Source: Leeuwenhoekiella aestuarii (GTDB taxonomy: Bacteria; Bacteroidota; Bacteroidia; Flavobacteriales; Flavobacteriaceae). From it: DNA of 55,512 nt. The notes beneath the pieces are model-generated. The model worked only from the letters and a program-made list of their open reading frames with translations, was not told where the DNA came from and did no database searches. Positions 1-55,512 of this stretch are shown piece by piece; position 1 is the first letter of the stretch, and the number at the start of each line of letters is the position of its first letter. The position numbers and the translations under genes are program-made. Where the stretch lies: contig NZ_QOVJ01000014.1 of assembly GCF_004104055.1 (NCBI RefSeq), forward strand, positions 1 to 55,512, in the 5' to 3' direction.

Positions 1-2
1 CC

Positions 3-398
3 GTAGGTTGTGGAAAAACCAGCTTAATGAAACTCTTAAGACACCTGGTGCCGCATCTACGCCCTTATGAAGTTATTCCCTGTAGAAATATCACCTTTGC
101 GTTCAACCACCTCGGGTATAAAGTCATTCAGGAACATGGGGATGGGAACTTCTATTGTTTTGATGATCTGGGTACCGAAGCCATCGGCAGGCATTATGGT
201 AAGGATTGTAATGTGATGGGAGAACTCATTTGCAACCGCTACGAACTCTTCTTAAAACACAAGATTAAAACCCACATCACGACCAATTTAAATGCTACAG
301 AATAGGAAGAGCGATACGGAGTACGGGTGCGCAGTCGAATGCGGGAATTGTTTAACTTGGTTGCGTTTGATAAGAATGCTAAGGATAAAGGAATCTAG
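3..398 (+). pseudogene. DnaC/IstB-like ATPase, 5' end outside window, nonsense-interrupted
   Basis: The reading frame is open from the first bases of the window and begins inside a Walker A loop (VGCGKTS), so the true start lies upstream. A Walker B-like stretch (FYCFDDLGTE) follows, then a sensor-like TTNLNATE. At 303-305 the frame meets TAG, yet the same frame continues after it with EERYGVRVRSRMRELFNLVAFDK and a second stop at 396-398. The RSRMRELFN part is the arginine-finger end typical of DnaC-like AAA+ ATPases, so the first stop probably replaced a sense codon. Such ATPases load helicases or serve mobile elements. Either the gene is dead or it makes a protein lacking the arginine finger. 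The family is clear; the exact role is not. Confidence 0.7.
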
Positions 399-456
399 GC
401 GTTATCCAGACGTTCGCATTCTTGCATCTTTTTTATTACTCATGTCTGAACTTTCT

Positions 457-464
457 TAACTTTG
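457..464 (+). promoter_or_regulatory. candidate Bacteroidota -7 element
   Basis: TAACTTTG matches the Bacteroidetes -7 consensus TAnnTTTG and lies about 40 bases before the response regulator start. I do not see a convincing -33 TTG at the usual spacing, so this is a weak call. Confidence 0.3.
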
Positions 465-503
465 ACCCTCTTTAAGGGTAGTGATTAATTTAAATTGAGA
501 ATA

Positions 504-1280
504 GTGATAGAAGTTGTGATAATTGAAGATGAAGATCTTGCAGCGGATTCTCTGGAGAAACTTTTGTTGCAGACTCCCTATGATCTGGTTATTAAGAAGA
601 GATTAGAGAGTGTTTCTGAAGCTATTACCTGGTTTAAAACCCAGCGTTGTGATTTAATCTTTAGCGATATTAGCTTGGGTGACGGGGATAGTTTTGAAAT
701 TTATGAAGCTTTAAAAATTGAGATTCCAATCATTTTTACTACCGCTTTTGATCACTACGCCATACAATCTTTTCAATTTCAAGCAATTGATTATTTATTA
801 AAGCCTTATAACAGCACTAAGCTTCAAAAAGCTTTAGAAAAGTTTATAGCACTCACAAGAAAACAAACAACTCCCGAGAATCAAAATCTAGAACACTTAA
901 TCAATCAATTAAGTACTATCTCCGAAATACATAACTATCAGACCCGGTTTTTAATAACAAAAGGAGATGCATTAGTCTCCATAAACAGTTCGGAAATAGC
1001 CTATTTTATGGCTGATGATAAATCCCTTTTTCTAACGACTCTTGAAGGAGAATTATTTCTTTATGATGATACCTTATCTAATCTGGAAAAAAGGCTATCA
1101 CCCCGAGACTTTTTTAAGGTGAACCGTAAATTTATAGTAAGGCATAATGCCATCAAATCTATCATAAAATACAGTCAAAGCCGCTTGAAAGTTGCATTAC
1201 AACCTGAACCTAATTTAAATGACCCCATTTTAATAAGTGCAAGAAACATACAGTCTTTTAAAGAATGGTTAAACAACTAA
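504..1280 (+). CDS. LytTR-family response regulator
   Basis: A two-component response regulator that would bind DNA after phosphorylation by the kinase encoded next to it. The N-terminal receiver domain (about residues 1-120) has the acidic pair in VVIIEDED and a phosphoacceptor aspartate near residue 55 (LIFSDISLG). After a linker, residues about 150-258 form a LytTR DNA-binding domain with the conserved FFKVNRKFIV segment. There is no ATG in a sensible place. I chose GTG at 504, giving MIEVVIIEDED; TTG at 495 is the alternative. The stop is one base before the kinase start, so the two are co-transcribed. The likely target is the adjacent metalloprotease/SusC/SusD locus, which is inferred from position only. 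Confidence 0.88.
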   Translation: MIEVVIIEDEDLAADSLEKLLLQTPYDLVIKKRLESVSEAITWFKTQRCDLIFSDISLGDGDSFEIYEALKIEIPIIFTTAFDHYAIQSFQFQAIDYLLKPYNSTKLQKALEKFIALTRKQTTPENQNLEHLINQLSTISEIHNYQTRFLITKGDALVSINSSEIAYFMADDKSLFLTTLEGELFLYDDTLSNLEKRLSPRDFFKVNRKFIVRHNAIKSIIKYSQSRLKVALQPEPNLNDPILISARNIQSFKEWLNN

Positions 1281-1281
1281 A

Positions 1282-2886
1282 ATGGGTTCTAGTAAACTGC
1301 TGATTAGCTTTAAAAAACATAAGCGGTATTTATATACAAGCCTGGCACTTATTATTTTATTTTTTGCCGTTAGCGCGCTGATTACACCTAAGATCACCTT
1401 AGTTGCTGAAAACCTCTTAGAAGATGTCGTTCAGGAAAATCTCACATCTAAGAAAAATAGCATTGCATTTGAGTTCAATAACCTGAATAGTTTTCTCATC
1501 TATTCTGAAAAAATAGTAGGAGACTCCATTGAAATACCGGCTGAACAACTGCAAGAAAAGCTTCGGTTTACTGCAGATTTGGCTCAAACTTCTCCATTTA
1601 TTTTAAACAGTTACTTCTACAACCTTACTCCTAAAGGGTGGACAAATCTATATACTACTCAAGACCCCATCAATAAAATGGGTTTACCCTTACACTACGA
1701 GGATTACGTGCGTAGTGAGTTTGTAGACACGATCCTAAAACTCAAAGACCATGTTATCTATCGAAAATTCTATGTACATAGAGGAGCTGCTAATGGCATT
1801 ACGGTAGTAGGCAATGATATTGACCTATTGGCTTTTTGGAACTATTTTTCTGAGAGTAACGAGGCTCGTATAGGCTACACGGTTGTTACAACAGATACCG
1901 GAATCTGTCTGTTACATCCTGAGCCTAAATATATAGGAACGAGATTAGACTCGTACTTTACCCGGGTTTCACTTAACGCGGTATTAAACCATTCAGAGCA
2001 TTCAGATACAAAACTGTTAACAGATGAAGCTAAATCTGAATATTTAAATTTGAATGTCAAACGCTATTTTGATAAGGTTCAGGTTGGAAACTCATCGTTG
2101 CTTGTTATTGAAAGTTTTCCCTTAGATATTATTCTCAAAGAGCGTACTCAAAAAATCAACCGCTACTTTCTTTGGATAAGTTTATTAGCATTTTTTGTTT
2201 TTATGGGTTTACTGTTGGTATCTCGATATCAATTGAAAAAAGAATTCCTCGAAAACCTCAAAGTTGTAGAAGAAAAGGAACAGCTCATAAACGCCAATGA
2301 AAAATACCAAAAAGAAAATGCACTTTTACAATTGAATCAGCTGAAAAAGAAAATGAATCCTCATTTTCTTTTTAATAGTTTAAACTCTCTTCATATACTC
2401 ATTGAATCAAAGCCTGAATTATCACAGGAGTTCTTATTAAAACTCTCTGATGTTTACCGGTATCTGTTAGAGAATAAAGAAGGAGACTTGATTTTAGTTA
2501 AAAAGGAGCTGACGTTTCTTAATCAATACTTTTTCCTTCAAAAGATACGTTTTGGCGCAAGTATACAAGTCCTTATCAATAATACAGTTGATGACGCCAA
2601 GGTATATACAAAAAAAATCCCCTTTCTTGCTTTGGAAACCGTAGTAGAAAACGCTATCAAACATAATGAATTTACCAAGCAAAATCCGCTTCAAATTGAA
2701 CTCCTCTTTTATGAGAATTACATTGAAGTCATCAATACGTATACCCCACGAAAAACCCCAAAAGTAGCAAGTCATAAACTGGGATTGATCTATCTTAAAA
2801 ACACTTACAATTTTTATAATATTGAAGGCTTTCAAACGGAGATTACTGGAGATAAATTTAAATGCAGGCTACCTTTGCTACCTTAA
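1282..2886 (+). CDS. LytS-type sensor histidine kinase
   Basis: Membrane sensor kinase of the His_kinase (LytS/YehU) family, partner of the LytTR regulator upstream. Visible parts are a first membrane segment (about residues 17-37), a long extracytoplasmic region of about 255 residues that may be Cache-like, a second membrane segment (about 294-314), a short coiled coil, and a kinase core with MNPHFLFNSLN, in which the phosphorylated histidine is about residue 361. An N-box-like ETVVENAIKHN follows. The C-terminal ATPase region is short, as usual in this family. The ligand is unknown. A peptide or a product of the downstream protease would fit the neighbourhood, but nothing in the sequence proves it. 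Confidence 0.88.
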   Translation: MGSSKLLISFKKHKRYLYTSLALIILFFAVSALITPKITLVAENLLEDVVQENLTSKKNSIAFEFNNLNSFLIYSEKIVGDSIEIPAEQLQEKLRFTADLAQTSPFILNSYFYNLTPKGWTNLYTTQDPINKMGLPLHYEDYVRSEFVDTILKLKDHVIYRKFYVHRGAANGITVVGNDIDLLAFWNYFSESNEARIGYTVVTTDTGICLLHPEPKYIGTRLDSYFTRVSLNAVLNHSEHSDTKLLTDEAKSEYLNLNVKRYFDKVQVGNSSLLVIESFPLDIILKERTQKINRYFLWISLLAFFVFMGLLLVSRYQLKKEFLENLKVVEEKEQLINANEKYQKENALLQLNQLKKKMNPHFLFNSLNSLHILIESKPELSQEFLLKLSDVYRYLLENKEGDLILVKKELTFLNQYFFLQKIRFGASIQVLINNTVDDAKVYTKKIPFLALETVVENAIKHNEFTKQNPLQIELLFYENYIEVINTYTPRKTPKVASHKLGLIYLKNTYNFYNIEGFQTEITGDKFKCRLPLLP

Positions 2887-2981
2887 AATCTAATTTCACT
2901 CTCTAAATTACAGACTTCACTCCATTTGCTTTTTTTTAACTTTTCAATTAACGGAGATTTAGCGTTAAATAATCTAAATCC

Positions 2982-5546
2982 ATGGAGAAATCCTCAAGCA
3001 TTTCCGGCTACCTTCGCCAGTTTATCATCCTTTTAATCTTTTTCACATATCATTCTCAATTTGCGCAAAAAGATCAGAATAAGGAGGAAAATAAAAACAA
3101 GACTGAAGATATCAAAAAGGTAATTGATTCTATCGCCGATGCAGAGCAAGAATTATCGTACCAGCACTTTTTGAAAAAAGGAAACGTCAAGAAGGGTTTA
3201 TTTAATGTGTACAATCTTGAAGGGGATTATTACTTTGAAATTCCCGACTCTTTAATAGCCAGAGATTTATTAGTTGTAAACAAAATTTCAAGCGTTCCTT
3301 ATGCGTTAAACGGACACGGATTAAATAAAGGAATGGCTTTTGAAACGAAATTGATTCGTTTTTATAAAGATACGGTCTTAAATAAAGTTTGGGTAAAAAC
3401 CATCAACCCCCGGGTACAGTCCCCTACTTCAGATGCAATTACGCGTTCGGTAAAAGCAAACTTTGGAGAATCTATCATTGAAGAATTTGACATCAAAGCA
3501 GAGAATACTGACTCTACTTCCACCTTTATCAAAGTAAACAAAATCTTTAACGGAAAGGAAAAAAGCTTTAGCGACATTTTAGCGAATACTGGTTTAGGAG
3601 GTAGCCTAAAAACCGAACTCTCCATTCTTGAAGAAGTCAAGTCTTTTCCTGAGAATATTGTTGTTAAGTCACTTTTGTCTACTTCTGTAAGTGAGGGTGG
3701 TAGCCCTGCACTCCCCTTATCTATTGGTGTAACCACAAACCTTGTACTTTTACCTACAGATGTTATGAAACCCAGATTTGCGGATAAGCGCATTGGTTAT
3801 TTTGGTACACCGATGGACTATTTCTCTGATATACAACAGGAAGTGGAAACCCGAGAATTGATAACCCGATGGCGACTGGAACCTAAAGCGGAAGATGTCA
3901 AAAAATATAATCAAGGAGTTCTTGTTGAACCCAAAGAGCCAATCGTTTATTATATAGACCCTTCCACTCCACCCCAGTGGGTGCCTTATATAACAAAAGG
4001 AGTTTTGAACTGGAACAGGGCTTTTGAAGAAGCTGGTTTTAAAAATACAATTCAGGTAAAATTACCCGGTAAAGAAGACCCTGATTTTGATATAGATGAT
4101 GTACGCTATTCTGTAATCACGTATGCGGCCTCAGAAAATCAAAACGCGATGGGTCCTTCAGTAGTGGACCCCAGGAGCGGACAAATTTTGGAATCAGACA
4201 TTATTTGGTGGCATAATTTGATGAAAGGTTTGCATTCCTGGATTCGTGTTCAAACAGGCCCAATAAATCCTGAGGCAAGAGCCAATACCTTTTCAAATGA
4301 ATTGATGGGTGAAGCTATCCGGTTTGTTTCTTCGCATGAAGTAGGTCATACTTTTGGACTTAAACACAATATGGGTGCTTCCCACAGCTATCCTGTAGAT
4401 TCATTAAGATCACGATCTTTCACATCAAGAATGGGGGGAACAGCACCGTCTATTATGGATTATGCTCGTTTCAACTACGTGGCGCAGCCGGAAGATAATG
4501 TTGTGGATATCACCCCGGAAATCGGCATCTATGATAACTATGCTATTGCATGGGGTTATAGATGGATTGAAGGTAAATCTGCTCAGGAAGAACTTCCCAT
4601 TCTAAATCAGTGGATACGCAAACACGAAGACGATCCGCTCTATTTTTACGGCCCCCAACAGGCCGATGTTATCGACCCCAGATCACAAAGTGAAGATTTA
4701 GGAGATGATGCTGTCAAAGCCAGTGAATATGGATTGAAAAATTTAAAGCGCATTATTCCTAATCTCCTCAACTGGACCCAGGAAGAAGGCCAAGATTATT
4801 ATAAAGCATCCAAACTCTATAAGGCTGTTATTGATCAATGGGAGCGTTACAACCATCATGTAATGGCAAACATAGGTGGAGTCTATCTCAACAATACGGT
4901 TTATGGTGATGGCAAAGATTCTTATGTTCCGGTACCAGCAACCCAGCAAGAAAAAGCTTTAGAATACCTGATAGAGCACGCGATAAAACCGCAAAAATGG
5001 CTTTTCACCCCTGAAATTACTGATAAAATTTTTGCAGTTCGCGATGCTCCTGATGGAGAACGCTATTACTCGCCTGTTTCTATGCTTCGTATTTATCAGA
5101 CCAATGTAATCTATGATTTAGTAGATACCGATCGTATTATGCGTATAACAGAAAATCAAGTGCTTGAAAAGAAGGATAATCCGGTATTTACGGAACAATA
5201 CCTTTTTGATCAACTTTATGATGCCATTTTTGAAAAAACCCAAAAAGGTAAATCCTTAGACATGTTTGACAGAATAACCCAGAAGAATTATGTGGATGTG
5301 CTCACTGTAGACCGTAACAAGCTTCTTGAAAAAACAAAGGAGAACACAGTATCGGAAAATTCTAAACAGTTTAAGAATATTCATTTTTCATACCTACCCC
5401 GTGTTTCAGACGCAGGTACAAATAAAAGAGCAGCGCTTGAAAAAGTATTGTCTTTACTAAAAAAGAAAAAGAAAAGAGGTGATCAAGCAACCCAAGCCCA
5501 TTATCGGGATCTTATTTCCAGAATTGAATATAATTTGAACCATTAG
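2982..5546 (+). CDS. secreted zinc-dependent metalloprotease (DUF5117/DUF4953 type)
   Basis: Large exported protease of 854 residues, close to the usual length of this Bacteroidota family. A hydrophobic segment at about residues 12-28 ending in SQFAQ is a signal peptide. The catalytic motif HEVGHTFGLKHN begins near residue 452 and gives two zinc histidines, the catalytic glutamate and a third histidine ligand of the metzincin-like HExxHxxGxxH type. The regions before and after resemble the DUF5117 and DUF4953 domains. The stop lies 5 bases before the SusC start, so protease, SusC and SusD form one operon. The combination suggests cleavage of protein outside the cell and uptake of peptides through SusC/SusD. 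Confidence 0.9.
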   Translation: MEKSSSISGYLRQFIILLIFFTYHSQFAQKDQNKEENKNKTEDIKKVIDSIADAEQELSYQHFLKKGNVKKGLFNVYNLEGDYYFEIPDSLIARDLLVVNKISSVPYALNGHGLNKGMAFETKLIRFYKDTVLNKVWVKTINPRVQSPTSDAITRSVKANFGESIIEEFDIKAENTDSTSTFIKVNKIFNGKEKSFSDILANTGLGGSLKTELSILEEVKSFPENIVVKSLLSTSVSEGGSPALPLSIGVTTNLVLLPTDVMKPRFADKRIGYFGTPMDYFSDIQQEVETRELITRWRLEPKAEDVKKYNQGVLVEPKEPIVYYIDPSTPPQWVPYITKGVLNWNRAFEEAGFKNTIQVKLPGKEDPDFDIDDVRYSVITYAASENQNAMGPSVVDPRSGQILESDIIWWHNLMKGLHSWIRVQTGPINPEARANTFSNELMGEAIRFVSSHEVGHTFGLKHNMGASHSYPVDSLRSRSFTSRMGGTAPSIMDYARFNYVAQPEDNVVDITPEIGIYDNYAIAWGYRWIEGKSAQEELPILNQWIRKHEDDPLYFYGPQQADVIDPRSQSEDLGDDAVKASEYGLKNLKRIIPNLLNWTQEEGQDYYKASKLYKAVIDQWERYNHHVMANIGGVYLNNTVYGDGKDSYVPVPATQQEKALEYLIEHAIKPQKWLFTPEITDKIFAVRDAPDGERYYSPVSMLRIYQTNVIYDLVDTDRIMRITENQVLEKKDNPVFTEQYLFDQLYDAIFEKTQKGKSLDMFDRITQKNYVDVLTVDRNKLLEKTKENTVSENSKQFKNIHFSYLPRVSDAGTNKRAALEKVLSLLKKKKKRGDQATQAHYRDLISRIEYNLNH

Positions 5547-5551
5547 AGCTT

Positions 5552-8500
5552 ATGAAGAATTTAATATATCTGATGTTATTTATTCCCGTCTTTACCACTG
5601 CTCAACAAAAGCAGAAAATGGTAAGCGGTACTGTTGTTGACGCGGCCATGAACATGCCGATTCCCGGAGCGTCAGTCTACATCTCTTCATCTATGGTAGG
5701 AAGCAAAGCCAAAGAAGAAGGAATTCTTGATGGTGCTATGCTGGGTACCACTACAGATTTTGATGGATATTTTGAACTTAAAATTGATGATACGGTAAAA
5801 TCGCTTGTGGTATCATATATGGGGTTTAAAAGCAAAACCATAGATGTTTCCGGCTCTACTCAAAACTTAACTATTGTTTTAGAAGAAAGTACCCAAAATT
5901 TAAACGAGGTACTGATTACCGGCTACCAGAAGATTGAAAAACGCAAGGCTACTTCTGCTTATTCTACAATTGACGTTTCAGAAATTCAGCAGGCGGGTGT
6001 TGCAACAGTAGACCAGATGCTTACCGGCCAACTCCCCGGGGTATTTGTGCAGCCTACCAGCGGAGCGCCAGGTGCTCCTTCTAAAATTTCCATACGCGGT
6101 ACCGCAACTTTAAACGGTTCTTCAGATCCCCTGTGGGTTTTAGATGGCATTCCGTTAGAGGGAGAGGACATTCCCAAAGATTTCCGTGATAAGGATAATA
6201 TTGATAATCTTCAATCTTTTCCGGTAGCTGGTCTCAATCCTGAGGATATAGAAAGTATCACTGTTTTAAAAGATGCCGCTGCGACCTCTATATACGGAGC
6301 AAGAGCTGCTAATGGTGTTATTGTTATAACCAGTAAAAGCGGTAAAAAGGGAGGAATGCGCATAAGTGCCTCGGCAAATGCCTTTATTACTCAGAAACCA
6401 GATTACAGTAAATTGAACCTAATGAACGCTTCACAAAAAGTAGATTTTGAATTGTTCTTGGCCAGCCGCGAAGATCTGACCTACCAAAAGAACCGGGGTG
6501 AAGTGGCGCGTATACTCAATTCCTACAATTCTTATGATACGTTTCAAAACAACGGATTTTCTGCACTTGATTCCGAAGTACAAAACGCGATCAATAATCT
6601 CAGGACCAGAAACACAAACTGGGGAGGTGAATTATACCAAATGGCAGTAAACCAGCAATACAGTTTGAGTATTTCGGGCGGAAACGACCAGAATACGTAT
6701 TACTTATCTGCAGGTATTTTTGATGAAAAAGGAAGCACCATTGGTACTGGACAGCAGCGTTACAACATCACTTTAAAAGATAATTTTAATTTAAACGATG
6801 ATTTTAAAGTAGGTGTTTCGGTATTTGCCAGTCAGAATAAAACATTCTCCTATATAACAGGCGCTGACTCCTATACCAATCCCGCGTATTATGCTCGTAA
6901 TGCCAATCCCTATTTACGTCTAACGGATGATCAGGGGAATTACGTTTACGATCCCGATTTGGTAGAGCGTTCTGACCTTAACCTCAACTATAATATACTG
7001 GAAGAGCGCAGAAATACCAGCCATGATTTGGTAGCAAATTCTGTAAAATCGATCTTAAATGCAGCTTATGATTTAACCGATGATCTTCATTTTTCTACTC
7101 AACTGGGCTTGCAATTTGACTTTAACAGAACCGAAAAATTCAGTGACCGAAATAGCTATTATACGCGAAAATACAGACAACGCTCCCGATATGCAGGTCC
7201 TACCGGCGATGCCTATTATATGCCCGAAGGCGGAATAATACAAAATTGGAATACCGATGTTTTTCAATATAACTGGAAAACTACCGCCAATTACAATACC
7301 ACCTTTAATAATCTTCACGAGCTGGATGTTATGCTAGGTACCGAATTCAGGAGAAATAAGACGGAAGAAATTCAGACTAAAGGTTTTGGATACAACCCAA
7401 ATACACTTACTACCATTCCGATTACAGATGAGCGGGCGTTGACCAATTCCTTATTTGACCCACTTAACAAGCGCTTTAATGAAAATGCTTTTGCTTCGTT
7501 CTTTGGTACTGCATCGTACACCTACGACCGTAAATACACGTTGTTTTCGAGCTTACGATATGACGGCTCCAACTTATTTGGTGTAAACCCTAAATACCGC
7601 TACCTCCCTATATGGTCTGTAGCCGGTTCATGGAATGTACATCAGGAAAGCTTTATGCAGGCGTTTGCTATGGTTAGCAACCTCAAATTAAGAGCTTCTT
7701 ATGGTATTCAGGGCAACATTGATAAAAGCACCTCTCCATACGTTTTGGGTATCTATGATAATGTTTCGATTTTACCAGGAGTAAATGAAGAAATAATTCA
7801 GGCTCAGGGTGCTCCTAACCCTGATTTAAGATGGGAAAAAACCAAGTCGACAAATGTAGGTCTTGATCTGGGTCTCTTCAATAACAAACTTTATGTCACC
7901 GCAGATTATTATTACCGTAAAAGTACAGATTTGATAGGTCTAAGAGCAGTACCCCTAGAAAGCGGGTATAATTTTATCAATACCAATTGGGGAACAGTTA
8001 GCAATAGAGGTTTTGAACTCGCTATTAACACGATAAACATTTCTAATGCAAATTTTAAATGGACCAGCGGTCTTAATATTTCACATAATAAAAGCATTGT
8101 TGAAGACATTCAAATACGGGAGGAAAACTTTAAACCTTCCTTAAAGGGATATAGCGCAAATGCCATTTTTGCTTTAAAAACTGCCGGGTTAGATAGTAAT
8201 GGTCTGCCTGTATTCTGGAAAGATGGAAAAAAAGTTTCAGCCGTAGACTTTTATAATCTGGAAGAAGGTACCGATGGCAGTCAATTAACCAACCAAGAAC
8301 ACCGGGATTTGTATTCCTATGTAGGTGACGGTGCTCCGCTTTTTAGTGGAGGGTTTAGAAATACCTTTCAATATAAACAGTTTGATTTGCGAATTCTAAG
8401 CAATTTTATACTTAAGCAAACTGTGCAGGCAGCCCCTAGCTATTACCCTACACTAGCTCGGCCAGGCACTAATTACAGTACTGAAATTTTAAATGCCGGT

Positions 8501-8848
8501 ACCGGTAATTTGCCTGCACTTATTGGTGCTAATTCTCCTGGTTTTAATACCGATCTGGTTTACAGTTGGTACAATTCATTTGATGCAGGAAGAACTTATG
8601 ATGATCTGGATATTTGGGTAAAAGATATGTCATACATACGTATAAGCAGTATCAGACTTAGCTATTCAGTACCTACCAAACAATTGGATAAATTCAACAT
8701 ATCTCGTTTAAATTTTAATGTAGAAGGTAGAAACTTATTTGTGTTCGGAAGTGATTATGATGGGTTCTTTGATCCTGAAACCTACGGAAGTCTCTATGCA
8801 CAGCCCATTCCTAAGGTTATTTCTGCAGGATTTAATCTCACATTTTAA
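5552..8848 (+). CDS. SusC/RagA-family TonB-linked outer membrane transporter
   Basis: A TonB-dependent outer-membrane channel of 1098 residues. It has a signal peptide ending TTAQQ, a CarboxypepD_reg-like domain (VSGTVVDAAMNMPIPGASV, then DGYFELKI), a TonB-box-like region around LNEVLITGYQ, a plug with DQMLTGQLPGV, ISIRGTATL and SIYGARAANGVIVITSK, and a long barrel ending in an aromatic residue (AGFNLTF). It is preceded by a protease and followed directly by its SusD partner. No glycoside hydrolase is nearby, so oligopeptides are a better guess for substrate than glycans. The substrate remains an inference. Confidence 0.93.
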   Translation: MKNLIYLMLFIPVFTTAQQKQKMVSGTVVDAAMNMPIPGASVYISSSMVGSKAKEEGILDGAMLGTTTDFDGYFELKIDDTVKSLVVSYMGFKSKTIDVSGSTQNLTIVLEESTQNLNEVLITGYQKIEKRKATSAYSTIDVSEIQQAGVATVDQMLTGQLPGVFVQPTSGAPGAPSKISIRGTATLNGSSDPLWVLDGIPLEGEDIPKDFRDKDNIDNLQSFPVAGLNPEDIESITVLKDAAATSIYGARAANGVIVITSKSGKKGGMRISASANAFITQKPDYSKLNLMNASQKVDFELFLASREDLTYQKNRGEVARILNSYNSYDTFQNNGFSALDSEVQNAINNLRTRNTNWGGELYQMAVNQQYSLSISGGNDQNTYYLSAGIFDEKGSTIGTGQQRYNITLKDNFNLNDDFKVGVSVFASQNKTFSYITGADSYTNPAYYARNANPYLRLTDDQGNYVYDPDLVERSDLNLNYNILEERRNTSHDLVANSVKSILNAAYDLTDDLHFSTQLGLQFDFNRTEKFSDRNSYYTRKYRQRSRYAGPTGDAYYMPEGGIIQNWNTDVFQYNWKTTANYNTTFNNLHELDVMLGTEFRRNKTEEIQTKGFGYNPNTLTTIPITDERALTNSLFDPLNKRFNENAFASFFGTASYTYDRKYTLFSSLRYDGSNLFGVNPKYRYLPIWSVAGSWNVHQESFMQAFAMVSNLKLRASYGIQGNIDKSTSPYVLGIYDNVSILPGVNEEIIQAQGAPNPDLRWEKTKSTNVGLDLGLFNNKLYVTADYYYRKSTDLIGLRAVPLESGYNFINTNWGTVSNRGFELAINTINISNANFKWTSGLNISHNKSIVEDIQIREENFKPSLKGYSANAIFALKTAGLDSNGLPVFWKDGKKVSAVDFYNLEEGTDGSQLTNQEHRDLYSYVGDGAPLFSGGFRNTFQYKQFDLRILSNFILKQTVQAAPSYYPTLARPGTNYSTEILNAGTGNLPALIGANSPGFNTDLVYSWYNSFDAGRTYDDLDIWVKDMSYIRISSIRLSYSVPTKQLDKFNISRLNFNVEGRNLFVFGSDYDGFFDPETYGSLYAQPIPKVISAGFNLTF

Positions 8849-8857
8849 ATGACTCTT

Positions 8858-10174
8858 ATGAAAAAACTAGTATACCTATATATAGTGCTGACGGCCTGCA
8901 TATCCTGTGATGATTACCTGGATATTAAACCCGTGGGACAGGTTATTCCGAGTTCAGTAGAAGATTACAGAAGCTTTTTAACCTCGGCCTACAGCATCAA
9001 AAATCTGGATAAAATATTAACCACCTATCGAGGTGATGAGTTACAATTAAACCCAGACAGTCCCGGAGTTGAACAATATACTGATATTTACATCTGGAAT
9101 GATGAAAATCCAAGTCCGTTGAGGAGGAGCTTTCCTTATGCCAGTTTCTATAGCATCATTTTTTATTGCAATCACATTATCGAAAGCAAGAACGAGATCA
9201 CAGGCGATTCTGGCGCCATTGATGAACTTGTTGGGGAAGCCTACGCACTTAGAGCGATGCAGTATTTTAGATTGGTTAATCTGTATGCCAAACCTTATGA
9301 GCGTACTACAGCTGATCAAGATCCTGCTATACCCATTGTAACTAAATATCAAACTGATGTAGATTACCCGGTAAATTCGGTACAGGAAGTTTATGATTTA
9401 ATCCTAAACGATTTGAACCGGGCAGAAGATTTAATAGGTGTAGCTAAGCAGGAAGTTGGCTTAAATTATCGATTTTCAAAAGTAGCTGTAAAAGCATTTC
9501 AGACACGTGTTTATCTCTATCAAAATGAATGGCAAAAAGCGATTGATCACGCCAATGCTGCATTGAGCCTGCATTCCGAACTGCAGGATTTAAATGCCGA
9601 TGTCTCCCACATGCCTTCCGAATACAACTCGGTAGAATCTATTTTGGCACTGGAAACAGTAGCATCTTTTGACACCGCGAACAATACAACCATTGCAGAT
9701 GACCTAATCGGAATCTACGACCAATCTACCGATTTGCGTTTTGATCTGTATTTCCGCCCAATTTCAGGAGGAGGATTCCGGAGTAAAAAAAATGCAGATA
9801 CCAAATTTAAAGTGAGCTATCGCACTTCAGAATTGTATTTGATCAAAGCGGAAGCACTTGCCAGACTTGGCCAAACTGAGGCTGCAACAGACCCGCTTCT
9901 TGAATTGGCTAAACACAGGTATACGCCTGAAGGATTTCTTACCTACCAGCAAAATACTGAAGTTTTAAATGACGAAGAATTGCTTTCGGCCATTCTAGAA
10001 GAACGCAGGAAAGAATTTGCCATTGAAGGACATCGCTGGTTCGATTTGAGGCGTACGACGCAGGCCAAAATCACAAAAACCTATGATGGACAACTCTATA
10101 CTTTAGAAAAAAATGATTTGCGGTATGTCATTCCCATTCCCAACGATGCAATAATCAACAATCCAGATCTTTAA
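8858..10174 (+). CDS. SusD/RagB-family surface lipoprotein
   Basis: Substrate-capturing lid lipoprotein for the SusC channel upstream. The signal is a lipoprotein type (MKKLVYLYIVLTACISCDD), with the lipobox cysteine followed by the SusD start pattern DDYLDIKPVGQV. Internal features typical of SusD are the TPR-like helices around EAYALRAMQYFRLVNLYA and the C-terminal ILEERRKEFAIEGHRWFDLRR. I prefer ATG at 8858 because it gives a standard lipoprotein signal. An in-frame ATG at 8849 directly after the SusC stop would add three residues. About 438 residues is slightly shorter than many SusD proteins. Confidence 0.92.
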   Translation: MKKLVYLYIVLTACISCDDYLDIKPVGQVIPSSVEDYRSFLTSAYSIKNLDKILTTYRGDELQLNPDSPGVEQYTDIYIWNDENPSPLRRSFPYASFYSIIFYCNHIIESKNEITGDSGAIDELVGEAYALRAMQYFRLVNLYAKPYERTTADQDPAIPIVTKYQTDVDYPVNSVQEVYDLILNDLNRAEDLIGVAKQEVGLNYRFSKVAVKAFQTRVYLYQNEWQKAIDHANAALSLHSELQDLNADVSHMPSEYNSVESILALETVASFDTANNTTIADDLIGIYDQSTDLRFDLYFRPISGGGFRSKKNADTKFKVSYRTSELYLIKAEALARLGQTEAATDPLLELAKHRYTPEGFLTYQQNTEVLNDEELLSAILEERRKEFAIEGHRWFDLRRTTQAKITKTYDGQLYTLEKNDLRYVIPIPNDAIINNPDL

Positions 10175-10206
10175 AAAATACTAAAAATTTAACCAGGTTT
10201 TGCGTT

Positions 10207-10243
10207 GTTATCTTGCGCAATGCCTTAGAACAAAAAAGATAAC
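10207..10243. repeat. inverted repeat in leader of downstream lipoprotein gene
   Basis: GTTATCTT and its exact complement AAGATAAC are separated by 21 bases, 25 bases before the lipoprotein ATG. It could be an operator or an mRNA hairpin. There is no T-run, so it is not a typical terminator. Confidence 0.3.
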
Positions 10244-10267
10244 ATAACCTTTTAAACAAATTACCTT

Positions 10268-11308
10268 ATGAAAAGAATGTATTCTTTTATTCTTAGCCTT
10301 ATTGTAGTCGCAATGACTCTGGTTTCTTGCTCAGATGATGATAGCCTCACGCAATCATCTCTTGCTGAAATCACCAATTTTACTCTTGATTTTGACGGTT
10401 TAGAAGCCGATGATGTAGCCTATGATCTGGGAACGGCTATTTCTGTAAGTGTACCTTACGGCACTTCTTTAACAGGTGTAGTACCCGCAATTATCGTTTC
10501 AGAAAATGCCAGCATTTCGCCAGCATCAGGAGAAGCAATAAGCTTTGAAGACGGTGTGGCCAAAACCTTTACCGTAACCGCAGAAGACGGTTCTATAAAA
10601 GAATATACGGTAACTGTAAACATACGCCCAGAAGTAGGAAGCGGTTCTAAGCTGAAAACCTTTTTAGAAGTACAGGATTTCGGTTTCTTTGCTCTCGAAA
10701 CAATTACTGAATATGAGTATAATGAAAACTCCGGTTTTGTAAGTAAGTATTCTATAACTGAAGATGGAGAAACTATAGCTTTTACGCTGGTTTATGATGA
10801 CAAAAATCAGGTTACTGAAAAAACCGCTGAAACACAAAGAACTACTTACACCTACGAAGGCGGTAAAATTACAAAAGCTGAAGAATATGAAGATGGTGAA
10901 CTAAAATATGGTTTTTCATATACCTATAATGAAGACGATTTACTGGCAAGAAAAGAACAAACCAATTACCAAGAAGAAGAACCTGTTGTAGATGACATAA
11001 GAACCTATAAGTATGATGATAAAGGCAACGTCATAGAATTTAATAGAGGTACGTCACAAACTAATATTGTAAAAGCTACTTATGATTCTAAGAATAATCC
11101 TTTTAAAAGTATTTATCCAAAAGCCTATGCAGCGATCAAAGTTTCAGGAATTGATGGGGTAAATACGAATAATCCAATTACACGTAGTGAGACTAATGGG
11201 GAAGTTACTTATGAATATAATTCAGACGACTACCCTGTATCATCTTCATATTCGGATGCTGATGGAATTGTCACCTATAAAAAAGCTTTCACATATTACG
11301 CAGAATAA
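10268..11308 (+). CDS. lipoprotein with DUF5018-like domain and YD-like repeats
   Basis: Surface or periplasmic lipoprotein of 346 residues: signal peptide with lipobox near residue 21 (LVSCSDDD), an N-terminal Ig-like domain of the DUF5018 kind at about residues 33-118 (ending EDGSIKEYTVTVN), then a region of repeated short beta hairpins (YEYNENSG, YTYEGGKI, YTYNEDD, YKYDDKGNV, YEYNSDD) like YD/RHS strands. It follows SusD after 93 bases and ends at a strong terminator, so it is probably the last gene of the uptake locus and may be an extra surface binding component. No enzyme motif is visible. Confidence 0.75.
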   Translation: MKRMYSFILSLIVVAMTLVSCSDDDSLTQSSLAEITNFTLDFDGLEADDVAYDLGTAISVSVPYGTSLTGVVPAIIVSENASISPASGEAISFEDGVAKTFTVTAEDGSIKEYTVTVNIRPEVGSGSKLKTFLEVQDFGFFALETITEYEYNENSGFVSKYSITEDGETIAFTLVYDDKNQVTEKTAETQRTTYTYEGGKITKAEEYEDGELKYGFSYTYNEDDLLARKEQTNYQEEEPVVDDIRTYKYDDKGNVIEFNRGTSQTNIVKATYDSKNNPFKSIYPKAYAAIKVSGIDGVNTNNPITRSETNGEVTYEYNSDDYPVSSSYSDADGIVTYKKAFTYYAE

Positions 11309-11340
11309 ATTAGCCAATAGTTTTTTCTATTTAAGTCAAG

Positions 11341-11374
11341 GAGGCTGTCTACAAGCTAAGACAGCCTCTTTTTT
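11341..11374 (+). terminator. intrinsic terminator of the SusC/SusD locus
   Basis: Perfect 10-base stem GAGGCTGTCT/AGACAGCCTC with an 8-base loop followed by six T. It lies 32 bases after the lipoprotein stop. Confidence 0.9.
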
Positions 11375-11458
11375 ATTCACCTGAACTACTGTATTCTTTC
11401 AGAAAACTTTTTATCAGGAATTACCCCTATTCTCTACTTCTTTTATCCTTATAACATC

Positions 11459-12085
11459 ATGAAAAACACACTTTTAATCCTATTTATTATAGGTATTGCA
11501 TCATCCTGCAATAGCAATTCTACTGAAGATGTTCAAAAAAAATTAACCAAAGCTGAACAATTCATTCAATTATATACTCTTGAGGTTGTTCCCCTCTTTG
11601 ATGAATATTCAGATTTGAATATCCCGGAAGAAATACAGATTGATGAAAATGATCTTTCGGTAAATGCCGGGGCTGCTTTTGGTTATGTTGAAGTAAGTAA
11701 GGGCCTTGTAGAACTGAAGGACCAATCAATCCAAATTTTTGTTCTTGCCCACGAGCTTGCACATATCGCAACTCTAAAACAGGCAGAAGGATTCAATCTA
11801 AAGGGTGAACTACCATCAGGCTCTGAAACAAGTGATTACAAAAAAGCAGAATATTTGGCCGATTTAATGGCATTTTATCTTATCTCTAAAAACGAACCCG
11901 AGACCTATGATCTGTTAAAAGAAAAATTGAATTATTTGGAAGAGTTGCTGGGGAATGGTGATTTTACCCATCCATCAGGAAGTTCCAGAATTGAATCCCT
12001 AATGAAATACCTAAAAGGAATGGATAACACTTCGAAAGAAACTGCCTTTTCTAATAGATTTAGAACGATATGGAGTATGAATTAA
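11459..12085 (+). CDS. small lipoprotein zinc metalloprotease, M48-like
   Basis: Lipoprotein of 208 residues with signal and lipobox ASSCNSN near residue 17. It carries HELAH at residues 98-102 and a third-ligand candidate glutamate at about 131 in AEYLADLMAFYL, then THPSGSSRIESL, a pattern seen after the third ligand in M48 peptidases. It acts outside the inner membrane and probably clips misfolded or envelope proteins. It stands alone between a terminator and an oppositely oriented gene. Confidence 0.72.
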   Translation: MKNTLLILFIIGIASSCNSNSTEDVQKKLTKAEQFIQLYTLEVVPLFDEYSDLNIPEEIQIDENDLSVNAGAAFGYVEVSKGLVELKDQSIQIFVLAHELAHIATLKQAEGFNLKGELPSGSETSDYKKAEYLADLMAFYLISKNEPETYDLLKEKLNYLEELLGNGDFTHPSGSSRIESLMKYLKGMDNTSKETAFSNRFRTIWSMN

Positions 12086-12155
12086 TTTTATAATCCTACC
12101 AAATCAGTCAAGGTATTAGTCATTTTAATTATATCAATTTTTCTATCCGAAATTG

Positions 12156-12344
12156 TTACGAGCTAATGTTAGCTGTTTGTAATATCTCGCTTATATCTCT
12201 AGCACAATTACTCAGGACCCTACAGTTCTTTTTCAAGTGGTATTTTTTACTGCTTTTACCTTTAAAGACAGAGACGGCATTTGTACTTATTTGAGGTGCT
12301 GCTGTAACTAGTGCAAGGGTCAAAATAAATATGAAGCTTTTCAT
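12156..12344 (-). CDS. small secreted cysteine-containing protein
   Basis: Product of 62 residues with a clear signal peptide (MKSFIFILTLALVTAAPQIS) and a short mature part with YHLKKNCRVLSNCARDI. This Y-H-x4-C-(R)-x-L-x2-C pattern occurs in small exported proteins of Bacteroidota, often close to integrative elements, here beside a conjugation remnant. Function is unknown. The two cysteines may form a disulfide or bind a metal. Confidence 0.55.
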   Translation of the reverse strand: MKSFIFILTLALVTAAPQISTNAVSVFKGKSSKKYHLKKNCRVLSNCARDISEILQTANISS

Positions 12345-12391
12345 CAGTTGATCACGTTATAATTAGCGGTAAGATATTCATTTTATAGGTA

Positions 12392-12946
12392 TTAACGGAT
12401 ATCTTTTATAAACCCTACTTCTAACACTATTGCAGGACAAAAATCTTTTAGATCCCGCAATACCTGAAAGTTTGCAAATTTCACCCCTCTACTCTTTTGA
12501 CCGGTCAAAACAACAAGCCGTTTTTCTAACAGATGCCCCAACCAAATGGATTGCTCTAAATACGGATTTTCTTGGTTATATGCATATACCTCTACGCCAG
12601 TTGCATTAGAATTAGAAGCGTCATTATAATGTAAAGAGATAAACAAATCCGCCTGGAGTATTCTGGCTAGTTTTGTACGATCTCCAAGACTGATCAAGGT
12701 ATCGGTATATCGGGTCAGGAAATATTCAGCAGGTTTCCCATCAAACTCCTGTTGTCCAGTGATCAATCTTTGAGCTAGATCCAATACCAGATCCTTCTCA
12801 AGAATACCATTTAAACCCCGTGCTCCAGAATCCATTCCCCCGTGTCCGGGATCGATCACAATACGTAAAGGTCGATATACATCCTGACCAAAAAAGAGAC
12901 AAGTTTTGAGGAGCAAATAGAGAAAAACGACGTTTTGGAGCTTCAT
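12392..12946 (-). CDS. N-acetylmuramoyl-L-alanine amidase (Amidase_3), probably truncated at the C-terminus
   Basis: Secreted peptidoglycan amidase. A signal peptide (to about residue 20, FFGQ) precedes RIVIDPGHGGMDSGA, with zinc histidine and following motif NGILEKDLVL. FISLHYNDA gives the second histidine, and VLEVGFIKD near the end carries the catalytic glutamate. At 184 residues it stops immediately after that motif, about 20-25 residues earlier than most family members, so the end may be worn. Amidases of this kind accompany transfer genes in Bacteroidota integrative elements. Here it lies divergent from traE. Confidence 0.8.
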   Translation of the reverse strand: MKLQNVVFLYLLLKTCLFFGQDVYRPLRIVIDPGHGGMDSGARGLNGILEKDLVLDLAQRLITGQQEFDGKPAEYFLTRYTDTLISLGDRTKLARILQADLFISLHYNDASNSNATGVEVYAYNQENPYLEQSIWLGHLLEKRLVVLTGQKSRGVKFANFQVLRDLKDFCPAIVLEVGFIKDIR

Positions 12947-13102
12947 TTTATTTTTTGGGTTTTGAGTTATTAACAGAGGAACGGCTTTATTTCCTAAAAT
13001 TTAATTGACTTTGAATGCATTTAAAATCAAATGAATACAAAATTTATTTTATTCACAAATTATTGATTTACAGGTATTTGAGATAATAAATATATACTTT
13101 TC

Positions 13103-13139
13103 AAGAGTTCAATCAAACAGTAATTTAAAACGAACTCTT
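13103..13139. promoter_or_regulatory. inverted repeat ending at the traE start codon
   Basis: AAGAGTTC and its exact complement GAACTCTT are separated by 21 bases, and the second arm abuts the traE ATG. A hairpin here would hide the ribosome site. An operator is the other option. Confidence 0.35.
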
Positions 13140-13427
13140 ATGAAAAAATCAAGCTACTTCACAACGATCCAATCGCTGGTCACGATTCCTCTTTTTGCTC
13201 AGATTGGAGGGATTGAAGATTCTGTAAATGATGTTTCCGATACCATCAGAGCCGTATTCCCTATCATTCTAGGGGTTATATTTCTAGTGGGTTTCCTCTT
13301 TAGTGCCGGGCATTTCTTTGGGGAGAATTCTGATCTAAAGAAAGGAATCACGCGCGTACTGGTTTTTGTATTGATCGCCGGAGGAGTGGTAGGCATCTTT
13401 TCCTACCTGATCGGTATCGTAGTCTAA
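13140..13427 (+). CDS. traE: TraE-like conjugation membrane protein (DUF4134)
   Basis: Small inner-membrane protein of 95 residues with an N-terminal segment ending LFAQIGG, then a helix (FPIILGVIFLVGFLFSAGHFFG) and a second (VLVFVLIAGGVVGIFSYLIGIVV). This is the Bacteroidetes conjugative-transposon TraE/DUF4134 architecture, a VirB2-like component. It is followed by traF-like and traG-like genes in canonical order. The rest of the transfer operon is absent, so it no longer works in conjugation by itself. Confidence 0.82.
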   Translation: MKKSSYFTTIQSLVTIPLFAQIGGIEDSVNDVSDTIRAVFPIILGVIFLVGFLFSAGHFFGENSDLKKGITRVLVFVLIAGGVVGIFSYLIGIVV

Positions 13428-13450
13428 GCGAATCAACAGCAACACGCACA

Positions 13451-13714
13451 ATGAAAAGCTACGAAGTCTATAAAAACATCAGAAAACGGGCCGTCCTTTT
13501 CGGACTCCAGCTTTCGATGTTCGCCCTTATGATGTGCAGTATCATTTGTTCATTAATGGTCATCATCTTTTCCTTCAGTCTTCTTGTTCTTATAGGTGTT
13601 CCTGTTTTCAATGTCGCACTGTATTTCAGCTTGCTGAATTTAAACCGATTTCAAACGCTCAGGCTATTCGGATCTCGATTTCCGAAACATTTAAGCAATA
13701 AAAAACCGCTATAA
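13451..13714 (+). CDS. traF: TraF-like conjugation protein (DUF4133)
   Basis: Product of 87 residues with two hydrophobic helices between a basic N-terminus (YEVYKNIRKRA) and a short cytoplasmic end. This matches the DUF4133/TraF protein that always sits between TraE and TraG in Bacteroidetes conjugative elements, equivalent in position to VirB3. Spacing to its neighbours is 23 and 9 bases. Confidence 0.78.
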   Translation: MKSYEVYKNIRKRAVLFGLQLSMFALMMCSIICSLMVIIFSFSLLVLIGVPVFNVALYFSLLNLNRFQTLRLFGSRFPKHLSNKKPL

Positions 13715-13723
13715 ACTTCTACG

Positions 13724-14719
13724 ATGACTTATAAAACTCAGTTAATACAACCCATAGCAGCACTAGAAAGCAACATACTTTTTACCAGCAATGGAGACGT
13801 TGTATGGTGTTATGAAGGCCATTTACCGGAGATTTATTCTTTATCGGAAAAAGATTATGAAGCGCTTCACGCCTGTTGGTTTCAAGCGGTTAAAACTTTA
13901 CCAGCAGGTACCATCATTCACAAGCAAGACTGCTATCAGCAAAAAGAGTATTGCGCTGAAGAATTGCCCAATACCAGCTTTTTAGAACAAGCAACCCGGA
14001 GCCATTTTAGGGGGCGAAAGTATCTCACACACCGTTGCTATGTATTCTTCATATTCACAAAAAACAAATCCTTAACTCGTGCACATTACATCAATCCTTT
14101 TAAAAACAGCAACAAAGCCATACCCAAGCAGCTGGATGATGCTCTTCTGCATTTTAAAGCAGCTGTTGAAGATGCTGTTGCCTTTATCAACACAAGTCGT
14201 AAAATGGCTGTTGAACCGCTTGATGCGGCGGCTATTGAGACGCTGACCCGTTCTTATTTTAACGGTTACAATACCGACGTGGATACCGATATCGTGTTAG
14301 ATAACAACCAAGTGATCATCGGGGATCACTATTTTGATGCGCTTGCCGTAACTAATGAAACGTGCTTTGGAGAGGCTGTACAAACCAGCACGATCAATGA
14401 GAAATTTTCAACGGACTCGTATGTATTTCATAAGGGATTTATAGATGGTTTAGGGCTCGCTTTAGATGAGAACCACATGGTAAATCAGATACTGATTCTC
14501 GATGATAAGCATAAATGGCGTAAGCTTTTAGATAAGAAAGTAGAGGAACTCAACAAAAGCTCCAACTTCGGTACGCAAAACAAAGTGGTCTTAGGGAAGA
14601 TTCAGGATATTCTGGAGCAGATCAATACCGATGAAACATCGCGGGTAAGCGGTCTCACTGCCACAAAACTTTTGCAAGTGCTTTTGTATTTGTTTACTTT
14701 GCGTACTCATTTTAGTTAG
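13724..14719 (+). CDS. traG: TraG, N-terminal fragment without the ATPase domain
   Basis: The first about 305 residues look like the N-terminal part of the Bacteroidetes conjugation ATPase TraG (VirB4-like), including KEYCAEELPNTSFLEQAT and YVFFIFTKNKSL. The family is normally above 800 residues with Walker A and B motifs. None are present here. After INTDETSR, around 14643, the sequence turns into an unrelated 24-residue tail and stops. A deletion therefore removed the ATPase part and all following tra genes. The product, if made, should be inactive. Confidence 0.75.
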   Translation: MTYKTQLIQPIAALESNILFTSNGDVVWCYEGHLPEIYSLSEKDYEALHACWFQAVKTLPAGTIIHKQDCYQQKEYCAEELPNTSFLEQATRSHFRGRKYLTHRCYVFFIFTKNKSLTRAHYINPFKNSNKAIPKQLDDALLHFKAAVEDAVAFINTSRKMAVEPLDAAAIETLTRSYFNGYNTDVDTDIVLDNNQVIIGDHYFDALAVTNETCFGEAVQTSTINEKFSTDSYVFHKGFIDGLGLALDENHMVNQILILDDKHKWRKLLDKKVEELNKSSNFGTQNKVVLGKIQDILEQINTDETSRVSGLTATKLLQVLLYLFTLRTHFS

Positions 14720-14736
14720 ATTAAAGTGATTAATTA

Positions 14737-14774
14737 GAGGGCGTTAATTTTGGAACATCTTCGCCCTCTTTTTT
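14737..14774 (+). terminator. terminator between traG remnant and ssb
   Basis: Stem GAGGGCG/CGCCCTC with an 18-base loop followed by six T. It lies between two convergent genes and could act on either transcript, better on the + strand. Confidence 0.65.
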
Positions 14775-14781
14775 AAGTGAT

Positions 14782-15123
14782 TTACTCGGCTTTGCTTCCC
14801 AGTAATAGAATTTCTGAAGCTTCTACTTCAGTTACATAGCGTTTGATGCCGTCTTTGTCCTCGTAGCTTCTAGACTTGAGTTTTCCGCTCAAAGCGAGTT
14901 CTTTGCCTTTGGTGAGATAATTCTCAATAAGATCAGCGGTTTTACCCCAAGCCACAATGGTGTGCCATTGCGTATCCTGTGTTTTTTCGCCTTTGGTATT
15001 TTTGTAAAACTCATTGGTAGCCAATGAAAAACGAGCTACTTTTTTTCCGCTTTCTAGCGTAACTAGTGTAGGTTCTTGTCCTACGTTTCCAATTAGTTGA
15101 ACTTGATTTCTGATCGTACTCAT
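14782..15123 (-). CDS. ssb: single-stranded DNA-binding protein
   Basis: OB-fold SSB of 113 residues: NQVQLIGNVGQEPTLVTLESGKKVARFSLATNEFYKN, WHTIVAWGKTADLIENYLTKGKELALSGKL and the closing EVEASEILLLG are the standard conserved blocks. It lacks the long acidic C-terminal tail of housekeeping SSB proteins, as is common for copies on integrative elements. Its position beside tra remnants supports a mobile-element origin. Confidence 0.88.
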   Translation of the reverse strand: MSTIRNQVQLIGNVGQEPTLVTLESGKKVARFSLATNEFYKNTKGEKTQDTQWHTIVAWGKTADLIENYLTKGKELALSGKLKSRSYEDKDGIKRYVTEVEASEILLLGSKAE

Positions 15124-15134
15124 AACAGTAGTAT

Positions 15135-15359
15135 TTAAAGATTAATTAAAATGCTGTCTAACCTCTTTAGACAGTTTGCATTTGTATTTTGAAAAATTGA
15201 TTTACTTATTTTATCCTGAGCGTTTTCCTTTTTTGTTTTTGTTTGTTTTGATCCCGCATCTTTTTGTATGTTTTGAGCTGATTTCATAATGCTTGTTTTT
15301 GATTTACTTCCCTTAGTGCCTATCGCTGTTCCCTTTTTTTGTTGCTGATACATTTTCAA
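15135..15359 (-). CDS. small lysine-rich hypothetical protein upstream of ssb
   Basis: A 74-residue frame very rich in Lys, Gln, Ser and Thr (QQQKKGTAIGTKGSKSKTS), with no hydrophobic core in its first 55 residues. It lies 11 bases before ssb on the same strand. It could be a short nucleic-acid-binding protein or just an open leader. I do not recognise a family. Confidence 0.4.
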   Translation of the reverse strand: MKMYQQQKKGTAIGTKGSKSKTSIMKSAQNIQKDAGSKQTKTKKENAQDKISKSIFQNTNANCLKRLDSILINL

Positions 15360-15678
15360 GAGTTTGAATTAGTAAGGACATATAAAAGCGCGGTACAAGC
15401 GGTTATGCTGTCCGGCTAACTTCAAACTATTGGTATTTTGCTTTCAAAAAAAGAGACGTACAGCGATGCTGTTAAAGGGAATTCAAAAAACTAACGTGGG
15501 AAGTTTTAAAACTTGAGAAGGGGGATTAAATGCTAAATGATAATTCTTTAAAAAAAGAGAAGTCCATTTACTCGATAAATACATTTGGCTTTCTGTATTA
15601 TTGATAAACTACAAATAAGTGCCCCCGAAGCATTTTAGTGTTGAAAATATACTTACGTTTTAATACCTTTTTTTAATC

Positions 15679-15712
15679 AAAAAAAAAGGGTGACCAGTAT
15701 ATAGTAACCCTT
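15679..15712 (-). terminator. orphan intrinsic terminator, - strand
   Basis: Read on the - strand: AAGGGTTAC, a 9-base loop, GTCACCCTT (one mismatch) and then a run of nine T. There is no recognisable - strand gene upstream of it, so it may be what remains of a lost gene. Confidence 0.55.
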
Positions 15713-15978
15713 ATCACTTATCCTTTTTATTTATTCGTTTATATATATAAAATCAAAGATTGTCTGTTAATCTATATTAGCACTTCCGGTATTATTTGTT
15801 GTGACCTCTTCAATTAAAAAAATTCATTCAAATGGAAATCTTAAAACATTTGGAATTGTAAAATTTCTTATTGAGAAATCGAATACAAAAACGTCTAAAT
15901 TGATCATTTTCTAGTTTAGAGTATAGCTTTAGAAAAAGACCAGAATATTACGTAATACTTATTATTCCTCATTAAAAT

Positions 15979-16014
15979 CTAGGATATATGTAATTATTTC
16001 AGCTTGTTGTACAA
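15979..16014 (+). promoter_or_regulatory. island promoter motif, copy 1 (upstream of AraC gene)
   Basis: Left block CTAGGATATATGTAA, 15 bases, right block TGTACAA. The GTACAA part starts 30 bases from the motif start, the same spacing as in four other copies. It lies 178 bases before the AraC-type gene at 16193, which suggests autoregulation. Confidence 0.6.
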
Positions 16015-16192
16015 AAGTATTTGTGAAAAATTAATGAAACTTATAAAGTTAATTTTAGCAGATTATGAGACCTGAAAAGTACTCTATGCACAGAACGAAT
16101 GTGAGGCATAAATTGTTGAATTTAAAATAGAGTTTTAACAGGCTTTCATTTGCCTAAAATTCGTTTACTAATTATTGTAACACTTAAAAATT

Positions 16193-16768
16193 ATGAAAGT
16201 AAGAATTAAGAATATGGTAAGCCTGCGATGTAAACTCAAGGTAGCTTCAGTACTAGAAGAATTGGGTGTTGCGTATACGACTTTAGAGTTAGGAGAACTG
16301 CAATTTGCAAAGCCGCTTTCCAAGCCATTAAAACGAAAGCTAAAAGAAGAATTGTCAAAATCTGGTTTAGAACTTATTTATGACCGAAATGCCTTACTTA
16401 TTGATAAAATAGTCAATGTAGTGGTAGTGATGGTAAAGTATACAGAAGAATTACCCGAAATTAGTTTTTCTACTTACCTCAGCGATAAACTAAAGCTTGA
16501 CTACAACAAAATGGCAGTTCTATTTTCAAGTTCTAAAGGCATCACATTAGAACATTTTGTTATTCTGCACAAAGTAGAACGCGTTAAAGAGTTAATTATC
16601 TGTAATACATTGAACCTTACCGAAATATCTTTTAAGATGCAATACAGTGGTGTAGCGCATTTGTCTAAACAGTTTAAGCAAATAACCGGTATTACGCCTA
16701 CATTTTACAAATTGATGTCAGATCAGGAGCGCAGTGATCTGAATAAAGCCGGATGGCTTTATTCTTAA
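16193..16768 (+). CDS. AraC-type regulator with HMA-like N-terminal domain, left copy
   Basis: Product of 191 residues. The C-terminal 100 residues are an AraC double helix-turn-helix (FVILHKVERVKELII, LTEISFKMQYSGVAHLSKQFKQITGITPTFYK). The N-terminal half (IKNMVSLRCKLKVASVLEELGVAYTTLELGELQF) has the length and beta-alpha-beta pattern of an HMA-like ferredoxin fold; many relatives carry a metal-type CxxC where this one has SLRC, with a single cysteine. A paralogue sits at the other end of the island, pointing back toward it. It is the best candidate to read the motif found before seven island units, including its own gene. Confidence 0.85.
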   Translation: MKVRIKNMVSLRCKLKVASVLEELGVAYTTLELGELQFAKPLSKPLKRKLKEELSKSGLELIYDRNALLIDKIVNVVVVMVKYTEELPEISFSTYLSDKLKLDYNKMAVLFSSSKGITLEHFVILHKVERVKELIICNTLNLTEISFKMQYSGVAHLSKQFKQITGITPTFYKLMSDQERSDLNKAGWLYS

Positions 16769-16773
16769 AACCT

Positions 16774-16807
16774 GTGATAGATGTAATTTTCATAATAAAC
16801 TATACAA
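16774..16807 (+). promoter_or_regulatory. island promoter motif, copy 2 (upstream of SHOCT/atp operon)
   Basis: Left block GTGATAGATGTAA and right block ATACAA. It is the 34-base form, two bases shorter in the left block, shared with the copy at 36525. It starts 6 bases after the AraC stop and 108 bases before the SHOCT start codon. Confidence 0.6.
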
Positions 16808-16914
16808 CTGTTTTACCCAATTAAGTGCTGAATTTTGTGAAGTGAGTTGACATTAAGAAAATTCATCTAAAACAGCTCGTTATGGATATGTACGCAGGTT
16901 ATAATTTCTGAGGA

Positions 16915-17094
16915 ATGCACGTGATCTGGTGGTTTATCTGGGGCATTTTACTCCTGTGGATGTTTGCCACGCCTTACGAAATCCCTGGTCAATTTACCCG
17001 AAAAGAGACTCCCTTAGATATTTTAAAAAGACGTTTTGCTTATGGAGAAATTAATATGACAGAGTATAAAAAATTAAAAGAACACCTGCGTTAA
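16915..17094 (+). CDS. small membrane protein with SHOCT domain, start region disturbed
   Basis: A 59-residue protein with one membrane helix (WWFIWGILLLWMFA), the linker TPYEIPGQ, and a C-terminal SHOCT motif (PLDILKRRFAYGEINMTEYKKLKEHL). In the same frame just upstream lies ATG at 16882 with MDMYAGYNF, then TGA at 16909-16911, then Gly and this ATG. Similar peptides usually run through NFWGMH, so the TGA looks like a Trp codon turned stop, with a restart at 16915. The gene stands 21 bases before atpD and may belong to the ATPase operon. SHOCT segments often mediate oligomerisation; the role here is unknown. Confidence 0.6.
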   Translation: MHVIWWFIWGILLLWMFATPYEIPGQFTRKETPLDILKRRFAYGEINMTEYKKLKEHLR

Positions 17095-18630
<1,536 letters not shown>

Positions 18631-18643
18631 AAATCTAAACCAG

Positions 18644-19033
18644 ATGAATTTAAAAATCCTGCTTCCGTATAAACTATTTGCAGACATTAAAAATGTGAAA
18701 AGCATTGTGATGGAAACCAGTGAAGGTTGTTTTGGGATGTTACCTAACCGCCTGGATTGTGTGGCAGCACTAGTTCCGGGTATTTTAAGCTATAGAACGA
18801 CTACTCAAAAAACAAACTATATAGCCGTTGACGAGGGAGTTATGGTAAAGGCTGGTAGCGCAGTATTGATATCGGTACTCAACGCTACGGGAGGTACCGA
18901 CCTTGGAAAGTTGGGTGAACTTATAAAAACGGAGTTTAACAAAAAGGAGGAAGATCAACGCAAAGCACAAAGGGTAATTGCCAAGCTCGAGAGGGGCTTT
19001 GTATATAGCTTTGATAAATTCAGAAACCATTAA
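18644..19033 (+). CDS. atpC: N-type ATPase epsilon subunit
   Basis: Product of 129 residues with the epsilon N-terminal beta sandwich (LLPYKLFADIKNVKSIVMET, GCFGMLPNRLDCVAALVPGIL, VDEGVMVKAGSAVLISV) and a C-terminal helical part. It follows atpD by 13 bases, as in other N-ATPase operons. It forms the central stalk with gamma. Confidence 0.88.
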   Translation: MNLKILLPYKLFADIKNVKSIVMETSEGCFGMLPNRLDCVAALVPGILSYRTTTQKTNYIAVDEGVMVKAGSAVLISVLNATGGTDLGKLGELIKTEFNKKEEDQRKAQRVIAKLERGFVYSFDKFRNH

Positions 19034-19034
19034 A

Positions 19035-19358
19035 ATGGAATCCGAATTTCATAACGAATCCAGTTCTTTTAGTGAAGCAATTGCAAAAAAAGAAAAGCGG
19101 AAGCTCAATACACAGCAAAAGAAAAATAGTGTTTGGTCTGGTTTGGGAATGATGGGAATGGTTGGCTGGTCTGTTGTGGTTCCTGCGGTGATCGGTTCGG
19201 CTGTAGGGCTGTGGCTCGATAAACATCATCCGCAATCTTTTTCCTGGACGCTTACGCTTTTGTTAATCGGTGTTATCATCGGCGCAATAATCGCGGGGTA
19301 CTGGGTACAAAAAGAAGATAGTGAAATACATAATGATAAAAACGATGATGATGAATGA
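19035..19358 (+). CDS. atpQ: N-type ATPase accessory protein AtpQ (AtpI-like)
   Basis: Membrane protein of 107 residues: a charged N-terminus, then two helices (GMMGMVGWSVVVPAVIGSAVGLWL and LTLLLIGVIIGAIIAGYWV) around DKHHPQSF, the F0F1-ATPase_gene1/AtpI pattern. Its position between epsilon and AtpR is diagnostic of the N-ATPase operon. An upstream in-frame start exists inside atpC, but ATG at 19035, one base after the atpC stop, is the natural one. The acidic end overlaps atpR. It probably helps assemble the rotor ring. Confidence 0.85.
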   Translation: MESEFHNESSSFSEAIAKKEKRKLNTQQKKNSVWSGLGMMGMVGWSVVVPAVIGSAVGLWLDKHHPQSFSWTLTLLLIGVIIGAIIAGYWVQKEDSEIHNDKNDDDE

Positions 19359-19665
19359 ATCCTTGATACTGATTTTATGTTTTACTGCGGGGATGATCCT
19401 GGGCGTTCTGTTTTTTGGTGGACTCTGGTTGACGGTGCGCAAATCGGTAAATGCCAAAATCCCCGAACTGTGGATTTTTGGAAGTTTCCTTTTACGAACA
19501 AGCATAACTTTAGTAGGGTTTTACTTTATAAGCGGCACAGAATGGCAACGTCTTATTTTCTGTTTATTGGGATTTATAACAGCAAGATATCTGGTGATGC
19601 GAGCAACCAAAAAATGGGATGCCAAACATGAAATTCTAGAAAAAGAAGAAAACCATGGAGCTTAG
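19351..19665 (+). CDS. atpR: N-type ATPase-specific membrane protein AtpR
   Basis: Protein of about 104 residues with three membrane helices and conserved arginines within or next to them (SFLLRTSIT, FITARYLVMRATKKW). AtpR is found only in N-ATPase operons and has been proposed to contact the c subunits. I choose ATG at 19351, overlapping the atpQ stop by 8 bases; earlier in-frame starts from 19321 lie inside atpQ. The end overlaps atpB by 11 bases, which implies coupled translation. Confidence 0.83.
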   Translation: MNESLILILCFTAGMILGVLFFGGLWLTVRKSVNAKIPELWIFGSFLLRTSITLVGFYFISGTEWQRLIFCLLGFITARYLVMRATKKWDAKHEILEKEENHGA

Positions 19666-20356
19666 TCCCGACCAAACAATTTTCTGGCAGTATGGTTTTA
19701 TCACCATCAATCTGACTCTGGTTACGACCTGGGGCATTATGCTGTTCTTGATAAGTTCTTCGGTTGTGGTAACCCGCAAATTAAAAACCGGACTTCAAAT
19801 CTCACGCTGGCAATGTTTTGTCGAAATGATCGTAACCGGTATTAACGATCAGATTAAAGAAGTGGGCTTGAATAAACCACAGGAATACATCGGTTTTATA
19901 GGTACTTTGTTTTTGTTTATAGGTGTTTCGAACGTGTGTATTATTTTTCCGGGATACACGCCACCCACGGCATCCCTATCCACCACAGCAGCTTTGGCCT
20001 TGTGTGTATTTCTTGCGGTTCCGTTTTACGGGATTAGCAAAACCGGAATTCTGGGTTATCTCAAATCCTACCTGCAACCCACTTGGATTATGCTTCCGTT
20101 TAACCTTATCAGCGAGGTGTCACGTACACTGGCACTGGCAGTTCGTTTATTTGGAAACATTATGAGCGGCGGTATGATAGTGGCTATTTTATTAAGCATT
20201 TCGCCCTTTATTTTTCCAGTTATTATGAATGCGCTGGGCTTACTTACAGGCACGGTACAAGCGTACATTTTTAGTATTCTGGCAACGGTTTACATCGCCG
20301 CTGCTGTTCAGAATACCAAAAATAAAAAGAAACCTAAAATACTAAACACTAACTAA
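19655..20356 (+). CDS. atpB: N-type ATPase subunit a
   Basis: Membrane stator subunit of 233 residues with about five helices. The essential stator arginine is in ALAVRLFGNIMSG (about residue 164), preceded by ISEVSRTLA. The C-terminal helix has GTVQAYIFSILATVYIAAAV, as in all a subunits. It lets ions reach and leave the c ring. The start overlaps the end of atpR. Confidence 0.92.
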   Translation: MELSPDQTIFWQYGFITINLTLVTTWGIMLFLISSSVVVTRKLKTGLQISRWQCFVEMIVTGINDQIKEVGLNKPQEYIGFIGTLFLFIGVSNVCIIFPGYTPPTASLSTTAALALCVFLAVPFYGISKTGILGYLKSYLQPTWIMLPFNLISEVSRTLALAVRLFGNIMSGGMIVAILLSISPFIFPVIMNALGLLTGTVQAYIFSILATVYIAAAVQNTKNKKKPKILNTN

Positions 20357-20366
20357 ATCTCTAAAA

Positions 20367-20636
20367 ATGGACAGTACAACTTCAATAGCCATCGCATCAA
20401 TTATTACTGCCGGTCTCACTACCGCTGTAGGATGTATGATGCCGGCAATAGGCGAAGGCAAGGCTGTTTCTACGGCATTGAGCTCAATAGCACAGCAGCC
20501 AGATGCGGCTCCTACCATTACCCGAACGTTATTTGTGGGCCTAGCAATGATCGAGTCTACCGCGATTTATTGCTTTGTAGTGGCAATGATTCTCCTTTTT
20601 GCAAATCCCTTCTGGAACCACGTAATCGCTAATTAA
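20367..20636 (+). CDS. atpE: N-type ATPase subunit c with two-carboxylate ion site
   Basis: Rotor subunit of 89 residues forming two helices. Helix 1 carries P26 and E30 (MMPAIGEGKAV); helix 2 carries E63-S64-T65 and Y68 (MIESTAIYC). The P-x3-E/Q, E-S-T and Tyr positions are those of known Na+ sites in c subunits, and E30 plus E63 give the double-carboxylate site described for N-type rings. The loop RTLFV replaces the usual RQPE start. The residues point to Na+ binding, but a characterised N-ATPase c ring with two carboxylates is H+-specific, so the ion cannot be assigned from sequence alone. Confidence 0.93.
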   Translation: MDSTTSIAIASIITAGLTTAVGCMMPAIGEGKAVSTALSSIAQQPDAAPTITRTLFVGLAMIESTAIYCFVVAMILLFANPFWNHVIAN

Positions 20637-20642
20637 AATCCT

Positions 20643-21440
20643 ATGAAAATCAACTGGTTCACGGTAATAGCGCAAGTCATCAATTTCCTAATTCTGGTGT
20701 GGTTGCTCAAAAAATTCTTATACAAACCCATTCTGAATGCAGTGAATACCCGAGAAAAAAAAATTACTGATGAACTGAAAGATGCCGATGCTCAAAAAGC
20801 GTCTGCACAACAGGAAAAGGACGATTTTAAAAAGAAGAATACAGATTTTGATACTCATAAGAAAAACCTAATGGCAGCGGCAGTTGCAGATGCGGCTACT
20901 CAAAAAGAGCAGCTTATAACTGCGGCCAAGACCCAAGCCAATGAACTGCGAACCACTATGGAAAAAGCCGCTCAGGAAGATCAGAAGAATGAGAATGCAG
21001 CACGTGCTCACGACAATCAAGATCAGGTTTTTGCGATGACACGTAAAGCCCTTACTGCTATTGCTTCTGTAAGCTTAGAAGAACACGCGGCAAACAGTTT
21101 TATTCAACGCTTGAAATCGGCTACAGAAGAAGAAAAAAAGCAAATGCAGGATGCGTTTCAGTCTAAAGAGCATGTTCTTTTAGTACGTTCTGCTTTTGCT
21201 CTAGCTGAAGAGCAACAGGCAAGTATAAAGAATGTAGTTAAGGGAGTGTTGAATGTGGAAAAAACAATGGAATTTAAAACAGACCCCCAATTGGTTAGCG
21301 GAATCGAACTTTCCACAAGCGGCTATAAACTGGGGTGGAATTTTTCTGAATATATAAATGCTTTGGAAGAACATACAGCTGAAATATCGAAAGAAAAGCT
21401 AAAACTGCAATTGGAAAAAAAAGCTGTGATATCCAACTAA
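20643..21440 (+). CDS. atpF: N-type ATPase long subunit b with delta-like C-terminus
   Basis: Peripheral stalk subunit of 265 residues, much longer than the roughly 160 of ordinary b. An N-terminal helix ([23 protein letters not shown]) anchors it. A long charged coiled coil (about residues 35-130) follows, then a helical region, then a C-terminal segment [20 protein letters not shown] that resembles the C-terminal domain of delta. The operon has no separate delta gene, so this protein probably supplies both functions. The delta resemblance is my reading of a short stretch. Confidence 0.88.
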
Positions 21441-21441
21441 T

Positions 21442-22959
21442 ATGCAAGCAAAAACCCCTACTCTACCCTATCAGTTCATCGAAGGAATTGAAAATTTTAA
21501 ATTTCCACTGACACCACGTGAAATTGGAACGGTGACTAGCGTTTCAACAGGAATAGCAACGGTCTCCGGCTTACCTAATGTGGGTTTTGAAGAATTGCTG
21601 AAATTTAAAAACGGACTTTTTGGTATTGCTTATAATCTTGATGAAGACGAGATCGGTGTTATTCTTTTAGGAAAAGACTTTTTGCTCAAAGCCGGTGATG
21701 AGGTCGAGCGTACCGGTCGCGTGATAGATGTTCCAGTGGGTGATGGATTGATAGGAAGAGTGATTGGTCCGCTTGGCAACCCTTTAGATGATAAAGGCAC
21801 TGTGTGGTTTCGTGAGCGTTTTCCCATTGAGCGCCCCGCACATCAGATAATGGATCGAAGTGCGGTTTCGGTTCCCTTACAGACGGGTATTAAGGTGATT
21901 GACGCGTTGATTCCCATTGGTCGCGGCCAGCGTGAATTGATCGTGGGAGACCGCCAGACCGGTAAAACCGCCATAGCCATTGATGCCATTCTTAATCAGC
22001 GTGATAAAAATGTATTGTGTATTTATTGCGCTATTGGCCAAAGAGCTTCTGCTGTGGCAAAAGTGATTGCCAATTTTCAGGAAAAAGGAGCAATGGAATA
22101 CACCGTAGTGGTGGTTGCCGAAGGGAATAATGCTCCAGGAATCTCCTACATTGCCCCTTATGCAGCGACTAGTATTGCAGAATATTTTATGGAGGCAGGC
22201 CGCGATGTGCTTATCGTTTATGATGACCTTACGCATCATGCACGCGCGTATCGAGAACTGTCTTTATTACTACGAAGACCACCGGGGCGAGAAGCTTTTC
22301 CCGGTGATATTTTTTACATTCACTCCAGATTGCTAGAACGCTCAACGCATTTAAGCTCTGATTTAAAAGGCGGTTCGCTTACGGCTTTGCCAATTATAGA
22401 AACCGAAGCACAGAACATTTCGGCATACATCCCCACAAATTTAATTTCCATAACAGACGGGCAAATCTATTTATCGCCTAAACTTTTTGAACTTGGAATT
22501 CTACCGGCTGTTGATGTTGGAAAATCGGTTTCCAGGGTTGGAGATAAAGCGCAGTTGTTCGCGTATCGCGCTATTGCAAAACTAAAACTCGAGTATGCTC
22601 AGTTTGAAGAATTAGAAAGCTTCACCCGCTTCGGAACCCGACTCGATGAGGGCACTAAAAAGACAATCGCTCACGGAAAGCGTATTCGCGAATGTTTGAA
22701 ACAAGAAGAGCATCAGCAGTTGACGGTATCTGAACAAATCGTGATTTTACTTTCTTTGAAAGCAGGTCTTTTAGATACAATTGTCATCGAAAGGATTCAA
22801 GAAGCAGAGCAGGAATTACTTAACAATATGGATTCTTTTCCGCAGGAAATTATACAACGTATTACTTCTAACGAAAAGCTAAGCGAGGAAGATAGCCAGA
22901 CGATTCTCAAAATTTCTGAAACGCTACTGAAATTCTTCTTAGATAAACCCGAAGTCTGA
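21442..22959 (+). CDS. atpA: N-type ATPase alpha subunit
   Basis: Non-catalytic nucleotide-binding subunit of 505 residues. P-loop GDRQTGKT at residues 169-176, VIYDD-type Walker B ([34 protein letters not shown]) and the conserved SRLLERS. The arginine finger region FARFGTRLD is present as [14 protein letters not shown]. It starts one base after atpF and its last base is the first base of atpG (TGATG overlap). Confidence 0.94.
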
Positions 22960-23843
22960 TGGATACTTTAGAAAACCTACGCGGTAAGATTGAAGGCGCC
23001 AAAGATTTAAAGTCGGTGGTGAATGCCATGAAAGCGATGGCAGGTTCTAATATTATTCAATATGAGACCGCTGTAAGTTCCCTTGCAGCTTATTATTATA
23101 CTATAGCTCTAGGAATCGTTGGATATTTTAAAGCTGAGCAGATTGCAGCAATTGAAAAACCGAAGGGATTTAAAAATAAAGAAGAAGTGATTTGTGCCAT
23201 TGTTTTTGGTTCTGATCAGGGATTGGTTGGGCAGTTTAATGATTCTATGGCAAACTTTGTTTCTGAATACTTTAAGGCTTTAACCGGAAAAAAAGAGGTT
23301 TGGGTAGTAGGCGAACGGATGCAACTGTTGTTGTCTGATGAAGGTTTTAATACTTCAAAAATATACCCGGTACCTAATGCTATTAATGGGGTTACGCCTT
23401 TAATTACTGAAATTTTAAACCAAAGTAGGAAAAGTCAGGATAACGAGAACATTTCAGTCTTTTATATTTTTCACAATAAGCCTAAACCAGATTCGGGTTA
23501 TATCCCGGTAATGCAGCGTTTCCTACCATTAGATCAACAGTGGAAGGATGACTTACAAGAAACCGAATGGCCTACAAAATTACTTCCGCAGCTTGCAGGA
23601 GCTGTACGTCCCACACTTGCTACTCTAATTAAAGGCTATCTATTTACTTCGTTATTTAAGGCCTGTGTAGAATCATTAGCGAGTGAAAATGCGAGCCGGT
23701 TAGAAGCCATGCAACGCGCAGAAAAAAATATTAGTGATCAGCTAGAGGATCTCAACAAAAAATACCATCGACTTCGCCAAAGCTCAATTGATGAAGAATT
23801 GTTTGACGTGGTTTCAGGTTCTGAAGCATTGAAAAAGTCATAA
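22959..23843 (+). CDS. atpG: N-type ATPase gamma subunit
   Basis: Central shaft of 294 residues. The N-terminal helix LENLRGKIEGAKDLKSVVNAMKAMAGSN and the C-terminal helix ASENASRLEAMQRAEKNISDQLEDLNKKYHRLRQSSIDEELFDVVSGSEAL are the paired coiled coil of gamma. The central Rossmann-like part contains IVFGSDQGLVGQFND. It is the last gene of the canonical operon, and genes on the same strand follow. Confidence 0.92.
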   Translation: MDTLENLRGKIEGAKDLKSVVNAMKAMAGSNIIQYETAVSSLAAYYYTIALGIVGYFKAEQIAAIEKPKGFKNKEEVICAIVFGSDQGLVGQFNDSMANFVSEYFKALTGKKEVWVVGERMQLLLSDEGFNTSKIYPVPNAINGVTPLITEILNQSRKSQDNENISVFYIFHNKPKPDSGYIPVMQRFLPLDQQWKDDLQETEWPTKLLPQLAGAVRPTLATLIKGYLFTSLFKACVESLASENASRLEAMQRAEKNISDQLEDLNKKYHRLRQSSIDEELFDVVSGSEALKKS

Positions 23844-23871
23844 TTCCCTTCAACGTGCAGATGTGTGGTTT

Positions 23872-24018
23872 ATGCAAGAATTAATCGAAATAGAACAAGA
23901 GCGCGGATTCTTTAAAAGGGTACCTTTTTTCATTCTTAGAAAGATCATCAAATCAAAGCGTATAACGCGAAAAGGAATTAGGAGCTTGATGGATCTTTCT
24001 GAATCAAATGCAAATTAG
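23872..24018 (+). CDS. possible 48-residue basic peptide
   Basis: ATG at 23872 opens a 48-residue frame (MQELIEIEQERGFFKRVPFF, then ILRKIIKSKRITRKG) between atpG and phosphoketolase, 28 bases after the atpG stop. It is amphipathic and strongly basic. No family is recognised. It could be a real small gene of the operon or chance. Confidence 0.35.
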   Translation: MQELIEIEQERGFFKRVPFFILRKIIKSKRITRKGIRSLMDLSESNAN

Positions 24019-24075
24019 GGCTTCCGCAGCTTTAAAATCTTGCTTGATTAAACCCGAATACACTAAAATAAAACT

Positions 24076-26463
24076 ATGGAAGCAGAATTGATTAATACAG
24101 CCACCGGAATATTGTCTCCCGATCTTCTAAGAAAGATAAACGCCTATTGGCGCGCTGCTAACTATCTTTCGGTAGGGCAACTTTATTTGCGGGAGAACCC
24201 GTTACTTAAGGAGCCTTTAAAGCTTTCTCACGTAAAGAAAATGTTGTTGGGTCACTGGGGAACTACCCCGGGTCAAAATTTTATCTACGTCCATCTCAAT
24301 AGAATTATAAAAGAATACGACCTCGATATGTTTTACATCGCAGGTCCGGGTCACGGTGGTCCTGCATTAGTAGGAAACACCTATTTGGAAGGTACCTATA
24401 GTGAGATTTATCCCGATATAAGTCAGGATGAGGACGGACTCAGAAAATTATTTACCCAGTTTTCGTATCCCGGAGGAATCCCAAGTCATGTATCTCCTGA
24501 TTGTCCGGGTTCGATTCACGAAGGAGGAGAATTAGGCTATTCTCTAAGCCATGCATTTGGCGCAGCCTTTGACAATCCTGAACTCATCATATCCTGTATT
24601 ATTGGTGATGGCGAGGCAGAAACCGGTCCGCTAGCTACCGCTTGGCATTCTAATAAATTTCTGAATCCCGTTACAGACGGCGCTGTTTTGCCTATTCTGC
24701 ATTTAAACGGATATAAAATTGCAAACCCAACCATACTGGCAAGAATTCCACATAAAGAGCTCAAAAAGTTGCTTAAAGGCTATGGTTGGAAACCTTATTT
24801 CGTAGAAGGTGATAATCCCGAATTGATGCATCATATAATGGCAGAAGTTATGGATGAGGTGGTCAAAGAAATTCAGCAAATTCGAAATGATGCCCGTAGT
24901 AAGGGAGTGACCAAAAGACCGCGCTGGCCAATGATCGTGCTCAAATCTCCCAAAGGCTGGACCGGACCAAAAGAAGTAGACGGTTATAAAATAGAAGGAA
25001 CCTTTAGAGCGCATCAAATACCGCTGCAGGTAGATCGAGAGCATCCACAACATCTGCGTGTACTGGAGGAGTGGATGAAAAGTTATAAGCCGGAAGAGTT
25101 GTTTACCGAAGTAGGGAAACTTGTGCCTGAATTAGCTGCACTTGCACCAAAAGGCGAACGCAGAATGGGCGCAAACCCACATACAAATGGAGGGAAATTA
25201 CTGCGCGATCTGGTGATACCTAACTTTAGAAATTATGCGGTTGAAACGCACACCCCGGGATCTGTAAAAGCTTCAGATACGAACCAAATGGGCATTTTTC
25301 TGAGAGATATTGTTAAACACAATCAGGAGCAACGAAACTTTAGGATTTTTGGACCGGATGAGATTCTTTCCAATCGCCTAAATGCTGTTTTTGAAGAAAC
25401 AGACAGGCAGTGGGAATCAGGATCCAGAGTAAATGATGAGTTTCTTGCTTTGGAAGGCAGTGCGGTAGAAATGCTAAGCGAGCATCAATGTGAAGGTTGG
25501 TTAGAGGGCTATTTACTTACGGGAAGACACGGGCTATTTACGAGTTATGAAGCCTTCATACATATTGTTGATTCTATGTTTAATCAGCACGCAAAGTGGT
25601 TAAAAGTAAGTGCACGAATCCCGTGGAGAACAAAAATTGCGTCTCTAAATTATTTGCTGGCTTCCCACGTTTGGCAGCAAGCTCATAACGGAGATACGCA
25701 TCAGGATCCCGGTTTTATTGATCACGTGGTCAATAAAAAAGCTTCCATAGTGCGGGTATACCTTCCGCCGGATGCGAACTGTTTACTGTCTGTAACCGAT
25801 CATTGTTTGAGAAGCCGTCATTATGTAAATGTGATTATTGCCGGTAAATATCTGGCTCCGCAGTGGTTAAATATGGAAGACGCGATAGCGCATTGTACCC
25901 GAGGAATTAGTATCTGGAAATGGGCAAGTACTTACCACGGTACTAATCCTGATGTGGTGATGGCAAGCTGTGGGGATGTGCCTACACTAGAGTCACTTGC
26001 AGCAGTTTCCATTCTTAAAGAATTTTTACCAGAGCTCAATGTAAGAGTCGTAAACGTTGTTGATCTGATGAAATTAGAATCGAATACCGAGCACCCACAC
26101 GGATTGACTGATGAGGAGTTTGACAGGTATTTCACGGCAGACAAGCCGATTATTTTTGCTTTTCATGGTTATCCGAAACTCGTACATACCCTTACCTATC
26201 GCCGTACAAACCATGTCAATATGCATGTGCATGGTTATAACGAAGAAGGTACAATCACAACGTTTTTTGACAATCTAGTGGCTAACGACTTAGACCGCTT
26301 TCATTTAGTGATAGATGTTGTAAATCGTTTGTCTCATCTGGGTGAAAAAGGACAGGCGGTAAAACTTATGCTTGAGGAAAAACTGGTTAAACACAGCGCA
26401 TACATCATCAAAAACGGTGAAGATTTACCGGAAATCCGCAATTGGAAATGGAAAAAAAACTAG
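24076..26463 (+). CDS. xfp: xylulose-5-phosphate/fructose-6-phosphate phosphoketolase
   Basis: Thiamine-diphosphate enzyme that splits X5P or F6P with phosphate into acetyl phosphate and a shorter sugar phosphate. Length of 795 is typical. Visible blocks are [20 protein letters not shown], the AGPGHGGPA loop, [27 protein letters not shown] and the ThDP/Mg motif [21 protein letters not shown]. The C-terminal part contains the usual [12 protein letters not shown]. It is followed immediately by the aldolase, with the start of one inside the end of the other. Acetyl phosphate could give ATP through acetate kinase, which is not in this window. Located downstream of the N-ATPase on the same strand. 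Confidence 0.96.
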
Positions 26464-27446
26464 ACAATTCGTATTTAAAAGAGACGATACGCTTACTCTT
26501 CGCCGGCAACAAGCGTTTTGAAGCCTTGGGAATCCCACAGACACTTGAAATGCGCCGTAATTATCGCGAATTGATCATCAAAACCCCGGGTTTGAATGAA
26601 AGTATAGGCGGTGTTATTTTATACGATGAAACGATACGGCAACGAACTAAAGACGGAATTAAGTTTACGCAGTTATTGAAAAATGCCGGTATAATTTTCG
26701 GAATAAAAGTAGACACAGGAGCGAAGCCAATGGCCGCTTTTCCGGGTGAAAAAGTCACCGAAGGCCTTGATGGTTTGCGCGAACGTCTCGCTGAATACAA
26801 AAAGATGGATGTTCGTTTTGCTAAGTGGAGGATGGTGATTGCCATAGCAGCGGAGATCCCCACCACTGCCTGCATCGAGGCAAATATTCATGCTTTGGTA
26901 CGCTATGCCGCTTTATGCCAGGAAGCAGAAATTGTACCTATTGTTGAACCCGAAATCCTGATGAGTGGAAATCATACAATAGAACGTTGTTACCAGATTT
27001 CTGAGGACGTATTAAAACGGCTTTTTTATCAGTTGTATCAATTTGGAGTCGATTTAGAAGGAATGATTTTAAAACCAAATATGGTTAGTTCCGGGAAAGC
27101 CCGGGTGGTTCATAGCAGTGTTGATGAAGTGGCAGAAGCTACAATAAAGTGTTTACGGGCATCGGTGCCGGCAAGTGTGCCTGCGATTGCGTTCTTGTCT
27201 GGCGGTCAATCTTCTCTGGAAGCCGCAACCCATTTAAATGCGATGCATACCCAATTTAAAAATCAGCTGCCATGGATGCTTACTTTTTCTTTTGGCAGAG
27301 CCATTCAACAACCGGCATTAGAAGTTTGGAAAGGCCGGGATGAAAACATAAAAAAAGCTCATAAGTTACTGTATCTGGCAGCGAAATCTGATGTTTCCGC
27401 ACGTTTAGGGAAATATTTTAACGAGATGGATCGAGCTGCATTTTAA
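26448..27446 (+). CDS. class I fructose-bisphosphate aldolase
   Basis: Schiff-base aldolase of the animal/plant type, 332 residues: [19 protein letters not shown], the catalytic lysine in [11 protein letters not shown] (about residue 209), [19 protein letters not shown] and [18 protein letters not shown]. It cleaves fructose-1,6-bisphosphate or runs in reverse for gluconeogenesis. I choose ATG at 26448, inside the last codons of xfp; a TTG at 26442 is also in frame. Pairing with phosphoketolase suggests rerouting of hexose and pentose phosphates. Confidence 0.94.
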
Positions 27447-27488
27447 ACTTATTTGACCAGAGAAATAGAACATTGAAAAGTTTTAAAT

Positions 27489-29990
27489 ATGACTGCTATT
27501 ACTCATTTTAATATTAAAGGGTTAACGGAAGTGCAGGTTTTAGAAGCCCGAAGGAATCACGGTGGTAACAGTCTTGATTATAAAAAGGAAAGTGGCTTTT
27601 TTGCAGCTTTGAAAAGTATTGCCAAAGAACCAATGGTTCTGTTGTTGCTGGCGACTTCTTCCATTTATTTTATTAGCGGAAAAACCGGCGATGGTATTTT
27701 TATGGCTTCGGCAATTTTGCTGGTTGTTGCGATCTCCCTGTATCAGAATTCGCGAAGCCGTAATGCGCTTGAGAAATTAAAAGATCTTACGCAACCGGTT
27801 TGTAAAGTCATTCGCTCTGGCGACATACAGGAAGTTACGAGTGAGGAATTAGTACTGGGAGATAGTCTGATGATTGAAGAAGGCACTGCGATTGCTGCAG
27901 ATGGAACGATTGTTCACTCCAATGATTTTTCGGTAGATGAGTCGATCCTTACCGGGGAATCTTTATCGGTTTACAAAGACAAGGATTCTGATAAAAATGA
28001 AGTGTATCGAGGAACCACAGTTGCCGGAGGTCTCGCAATTATTACGATTACCGCTATCGGCAATAAAACCCGACTGGGAGAAATTGGCAAGAGCCTGGAA
28101 GACATTCAGGAAGAAAAAACCCCGCTTGAACGCCAAATCAACAGTTTTGTTAAGAAGATGGTTATTGCGGGAGTGCTCGTCTTTAGTATCGTCTGGGCGA
28201 TAAACTATTTTCAATCCTACAGTTTTACAAGTAGTTTGATCGAAGCACTTACACTGGCGATGAGTATTCTGCCGGAAGAAATTCCCGTGGCATTTACCAC
28301 ATTTATGGCATTGGGAGCCTGGCGTTTGATGAAACTGGGCATTGTGGTTAAGCAAATGAAAACGGTAGAAACCTTAGGCAGTGCAACGAAGATTTGCACC
28401 GATAAAACCGGCACACTTACAGAAAATAAAATGACACTTGCCAAAGTGTTTACGCTGGTAGATTCTAAAATCACAGAAACAGCGGCTATTGCAAGCGATA
28501 CTGAAAAAGAGTTGGTACGCCTGTCGATGTGGGCGAGTGAACCCATACCTTTTGATCCTATGGAAATCGCGCTGCATCAGGTGTATAAAACTACAAATAT
28601 TACTGATGAAAGACCCGATTTTAAGTTGGTGCACGAGTATCCCTTAGATGGAAAACCACCCATGATGACGCACATTTTTGAAGATACTTCCGGTAATCGC
28701 ATCATTGCAGCAAAAGGAGCTCCGGAAGCGATGCTGGAAGTTTCCGATTTGACTGAAGTTCAACAAAAACAGATTGAAAACGCCTTGGAAAGCCTTACAG
28801 GAGAAGGGTTTCGGGTACTGGGAGTTGGTGAAGCGGACTTTAAAGGCAAAGACTATCCTAAAAGACAGCAGGATTTTAAATTCAGTTTTAAAGGAATTAT
28901 CGCGTTCTACGATCCGCCGAAAAAAAATATAACTCAGGTTTTAGAGGATTTCTATTCCGCAGGAATTCAGGTTAAAATTATTACAGGTGACAACGCTACA
29001 ACTACAGGAGCGATTGCAAAACAAGTGGGATTCAAAGGCTTTGAAAAGAGTATTTCGGGAGAAGCATTGATGCAATTATCTGATGCTGAAATTCAAAAAA
29101 TAGTAACGGATACGAATGTCTTTACCCGAATGTTTCCGGAGGCAAAACTGAAAATAATAGAAGCTCTTAAAACTAATAAAGAAATCGTAGCGATGATTGG
29201 CGACGGGGTCAACGATGGCCCTGCATTAAAAGCGGCTCACATAGGCGTGGCGATGGGAACCAAAGGCACCGAAATCGCTAAACAAGCGGCTTCTCTTATT
29301 TTAAAGGAAGATGACTTGTCGAAGTTGGTTGACGCCGTAGCGATGGGAAGACGCATTTATGCCAACCTTAAAAAAGCGATTCAGTATATTATTTCCATTC
29401 ATATTCCTATCATTCTGACGGTGTTTTTACCGCTGGCTTTGGGTTGGATTTATCCTAATATTTTCTCGCCCATACACATCATTTTTCTGGAATTGATTAT
29501 GGGACCTACCTGTTCTATAATTTATGAAAATGAACCGATTGAAGCAAATAGTATGCTTGAAAAACCCAGAGCGTTTACCAGTACTTTTTTCAATATGAAA
29601 GAGTTGGCTACCAGTATAATTCAGGGAGTGGTAATAGCTGTAGGAAGCTTGTTTGTTTATCAATATGCGGTTTGGCAGGGCTATAATGAAGCGCTCACCC
29701 GTACGATGGTTTTTACGTTGCTTATCGTAGCTAATATCGTTTTGACTCTGGTTAACCGGTCTTTTTACTATTCGGTATTAACGACGCTGAAGTATAAAAA
29801 TAAACTTGTACCGCTCATCATCGCGATCACCATTGGCATTACTGTGGTACTGCTATTTGTAAAACCAGTGACCGATTTCTTTCAGTTTGAACGTCCAGAT
29901 TTTCTGCAGATTCTAATGAGTTGTGCAGCCGGTTTCCTTTCTGTTATTTGGTATGAAGCTGTAAAATGGCGGAAGCGCCTGAGGGAATGA
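27489..29990 (+). CDS. P-type cation-transporting ATPase
   Basis: Transporter of 833 residues with an N-terminal cation-ATPase domain (LTEVQVLEARRNHGGNSLDY), actuator TGES in ILTGESLSVYK, phosphorylation site DKTGTLTENKMT and hinge GDGVNDGPALKAAHIGVAMG. Helix 4 reads ILPEEIPVAFTTF instead of the PEGLP of classical Ca2+ pumps, and helix 6 has LELIMGPTCSIIYENEP. It belongs to the P2-like group, but Ca2+ is not assured. It follows the aldolase by 42 bases and is likely in the same transcript. An ion pump next to a rotary pump points to membrane ion balance. Confidence 0.9.
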   Translation: MTAITHFNIKGLTEVQVLEARRNHGGNSLDYKKESGFFAALKSIAKEPMVLLLLATSSIYFISGKTGDGIFMASAILLVVAISLYQNSRSRNALEKLKDLTQPVCKVIRSGDIQEVTSEELVLGDSLMIEEGTAIAADGTIVHSNDFSVDESILTGESLSVYKDKDSDKNEVYRGTTVAGGLAIITITAIGNKTRLGEIGKSLEDIQEEKTPLERQINSFVKKMVIAGVLVFSIVWAINYFQSYSFTSSLIEALTLAMSILPEEIPVAFTTFMALGAWRLMKLGIVVKQMKTVETLGSATKICTDKTGTLTENKMTLAKVFTLVDSKITETAAIASDTEKELVRLSMWASEPIPFDPMEIALHQVYKTTNITDERPDFKLVHEYPLDGKPPMMTHIFEDTSGNRIIAAKGAPEAMLEVSDLTEVQQKQIENALESLTGEGFRVLGVGEADFKGKDYPKRQQDFKFSFKGIIAFYDPPKKNITQVLEDFYSAGIQVKIITGDNATTTGAIAKQVGFKGFEKSISGEALMQLSDAEIQKIVTDTNVFTRMFPEAKLKIIEALKTNKEIVAMIGDGVNDGPALKAAHIGVAMGTKGTEIAKQAASLILKEDDLSKLVDAVAMGRRIYANLKKAIQYIISIHIPIILTVFLPLALGWIYPNIFSPIHIIFLELIMGPTCSIIYENEPIEANSMLEKPRAFTSTFFNMKELATSIIQGVVIAVGSLFVYQYAVWQGYNEALTRTMVFTLLIVANIVLTLVNRSFYYSVLTTLKYKNKLVPLIIAITIGITVVLLFVKPVTDFFQFERPDFLQILMSCAAGFLSVIWYEAVKWRKRLRE

Positions 29991-30062
29991 AAATGCATAT
30001 ATAAATATTATTATAATCAATTAATCATACAATTGACTGAAGCGTTCGTAAGCGCACAAAAT

Positions 30063-30098
30063 GTGGGAGATGTATAAAAAATTATAGGAATTCAACAA
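30063..30098 (+). promoter_or_regulatory. island promoter motif, copy 3 (upstream of universal stress gene)
   Basis: Left block GTGGGAGATGTATAA, right block CAACAA, which is the weakest right half. The spacing to the right block is the standard 30 bases. It ends 114 bases before the stress protein ATG. Confidence 0.45.
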
Positions 30099-30212
30099 AA
30101 AGCAGCACCGTATTATTCTGAAATTGTGTTACTGCGATAGCGTTAGAACCACTTGATATCGGTAGTTCACAACCCGATACTATGAGATTTCACCTAAGTA
30201 ACAAAACTTGAT

Positions 30213-31061
30213 ATGAAACGTATTTTATTACCAACAGATTTTTCGGAAGATTCATTCAATGCAATTCAATATGCGCTACAGTTGATGCAGAGTGAGACTT
30301 GTACATTTGTACTCTTACATACCTACACCCCTCCCATGATAAGCACGCATACCATGCTTGATAGTTCAGCTGTGTGGAGCATTCAAAAAAGTGTTGAAGA
30401 CAACGCACGTAGAAATCTTGATGATTTATCTGAAAAACTGCAACTCGACTTTCCTAATACTAAACACAGCTTTAAAACTCGGGTTTCTTTTAACCTTCTA
30501 GTGCCTGAAATGGGTGAGGTTGTCCTTAAAGACCGTATTGATCTGGTAATTATGGCAACTCAGGGAGCCACAGGTGCTAAAGAAATCTTTTTGGGGACGA
30601 ATACGATGTATGCCATTAAACATTTGAAGATTCCGGTGCTGGCGGTACCTGCAAGATATAGCTATCAAATACCCAAACAGATACTTTTTGCTACGGATTA
30701 TAGTGCAAGCAAAGGCAATCTCTTTTTTAGTCTTTTACGTGATCTTGCCCAAACACATCGGTCACACATCCAAATATTAAACTCCTACTTCGGGGTGCCG
30801 CTCCGGGATTCACAAATTGCTTTTAAAGATTACCTAAACACATATTTTAAAGATATCATACATATTTTTCACGTAGTCGATGGGAAAGAAGTGCTTGATG
30901 CCATTGAACATTTTGAGTCAGAGAACACCATTGACCTATTGGTAATGGTTCACAACAAACATAATTTTTTCGAAAACCTATTGTTTAACCCCACGATCAA
31001 TAAGATCGTTTATCATACCAAAGTGCCTTTTTTAGTAATACCATCAATTAAACAGAACTAA
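30213..31061 (+). CDS. tandem universal stress protein (UspA family)
   Basis: Two UspA domains in 282 residues. Domain 1 (about 1-145) starts KRILLPTDFSEDSFNAIQYAL and has the ATP-binding signature GATGAKEIFLGTNT with VPVLAVP-like ending. Domain 2 (about 150-280) begins QILFATDYSASKGN but lacks the G-x2-G-x9-G(S/T) loop (HNKHNFFENLLFNPT), so it probably does not bind ATP. Such proteins are typical of starvation and low-oxygen responses. It has its own copy of the island motif upstream. Confidence 0.9.
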   Translation: MKRILLPTDFSEDSFNAIQYALQLMQSETCTFVLLHTYTPPMISTHTMLDSSAVWSIQKSVEDNARRNLDDLSEKLQLDFPNTKHSFKTRVSFNLLVPEMGEVVLKDRIDLVIMATQGATGAKEIFLGTNTMYAIKHLKIPVLAVPARYSYQIPKQILFATDYSASKGNLFFSLLRDLAQTHRSHIQILNSYFGVPLRDSQIAFKDYLNTYFKDIIHIFHVVDGKEVLDAIEHFESENTIDLLVMVHNKHNFFENLLFNPTINKIVYHTKVPFLVIPSIKQN

Positions 31062-31578
31062 CTTCAACCTTTGAGATATTGATTTAAAAATTGAGGTAGA
31101 AACTTAACCCCATTATTCTAAAAAGAAATGATTCTAATAGAAAATGGAATTATTATTACTTTAAATCACGTAACTCATAGTAGAAAGCTTCTGTTACAGA
31201 TTTAGATTTAAATATTCTATTGGCATTAAATACAACTTCCGGTGAATCTGAAAATTAGTTCAATAGATCAATAAATTTTAAAAAAAAACCAAAACTGAGG
31301 TTTATATTTTCTAGGAGCGGAATCTGTTAAAAGCAACTTCTTTTGCGGGATTGAATTCAAGAATTTTGAATGAACCCTTTGTCCTACTCTATAGTCTTTT
31401 ACGGCATATCCTGAAATGAGATGAATTCATCAATGATACCAATAATAGTATATAAAATACTAAGTGACTAAATGCATCCATCAGAACTTTGTCTACTTCT
31501 TTTAGAAACAACAATAAGTCACTTTAAGAAAGATTTCTATTTAAAATAGGTGTACCTTCTTTTCATAAAATAAAAGCT
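31062..31578. other. 517-base gap without a gene
   Basis: AT-rich DNA with only very short frames. I see no terminator and no acceptable copy of the island motif. It must contain the promoter of the GH130-like gene, but I could not identify it. Confidence 0.5.
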
Positions 31579-33039
31579 ATGAGAGTTTCGGTAGTTCGTA
31601 AACAAATTAATTTTTTACCAGACTCAAGCAGGGTTGTCGCCAGGTATTTTATGAACGGTGATCTGCGCACACAAAACCTGGTTACCCGCATCTTAAGAAT
31701 GAGTTCAGTACAGGTATCAGATGCATTAGAACAAACCCTCAGAGAATTTGCTACGCGGCATCGCAACATCACCCGTCTTTTTCATAAACACTGTGAAAAT
31801 ATTAGACCTATAATTGAAAGGATGGAAATCAATTTCAACCTGCTTTCTGGCGAACAACGCATGCTTATTGGTTCTTACTGCACAATGGAATATTCTCTGG
31901 AATCAGCAGCCTTTTTCAATCCTTCTATCGTTGAAGATTTTGATCAGTCGTACCTGCAAAAAGGAGAGAAACGGGTGATTATTTCGTTTCGAGCAACCGG
32001 GGAAGGTCATATCTCATCGCTGGTTTTTCGGCGGGCAATTCTGGATTTTGACAATAATCTGCACTTGACCCGTTTAGGCGATTATATCGATATGGCTGAA
32101 ATTTCGCATAAGAAGCTCTTTGACAAAAAGCATTTTGAAAAACGACTCAGCGAGATGCAGATTGAAAAGCAGTATTCAACCCGTATTATGGCAGGATTGC
32201 CCGATCGTTTTGAATATTTCGCACTTAAAAAGCAAGTGTCTGATTTGCTTGCTAACGAAAGCATCAACCCGGCAGCACGCATTGCCTATGAAGAAATGAT
32301 GTGGCTTTTAGAATCCTTTTACGATTTGATATTTCACCGCGATTCAGATCTCACCGAACGCGTGATTTTTCCCATTGCCGAATCAGAAAGTAACGGTATT
32401 GAAGACGCCCGTTTTGTACGCTTTTGCGACGGGGAAGAAAATACGGTTATTTATGCGACCTACACCGCGTACAACGGCCATACCATTTTACCAAAACTTA
32501 TCGCCACCGAAGATTTTTACACCTTTCGCATTATGCCCCTACGCGGCGAAGGTGCCAAAGGCAAAAACCTGGCACTCTTTCCGAAAAAAATTAAAGGCAA
32601 GTATGCGATGCTATCCCGGGTTGACGGAGTTAATAACTACCTGATGTATTCTGAAAGTCCCATTGTGTGGAACAAACCCATACTACTTCAGGAACCTAAA
32701 TACCCCTGGGAATTTACCCAGATTGGGAATTGCGGCTCCCCGTTATGGACTGAAAAAGGCTGGTTAATCCTCACCCACGGGGTTGGGCCTATGCGCCGCT
32801 ACTGCATTGGCGCTTCGCTCTTTGACCTTGATGATCCCGCTATAGAACTGGGCAGGCTTGAAGAACCACTATTGATGCCGCTTGAAGAAGAACGCAACGG
32901 CTATGTGCCCAATGTTGTGTACTCCTGCGGTTCAATCATTCACAACAACTGCCTGATTATGCCCTATGCCGTTTCAGATTATTCCTCGACTTACGCTGTG
33001 GTTAAAATGGAAGAATTGTTTGACGCCCTGCTCAACTAG
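31579..33039 (+). CDS. GH130-family glycoside phosphorylase or hydrolase
   Basis: Product of 486 residues with an N-terminal helical extension and the five-bladed propeller of GH130. Recognisable parts are YSLESAAFFNPSIV, FRATGEGHISSLVFRRA, GIEDARFVRF, NLALFPKKIKGKYAMLSRVD and GSPLWTEKGWLILTHGVGPMRRY. GH130 enzymes act on beta-mannosides, often by phosphorolysis. The conserved GIEDAR-like aspartate and the basic phosphate-site residues decide between phosphorylase and hydrolase and I cannot settle it by eye. It is convergent with the glycosyltransferase gene, overlapping it by 4 bases. Confidence 0.85.
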   Translation: MRVSVVRKQINFLPDSSRVVARYFMNGDLRTQNLVTRILRMSSVQVSDALEQTLREFATRHRNITRLFHKHCENIRPIIERMEINFNLLSGEQRMLIGSYCTMEYSLESAAFFNPSIVEDFDQSYLQKGEKRVIISFRATGEGHISSLVFRRAILDFDNNLHLTRLGDYIDMAEISHKKLFDKKHFEKRLSEMQIEKQYSTRIMAGLPDRFEYFALKKQVSDLLANESINPAARIAYEEMMWLLESFYDLIFHRDSDLTERVIFPIAESESNGIEDARFVRFCDGEENTVIYATYTAYNGHTILPKLIATEDFYTFRIMPLRGEGAKGKNLALFPKKIKGKYAMLSRVDGVNNYLMYSESPIVWNKPILLQEPKYPWEFTQIGNCGSPLWTEKGWLILTHGVGPMRRYCIGASLFDLDDPAIELGRLEEPLLMPLEEERNGYVPNVVYSCGSIIHNNCLIMPYAVSDYSSTYAVVKMEELFDALLN

Positions 33040-34046
33040 CTTTTGATAACTTTCACATACGCTGCTTCATAAGCGGTGATCATTTTGTGCATACTAAAAT
33101 TGGTCTCTGCGTGTGCACGTATTTTCTTTGGATTGAGATTATTGAGTTTTTTAATAGCAGCTACTGCTTCCGCTATCGTTTTAACCAAAAATCCCGATAC
33201 GCCTTCTACGATAAGCTCGGGCATACTGCCTCTTGAAAATGCGATGACCGGCGTTCCGCACATCATCGCCTCAAGTACGCTCAGGCCAAAAGGTTCTTCA
33301 AACGAAATAGGATGCAAGAGCGCTTTTGCCCCGCCCAAAACCACATCACGCTCTTTCTTGCACAGGTTGCCTAAATACTGAATCGTGTCGCCGTTAATTT
33401 GTGATTGAATTTGCGACTGGTAATATTGCTCATCCTGAATAAGTCCGGCAATTTTAAGCTGAAGCTTTGCATGGCGTGCAATTGCAATGGCTTTGTCCAG
33501 ACCTTTTTCCGGGTGAATGCGTCCAAAATATAGCAGATACTCTTCTTTTTTACTGCGGAGGGTAAACAAGGCGGGATCAACACCATGGTAAATCGTATTA
33601 AGGTAGTTGAGGCTATCATGCCGGTCTGCATTTGATATCGAAATATAGGCAGTTGTCTCATCGTACTTTTGATATACCGGAAGGATTTTAGGCGAAGAAA
33701 ACCCGTGAATAGTGGTAATCATCGGGGTTTTAATGAGTCGGGAATAGGTAAGCGGAAGAAAATCAAAGTGGTTGTGAATGATGTCAAATTCTCCCGCCCG
33801 CTCCATGAGATTGGTTATGTGCAAACACTCTGATACTTTAGGGTCTGCTTCGCGGTCTTCTTCATACGGTTGCGCGCAAACAGCTTCCAGCGTTCCTGCT
33901 GTAACCGAATTTCCGGTTGCAAAAAGGCTCACTTCATGGCCACGTGCAACTAAACCTTCAGTTATGGTTGAAGCAACCTGCTCCCAGGGACCGTAGGTTT
34001 CCGGTGGCGTGCGCCAGGCTATGGGAGCGAGAATAGCTATTTTCAT
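33036..34046 (-). CDS. GT4-family glycosyltransferase
   Basis: A 336-residue retaining glycosyltransferase with GT-B fold. N-terminal domain starts KIAILAPIAWRTPPETYGPWEQVASTITEGL; the nucleotide-sugar domain has LLYFGRIHPEKGLDKAI and the E-x7-E motif in SFEEPFGLSVLEAMMCGTPVIAFSRGSMPE. The start overlaps the stop of the fused transferase gene by 4 bases (ATGA), indicating translational coupling. It works on a cytosolic donor sugar; acceptor unknown. Together with the GH130-like enzyme it could build and break the same mannose-containing product. Confidence 0.9.
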   Translation of the reverse strand: MKIAILAPIAWRTPPETYGPWEQVASTITEGLVARGHEVSLFATGNSVTAGTLEAVCAQPYEEDREADPKVSECLHITNLMERAGEFDIIHNHFDFLPLTYSRLIKTPMITTIHGFSSPKILPVYQKYDETTAYISISNADRHDSLNYLNTIYHGVDPALFTLRSKKEEYLLYFGRIHPEKGLDKAIAIARHAKLQLKIAGLIQDEQYYQSQIQSQINGDTIQYLGNLCKKERDVVLGGAKALLHPISFEEPFGLSVLEAMMCGTPVIAFSRGSMPELIVEGVSGFLVKTIAEAVAAIKKLNNLNPKKIRAHAETNFSMHKMITAYEAAYVKVIKS

Positions 34047-36319
34047 ACCGATTGTAAATCCTTAATTTTTTCGCTAACAGCACTAGCATCAGCTTTGTAA
34101 AATTCTTCATACGCCTGTAATACGGTCAAATGCGAAATGAGATAAGCCAGCGAACTTTCAGCGCCTTGATTTCGGTTGATTCCATAATTTTCAAACCCAT
34201 CACAACAGCCTTTGGTTTCAAAATCATACAAACTCATACGCAGATCGTTTTCACCCAAAAACCACATAAACGAGTCAAAAAGCTTGGTTAGGTATTTTTT
34301 ATCACCGGTTAGTAAAAACGCCTGATGAAACATTAACACCATCGCCATCGCATCTATGGGCTGCTGTGCAAAAAAGGAGCGTTCGCCATCTTTTGCATAC
34401 CATTTATCATTACCAATTACAGAGAGAATACCGTCTTTAAGGGTATGCTCTTCCAGAAATTCCATTGTGGTCATCGCCACGTCAACGATTTGTTTGTCAG
34501 GTAGTATCTGGGCTGCGTGCAAGAGCGCCAACGGTAGCATGCCGTTGTCGTAAGCCAGTAAATGTTCAAACCATTTCCAGTCTTCAGAATGACTCACAGC
34601 GTATTGATGTAGCAGTTTTTGAGTAAGACTTTTTAAAGTATCTAGTACCGGTTCGTCTGAAGGGTTGGTTTTTAAATAATAACAAATCCCAATCACCGTA
34701 TTGGCAATGCTGCGTATTGATTGTAGTTTTTCAAAGTTGGGCATCGCATCAAAAAACACCAGTTTACCGGTCTGGTAATAGGCATCGTTAGGCGCATTGC
34801 CTATCAAATAGCCCAGTGCCCAGATGGTTCTGCCAAAAGAATCTTCAGAACCCACCTCATCCAAAAAGTTTCGGTTAAAGCTTAGAAAATTTCTAAAGCT
34901 GCCATCTGTATTCTGCATATAGTGAATATAGCTCAGGTAAATAGGCATAAACTCAAGCGCCTTTTCATCTTTCTTCTGCTTGTATGTCATCAAAACCATT
35001 AGCAACGCGCGGGCGTTATCGTCAAGACAGTAACCTTCCTTTAGATTAGGAATCCCAAATTTTGCATGCTGAATGATCCCGGTATCATCGGTAAGACGTT
35101 TGATGTGGGTCAACGAAAAGGGCGGCAGTAAAAGCAGATCGATTACCGTTTCCTTTTTCTCTAAAACCTGCTTGGGAAACGAAAGCAGGCTGTTACACAG
35201 ATGCAGGTACTTTTTACCAATTTTTGGCCAGGTTACATTTTTTCCGTATTCGTAGGCATTCTCCTGAATTTGTTTTAGGGTTTCCGGTTGATCGAATAAC
35301 TCATTGAGCAGCGCAGCCAATTGCTCGCTGTTATTAAAATCAAACAATCTGCCCCGATCTTCGGTAAGCAATTCTGCTGCATGCCAATACGGCGTAGAAA
35401 CTACGGCGCAGCCGGCTCCCATAGCATAAGAAAGCGTCCCGCTTGTAATCTGGGCTTCGTTAAGATAAGGTGTGATGTAAATATCGCACGCGCTCAAATA
35501 TTTAAACAACTCGACCTCTCCTATAAATTCATTGAGCATGAGCACGTGCGACTGTAAATTAAGGTTTTTGATAAGCAATTGTAAAAACGTACGGTACTCC
35601 TCCCCTTCATGCCGCAGCACATTGGGATGAGTTTTACCCAATACAATATAGAGCACCTCGGGATGGGTTTTTATAACCTCAGGCAGTGCGTTAATAACAG
35701 TCTCAATCCCTTTATTACGACCGATAAAACCAAACGTAAGAATCACTTTTTTCTTAGTGAGTTTAAATTCGGTCTTTGCAGGCAACCGGTCAAAGTGAAT
35801 GTTGGGTACACCATGCTCAATAAGTAAAATCTTCTCCTGCTTAACATCGTAGATTTCGGTTAGAAATGAAATCGCTTTATGACTCATCACGACGACCTTA
35901 TCTGCCATTTTGCAAATCTCTTTGAGAATGGCTTTCTCGCTGTAAGAAGGTGCATCTAGAATTGTATGTAACGTCACAATACACGGGATCTCCAGCCGGT
36001 GCAAAAGCGGAAGAATATAAACGCCGCTTAGCCCTCCAAAAATACCAAACTCATGTTCCAGAATGCAAATATCTGCACCGCTCAGGTTGATGTAGTTTGC
36101 TGCTTCCAGATAATCGGTTTGCTGTTCCTGTTGAATTTGCAGTTTTACTTCTTTGGGGTAATTGTAATTTTGATTACCATCGTTCAATGCCACTACCAGT
36201 AGTTCATTTTCGGCAATACCCTGATCATCAAAACCTAACATAGACTGGGTTAGGTTTTGAGTGAATGTCCCTATGCCGCATTCGCGCGGCGGATAGGTTC
36301 CTATATACGCTAGCTTCAT
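34043..36319 (-). CDS. bifunctional protein: GT4 glycosyltransferase fused to alpha/alpha-toroid domain
   Basis: Two parts in about 758 residues. Residues 1-390 are a GT4 enzyme (KLAYIGTYPPRECGIGTFTQNL, ILTFGFIGRNKGIETVI, ITPYLNEAQITSGTLSYAMGAGCAVVSTPYWHAAELL). Residues about 400-755 are a helical repeat domain like glycoside hydrolase toroids (KRLTDDTGIIQHAKFGIP, GYCLDDNARALLMVL, SFGRTIWALGYLIG, NRNQGAESSLAYL). Synthesis and trimming or length control of a glycan on one chain is a reasonable guess. ATG at 36319 gives the natural start; an in-frame TTG at 36328 exists. Coupled by overlap to the next transferase. Confidence 0.88.
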   Translation of the reverse strand: MKLAYIGTYPPRECGIGTFTQNLTQSMLGFDDQGIAENELLVVALNDGNQNYNYPKEVKLQIQQEQQTDYLEAANYINLSGADICILEHEFGIFGGLSGVYILPLLHRLEIPCIVTLHTILDAPSYSEKAILKEICKMADKVVVMSHKAISFLTEIYDVKQEKILLIEHGVPNIHFDRLPAKTEFKLTKKKVILTFGFIGRNKGIETVINALPEVIKTHPEVLYIVLGKTHPNVLRHEGEEYRTFLQLLIKNLNLQSHVLMLNEFIGEVELFKYLSACDIYITPYLNEAQITSGTLSYAMGAGCAVVSTPYWHAAELLTEDRGRLFDFNNSEQLAALLNELFDQPETLKQIQENAYEYGKNVTWPKIGKKYLHLCNSLLSFPKQVLEKKETVIDLLLLPPFSLTHIKRLTDDTGIIQHAKFGIPNLKEGYCLDDNARALLMVLMTYKQKKDEKALEFMPIYLSYIHYMQNTDGSFRNFLSFNRNFLDEVGSEDSFGRTIWALGYLIGNAPNDAYYQTGKLVFFDAMPNFEKLQSIRSIANTVIGICYYLKTNPSDEPVLDTLKSLTQKLLHQYAVSHSEDWKWFEHLLAYDNGMLPLALLHAAQILPDKQIVDVAMTTMEFLEEHTLKDGILSVIGNDKWYAKDGERSFFAQQPIDAMAMVLMFHQAFLLTGDKKYLTKLFDSFMWFLGENDLRMSLYDFETKGCCDGFENYGINRNQGAESSLAYLISHLTVLQAYEEFYKADASAVSEKIKDLQSV

Positions 36320-36328
36320 ACCGTGCAA

Positions 36329-36460
36329 TTACGAATCGGTACCCCGGCTTCTTTTACGTTCGGTGCGTTTTGCTGCTTTAGCGGCTCTCTTTTCTTTGAG
36401 GTTTAAAAGGGGTTTGGTTTTATCGGTTTTTGGGGTCGTATCTTTATTTCCTTTTGCCAT
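36329..36460 (-). CDS. 43-residue basic protein
   Basis: A short frame MAKGNKDTTPKTDKTKPLLN followed by LKEKRAAKAAKRTERKRSRG, rich in Lys and Arg, 9 bases before the fused transferase start and 64 bases after a copy of the island motif. This position, right behind the predicted promoter, argues for a real gene. No family is recognised; nucleic-acid binding or ribosome association is possible. Confidence 0.55.
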   Translation of the reverse strand: MAKGNKDTTPKTDKTKPLLNLKEKRAAKAAKRTERKRSRGTDS

Positions 36461-36524
36461 GATATTTTATTTTTTGTAGTTAATAAATTCAAAATCAATA
36501 TAGCTGAAGGAACTTCGCTCTGCA

Positions 36525-36558
36525 TTGTACAATTATCTGTAATTGTTACATAAATCAC
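36525..36558 (-). promoter_or_regulatory. island promoter motif, copy 4 (upstream of small protein/transferase unit)
   Basis: Read on the - strand: left block GTGATTTATGTAA, right block TTGTACAA. It is the 34-base form. It ends 64 bases before the start of the 43-residue gene. Confidence 0.65.
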
Positions 36559-36583
36559 ATTTCTTCTTAACTATTAAAACCTT

Positions 36584-37750
36584 TTAATCTTTTACATCAA
36601 AAAAAAGTGTATCGCGTTTCTCTACACAAGCGGCCGCATATAAATAATTTGAAGCACTCCAGGTTTGCCAATCCTGTCCCATTGGCTCGCCATTCTGGGC
36701 TTTATACCACTCATTAAATCCAAAATCAAGCTCAGTGTTTTTAGACTTTTTAATTAAATGCGTGAGTTGGATCAACTGATATTCAGCCAAATCATATCTC
36801 TTAATAGACACCAGTGCTGCAATATAAAAGCCACAAATAAAAGGCCAGATCCCTCCATTGTGATAATCCCCAGGCATATTAAAAGCTTCGTATCTATCTA
36901 ACCAATCTTTATCACCAGGATTTATATACGGAAAGAAGTTGGGAGGAAGTTCAACACCTAACTCTTTTTTGGCACGCATCAAATGGCACTGTTCCTCTAT
37001 CCATTTTATAATGTCATTTGCTTTTGATTCTGAGGCCAAACCTGATAGTATTGCCAGACTATTTCCCAAAAGATCAAAACGCTCGCTGCTGTAAATCTTA
37101 TACGTCCATAAAGCGAAATAAGGTTTATCCTTAATACTAAAACCTTCATATTTATGCGTATGTGAAAAATCTGAACTATAGGTGTATTGATTAAATGAAA
37201 GTTTGAAAAATTCCTTCCTTTCATTCACTGCCAAAATTTTATATCCTGTATAAACTAAGGTGTTTACATAAAGACCAAACCCCAGAACCCATTGCTCATC
37301 CCTCCAGTCACTGGTAGGTTGTTGCGCAACAAGATAATTACTTTTAGGGCATTGATTTTCAGTCCACAAAAGTGCTTTAGAAACGGCCTCTTCCAGAAAT
37401 AAAGGATCATTAATTATCGTTCTTAGAATTCCTACAGCTATTAAGAAAAGTGGAGTGGTGTCACTCGATCCAAGGTTGTTTTTATCAGTTACTATAGAGG
37501 GTATTTGTCCATTCTTAGATTGATTCAAAGTCAAAATCAACAGAACACTCTTGAGACTTAAAATAAGATCTTGATTTTGTGTGGTGGCAATTCCCAATGC
37601 TGAAATCAAAAGATCCCGCGTATACGGTTCAGGATACCCCCATCCCGCAGTGCGCGGGAGATCATTAATAGGTCCTTTAGCATTATGCACTAAAACGTCA
37701 AGGGCGGCTCTTTTAGCTTTATCAATTAATTTTTGATTTTCTAAGGTCAT
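36584..37750 (-). CDS. GH100-like (neutral invertase/amyloglucosidase-like) hydrolase
   Basis: An alpha/alpha-toroid glycosidase of 388 residues. Blocks recalling plant neutral invertases and glycogen-debranching type enzymes are WGYPEPYTRDLLISALGI, QPTSDWRDEQWVLGFGLYVNTL, MPGDYHNGGIWPFICGFYIAAL and FNEWYKAQNGEPMGQDWQTWSASNYLYA. Candidate acid residues are Asp in YTRDL and Glu in FNEWY. Substrate is not certain: sucrose or another alpha-glucoside. It follows the GT4 gene by 4 bases in the PIG-L unit. Confidence 0.78.
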   Translation of the reverse strand: MTLENQKLIDKAKRAALDVLVHNAKGPINDLPRTAGWGYPEPYTRDLLISALGIATTQNQDLILSLKSVLLILTLNQSKNGQIPSIVTDKNNLGSSDTTPLFLIAVGILRTIINDPLFLEEAVSKALLWTENQCPKSNYLVAQQPTSDWRDEQWVLGFGLYVNTLVYTGYKILAVNERKEFFKLSFNQYTYSSDFSHTHKYEGFSIKDKPYFALWTYKIYSSERFDLLGNSLAILSGLASESKANDIIKWIEEQCHLMRAKKELGVELPPNFFPYINPGDKDWLDRYEAFNMPGDYHNGGIWPFICGFYIAALVSIKRYDLAEYQLIQLTHLIKKSKNTELDFGFNEWYKAQNGEPMGQDWQTWSASNYLYAAACVEKRDTLFFDVKD

Positions 37751-37754
37751 GGTT

Positions 37755-38897
37755 TTAGCTTATACCCAATTTGTCCTGAATAATATCTATAAATTTTTGA
37801 GCAACTATTTTATAATCAAAATTAGCCACCACGTGCTTTCTGGCCTCGTTTCCCAATGATGTTCGCAGGTTTTCATCCTTCATAAGCCTTAGCATATAGT
37901 TAGCAATGTCCTGCACATTTGCACGGTAATCTACGGTTCTGGGAATATCAAATTCAATTTTATGTGAATTTTCAAAACCTGATTCTTTTCCAAGAGTTAC
38001 TTCCTTAACAACTATACGTTGTGCCACACTTGCCAATAATGCGGTTTTCTCATGAATAAGCGTATCGAGCATTCCCATTGCCTTAAGACTTATCACAGGT
38101 TTACCACAAGCTCCGGCTTCAACCTGAGGCATCCCAAAACCTTCTAATCGGGAAGGAGCTGCATAAATATCACAAGCTCCGATCAGATAAGGCATAAAAT
38201 TTCTAGAAATTGTATTGGTGGCGTAGGTTACATTTTTTTCAATACCCAGTTTTGTAGCCATTTCCAGGTCTAAAAGATTTTGAGCTTTGGTACGCGGCTG
38301 TGGCCATACTTTACAAACGTATTTCCAATCTGGTGCTTGGGCATCTATAATTGCCAGAGCTTGCATCACTTCCTGGGCACCTTTTGAGGCTGCGTCCCCA
38401 CCTACTGTCAAGACCATTAACTGATCTGGGGAAATACCTAAAGCTTCCCTCACTGCACTTATTTTAGGATCTGTCTTTTCAAAAGGAATAAAGTAACTGG
38501 TATCGCAACCTACCGGCAATACCACAATATTGTCAGGTTTTATTCCATCACGGACGTACATCTCCTTAACCCAGTTAGAAGTTACCAAGATAAGTGGTAA
38601 GGCATTAAGTACTTCCTGATAGTTAGCAATGTACCCGTCTGCAACCAACCACGGCACCGGAAGTACCCCATACCTTTGAGGATGGAGCACAAGATCTGGT
38701 GTATGTCCCCAATAGCCCACTCCTACTACGACATCTGGCTCAAACCAGCGGTAATACCATTCTTTTTCCTGTGCTGATTCAAAATGAACCGCATGTGCAT
38801 CTACACCCAATTCTAACAGTCCGCGGTATAACAAATCTCCCTGCGTTGCCAGACCTCCCGGTGAAGGTGGATAATCGTAAAGAACTAAAACTTTCAT
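37755..38897 (-). CDS. GT4-family glycosyltransferase, second
   Basis: A 380-residue GT-B enzyme: KVLVLYDYPPSPGGLATQGDLLYRGLLELG, VVGVGYWGH, VLTVGGDAASKGAQEVMQAL and YAAPSRLEGFGMPQVEAGACGKPVISLKAMGM with the E-x7-E pattern. Its start overlaps the end of the PIG-L gene by 4 bases. PIG-L plus GT4 is reminiscent of pathways that add and then deacetylate an N-acetylhexosamine, for example in low-molecular-weight thiols. The other thiol genes are not here, so a glycan or glycolipid is as likely. Confidence 0.88.
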   Translation of the reverse strand: MKVLVLYDYPPSPGGLATQGDLLYRGLLELGVDAHAVHFESAQEKEWYYRWFEPDVVVGVGYWGHTPDLVLHPQRYGVLPVPWLVADGYIANYQEVLNALPLILVTSNWVKEMYVRDGIKPDNIVVLPVGCDTSYFIPFEKTDPKISAVREALGISPDQLMVLTVGGDAASKGAQEVMQALAIIDAQAPDWKYVCKVWPQPRTKAQNLLDLEMATKLGIEKNVTYATNTISRNFMPYLIGACDIYAAPSRLEGFGMPQVEAGACGKPVISLKAMGMLDTLIHEKTALLASVAQRIVVKEVTLGKESGFENSHKIEFDIPRTVDYRANVQDIANYMLRLMKDENLRTSLGNEARKHVVANFDYKIVAQKFIDIIQDKLGIS

Positions 38898-39559
38898 AAT
38901 TTATTTTTAAGGGAACGCTTTGCATCTTGCAGCCATTTCAAGGCTTGTTGAGTTTTTGTAAATTTCCAGAAAGCTTCTGCTTTAGGATTGCATTGGGATT
39001 CAAAACTGTCGGGTAAAAAACCATAAACTTCATTTATGATTTTCGATTTCATTTTAAAAATAGATTCCGAAAGTATATTTTGAATGGGGGCTTCCTTTCT
39101 ATTCTTAGGGAAATAGGCTTTATTACTGTCTTCATAAGCGAAAGTCCACAATTCTCTGGTAGCAATTTTATTACCATGCCAAAGTTTTATAACTGCAGCA
39201 CCTATCTCTTCATGACGCAGGTGTCTGGTATATTCACCTGAGGGATCATGGGTTATGATTAGGTCAAAATATTTATGGGGTATCAGATTTAAAACAAATT
39301 TTTCAACATCTTTAGGTCTAAGAGGGACCTGCTCTGGACCATCATCTAGATCACCCATGATCCCATCAGCCTTTAACTGTTTTAATGCACTTCTAAATTT
39401 AGGCGCTCGATCTAAATCATTCTTTCTTGAAAGACAAGCTATAAACCGGTTCGCTTCAGGAAAATTTAAAACAGTACCGCCACACCATAGCGTCTCATCA
39501 TCAGGATGGGCTACGATCACAAGTATTTCCTTTTTATTTTCATTTACTGCTCCATCCAT
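38894..39559 (-). CDS. PIG-L/LmbE-family N-acetylglucosaminyl deacetylase
   Basis: Zinc hydrolase of 221 residues. AHPDDETLWCGGT gives two metal ligands and the general base; ITHDPSGEYTRHLRHEEIG supplies the third ligand region. Family members remove acetyl from N-acetylglucosamine in small molecules or lipids. First gene of a three-gene unit with GT4 and GH100-like genes, preceded by a copy of the island motif. Confidence 0.88.
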   Translation of the reverse strand: MDGAVNENKKEILVIVAHPDDETLWCGGTVLNFPEANRFIACLSRKNDLDRAPKFRSALKQLKADGIMGDLDDGPEQVPLRPKDVEKFVLNLIPHKYFDLIITHDPSGEYTRHLRHEEIGAAVIKLWHGNKIATRELWTFAYEDSNKAYFPKNRKEAPIQNILSESIFKMKSKIINEVYGFLPDSFESQCNPKAEAFWKFTKTQQALKWLQDAKRSLKNKL

Positions 39560-39678
39560 AATCGATTTGAGGTTCTGGTATGTGGCTTAATTGCGTTACG
39601 CTTTCAAAAATTGATAGGCTTGACATCTAACTTCAGCGCAAGAACTACATAAAAATAATCATATAGGTACCCGATTTC

Positions 39679-39714
39679 TTATACAGTTCTTATCAGATCA
39701 TATATAAATCACAC
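39679..39714 (-). promoter_or_regulatory. island promoter motif, copy 5 (upstream of PIG-L unit)
   Basis: Read on the - strand: left block GTGTGATTTATATAT, right block CTGTATAA, with GTATAA starting exactly 30 bases from the motif start. It ends 119 bases before the PIG-L start. Confidence 0.6.
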
Positions 39715-39814
39715 ATTTTAAAACCATTAAGAAGTAGTCAATAAGGAAACTTTATTCGTAACCATTAACAGCATTTACAATCGTAACTTAATTCTAGATT
39801 TAATACTAAAATAG

Positions 39815-39846
39815 AAAGCCGGCTAATCCCCTGATTAACCGACTTT
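39815..39846 (-). terminator. intrinsic terminator at the end of the defence unit
   Basis: On the - strand a 14-base stem AAAGTCGGTTAATC/GATTAGCCGGCTTT with two G-U pairs and a 4-base loop, followed by CTATTTTAG. It lies 118 bases after the stop of the 77-residue gene. On the + strand the same two positions are mismatches, so it favours - strand transcripts. Confidence 0.75.
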
Positions 39847-39964
39847 CATCCCCAACTTAAACTTGTTATTCTCTTAGTATTCAGCCACACCAATTGATTT
39901 AGAATATTTGTAATGCTAATCGTAATTGATCAAATTGAATCCTTCACGTTTTCCATTGCACCAT

Positions 39965-40198
39965 TTAATTTGAATTCCCCTCTCCTTTTTGAGTCTTGTG
40001 TGTTTTTGAATATTTCAATAGGATTTCTTCCAACGAATTGTAATATGCTTTGAAGTTGGCTACACGCATCTGGTCTGAGTCAATACCCAATTCCTGTTCA
40101 GGTATCTCCTCAATGTATTTTGATAACTCTGGAAATTTATCGTGGATTTTCAACGTAATATCAATAATCTCGCGTTCTAATTGGGCTTTACTTTTCAT
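39965..40198 (-). CDS. conserved small hypothetical protein
   Basis: A 77-residue soluble, mostly helical protein (AQLEREIIDITLKIHDKFPELSKYIEEIP, FKAYYNSLEEILLKYSKTH). I recall similar proteins beside Bacteroidota stress genes but know no function. It is the last gene before a good terminator and lies 102 bases after the rubrerythrin lipoprotein. Confidence 0.65.
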   Translation of the reverse strand: MKSKAQLEREIIDITLKIHDKFPELSKYIEEIPEQELGIDSDQMRVANFKAYYNSLEEILLKYSKTHKTQKGEGNSN

Positions 40199-40300
40199 TT
40201 TATAGGGCTTAATTTGATAAAAATCAAATACTCAACACTCCTCAGAATCGTGGCAGTTGCGAATTTTTGTGAATTATTTTCTTCGCTTAACTCTTGTCTT

Positions 40301-41011
40301 TTATAAGCTTGTTACTTTAATAAAAAGCTTAGAGTCTGTCATTGATATCTCGCAACGTGCCGGAGCAACGGTTGCATAGGTATTCCCACAAGTGGGGCAT
40401 AAAAAATAAAGTTTGGCAAGTGTATTATCTGTTCTATTTTTTAATGCGGCCAGCGCTTCAATATAAAAATCCCTGTGCTTCTGCTCTACTTTATAGGCAT
40501 AGGTGAGACTTATTTGCGCCATATAATTTCCCGCTGCATTAGCATTTTTTATGAACTCAGGATACATTGTATTGAATTCGTAACTCTCGCCTTCAATAGA
40601 TTCTTCCAGGTTTTCTGTAGTCGATTTTACTGTGAACTCAGGAGTAATTTCAGGAATGGTTTCTCCCATTCGTATTAATACAACTTTATGATTATTGGCG
40701 TGAATCAATTCGGCTTCTGAAGCCGCTTTAAATAATAATGCAATTTCAGGATGACCCTCATCTGCAGCTTTTTTACTATACGCCGCATATTTAAAATGTG
40801 CCGTGGTCTCACCTTTATACGCATCGTGCATATTCTGAATGGTAAGCTTTTGAGGATCCTGTTTTTCAACAGATACATCTTCTGTTCCTTCAGTATTGAG
40901 TTCTTCTGTAGTCGAAACGGCACTCGTATCGGCTATTTTTTCTTTACAGGATTGGAATACCATTCCGAAGAAAACTAGCGCTAAAGCATATACTAAAATT
41001 GATTTTTTCAT
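40301..41011 (-). CDS. rubrerythrin-like diiron lipoprotein
   Basis: Exported diiron protein of about 236 residues. ATG at 41011 gives a lipoprotein signal (MKKSILVYALALVFFG, lipobox FQSCKE) and is preferred over the longer frame from 41044. The four-helix core has all expected ligands: E in KGETTAHF, E-x2-H in AELIHANNH, E in EGESYEF and E-x2-H in VEQKHRDFY. The C-terminal rubredoxin-like part keeps CPTCGN but the second pair is reduced to a single Cys (ARCEIS), so an Fe(Cys)4 centre is unlikely. Cytosolic rubrerythrins detoxify peroxide; this one would act in the periplasm or at the outer membrane. Confidence 0.85.
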   Translation of the reverse strand: MKKSILVYALALVFFGMVFQSCKEKIADTSAVSTTEELNTEGTEDVSVEKQDPQKLTIQNMHDAYKGETTAHFKYAAYSKKAADEGHPEIALLFKAASEAELIHANNHKVVLIRMGETIPEITPEFTVKSTTENLEESIEGESYEFNTMYPEFIKNANAAGNYMAQISLTYAYKVEQKHRDFYIEALAALKNRTDNTLAKLYFLCPTCGNTYATVAPARCEISMTDSKLFIKVTSL

Positions 41012-41089
41012 GGGTTCTATAGTTATATATGGTGTATTCTGCACACACCGTTTTGTGCAGCACAGTCATTAAATTGAATTCGTATTGTA

Positions 41090-41557
41090 TTAGTCTGTGT
41101 TTTGGGTTTCAAAATCAGGCAATGCCAATTCTATACCCGCGCCGTGTTTAAAAACCAGCTCTCCTCCCAGGTATCCTGTTCTGGCAATAAAACCTACTAA
41201 AACGGCAAAGAGTAAAAAACTAACGCCTTGTAACCAGGCTTTTTTGTAGTTTAAAAAATGCATTGCCACACGCAGGAGTGCTGTGCCTATTGCCAGCCAA
41301 AGCGTTATAGTGGCAGCATCTTCGTGTAACTCTAAGGGTTCCTGTAAAATACCATCGGTCATCCCGTCACCGGCATAACCGCCGCTTATATAAGCCGCAA
41401 TGGTACCAAGCGCTCCAAGGAGTAGCAGGTAAAAAGCGGCATTTTTAAAAAAATGCTTTTTAGTGATTAGCGCGACGGCTTCTGTTATAAATCCTATCAG
41501 CAGTAAGGCTATAGGAAAATGGATAAGCATCGCGTGCAAATGAGGTGCTGTGATCAT
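41090..41557 (-). CDS. DUF2231-family inner membrane protein
   Basis: A 155-residue protein with four membrane helices. Histidines at helix borders (LHAMLIHFPIALL, LELHEDAATIT, LVFKHGAGI) match the DUF2231 pattern and could hold a heme or metal. Such proteins often lie beside redox genes. Here it is between the rubrerythrin lipoprotein and the eRF1-like gene. Confidence 0.78.
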   Translation of the reverse strand: MITAPHLHAMLIHFPIALLLIGFITEAVALITKKHFFKNAAFYLLLLGALGTIAAYISGGYAGDGMTDGILQEPLELHEDAATITLWLAIGTALLRVAMHFLNYKKAWLQGVSFLLFAVLVGFIARTGYLGGELVFKHGAGIELALPDFETQNTD

Positions 41558-41632
41558 ATAGGTTTTGTGACTATTGAATTATAAAAAGACATTTCCCACT
41601 TGAGCTTAAGCGCGTTGAATTGCCTGAAGCAT

Positions 41633-42019
41633 TTAAAGTGTGCGCCTAGAAAAATGATTTTTAATAAATAAATGTTTTTCTGAGTCTGTCATTTTATCTG
41701 CCGACTCTATATCAATCCTTATATTTTTAAAATGAGAGTCGGTACTTAGAAAATTATAGAGTTCTGTTTTTGCATCAGTAGGGCCAAACAGTAACACGTG
41801 ATTGTAGTTTAAGATAGCATCGGCTATCTCTTTATAATAGGCCTCGTTCATTTGCTGGCGCTTGTTGTGCATACTTTTTTCACTTCTATTCAACACTTCT
41901 TCTTTTGTTTCTGCAGTAAATTTTGAGGTGATATTCTTATTTTTTCTTTTAGTGGTACTGTGTATAAGATTGGCCATTGCATGATCCATCCAGATGCCCA
42001 GATTTTTTGGTGTTTCCAT
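41633..42019 (-). CDS. conserved protein resembling the central domain of eRF1/Pelota (baeRF-like)
   Basis: A 128-residue protein: LGIWMDHAMANLIHS at the start, SEKSMHNKRQQMNEAYYKEIADAIL in the middle, then HVLLFGPTDAKTELYNFL and ADKMTDSEKHLFIKNHF. The LLFGPTDAK-x3-(Y)-x2-L stretch is like the hydrophobic-GPG-x2-K segment of the middle domain of Pelota/eRF1, and the start resembles the first strand of that fold. Bacterial eRF1-like proteins are suspected to act on stalled ribosomes. The assignment is tentative. Confidence 0.5.
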   Translation of the reverse strand: METPKNLGIWMDHAMANLIHSTTKRKNKNITSKFTAETKEEVLNRSEKSMHNKRQQMNEAYYKEIADAILNYNHVLLFGPTDAKTELYNFLSTDSHFKNIRIDIESADKMTDSEKHLFIKNHFSRRTL

Positions 42020-42132
42020 TTTTTATGTTATTTAATTTCTAGTGTGATCCTAATCAGTTCACTCTTCTCCCATAAGCAGTGGGATCTTCCCTCATACATG
42101 TTTATATTGTTTAAAAACAGGTGGTTTTTTCA

Positions 42133-42600
42133 TTAACTGTCAATTAGAATGGGATCCACTTTTATTGCTATTTCCATACTTATTTTTGACTTGATCGAAT
42201 GTGATATCAGGCAGGCGTGTTCAGCTTTCTTTACAATGCGTATGGCTTTGTTGCGCAAGCCTTCATTTTGAATAAACACGGTAGGTTTCAGTAGTATTTC
42301 ACTCATCATCCAGACGCCGTCTACCTGCTCCAGTCTGCCTTTTGCATTACAGCTAAAACCCGTGAATTCTAAAGTTGAATTTTCGGCTATTGCCAGAAAG
42401 GTAGTCATCAAACAGCCACTCACCGATTCTACAAATAAATGTTCTGGTGACCAGATGCCAGGCATTCCTTTAAAAAATTCAACCGGTGTAGCCACTTCAA
42501 TAGCAACGCCCATCTCATTCATAAGCTCTGGGCAAGAAAGCAAGCCTTTGCGGTGACTTTGCCAGGTTAAGTCTACATTATAATGATGTACCATGATCAT
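42133..42600 (-). CDS. OsmC/Ohr-family peroxiredoxin-like protein
   Basis: A 155-residue protein with the two redox cysteines of the family: SVSGCLMTTFLAIAE and KKAEHACLISHSIKS. OsmC proteins reduce organic hydroperoxides with thiol help. The alternative ATG at 42594 removes two residues. It lies in the defence unit behind peroxiredoxin and DUF2892. Confidence 0.88.
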   Translation of the reverse strand: MIMVHHYNVDLTWQSHRKGLLSCPELMNEMGVAIEVATPVEFFKGMPGIWSPEHLFVESVSGCLMTTFLAIAENSTLEFTGFSCNAKGRLEQVDGVWMMSEILLKPTVFIQNEGLRNKAIRIVKKAEHACLISHSIKSKISMEIAIKVDPILIDS

Positions 42601-42617
42601 ACGTGTAATTTTTAGTG

Positions 42618-42821
42618 TTAATTATTCATTGCGCTGCTTATTCGAAAAAGGCGATACATGGGGCAAAAACCCAAAAAACCTGTGACAACGAGTATAAGAA
42701 CAGGAATCAATACTAAAAACGAAAAGGTTCCTGTAATTACCTGCGCTGCATAAAGGAGAAGAATTATAAAAGAAACGGTAAATCTCAGAACACTATCTAA
42801 AATATTCATGTTCAATATCAT
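42618..42821 (-). CDS. DUF2892-like small membrane protein
   Basis: About 67 residues with two hydrophobic helices (SVLRFTVSFIILLLYAAQVITG and FSFLVLIPVLILVVTGFLGFCPMYRLF) and the CPMYRLF end typical of DUF2892, a module also found fused to rhodanese domains. I choose ATG at 42821, which overlaps the peroxiredoxin stop as ATGA; a later ATG at 42809 is possible. Confidence 0.72.
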   Translation of the reverse strand: MILNMNILDSVLRFTVSFIILLLYAAQVITGTFSFLVLIPVLILVVTGFLGFCPMYRLFRISSAMNN

Positions 42822-43543
42822 ATAGTTATTTCTTTTTCGCATGCCTCTGCTATATGTTCTTTACTGAGTTTTTTAGTGCAAAAAAACCAGTCTGCGCAGG
42901 TGAGCTCTTCATCTTCGCATTGCATACGCTCTTTTGCTAAGCCGCACGAACCTGCAGGTGGTACGATAACATCATCGCCGGGTTGCCAGTCTGCGGGTGT
43001 GGCTACATCAAAAGCATCTGCTGTTTGCATCGCAATCAAGGCGCGTTTGAGTTCGTTAAAATTTCTTCCCATCGAAAGCGGATAGTAAATAAGCGCGCGT
43101 ATGATTCCTTTAGGATCTACAAAGAAAACAGCACGCACCGCTTTTGTAGAACTTTCTCCCGGCTGAATCATTCCGTATTTTTTGGCCACTTCCATCGTGA
43201 TGTCCTCAATAAGCGGGAAATTGACTTCTACGTTTTTCATACCCTTGAATTCGATTTTTTCTTTAATCGTACGTAACCAGGCAATGTGGCTGTAAAGGCC
43301 GTCAATAGACAACCCTACGAGCTTACAATTGAGTGCGTTAAACTCTGGCTCTCTACTGGCAAACGTCATAAACTCAGAAGTACACACGGGCGTAAAATCT
43401 GCAGGATGACTAAAGAGTATCACCCAGTTGCCCCTATAATCCTGCGGAAAGTTGATGGGTCCCTGAGTAGTCACTGCTTTAAAATGTGGTGCCTCATCCC
43501 CTATTCTGGGTAACGAGACTAGTGCTTCAAATGAAGAATCCAT
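42818..43543 (-). CDS. AhpC/Prx6-type peroxiredoxin
   Basis: A 241-residue thiol peroxidase. The peroxidatic cysteine is C54 in HPADFTPVCTSEF, with the partner Arg in a downstream block (AVRAVFFVDPKGIIRALIYYP). The long C-terminal arm with CADWFFCTKKL is the form seen in archaeal-type and Prx6-like enzymes, where these cysteines resolve the sulfenate. Second gene of the defence unit. Confidence 0.92.
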   Translation of the reverse strand: MDSSFEALVSLPRIGDEAPHFKAVTTQGPINFPQDYRGNWVILFSHPADFTPVCTSEFMTFASREPEFNALNCKLVGLSIDGLYSHIAWLRTIKEKIEFKGMKNVEVNFPLIEDITMEVAKKYGMIQPGESSTKAVRAVFFVDPKGIIRALIYYPLSMGRNFNELKRALIAMQTADAFDVATPADWQPGDDVIVPPAGSCGLAKERMQCEDEELTCADWFFCTKKLSKEHIAEACEKEITI

Positions 43544-43596
43544 AGATATAGGGTTGAATTAAAAGCGAAAGCCGTTTAGCTCCCGCTTAACTAAAT

Positions 43597-44265
43597 TTAA
43601 TAGACTAATGAATAATCATAATCTACCGTGAGTTCATTATTTACGTGTAATACCCCAGGTGTATTCCAAGCAATACGACCGGCTTCATCTTTTTGATACC
43701 ACGAAGTAACCTCGCCAGAAAGTGTAACGGTAGAACCTTTTACCCGTACGGCAATGTCTTTATCATTAATGGCGCTGCGCTTCAAGGCCTGTTCTACATC
43801 GTGCTGCTCAATCTTATCTCTCGATTCTGGATTGATTTTAATGCTGTTGGTCACCCCTTTAACGCCCATTAAAATGTGAACAGCTTCTTCGGCAGCTTCT
43901 CTTTGGTAATTCCATGGAAGCTCTCCCTCGAGGGTAATCCAACCTTCTTCAACGGTTATAGCTATCATATCTCTAGGTATAGACCAGTTTGCATTAAGAG
44001 AGACCAAAGCCTCTTCAGCCACTTCCTCATCAGTTTTTGACCAGAGACTGGGAAATTTTACTATTATATTTTCAACTAAGGCTTTAACGCCAATAACTTT
44101 TTTAGCTGCTTGCTCAGCTTCAATTTTCTTTAAATAATTATCTACTGTACCGGTTAGGGAAACCACACCATCTTTTGCAGTAACGCCTATCTCTGCCGCG
44201 TGTAATAAAGGTTCCCAGCGTATGGCATTTTGGACATCGGTTTGTAACTCTGCGTTGCTTTTCAT
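43597..44265 (-). CDS. triple BON-domain protein
   Basis: Three BON domains in 222 residues (about 3-70, 78-145, 150-218). Each shows the pattern of a helix, V-x-DG-V-x-L-x-G-x-V, helix, then V-x-N (GVVSLTGTV, GWITLEGEL, STVTLSGEV). No signal peptide is visible, so it is cytosolic or membrane-associated. BON proteins bind phospholipids or other surfaces under osmotic and envelope stress. First gene of the defence unit, 71 bases after an island motif copy. Confidence 0.88.
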   Translation of the reverse strand: MKSNAELQTDVQNAIRWEPLLHAAEIGVTAKDGVVSLTGTVDNYLKKIEAEQAAKKVIGVKALVENIIVKFPSLWSKTDEEVAEEALVSLNANWSIPRDMIAITVEEGWITLEGELPWNYQREAAEEAVHILMGVKGVTNSIKINPESRDKIEQHDVEQALKRSAINDKDIAVRVKGSTVTLSGEVTSWYQKDEAGRIAWNTPGVLHVNNELTVDYDYSLVY

Positions 44266-44336
44266 CTTTAAATTATTTAGACTGCTACAGACTTATAACA
44301 GCACCTTAAAGGTCTGGAAATACAGTGGGTAATGTA

Positions 44337-44372
44337 TTGTACAATTAGTCAGAATCATTGCATAACTCCCAC
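44337..44372 (-). promoter_or_regulatory. island promoter motif, copy 6 (upstream of BON/peroxiredoxin unit)
   Basis: Read on the - strand: left block GTGGGAGTTATGCAA, then TGATTCTGACTAA, right block TTGTACAA. This is one of the two strongest copies. It ends 71 bases before the BON gene start. Confidence 0.68.
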
Positions 44373-44406
44373 ATTTTGACTTTTTAGTGCGCTCAACGCG
44401 GAAGAG

Positions 44407-45120
44407 TTAACCCATTATTTTTACTCCGATCATTCCCGATAAAAAACCCAGACTCGCACCCAGTGCCGGGATGTAATTTTTTTTCATTTTAGATAAAGGC
44501 GCGATATCCTGAAATATCAAATACACTATACCGCCGGAAGCAAAAAGCATCAATACTCCTGTAGCGAGTGGTTTGTCTGCTAAAAAGTAAAAGCCAACAA
44601 GTGCTGAAGCTACTCCTGAAAAACTCAAGACGAAAAGGATGGCAAGACACAAGACTGTACTATACATTTCCTTTAAATCGATATAAGCATTAAATGCTTC
44701 CGGAACATTCTGAAGTCCTATGACCACAGCCAGCAGAATTCCCAGATCCGGATCCTGGGTAAAAACAGCACCCATTGCAATCGCTTCGGGGATAAAATCG
44801 GCCAGCATTCCTAATAATTGCGGCAGAGATCCTTTCTGCTTGTCGAGGTAGCGATCCAGCAGATAAAATGAAAAAGCTCCACCCAGAAAACTCACAATAA
44901 CAGGAATGATTTGCAGGGTTTCCATACCATATGGTATAAGTACCAAAGCAACCGCTGCCATCAAAATACCTCCACCAAAGGCGGTGATACTGTGTAAGAT
45001 TTCGGCTTTGATTAATCCCGATTTTACAAACGCTCCGAAATAATACGACGCAATACCTCCTATGATTATTGTTGAGCCCGAAAGCATCGCATAAATCAGG
45101 AGGTATTCTAGTGTCGTCAT
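44407..45120 (-). CDS. ZIP-family metal transporter
   Basis: An inner-membrane transporter of 237 residues with about eight helices. Metal-site motifs are seen in DFIPEAIAMGAVF and GLQNVPEAFNAY, where the common HNxPEG is changed to QNVPEA. ZIP proteins bring Zn2+, Fe2+ or other divalent metals into the cytosol. Last gene of the dehydrogenase/YceI/barrel/ZIP unit. Confidence 0.82.
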   Translation of the reverse strand: MTTLEYLLIYAMLSGSTIIIGGIASYYFGAFVKSGLIKAEILHSITAFGGGILMAAVALVLIPYGMETLQIIPVIVSFLGGAFSFYLLDRYLDKQKGSLPQLLGMLADFIPEAIAMGAVFTQDPDLGILLAVVIGLQNVPEAFNAYIDLKEMYSTVLCLAILFVLSFSGVASALVGFYFLADKPLATGVLMLFASGGIVYLIFQDIAPLSKMKKNYIPALGASLGFLSGMIGVKIMG

Positions 45121-45132
45121 GGTATGTTGAAT

Positions 45133-46416
45133 TTAGAAACTGATAGCTGCTTCCAGATTTACCCCATCAAACTGGGCTCCTGCAAATCTGCCGGTCCAGG
45201 CGTTGCCTTTGTAATTTTGATCTACATATTCTGCCTTAAGCACAATATTTTTAGACAAAAACCAGCCACCACCCAGATTCAAGCGCGTGATCTCCAGATC
45301 CTGGGTATCACTTTCTAAAGCCTGTCCTTTAACCGTGTTGTACCTTCCGGCGATAAAGAAGCGTTCATCCTGACCAAAACGATACACCAACTCACCAGCC
45401 AATTGTGTAAAATCACCCTCTTTTTGAGCTACAGTACCTGTTGTGGTATTGCTTCCTAATGCACGTTCAAAAATTCCGAAGAACTCAATCCCCTTGTACT
45501 TGATAAACGGATTGATCTGAAAAGCAGTTAACTTCTTAAACCGCGGATTAAAACGGCCTTCAAACTCGCCACCCTGAGTTGCCCCATCAACATCTGGGAT
45601 GGTATGTAAAACATTGTAATAGCGCCCGCCAGTACGGTCACCCCCGTATAAATACGTACCCGTAGAAGTTCCGTGATTACTATAAATAGATCCGGTTAGA
45701 CGAAAACGCATTTCGCTTCCCAGACTCTCGTCAAAGCCTATTTTACCGTAAAAGGAAGGTTTGTTGTCTGTATTCTCGTTGACGGTGACACTCTGGTTGA
45801 GTTTCCCATTGGTGATACCGGCAACAAGCAGCAATCCATTTTTTTGAAGCGTAATTTCTCCAAATGCTTCTGTAGAAAACGAATCCATAATATAATTGCC
45901 TACAAAAGGATTGAAAATCGCCCGGGCGTTGTCTGTACGTCTAAAGTGCGCATCGCCGTAATTGAACTCGTCGAGACCTATGGTGATGGTTGTGTATTTC
46001 ATAAGCTCTTCTAAAAGTCCGGGGCTTACAAAATCGAGCTTGTCTATTTGAATATGACCGCCTTTAACCCAGGTTTCTTCGTGATGCTGAGAAGATAAAT
46101 AGAGTTTTAAATGCATACGCACCCCATCAATCAACTGCACATCCAGGTTTAAATTAGCCGATGGCAGATTAAAATCTGACCCTAATTCTACCAGATTATT
46201 GGCATCATTGCTCTGATCCAGACTTTGAAACTGCATCGCAAAGTCTCCTCCTACCCGCACCCGCACGCCTTCATAAGCGATGGTGTCTTCTTTTGAAGTT
46301 TCAAACACATTAAGTCCTAATTGGCTGTTGGGTCTAAAATATTGTAAATTCTTTTGTTGTGCATTTGATGCAAAAACCATCAGGCATACCGAAATTGTAA
46401 GAATATATTTTGTCAT
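45133..46416 (-). CDS. outer membrane beta-barrel protein, porin-like
   Basis: A 427-residue protein with signal peptide ending SNAQQ, alternating beta strands throughout and a terminal aromatic residue (LEAAISF). The pattern, with VRVGGDFAMQFQSL and NPFVGNYIMDSF, is like OprP/OprO-type porins. Its neighbours, ZIP and YceI, hint at metal or small-molecule passage, but the substrate is unknown. Confidence 0.75.
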   Translation of the reverse strand: MTKYILTISVCLMVFASNAQQKNLQYFRPNSQLGLNVFETSKEDTIAYEGVRVRVGGDFAMQFQSLDQSNDANNLVELGSDFNLPSANLNLDVQLIDGVRMHLKLYLSSQHHEETWVKGGHIQIDKLDFVSPGLLEELMKYTTITIGLDEFNYGDAHFRRTDNARAIFNPFVGNYIMDSFSTEAFGEITLQKNGLLLVAGITNGKLNQSVTVNENTDNKPSFYGKIGFDESLGSEMRFRLTGSIYSNHGTSTGTYLYGGDRTGGRYYNVLHTIPDVDGATQGGEFEGRFNPRFKKLTAFQINPFIKYKGIEFFGIFERALGSNTTTGTVAQKEGDFTQLAGELVYRFGQDERFFIAGRYNTVKGQALESDTQDLEITRLNLGGGWFLSKNIVLKAEYVDQNYKGNAWTGRFAGAQFDGVNLEAAISF

Positions 46417-46438
46417 TTTTTCTATATAAATATTGAGG

Positions 46439-47041
46439 TTATATTTTTTCTGGTTTGCTGTAGATCACATCAAAACCCAGCGTGAGGTCTTCATCTGTTT
46501 TCATAAGTCCCATCATAAAAGAGGGCGGCTCCACATTATAATCGGTCATATTTAGCTGGTATTCCCCTTTGCAGGAAATAGCGTTAGGTGAGTGAACGAC
46601 CAGGTGCAGATTCATGACAATATCTTTGGTCACTCCCGCGACCGTTAATTTCCCTTTGGTTTGTAATAAATAGCCGCCTTTTTCAGGAGCGATTTGAGAA
46701 GAAGACAAGATGTAGTGAATTTCTTTATACGTATCGCTTTTCAACGCTTTGTACGCGTTTTTATCAAGGCCTTTGCTGTCACTTTTAAGGTTTAAGACTT
46801 CCAGATTAAACGTGAGTGCATCCAGTGATTTTAGTGTATTCCCATCGTTTGTATCAAATGTAAACCGGGCTTCCCCATTTGATTTTTTAGCATCCATCTC
46901 CCAGTCGTGCAAGGTAGAGCTGCCGTTTAGCCGCATATCAATTTGCCGCGTCTTTTCTATCGTAAAGGTTTCCTGCGCATTTAGAAAAGGGACATTAATG
47001 AGCATCAAAATCAACACGATCTTGTTTAGGTAGGTATTCAT
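46439..47041 (-). CDS. YceI-like periplasmic protein
   Basis: A 200-residue protein with signal peptide (to LNAQ) and a YceI-type lipocalin-like barrel: NGSSTLHDWEMDAK, KGKLTVAGVTKDIVMNLHL and a final TLGFDVIY. YceI proteins bind isoprenoid-like molecules and are induced by stress or alkaline pH in other bacteria. Confidence 0.82.
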   Translation of the reverse strand: MNTYLNKIVLILMLINVPFLNAQETFTIEKTRQIDMRLNGSSTLHDWEMDAKKSNGEARFTFDTNDGNTLKSLDALTFNLEVLNLKSDSKGLDKNAYKALKSDTYKEIHYILSSSQIAPEKGGYLLQTKGKLTVAGVTKDIVMNLHLVVHSPNAISCKGEYQLNMTDYNVEPPSFMMGLMKTDEDLTLGFDVIYSKPEKI

Positions 47042-47068
47042 AAGGGTGTTTTTGTTTTAGTTTATAAA

Positions 47069-48172
47069 TCAATTAGAAAGAATAATCTTAAGGACTTTGC
47101 TTTTTGAAGCATTCTCAAAAACCTCATAGGCTTTAAGTATCTCGTCTAGTTTAAAATGGTGGGTAATTAATTGTTCGGGCTTGATTTTACCAGAAACCAG
47201 GGTTTTAAGAAGCATAGGAGTCGTGTTAGTATTAACCAGCCCCATTGTAATTGTGATATTTTTAATCCACAAATCCTGAATTTCAAGACTTACCGGTTTA
47301 CCATGAACGCCTACGTTAGCTACGTGGCCGCCCGGTCTAACGATTTGCTGACAAATATTAAAGGTTGCAGGTACGCCCACCGCTTCAATAGCGACATCGA
47401 CCCCGTCTGGCGTTTCATCTTTGATGCGCTGTATGGCATCTTCAATACCCGTGTTGATTCCATGGGTTGCTCCCATTTCAATTGCCATTTTGAGTCGGTT
47501 TTCATCCAGATCAATCATGTATATTTTTGCCGGTGAGTAGAATTGGGCAGTGAGTAAGGCAGCCATACCTATGGGACCGGCGCCAACAATAGCGATGGTA
47601 TCACCCGGTTTTACGCAACCGTTAATAACTCCTATTTCGTGCCCAGTGGGCAAAATATCACTTAACATAACTAATGCATCTTCGCTAACATCCTTTGGAG
47701 CGAGATACAAACTGGTATCTGCGTGCGGGATGCGCACGTACTCGGCTTGTGTACCGTTGATGAGGTTTCCTAAAATCCACCCACCATCAATGCAGTGCCC
47801 GTAGAGTTGTTTTTTACAATAATCACACGTACCGCAAGAGGTGATGCATGAGATAATCACCAGATCTCCTACTTTAAGATGGGTAACTGCGCTGCCGGTT
47901 TCGGTAATGATGCCCACGCCCTCGTGACCCAAAGTGGTCCCCGGTTTTACTGAAGATGTTTTGCCGTGCAGAATACCCAAATCGGTACCGCAAATGGTAG
48001 TCTTAACAATTTGGACAATCGCATCTGTTTCTTTTCTGATACCGGGTTTTTCAACTTCTTCATAATCAATCTCGCCCGGCCCATGATAGACTAAAGCCTT
48101 CATTTGTGTTTTGGAATGTGGAAATACTCCGTTAGAAGTTTTATTAGGCAGTGAAATGGTGTTTAAGGTCAT
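47069..48172 (-). CDS. zinc-dependent alcohol dehydrogenase (MDR family)
   Basis: Medium-chain dehydrogenase: catalytic zinc site in TTICGTDLGI and LGHEGVG, structural zinc cysteines in CGTCDYCKKQLYGHC, NAD(P) loop AIVGAGPIGMAALL with acidic residue in MIDLDENRL, suggesting NAD. Many relatives begin at MKALVYHGPG, which here is residue 24 (ATG at 48103), so the first 23 residues may not be translated. It can regenerate NAD+ by reducing acetaldehyde-type substrates, which would suit fermentative or low-oxygen growth. Confidence 0.92.
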   Translation of the reverse strand: MTLNTISLPNKTSNGVFPHSKTQMKALVYHGPGEIDYEEVEKPGIRKETDAIVQIVKTTICGTDLGILHGKTSSVKPGTTLGHEGVGIITETGSAVTHLKVGDLVIISCITSCGTCDYCKKQLYGHCIDGGWILGNLINGTQAEYVRIPHADTSLYLAPKDVSEDALVMLSDILPTGHEIGVINGCVKPGDTIAIVGAGPIGMAALLTAQFYSPAKIYMIDLDENRLKMAIEMGATHGINTGIEDAIQRIKDETPDGVDVAIEAVGVPATFNICQQIVRPGGHVANVGVHGKPVSLEIQDLWIKNITITMGLVNTNTTPMLLKTLVSGKIKPEQLITHHFKLDEILKAYEVFENASKSKVLKIILSN

Positions 48173-48239
48173 CTTGATCAGGTTTTAGATTAACAAAAAT
48201 GATAAGATGTAAAGGTTCGTTACTAGCTTGCCTGAAGCC

Positions 48240-48275
48240 TTGTACCTTGAGGGAGAAGGTTTACATAAATCCCAC
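48240..48275 (-). promoter_or_regulatory. island promoter motif, copy 7 (upstream of dehydrogenase unit)
   Basis: Read on the - strand: left block GTGGGATTTATGTAA, right block AGGTACAA, with GTACAA exactly 30 bases from the motif start. It ends 67 bases before the longer dehydrogenase start. Confidence 0.68.
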
Positions 48276-48356
48276 GTTCATCAGTTCAATGACCATATTA
48301 GATTAGAAAACAGGTGGAATCGATGAGGATAATCGAGTAATACCGCTATGTAGCAT

Positions 48357-48923
48357 TTAAATATCCTCTAAGTTACTTAGACGTTTGTCTTTTATTTTTC
48401 GGTAGAATGTTGGCGTAAGGCCAGTAACTTTTTTAAACTGGTTGGAGAGGTGTGCAGGGCTGCTGTAGTGTAATTTATAAGATATTTCAGAGAGGTTCAA
48501 CTCATCATATATGAGTAGTTCTTTTACCCGCTCTATTTTATGTGTAATGATGAATTGTTGAATCGTATAACCATTCACTTCAGAAAAAATATTGGCTAGA
48601 TAGGTATAATCATACCCCAGTTGTTCCCCAATATATTCTGAATAATTGACCTTAGGAATCTCTTCAGAATGGTGAATCATCTCTATAACAAGCGTCCTTA
48701 TTTTTTCTATCAAAATACTTCGCTTATTATCCAAAAGTACTAATCCAGATTTTTGTAGATTAACTTTAAACTGGTTTTTCTGTGCCGGGGTTATGTTTTC
48801 TAAGATTTCTACCAAACCTAGTTCTACGATTACATAATGCAGGCCGAGCTTTTTTAACTCTTCTTTGACCAGCATTTTGCAACGCAGACTCACCATAAAT
48901 TTAATAAAGAGTTTAGTGCTCAT
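48357..48923 (-). CDS. AraC-type regulator with HMA-like N-terminal domain, right copy
   Basis: A 188-residue paralogue of the regulator at 16193. The N-terminal half reads IKFMVSLRCKMLVKEELKKLGLHYVIVELG, again with SLRC in place of a CxxC; the C-terminal half has the AraC helices IITHKIERVKELLIYDELNLSEISYKLHYSSPAHLSNQFKKV without gaps relative to the left copy. It closes the island on the right and points inward. No good copy of the island motif is found before it, unlike the left copy. Confidence 0.85.
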   Translation of the reverse strand: MSTKLFIKFMVSLRCKMLVKEELKKLGLHYVIVELGLVEILENITPAQKNQFKVNLQKSGLVLLDNKRSILIEKIRTLVIEMIHHSEEIPKVNYSEYIGEQLGYDYTYLANIFSEVNGYTIQQFIITHKIERVKELLIYDELNLSEISYKLHYSSPAHLSNQFKKVTGLTPTFYRKIKDKRLSNLEDI

Positions 48924-49201
48924 AAAATTGGTTTAGAAAGCGTTAGAATTAATGGGATTATGGTTCTCCAAGATAAACAATTCCGCAGCATCTAATAGGC
49001 TTAAGAATTGGAAAAGAAAACCTTAAACTCATTAGTAGTAAAAAAGAATTTAGAAAGTAAAAAATTGAGACTAATATCTGCTTACAACAAATATCAATAC
49101 GCTAGAAGATAAAGGAAAAAATGAGCAAGAAATAGAATGCTTTGGCTAGTTTATTCTCTATAATAATATGAGGATAACTCTATAAATATAACTGCTTCTG
49201 A

Positions 49202-49402
49202 AAACTAATCCCTCCTAAAGCAAGGATTCTGTTTTAGACAGATAATATTGACTCTCTTTATAAAGAGTTGAGGAATAAAAATATTGAGTTTATTGGCGAG
49301 GTTATAAATGAACCGTATGGAAAAGTATTAATTTTTGAATCCCCAGATGGCCATTGGTTTGAATTTTTGAAAATAGTAGGTCGCAAAATAATCCTGACTT
49401 AG
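49202..49402 (+). pseudogene. remnant of a VOC/glyoxalase-fold protein gene
   Basis: From 49241 the frame gives DNIDSLYKELRNKNIEFIGE, then EPYGKVLIFESPDGHWFEFL, the last third of a VOC domain with the terminal metal-ligand-type glutamate. An in-frame TAG at 49235-49237 and the lack of any upstream first half show that it is a decayed fragment. It lies between the island and the integrase. Confidence 0.65.
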
Positions 49403-49647
49403 TAATGGTAAAGATCTAATGCAATAAATAGTATCAATAATAATTATTGGAAAAATTTCTTCTAATTTCTAATAATAATTATATTTTTATAATCGAATGT
49501 ATCAAACAACATCAAATCGTTCTAAATACACTGTGAGTTTATCGTGAGTTCTAAAATTAAGAAAACTCCGAAAGCCCCATAATTACTGGGGATTGAAAAT
49601 GCATCAAGCGTTCTCTCATCCCGACGAACCAAATCACGGTTTATATC

Positions 49648-49690
49648 AAAAAGCCTGTTAATCAATGGATTAGCAGGCTTTTCATTTTTT
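49648..49690 (+). terminator. intrinsic terminator upstream of the integrase
   Basis: Stem AAAAGCCTGTTAATC/GATTAGCAGGCTTTT (one G-U) with a 4-base loop, then CATTTTTT. No intact gene ends at it. It may be the terminator of the gene into whose end the element inserted. Confidence 0.7.
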
Positions 49691-49727
49691 ATGATACCCT
49701 CTGATATCATCTAAAATCAAGGCAAAT

Positions 49728-49747
49728 GTGTGCAATAAGGTGTGCAA
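49728..49747 (+). repeat. direct repeat GTGTGCAA, candidate integrase site
   Basis: Two exact GTGTGCAA copies 12 bases apart, 80 bases before the integrase ATG. Short direct repeats here are usual for attachment or arm sites of this recombinase family. No matching copy was seen at the other end within the window. Confidence 0.35.
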
Positions 49748-49827
49748 ATTATCGTAGATTTATATAGCATTTAGGCCATCTGGATGTAGTCTTTAACTAA
49801 GAATCGTTTAACTAAAAGACTTACAAA

Positions 49828-51072
49828 ATGCCTGTAAACAGCACCTTAGGCGTGAACTTTTTTACACGCCCCAAAAGAAACAACCCCAACAAACTGGATA
49901 TCTATTTAAGAATTACAGTCAATAAAAAGCGCTCTGAAATGAGTATAAAGCGTGATATTGATGTAAAAGACTGGGATATCCTCCGGGTAAAAGCTAAGGA
50001 AACTTCAGATCAACTTATTACGCTTAACTCCTATATGGATGATGTAAAGGCTGAAGTTTTAAACGCACATAAAGAGCTGCATGCAGAACGAAAAGTAATT
50101 ACGGCGAAAGCAATCAAATTGCGCTATATGGGCGAAGATGAAGAGCGTATGACGCTCCTGGAACTTGTGAAGTACCATAATGATAATATGGGATTGTCGC
50201 TAAAGCCCGGTACGATGAAAAATTACTATTCTACTGAAAAGTATATCAAGGCGTATCTCTTAGATCATTATAAATCAGATGACTTCTTCTTGGTTGATTT
50301 AAACTACCGGTTTATAACAGAGTTTGAACACTATATACGTACTTATAAGCCTAAGAAGGAAAGAAAGACATGCTCCATAAACGGTACGAGGAAGCATTTA
50401 GAACGGCTTCGAAAAATGGTGAATCTAGCTGTCAGGATGGAATGGTTGCCTAAAGATCCTTTTGTCAATTATAAATTGAAATTGGAACGAAAGGAACGCT
50501 GCTATTTAACCCAGCGTGAATTAGATCGAATTGAAGAAACGCACTTTACGAGTAAAGGTTACGAGCGTGTAAGAGATTGCTTTCTGTTTGCATGTTACAC
50601 AGGACTTTCCTATGTAGATTTAAAAGCATTACGAAAAGACCAGTTGATTCCGGCGTCTAATGGACGCTTGTGGATTTATACCAAACGTGAAAAAACCAAC
50701 GAATCTGTTAGAGTTCCCCTCCTGCCCCAAGCTCTTGCACTGGTCAAGAAATATACAAAGGATGAGGAGTTGGAGGTCTCCGGCAAATTAATGCCCTTAT
50801 ATAGTAATCAGAAGGTAAACAAATACCTTAAGGAAATAACTGAAGTCTGTCAAATACCTAAACACGTAACCTTCCACGTAGCCCGTCATACCTTTGCAAC
50901 TACGGTTACGCTATCTAATGGAGTACCCATTGAGACTGTATCAAAGCTTTTAGGGCACACACAGCTGCAAACGACTCAAATCTATGCCAGAGTACTGCAA
51001 AAGAAAGTTGGAGATGATATGGATGCTCTAATGCGGAAAATGGAAGCTAGGAATACTAAAGAGTCATTTTGA
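49828..51072 (+). CDS. tyrosine recombinase/integrase, IntDOT-like
   Basis: A 414-residue site-specific integrase with an arm-binding N-terminus, SAM-like core-binding domain (about 110-215) and catalytic domain. Box II is HVARHTFAT (H350, R353), LLGHTQLQTTQIYARV gives H377 and the nucleophile Y386. In box I the usual arginine is replaced by Ser (TGLSYVDL, S261), as known for the CTnDOT integrase. It probably brought in the Fic gene or a larger, now reduced element. Attachment sites are not resolved. Confidence 0.93.
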   Translation: MPVNSTLGVNFFTRPKRNNPNKLDIYLRITVNKKRSEMSIKRDIDVKDWDILRVKAKETSDQLITLNSYMDDVKAEVLNAHKELHAERKVITAKAIKLRYMGEDEERMTLLELVKYHNDNMGLSLKPGTMKNYYSTEKYIKAYLLDHYKSDDFFLVDLNYRFITEFEHYIRTYKPKKERKTCSINGTRKHLERLRKMVNLAVRMEWLPKDPFVNYKLKLERKERCYLTQRELDRIEETHFTSKGYERVRDCFLFACYTGLSYVDLKALRKDQLIPASNGRLWIYTKREKTNESVRVPLLPQALALVKKYTKDEELEVSGKLMPLYSNQKVNKYLKEITEVCQIPKHVTFHVARHTFATTVTLSNGVPIETVSKLLGHTQLQTTQIYARVLQKKVGDDMDALMRKMEARNTKESF

Positions 51073-51174
51073 TCTTCGATATGATTTGATTTACACAACC
51101 AACTGAGGGTAGGTAATTTGCAAACCAACTCACCCCCTATATTTACTGAATCGTACAGCTGAAGTATTCGATCT

Positions 51175-51258
51175 ATTCACCGAACAATTCACTATACCTA
51201 AATTAACATTCCAATTGATCTGATTTGATTGTCTTTACTATCTTTTAAGTATAAAAAA
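51175..51258 (+). repeat. dispersed repeat, copy A
   Basis: About 84 bases beginning ATTCACCGAA and ending GTATAAAAAA, between the integrase and Fic genes. A direct copy with roughly three-quarters identity and a gap of several bases lies at 55304-55379. Nature unknown. Confidence 0.5.
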
Positions 51259-51312
51259 TATTCTAAAGCCTTTAAAGTGAGTAGGTTCAAGTCGATCGCT
51301 TAATAAAAAGCT

Positions 51313-52416
51313 TTAGTCTTCAAAGTTGATTTCATACCGTGTACTCCGTCCCTCCCCTATAGGTATAAATATTTTTTTTGCTGCTAAGTCCTGAAGGTCG
51401 CGCGTTGCTGTAGCTTTTGATGTTTTGGTAAGGGCGATATACTTTTTTGCCGTCATCCCCCCTTTAAACCCTTCCGGTTCTTCATCAAGCATTCGGTTGA
51501 TCACTTTTAACTGCCGCTCATTCAGGGAATTTCTATGGCGATCAAAAAACCGGGCTTTTCTCAACGTAAAAGAAACAAGCTCTTCCGCCTGAGATTGCGC
51601 TTCTAAAACAGTATTGACAAAATAGATGATCCAATCGGTTATTTCATTGGACTGCTGCGCATTTTTTAGAGCCTGATAATAGGCTTGTTTATCGTGCTCA
51701 ATGGCTTTTGAAAGACTCAGCAGAATAGGGCGTTTTAAGTCTTGAGATAGTGCCTTTTCAGATAATGCCCTTCCTATTCTTCCATTACCATCTTCAAAAG
51801 GATGAATGCTTTCAAAATACAGATGTGCAATCGCTGAACGGATAAGGGGTTTTTTAATAGGGTTGGCTCCTTCTGGATGAGATTCATTAAACCACTTTAT
51901 AAAAGCGTTCATTTCTTCCGGAAGCAGATGGGAAGGCGGAGCTTCGAAATGGATTTTTTCCTTGCCCCATGTACCGGATACGATCTGCATGGGTTCAGGG
52001 TGCTTACGCCATTGCCCGGTATTCATGCGTTTAGCACTCGCTAATAGCGTTTTGTGCCATTCGAATAATGCCAGATCTGTCAAAGGTTCTGCAAAATTTT
52101 GCCTAACCCGCACCATCAACTCTCCTACACCCCGCGCCATTGGGTCTTTGACCGCTTTGGGCGTACCATACCCCATATTGTTTCGTATGGAAGACATCAC
52201 ATCTTCCCGGCTCAGGTATTCTCCCTCGATTTCTGACGTTTTCACAGCCTCAGCAACCATTAACGATAAGATAGCTTCCATTTGCATCGAATCTGAAAGT
52301 CCTTCCAATATACCATTAACACGCCCGGCCCTTTGGCTGAACTCAAAGAGCTTCTCTTCAATTTCAGTTGTAGTATACTTAAAATTGGGCCAGTCTTTCA
52401 GTTGCCAATTATACAT
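51313..52416 (-). CDS. Fic-domain protein with N-terminal inhibitory motif and C-terminal winged helix
   Basis: A 367-residue protein. The N-terminal region contains TSEIEG, matching the (S/T)xxxE(G/N) inhibitory helix of class II Fic proteins. The active site HPFEDGNGRIGR begins near residue 205. The C-terminal 80 residues look like a winged helix (TAKKYIALTKTSKATATRDLQDLAAKKI, then GEGRSTRYEI). Fic enzymes transfer AMP or similar groups to target proteins. The DNA-binding end and palindromes directly upstream suggest that it controls its own promoter. Confidence 0.9.
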   Translation of the reverse strand: MYNWQLKDWPNFKYTTTEIEEKLFEFSQRAGRVNGILEGLSDSMQMEAILSLMVAEAVKTSEIEGEYLSREDVMSSIRNNMGYGTPKAVKDPMARGVGELMVRVRQNFAEPLTDLALFEWHKTLLASAKRMNTGQWRKHPEPMQIVSGTWGKEKIHFEAPPSHLLPEEMNAFIKWFNESHPEGANPIKKPLIRSAIAHLYFESIHPFEDGNGRIGRALSEKALSQDLKRPILLSLSKAIEHDKQAYYQALKNAQQSNEITDWIIYFVNTVLEAQSQAEELVSFTLRKARFFDRHRNSLNERQLKVINRMLDEEPEGFKGGMTAKKYIALTKTSKATATRDLQDLAAKKIFIPIGEGRSTRYEINFED

Positions 52417-52418
52417 GA

Positions 52419-52447
52419 TGAGCCGATTAATTTAATTAACTGGCTCA
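52419..52447 (-). promoter_or_regulatory. imperfect palindrome at the Fic start, operator candidate 1
   Basis: TGAGCCGATTAAT and its near-complement ATTAACTGGCTCA (two mismatches) face each other across 3 bases, beginning 3 bases before the Fic start codon. Confidence 0.6.
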
Positions 52448-52459
52448 AATATAATCAAA

Positions 52460-52494
52460 ATATGAGCCGATTAGGAGGGGTAATCGGCTCATAT
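52460..52494 (-). promoter_or_regulatory. perfect palindrome upstream of Fic, operator candidate 2
   Basis: ATATGAGCCGATTA and its exact complement TAATCGGCTCATAT are separated by 7 bases. The half-site TGAGCCGATTA is the same as in the palindrome at 52419. The two centres are about 44 bases apart, close to four helical turns. Confidence 0.7.
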
Positions 52495-52902
52495 TGCTAT
52501 TTAAACCTAAAATTTGAGTTTAATTTATTATTATTTGGGGAAAAGCAAATTTGTTGAGGACAGCTTTGTATAGCTATAACAGGACTTAGTTAATTAATGG
52601 GAATAGCTATTTTAGGACGGGTCATTTTGGACGAACCTCTTTCCCCGAAACTCAGTGTAGGGGAATGTGCTGAGGACTATCTTAACTTCCCTTGCCAATT
52701 ACATTTTTAGAGTTTTTCACGAAAAAAATGCCTGTTTTAAAGGGCTTAGAAATTTTTTCACGAAATTCCTCGTTCTCCAATCTTCTATCAAAAAACATAC
52801 AACTCTTAAAATCAACAAAATGAGTAGTTGTAACCTCGCGCAGCGTGTTACCCTCTTGCTACTCCCTTAGATTTACATAATTGCTTATTTAGAGCTAATT
52901 AG
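52495..52902. other. 408-base gap without a convincing gene
   Basis: AT-rich DNA holding one 67-codon frame (52667-52870) with no family features and no clear start context. It contains a weak CCCC/GGGG hairpin near 52642. It probably includes the right border of the integrase/Fic insertion. Confidence 0.5.
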
Positions 52903-53031
52903 AGGAGGGTTGGTATAGATGAAATAGATTTGCGTAAAGTATTTCCTGTAGCAACTCAGGAAATTACCGGTCTGGTCAAAAGTAAATTAGAAATGGTAAA
53001 AAACGAAAAGAATGCTACGGCCCTTTATTGA
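52903..53031 (+). pseudogene. 3' remnant of a lost gene overlapping the amidohydrolase start
   Basis: After a TAG at 52900 the frame is open for 42 codons and reads DEIDLRKVFPVATQEITGLV, then KSKLEMVKNEKNATALY, ending in TGA at 53029-53031, 20 bases into the amidohydrolase gene. It looks like the end of a coding sequence that once preceded the amidohydrolase in an operon. Family not recognised. Confidence 0.4.
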
Positions 53032-54007
53032 TGCCCACGTACATCTTAATACTGCAACCGAAGCCAAACTCATACTGGCTCAGAAATACGATGCCTATTT
53101 TGTATCGATAAATACTGATATTCCCTTTTTTATAAGTCTGAATGAGCAGGAAAAGCTGATTCATGAACTCAATACTGTTGAAAACCGAAGCTTTTTTATC
53201 ACCTCTTTTGATATTGAATACTGGAATACTGAAATGTGGTTGCCTCACGCCCTAGAACAGATTAAACAAGGCGTGGCAAGAGGTGCGAAAGGCGTTAAAA
53301 TCTGGAAGAATATCGGGATGGATCAGCGGGTAAAAGATCAGGATGGAAACTTTGTCTTGCTTGACGATCCCCGTTTTGATCCCATTTTTCAATATTTGAG
53401 TGATCATAATATACTCCTCATAAACCATCAGGCAGAACCCCGCAATTGCTGGTTACCACTTGAAGAAATGACTGTAGATTCAGATCGTGATTATTTTAGC
53501 GAACATCCAGAATACCATATGTTTAAAAATCCGGATTATCCTTCTTATGAAACGCATATGGCCGCAAGGGACCACGTTTTAGAACGCTTCCCCAATTTAA
53601 AATATGTAGGGCTGCATTTGTTTAGTATGGAATATGACCTGGATGAAGTCTCCAAACGTCTGGACCGGTTTCCAAACAGCAAAACCGATCTGGCCGAACG
53701 TATTTGCCATGTGCAATTACAGGCGATGCACGATTGGCAAAAAGTACATGACTTCTTTATAACCTATCAGGACCGTATTATTTACGGAACCGATGTGATT
53801 GACGATGGCAGTATGACTGCTGAAGAAACTGCAGCAAAATTTGAGCGTTTATGGAATTTTCACTGGGAATTCTTTGCAACAAATTCCCTTATGCAAGCCC
53901 CGGAATTTAAAGGATCTTTCAAAGGTTTAAATCTTCCGGAAGACGTGCTTAAAAAACTGTTTTATACCAATGCGGTAAAGACGTATAATCTGGAACTCCC
54001 TAAATAA
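53012..54007 (+). CDS. amidohydrolase-family (amidohydrolase_2-like) TIM-barrel protein
   Basis: A 331-residue metal-dependent hydrolase or decarboxylase-like protein. FIDAHVHL gives the first metal histidines, GVKIWKN the central lysine or strand, INHQAEP and VGLHLFSM further histidines, and YGTDVID the late aspartate. It belongs to the group containing lactonases and sugar-acid enzymes. The DeoR-type regulator that follows suggests a role in sugar-derived metabolite breakdown. Its promoter context is damaged, as it starts inside the remnant of another gene. Confidence 0.82.
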   Translation: MLRPFIDAHVHLNTATEAKLILAQKYDAYFVSINTDIPFFISLNEQEKLIHELNTVENRSFFITSFDIEYWNTEMWLPHALEQIKQGVARGAKGVKIWKNIGMDQRVKDQDGNFVLLDDPRFDPIFQYLSDHNILLINHQAEPRNCWLPLEEMTVDSDRDYFSEHPEYHMFKNPDYPSYETHMAARDHVLERFPNLKYVGLHLFSMEYDLDEVSKRLDRFPNSKTDLAERICHVQLQAMHDWQKVHDFFITYQDRIIYGTDVIDDGSMTAEETAAKFERLWNFHWEFFATNSLMQAPEFKGSFKGLNLPEDVLKKLFYTNAVKTYNLELPK

Positions 54008-54171
54008 CGCAACAGCATTACACAGTGCTTTTTATCTAATGATTTGGTTGAAAAGGCTAATGTTAATATCGGTCTTTTTTTATTTACGTTTTTATCTATG
54101 GGGTATATTTATTTGCTATTTTTCTACAAATGAAACTTATCGTAAGAAATAAGATTACCAAACAGAATTAA

Positions 54172-54930
54172 ATGAAAAAGACAGCATATCGCAGATCACG
54201 TATATTAGAAGAGCTTGATGCTCACGGGCAGGTAAATGTAAATGAGCTTAGCGCAGCGCTGGGGGTAAGCGAAGTAACCATACGCAACGATCTGGATAAA
54301 CTGGAGCAAAACAATTTGCTCATACGCGCCCACGGTGGCGCGTTTAAAACCACTAATATTGCGTTTCCGGTAACGGAAAAGAAAAAGATAAACCTGGAGG
54401 TTAAACGACGCATAGGTAAAAAAGCCCTTACGCTCATTCACGAAGATGACAGCATTATTTTAGATTCAGGAACCACAACTTTTGAAATTTCAAATAATCT
54501 GGGAGATTTTAAGAATCTCACGGTGATAAGCAATGCACTTGATATTGTAAATAATCTCGCGCAATACGAGCATTTAAATGTCTTTATGCCTGGCGGTTAT
54601 CTTAAGGAATTCTCCATGTCGCTTGTAGGGCCTATGGCGGAGCGCAATTTGAGACAATTGTACTGCAAGAAGCTCTTCATTGGGGTAGACGGTATAAAAA
54701 TCAACAAAGGTATCTTTACGCATCATATGGAAGAGGCCTACCTCAACCAAATTATGATAGATATTGCCGAAATGGTCATCGTGGTGGCAGACAGCTCAAA
54801 ATTTGAAAAATCGGGTCTGGCGTTTATTTGCGGATTTGAAAAGATCAATATGCTTATCACCGATGACGGTATCACCGAACAACAAAAAGAAATGCTTAAA
54901 AAGAGCAATGTAGAGGTGCTCATAGCCTAA
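54172..54930 (+). CDS. DeoR/GlpR-family transcriptional regulator
   Basis: A 252-residue repressor. The N-terminal helix-turn-helix (RRSRILEELDAHGQVNVNEL, LGVSEVTIRNDLDKLEQNNLLIRAHGGA) is the DeoR signature; the rest is a sugar-phosphate-sensing DeoRC domain (ILDSGTTTFEISNNL, VISNALDIVNNL, LFIGVDGI, VVADSSKF). Likely effector is a phosphorylated sugar. It lies 164 bases after the amidohydrolase on the same strand. Confidence 0.93.
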   Translation: MKKTAYRRSRILEELDAHGQVNVNELSAALGVSEVTIRNDLDKLEQNNLLIRAHGGAFKTTNIAFPVTEKKKINLEVKRRIGKKALTLIHEDDSIILDSGTTTFEISNNLGDFKNLTVISNALDIVNNLAQYEHLNVFMPGGYLKEFSMSLVGPMAERNLRQLYCKKLFIGVDGIKINKGIFTHHMEEAYLNQIMIDIAEMVIVVADSSKFEKSGLAFICGFEKINMLITDDGITEQQKEMLKKSNVEVLIA

Positions 54931-55018
54931 TTTAGAGCTTAATGATTTCTTAGCTCTACCTTTCAATAGGCATTATCTAATTAATAGGTAATGCCTAAAT
55001 CGATGGTTCTAACTTCTT

Positions 55019-55300
55019 TCAATTTTGTTTAAGAGCAGCCTGCATCTCACTTACAATTTTTGAATAGGCAGGATTGTGAGCCAGATTATTAAACTGTTTA
55101 GCATCATATAGTTACATTCCTTTAGAAGCATCTTCTTCATATTCAATATAGGCCCAGCGGTCATTTCTCCATAAAAAGGATTTACCTCCCAAACTGGTTG
55201 AAAAGGCTATATCTCGCACTTCAAATTCAGGATCATACAATGCTGAGCTGATATCTTTCCCCTGAATATTTGTACTGTCTCTAAGCGATTCAATGCTCCA
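55019..55300 (-). pseudogene. C-terminal remnant of a sulfatase gene
   Basis: On the - strand the frame reads SIESLRDSTNIQGKDIS, YDPEFEVRDIAFSTSLGG, FLWRNDRWAYIEYEEDAS, then KGM, a TAA stop (55112-55114) and LYDAKQFNNLAHNPAYSKIV. This is the C-terminal part of type I sulfatases (iduronate-sulfatase-like), where an ELYD would be expected at the stop. A few residues also seem missing after LYD. The upstream part is absent; the frame closes at 55301 at the edge of repeat copy B. Confidence 0.75.
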
Positions 55301-55303
55301 TCA

Positions 55304-55379
55304 ATTCACCGAATCATTCACTACACTAAAACGATCATTAAGATTGACGGTATTTAATTGTCTTCGACAGTATAAAAAA
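55304..55379 (+). repeat. dispersed repeat, copy B
   Basis: About 76 bases from ATTCACCGAA to GTATAAAAAA, in the same orientation as copy A at 51175-51258. It adjoins the truncated sulfatase remnant exactly where its frame ends. Confidence 0.5.
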
Positions 55380-55512
55380 GAACGATTCACAGTAAGCAGG
55401 TAGCCCCATTTAAGGAGTGCTGGCAGCTATTTTGCTAGTTATGCTTATATTTTATGAAAAATGATAAATAGCCTTCATGCTTTCTTTTAATCTCGAATCA
55501 TCTTGTTTGTGG

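Follow-up and report, generated by a model that had tools for sequence, protein, structure and literature searches.

A direct-repeat promoter motif shared by eight sites on a Leeuwenhoekiella aestuarii gene island and predicted to serve short AraC-type regulators

The window analyzed here, a stretch of 55,512 nucleotides of Leeuwenhoekiella aestuarii that makes up 1.25% of the genome length, holds an island with two genes for short AraC-type regulators. The left one (16193..16768, plus strand) encodes 191 amino acids with an MVSLRC N terminus and matches Pfam HTH_18; the right one (48357..48923, minus strand) encodes 188 amino acids comprising a predicted ferredoxin-like N-domain, a linker helix, and an AraC DNA-binding domain. 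On the plus strand lie an alternate F1Fo ATPase (N-ATPase) gene run (17116..23843), a run for phosphoketolase, class-I fructose-bisphosphate aldolase, and a P-type cation ATPase (24076..29990), and a universal stress protein gene (30213..31061). Three proteins of the N-ATPase run were matched to families (17116, 18644, and 21442), with TIGR03324 and TIGR03166 above cut-off and ATP-synt_ab also matched. The minus strand encodes a glycosyltransferase (33036-34046) and a glycosyltransferase fusion (34043-36328), together 33036..36328; PIG-L, glycosyltransferase, and GH100-like genes (36584..39559); a BON-domain protein and a peroxiredoxin (42818..44265); and a zinc-type alcohol dehydrogenase, YceI, a 427-amino-acid protein for which no family match was found, and a ZIP-like transporter (44407..48172). 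An integrase gene is found on the same island, which carries all eight of the sites described here.

These eight sites share one register, with a left block of the form TGKGATTTATGTAA and a right block of the TTGTACAA type whose end lies 21 bp beyond that of the left block; in most of them, a third element, a Bacteroidota-like -7 box, follows about 26 bp further on. Four are on the plus strand: CTAGGATATATGTAA-N13-TTGTACAA (15979..16014) upstream of the left AraC gene (16193); CTGTGATAGATGTAA-N13-CTATACAA (16772..16807) upstream of a 59-amino-acid open reading frame (16915-17094) and then the alternate ATPase genes; GTGTGGTTTATGCAA-N13-TAGAACAA (23863..23898) upstream of the phosphoketolase gene (24076); and the weakest, GTGGGAGATGTATAA-N13-TTCAACAA (30063..30098), upstream of the universal stress gene. 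The other four are on the minus strand: ATGTGATTTATGTAA-N13-TTGTACAA (36525..36560) upstream of a 43-amino-acid open reading frame (36329-36460) and the glycosyltransferase fusion; GTGTGATTTATATAT-N13-CTGTATAA (39679..39714) upstream of the PIG-L/glycosyltransferase/GH100-like run; GTGGGAGTTATGCAA-N13-TTGTACAA (44337..44372) upstream of the BON/peroxiredoxin unit; and GTGGGATTTATGTAA-N13-AGGTACAA (48240..48275) directly after the right AraC gene and upstream of the dehydrogenase unit, the last two each with CCTTTA as a -7-like box. Seven intergenic sites had been proposed in the initial annotation, and all were found where it placed them; the site at 23863 is additional. That annotation also gave the 59-amino-acid frame a putative SHOCT label. 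Its distinction between two spacings (30 and 28 bases) did not hold, as the short copies had been misaligned and align without a gap: the copy given as 16774 in truth begins at 16772 (CTGTGATAGATGTAA-N13-CTATACAAC) and the 30063 copy is also in register (GTGGGAGATGTATAA-N13-TTCAACAAA), so that there is a single spacing.

The left block opens with TGTGA and ends with (T)ATGTAA, which the right block repeats 21 bp downstream. In a logo of 149 sites, offsets 8-14 read TATGTAA and offsets 29-35 read TGTGTAA, i.e., direct repeats about 21 bp apart; the right repeat, an A-tract, and the -7 box all appeared in it with sites picked by the left block alone. The right-block form of the island (TTGTACAA) differs from that of the phylum (TGTGTAAC).

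Pattern and matrix scans placed the motif on the island rather than throughout the genome. With as many as 3 mismatches allowed, a strict pattern had 4 matches in the window and 0 in 100 shuffles; the same 4 were the sole matches in the 4,430,130-base genome, where the reversed-pattern control gave 0. A relaxed pattern had 9 genome matches, and all 6 with at most 2 mismatches fell inside the window; the 3 with 3 mismatches were all elsewhere, and the reversed control gave more (5). Equal-scoring sites scattered over the genome, the outcome that would have spoken against the motif, were looked for and not seen. A foreign matrix, built from 147 sites in 80 loci of other genomes (L035-L114) around homologues of the right AraC, recovered 7 of the 8 window sites at a score of at least 12 and none in the reversed window; on 20 further stretches at score 8 it gave 42 matches versus 1 reversed. 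The 30063 site was lowest in this matrix, with a three-part score of 6.4, at which level (≥6) about 0.5 matches per window are expected by chance. A leave-one-out island matrix detected all eight sites (scores of 21.2-37.5 versus a reversed-window maximum of 9.7), and 30063, never among the training sites in this scoring, reached 22.8 versus a reversed maximum of 7.8. The best other window position scored 11.9 (35098, plus strand, within an opposite-strand gene; reversed maximum, 9.1), and the window scan found no site before the GH130 (31579), rubrerythrin (41044), or right AraC (48923) genes, in agreement with the absences first reported.

Both island AraC proteins, which are 45% identical to each other, have HTH_18 above cut-off and AraC-family domains by sequence and fold. 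The N-domain of the right protein was predicted with a pLDDT of about 90 as strand-helix-strand-strand-helix, and its fold matches were weak, as with CsoZ (6ff1; Foldseek TM 0.68 by target length, E 0.12). HMA and metallochaperone domains such as CsoZ carry a motif with two cysteines (CxxC); the island-type family may resemble them in its predicted ferredoxin-like N-domain, and it shares the cysteine at the second motif position, but differs in having serine in place of the first, so that CxxC was found in none of the 49 aligned sequences, in all of which S12 and C15 (MVSxRC) were invariant (L053, which has a stop codon, and L078 were left out of the alignment). By these predictions, both island proteins are members of a Bacteroidota family with a ferredoxin-like (HMA-like), MVSxRC-bearing N-domain. 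AraC itself has a sugar-binding cupin as N-domain and, like other proteins of its family, binds direct repeats side by side, as at araI. The system described here shares with such AraC/XylS activators the DNA-binding domain, two direct repeats 21 bp apart, and the position of the promoter-proximal repeat, close to the upstream part of the core promoter; unlike AraC at araI, it has a predicted ferredoxin-like domain instead of the cupin, lies on a Bacteroidota -7 promoter, and has TGTGATTTATGTAA / TGTGTAAC as its repeat sequence.

In 100 loci (training loci included), 229 motif sites were found, with gene calls taken as longest open frames rather than annotation. Although gene cores made up 69% of bases, 202 of these sites lay outside them, and 180 were no more than 500 nt from a gene start on the same strand. 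Of 178 downstream genes, 116 were carried further, hand-picked for length and with near-identical repeats and two AraC genes omitted; 94 of 100 control genes drawn were likewise carried further, five AraC genes and one integrase being omitted. The sites recur at fixed spacing before unrelated genes across the phylum, and in many loci the motif adjoins the AraC gene. A sample of 296 Bacteroidota genomes had 75 motif matches versus 5 for the reversed pattern. Of the 25 genomes in which the AraC homologue was strong (over 200 bits, a cut set after both tables were seen), 16 had the motif, versus 17 of 271 others (p 1.3e-11); with AraC matches taken at a limit of E 1e-20, 30 of 33 motif genomes had one versus 109 of 263 others (p 3e-8). 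Stratified over four families, the association persisted (p 1.3e-8); two families were significant alone and two were not (p 0.2 and 0.29). At least 25 of the 75 motif matches lay within 20 kb of an AraC gene, the nearest with 63 bp between the listed coordinates. The motif tracks the AraC family in this sample, with exceptions: 9 of the 25 strong-AraC genomes had no motif match at the cut used, three genomes (G374, G456, and G467) had the motif and no AraC match at E 1e-20, and G306 and G310 had clear motifs with distant AraC matches only. The strict island pattern had just 15 matches versus 7 reversed in the order sample outside the genome of origin. A pattern also matched 12 stretches of viral contigs, none of which was a relative.

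The promoters themselves carry part of a known signature. By eye, a -7-like box lies near offset 58-66 in 6 of the 8 window sites and is poor at 36560 and 30063. Among the 229 sites, exact TTTG was at offset 62 in 118 and at offset 61 in 19 (together 137), and of the 192 with TTT at 61/62, 102 had CA, 53 had GA, and 20 had TA as the first bases of the box. According to the available portions of PMC7366714 and PMC9723704, Bacteroidota primary-sigma promoters have TAnnTTTG at -7; the motif promoters share TTTG at a fixed downstream place but mostly have C or G for the leading T of TA. Neither the full TAnnTTTG nor a -33 TTTG was typical of these 192 sites (TA in 20; TTG at 17-23 bp spacing 4 times). 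The missing -33 box is weak evidence, because the available portion of PMC7366714 describes the -33 element of Flavobacterium johnsoniae as not identified at all.

What reads the motif can be argued in several ways. Another regulator, CRP/FNR-type or a core Bacteroidota factor, might bind it, with the AraC genes as mere members of the regulon: TGTGA at the opening of the left block resembles a CRP half-site, and the motif-rich G306 and G310 and the three motif genomes lacking an AraC match at E 1e-20 would fit. A CRP-type dimer, however, binds a palindrome, and an inverted repeat of that kind was ruled out by the direct repeat at 21 bp in the logo; moreover, motif presence follows the AraC homologue after family stratification and motif and AraC gene are often adjacent, and we regard such a regulator as unlikely. 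The bipartite look and fixed spacing would also suit an alternative sigma factor with the two blocks for promoter elements, a reading made very improbable by the primary-sigma-like TTTG box at a fixed distance downstream and by the blocks being repeats of each other. That the promoter has no regulatory role and is simply a DNA module copied along with genes, through duplication of upstream regions or as the ends of mobile elements, would accord with the presence of every site on one island with an integrase; yet by eye the likeness among the eight sites is confined to the A-tract, the two blocks, and the -7 box, whereas the 13-bp spacers and flanks differ, and with the recurrence before unrelated genes throughout the phylum its probability is close to negligible.

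We therefore favor, with high confidence, the reading of the eight direct repeats as predicted operators for a short AraC-type activator and of the island as one regulon. The earlier proposal that a single regulator would govern ion pumping, phosphoketolase, glycans, and redox defence is likewise favored by the comparison, because the same promoter architecture accompanies homologues of the island's AraC proteins in many Bacteroidota; this regulator may be either or both AraC proteins, since the island encodes two related ones. The activator, probably one or both of the island's own (16193-16768 and 48357-48923), would bind the eight sites on weak primary-sigma promoters, with two helix turns (21 bp) from repeat to repeat and the right repeat roughly at the -33 position, some 26 bp upstream of the TTTG of the -7 box. 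This placement, and a -7 box that across the phylum mostly lacks its leading T, suggest that AraC would recruit RNA polymerase to otherwise poor promoters. The MVSxRC-bearing ferredoxin-like N-domain may sense the signal, and the switchable regulon would comprise the N-ATPase, phosphoketolase, universal stress, glycan, redox, and dehydrogenase units; the left AraC gene would regulate itself. Since the motif elsewhere in the phylum tends to co-occur with small AraC regulators, the island resembles one unit that can be switched as a whole. If so, regulator and site form a pair open to testing, with a matrix usable in many Bacteroidota; a mobile-looking stress island is tied to one switch; and its promoters, probably dependent on an activator, are a natural set for study of the help given to the unusual Bacteroidota sigma factor. 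To our knowledge, few such regulators have been assigned in Bacteroidota. A literature search found no published account of the motif or regulator family; in PMC9723704, the 12 of 24 occurrences of "arac" looked at all fell inside ordinary words, "characteristics" among them.

A broader reading, which we consider somewhat better than even, is of a phylum-wide system in which short AraC activators, sensing through a ferredoxin-like MVSxRC domain, act at -33-less promoters through a direct repeat of 21 bp and have repeatedly captured new operons, here the N-ATPase and phosphoketolase pathway, to give a mobile, self-regulated energy-stress island. It is rated lower because capture of the N-ATPase could be compared with two strong-AraC genomes only. 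Of 25 atpB loci (the best 25 of 153 genomes with a match), the N-ATPase site was in the window's alone; general conservation of this site was rejected on its absence from the other 24, a weak test because strong AraC homologues occur in only 2 of those genomes (G350 and G538). No orthologous island with the complete set of eight units was found, and among plasmids the glycosyltransferases of 28 records were all distant (below 60%). Conservation in orthologous loci, which the initial annotation named as support, was seen in close relatives for the site before the glycosyltransferase fusion: it was retained in 6 of 7 loci with at least 65% identity versus 0 of 38 below that (score ≥12), and, among 25 loci of the phylum sample, in 5 of the 8 where AraC is strong versus 0 of the other 17.

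The seven intergenic sites that the initial annotation proposed as a shared promoter motif (15979, 16774, 30063, 36525, 39679, 44337, and 48240) were all present in the window. The two spacings it described between left and right blocks dissolved on a common frame: the 16774 copy begins at 16772, the 30063 copy is gapless, and all sites share a single register of 15 bases, 13 bases, and the right block. The strict pattern matched 4 times in the window (0 in 100 shuffles), and these were the sole matches across the 4.43-Mb genome, of which the window is contig 14. For a relaxed pattern with up to 2 mismatches, all 6 genome-wide matches lay inside the window; with 3 mismatches, there were 3 matches, all outside it, versus 5 in the reversed control. 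Equally good sites were thus not spread at random over the genome, as strict and relaxed (≤2 mismatches) matches were confined to the window. Both the island matrix and a matrix from other genomes identified a new eighth site (23863-23898) directly before the phosphoketolase gene, a position behind the alternate ATPase genes that suggests an internal promoter. In leave-one-out scoring by the island matrix, all eight sites scored 21.2 to 37.5 versus a reversed-window maximum of 9.7; beyond the eight, the next best position scored 11.9 and fell within a gene (reversed maximum, 9.1). The matrix from other genomes recovered 7 of the 8 sites and none in the reversed window, with 30063 the weakest (score 6.4), and gave 42 matches versus 1 reversed in 20 other stretches picked for glycosyltransferase, AraC, or motif matches.

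The right AraC protein (48357-48923) as query returned at least 80 loci at 64 to 78% identity, nearly all labelled Bacteroidota, along with one Melioribacteraceae (L052) and one Ignavibacteriae (L060). In their DNA, the island pattern (≤5 mismatches) gave 90 matches versus 4 reversed at gap 13, 63 versus 9 at gap 15, and 25 versus 2 at gap 16, the rise at gaps 15 and 16 arising because the right block across the phylum is TGTGTAAC. The strict island form had 15 matches beyond its own genome versus 7 reversed in the order sample, and the TTGTACAA right block is therefore largely an island variant. A near-identical site, GTGGGAATTATGTAA-N13-TTMTACGA, was common to three genomes of one genus (L007, L008, and L009). 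Sites were also picked by their left block only; in the 149 so chosen, an A-tract upstream, the right block, and a CCTTTG box emerged at fixed places. A score of at least 14 was reached by 229 sites in 100 loci, a set that includes the training loci. Of these sites, 202 fell outside gene cores and 180 had a gene starting on the same strand within 500 nt; TTTG stood at offset 62 in 118 and at offset 61 in 19.

The motif also tended to co-occur with homologues of this AraC protein. In a 296-genome sample, it occurred (≤2 mismatches) 75 times in 33 genomes versus 5 times reversed. A strong AraC homologue (over 200 bits, a post hoc cut) was present in 25 of the sampled genomes; the motif was found in 16 of them versus 17 of the remaining 271. 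At the search's own E limit, AraC was matched in 30 of the 33 motif genomes versus 109 of 263 others. The association held when stratified over four families (p 1.3e-8), with f1 and f37 significant alone and f18 and f17 not. Three motif genomes (G374, G456, and G467) had no AraC match at that limit, two (G306 and G310) had clear motifs and distant AraC matches only, and nine strong-AraC genomes lacked the motif at the 2-mismatch cut.

Conservation at orthologous positions, which the initial annotation named as a check, was seen in close relatives for one unit and not seen for another. Among 45 loci of the glycosyltransferase fusion (34043-36328), an upstream site was present in 6 of the 7 with at least 65% identity, but in 25 atpB loci (the best of 153 genomes with a match) the site before the N-ATPase was seen in the window only; of the other 24 loci, only two belonged to genomes with a strong AraC homologue, which makes this a weak test. 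The exception among the seven was G324; in G519 the site lay 964 bp from the fusion, ahead of a 227-aa frame. None of the other 38 fusion loci reached score 12 (one had 10.6). The closest locus, G650 (87% across the fusion), had further sites before PIG-L (17.6) and before a glycosyltransferase gene after its AraC gene (20.9). We infer that the glycan part belongs to the older portion of the proposed regulon and that this lineage captured the N-ATPase part.

For 116 genes below motif sites, out of 178 found, cupins were the commonest family (Cupin_2, 22; OmpA, 10; ice-binding-like, 9; Band 7, 8; HTH_18, 5), while no family exceeded 3 among 94 other genes of loci L035 to L114; these are raw counts that ignore kinship of loci, from two sets of non-identical loci. 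In Aquimarina (L036 to L049), one or two motif copies follow the AraC gene, several of them ahead of small genes (~117 aa) that are relatives of L035:1937-2287, a cupin-like protein.

Both island AraC proteins (left, 16193-16768) carry an AraC-type HTH domain and share 45% identity; 19 other matches in the same genome were weak (E 1.5e-9 or worse) and mostly spanned the HTH part. In an AlphaFold2 model (mean pLDDT, 87.8), the predicted N-domain had the order strand-helix-strand-strand-helix and was followed by a linker helix and the DNA-binding domain. A fold search with it matched AraC domains and, for the N-domain, gave weak matches only (e.g., the CsoZ metallochaperone, E 0.12). The N-domains of both proteins appear HMA-like, with a serine in place of the usual first cysteine (MVSxRC): S12 and C15 were invariant in 49 aligned sequences, and a text-pattern count found MVCxRC in 2 of 94 relatives.

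The (T)ATGTAA and TGTGTAA elements are repeats of each other, 21 bp apart. In the proposed mechanism, two AraC monomers would sit on the direct repeats, the nearer one roughly at the position of a -33 box, and would assist polymerase where the -7 box is weak. TTT stood at 61/62 in 192 of 228 sites; at the TA position of the -7 box, these had CA in 102, GA in 53, and TA in 20. TTG at the -33 spacing was counted 4 times among these 192, a scarcity that is weak evidence because a paper notes that no -33 element has been identified for F. johnsoniae (PMC7366714).

The island units are flanked by a tyrosine integrase (49828-51072) on one side and a DUF3875 gene (13724-14719), which we take to be conjugation-type, on the other. 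In the same-genus genome G689, the glycosyltransferase fusion was not matched at E 1e-60. A 128-aa protein (41633-42019) without a Pfam match had a weak pelota-like match and relatives at 42 to 52% in three AraC loci (L078, L096, and L114).
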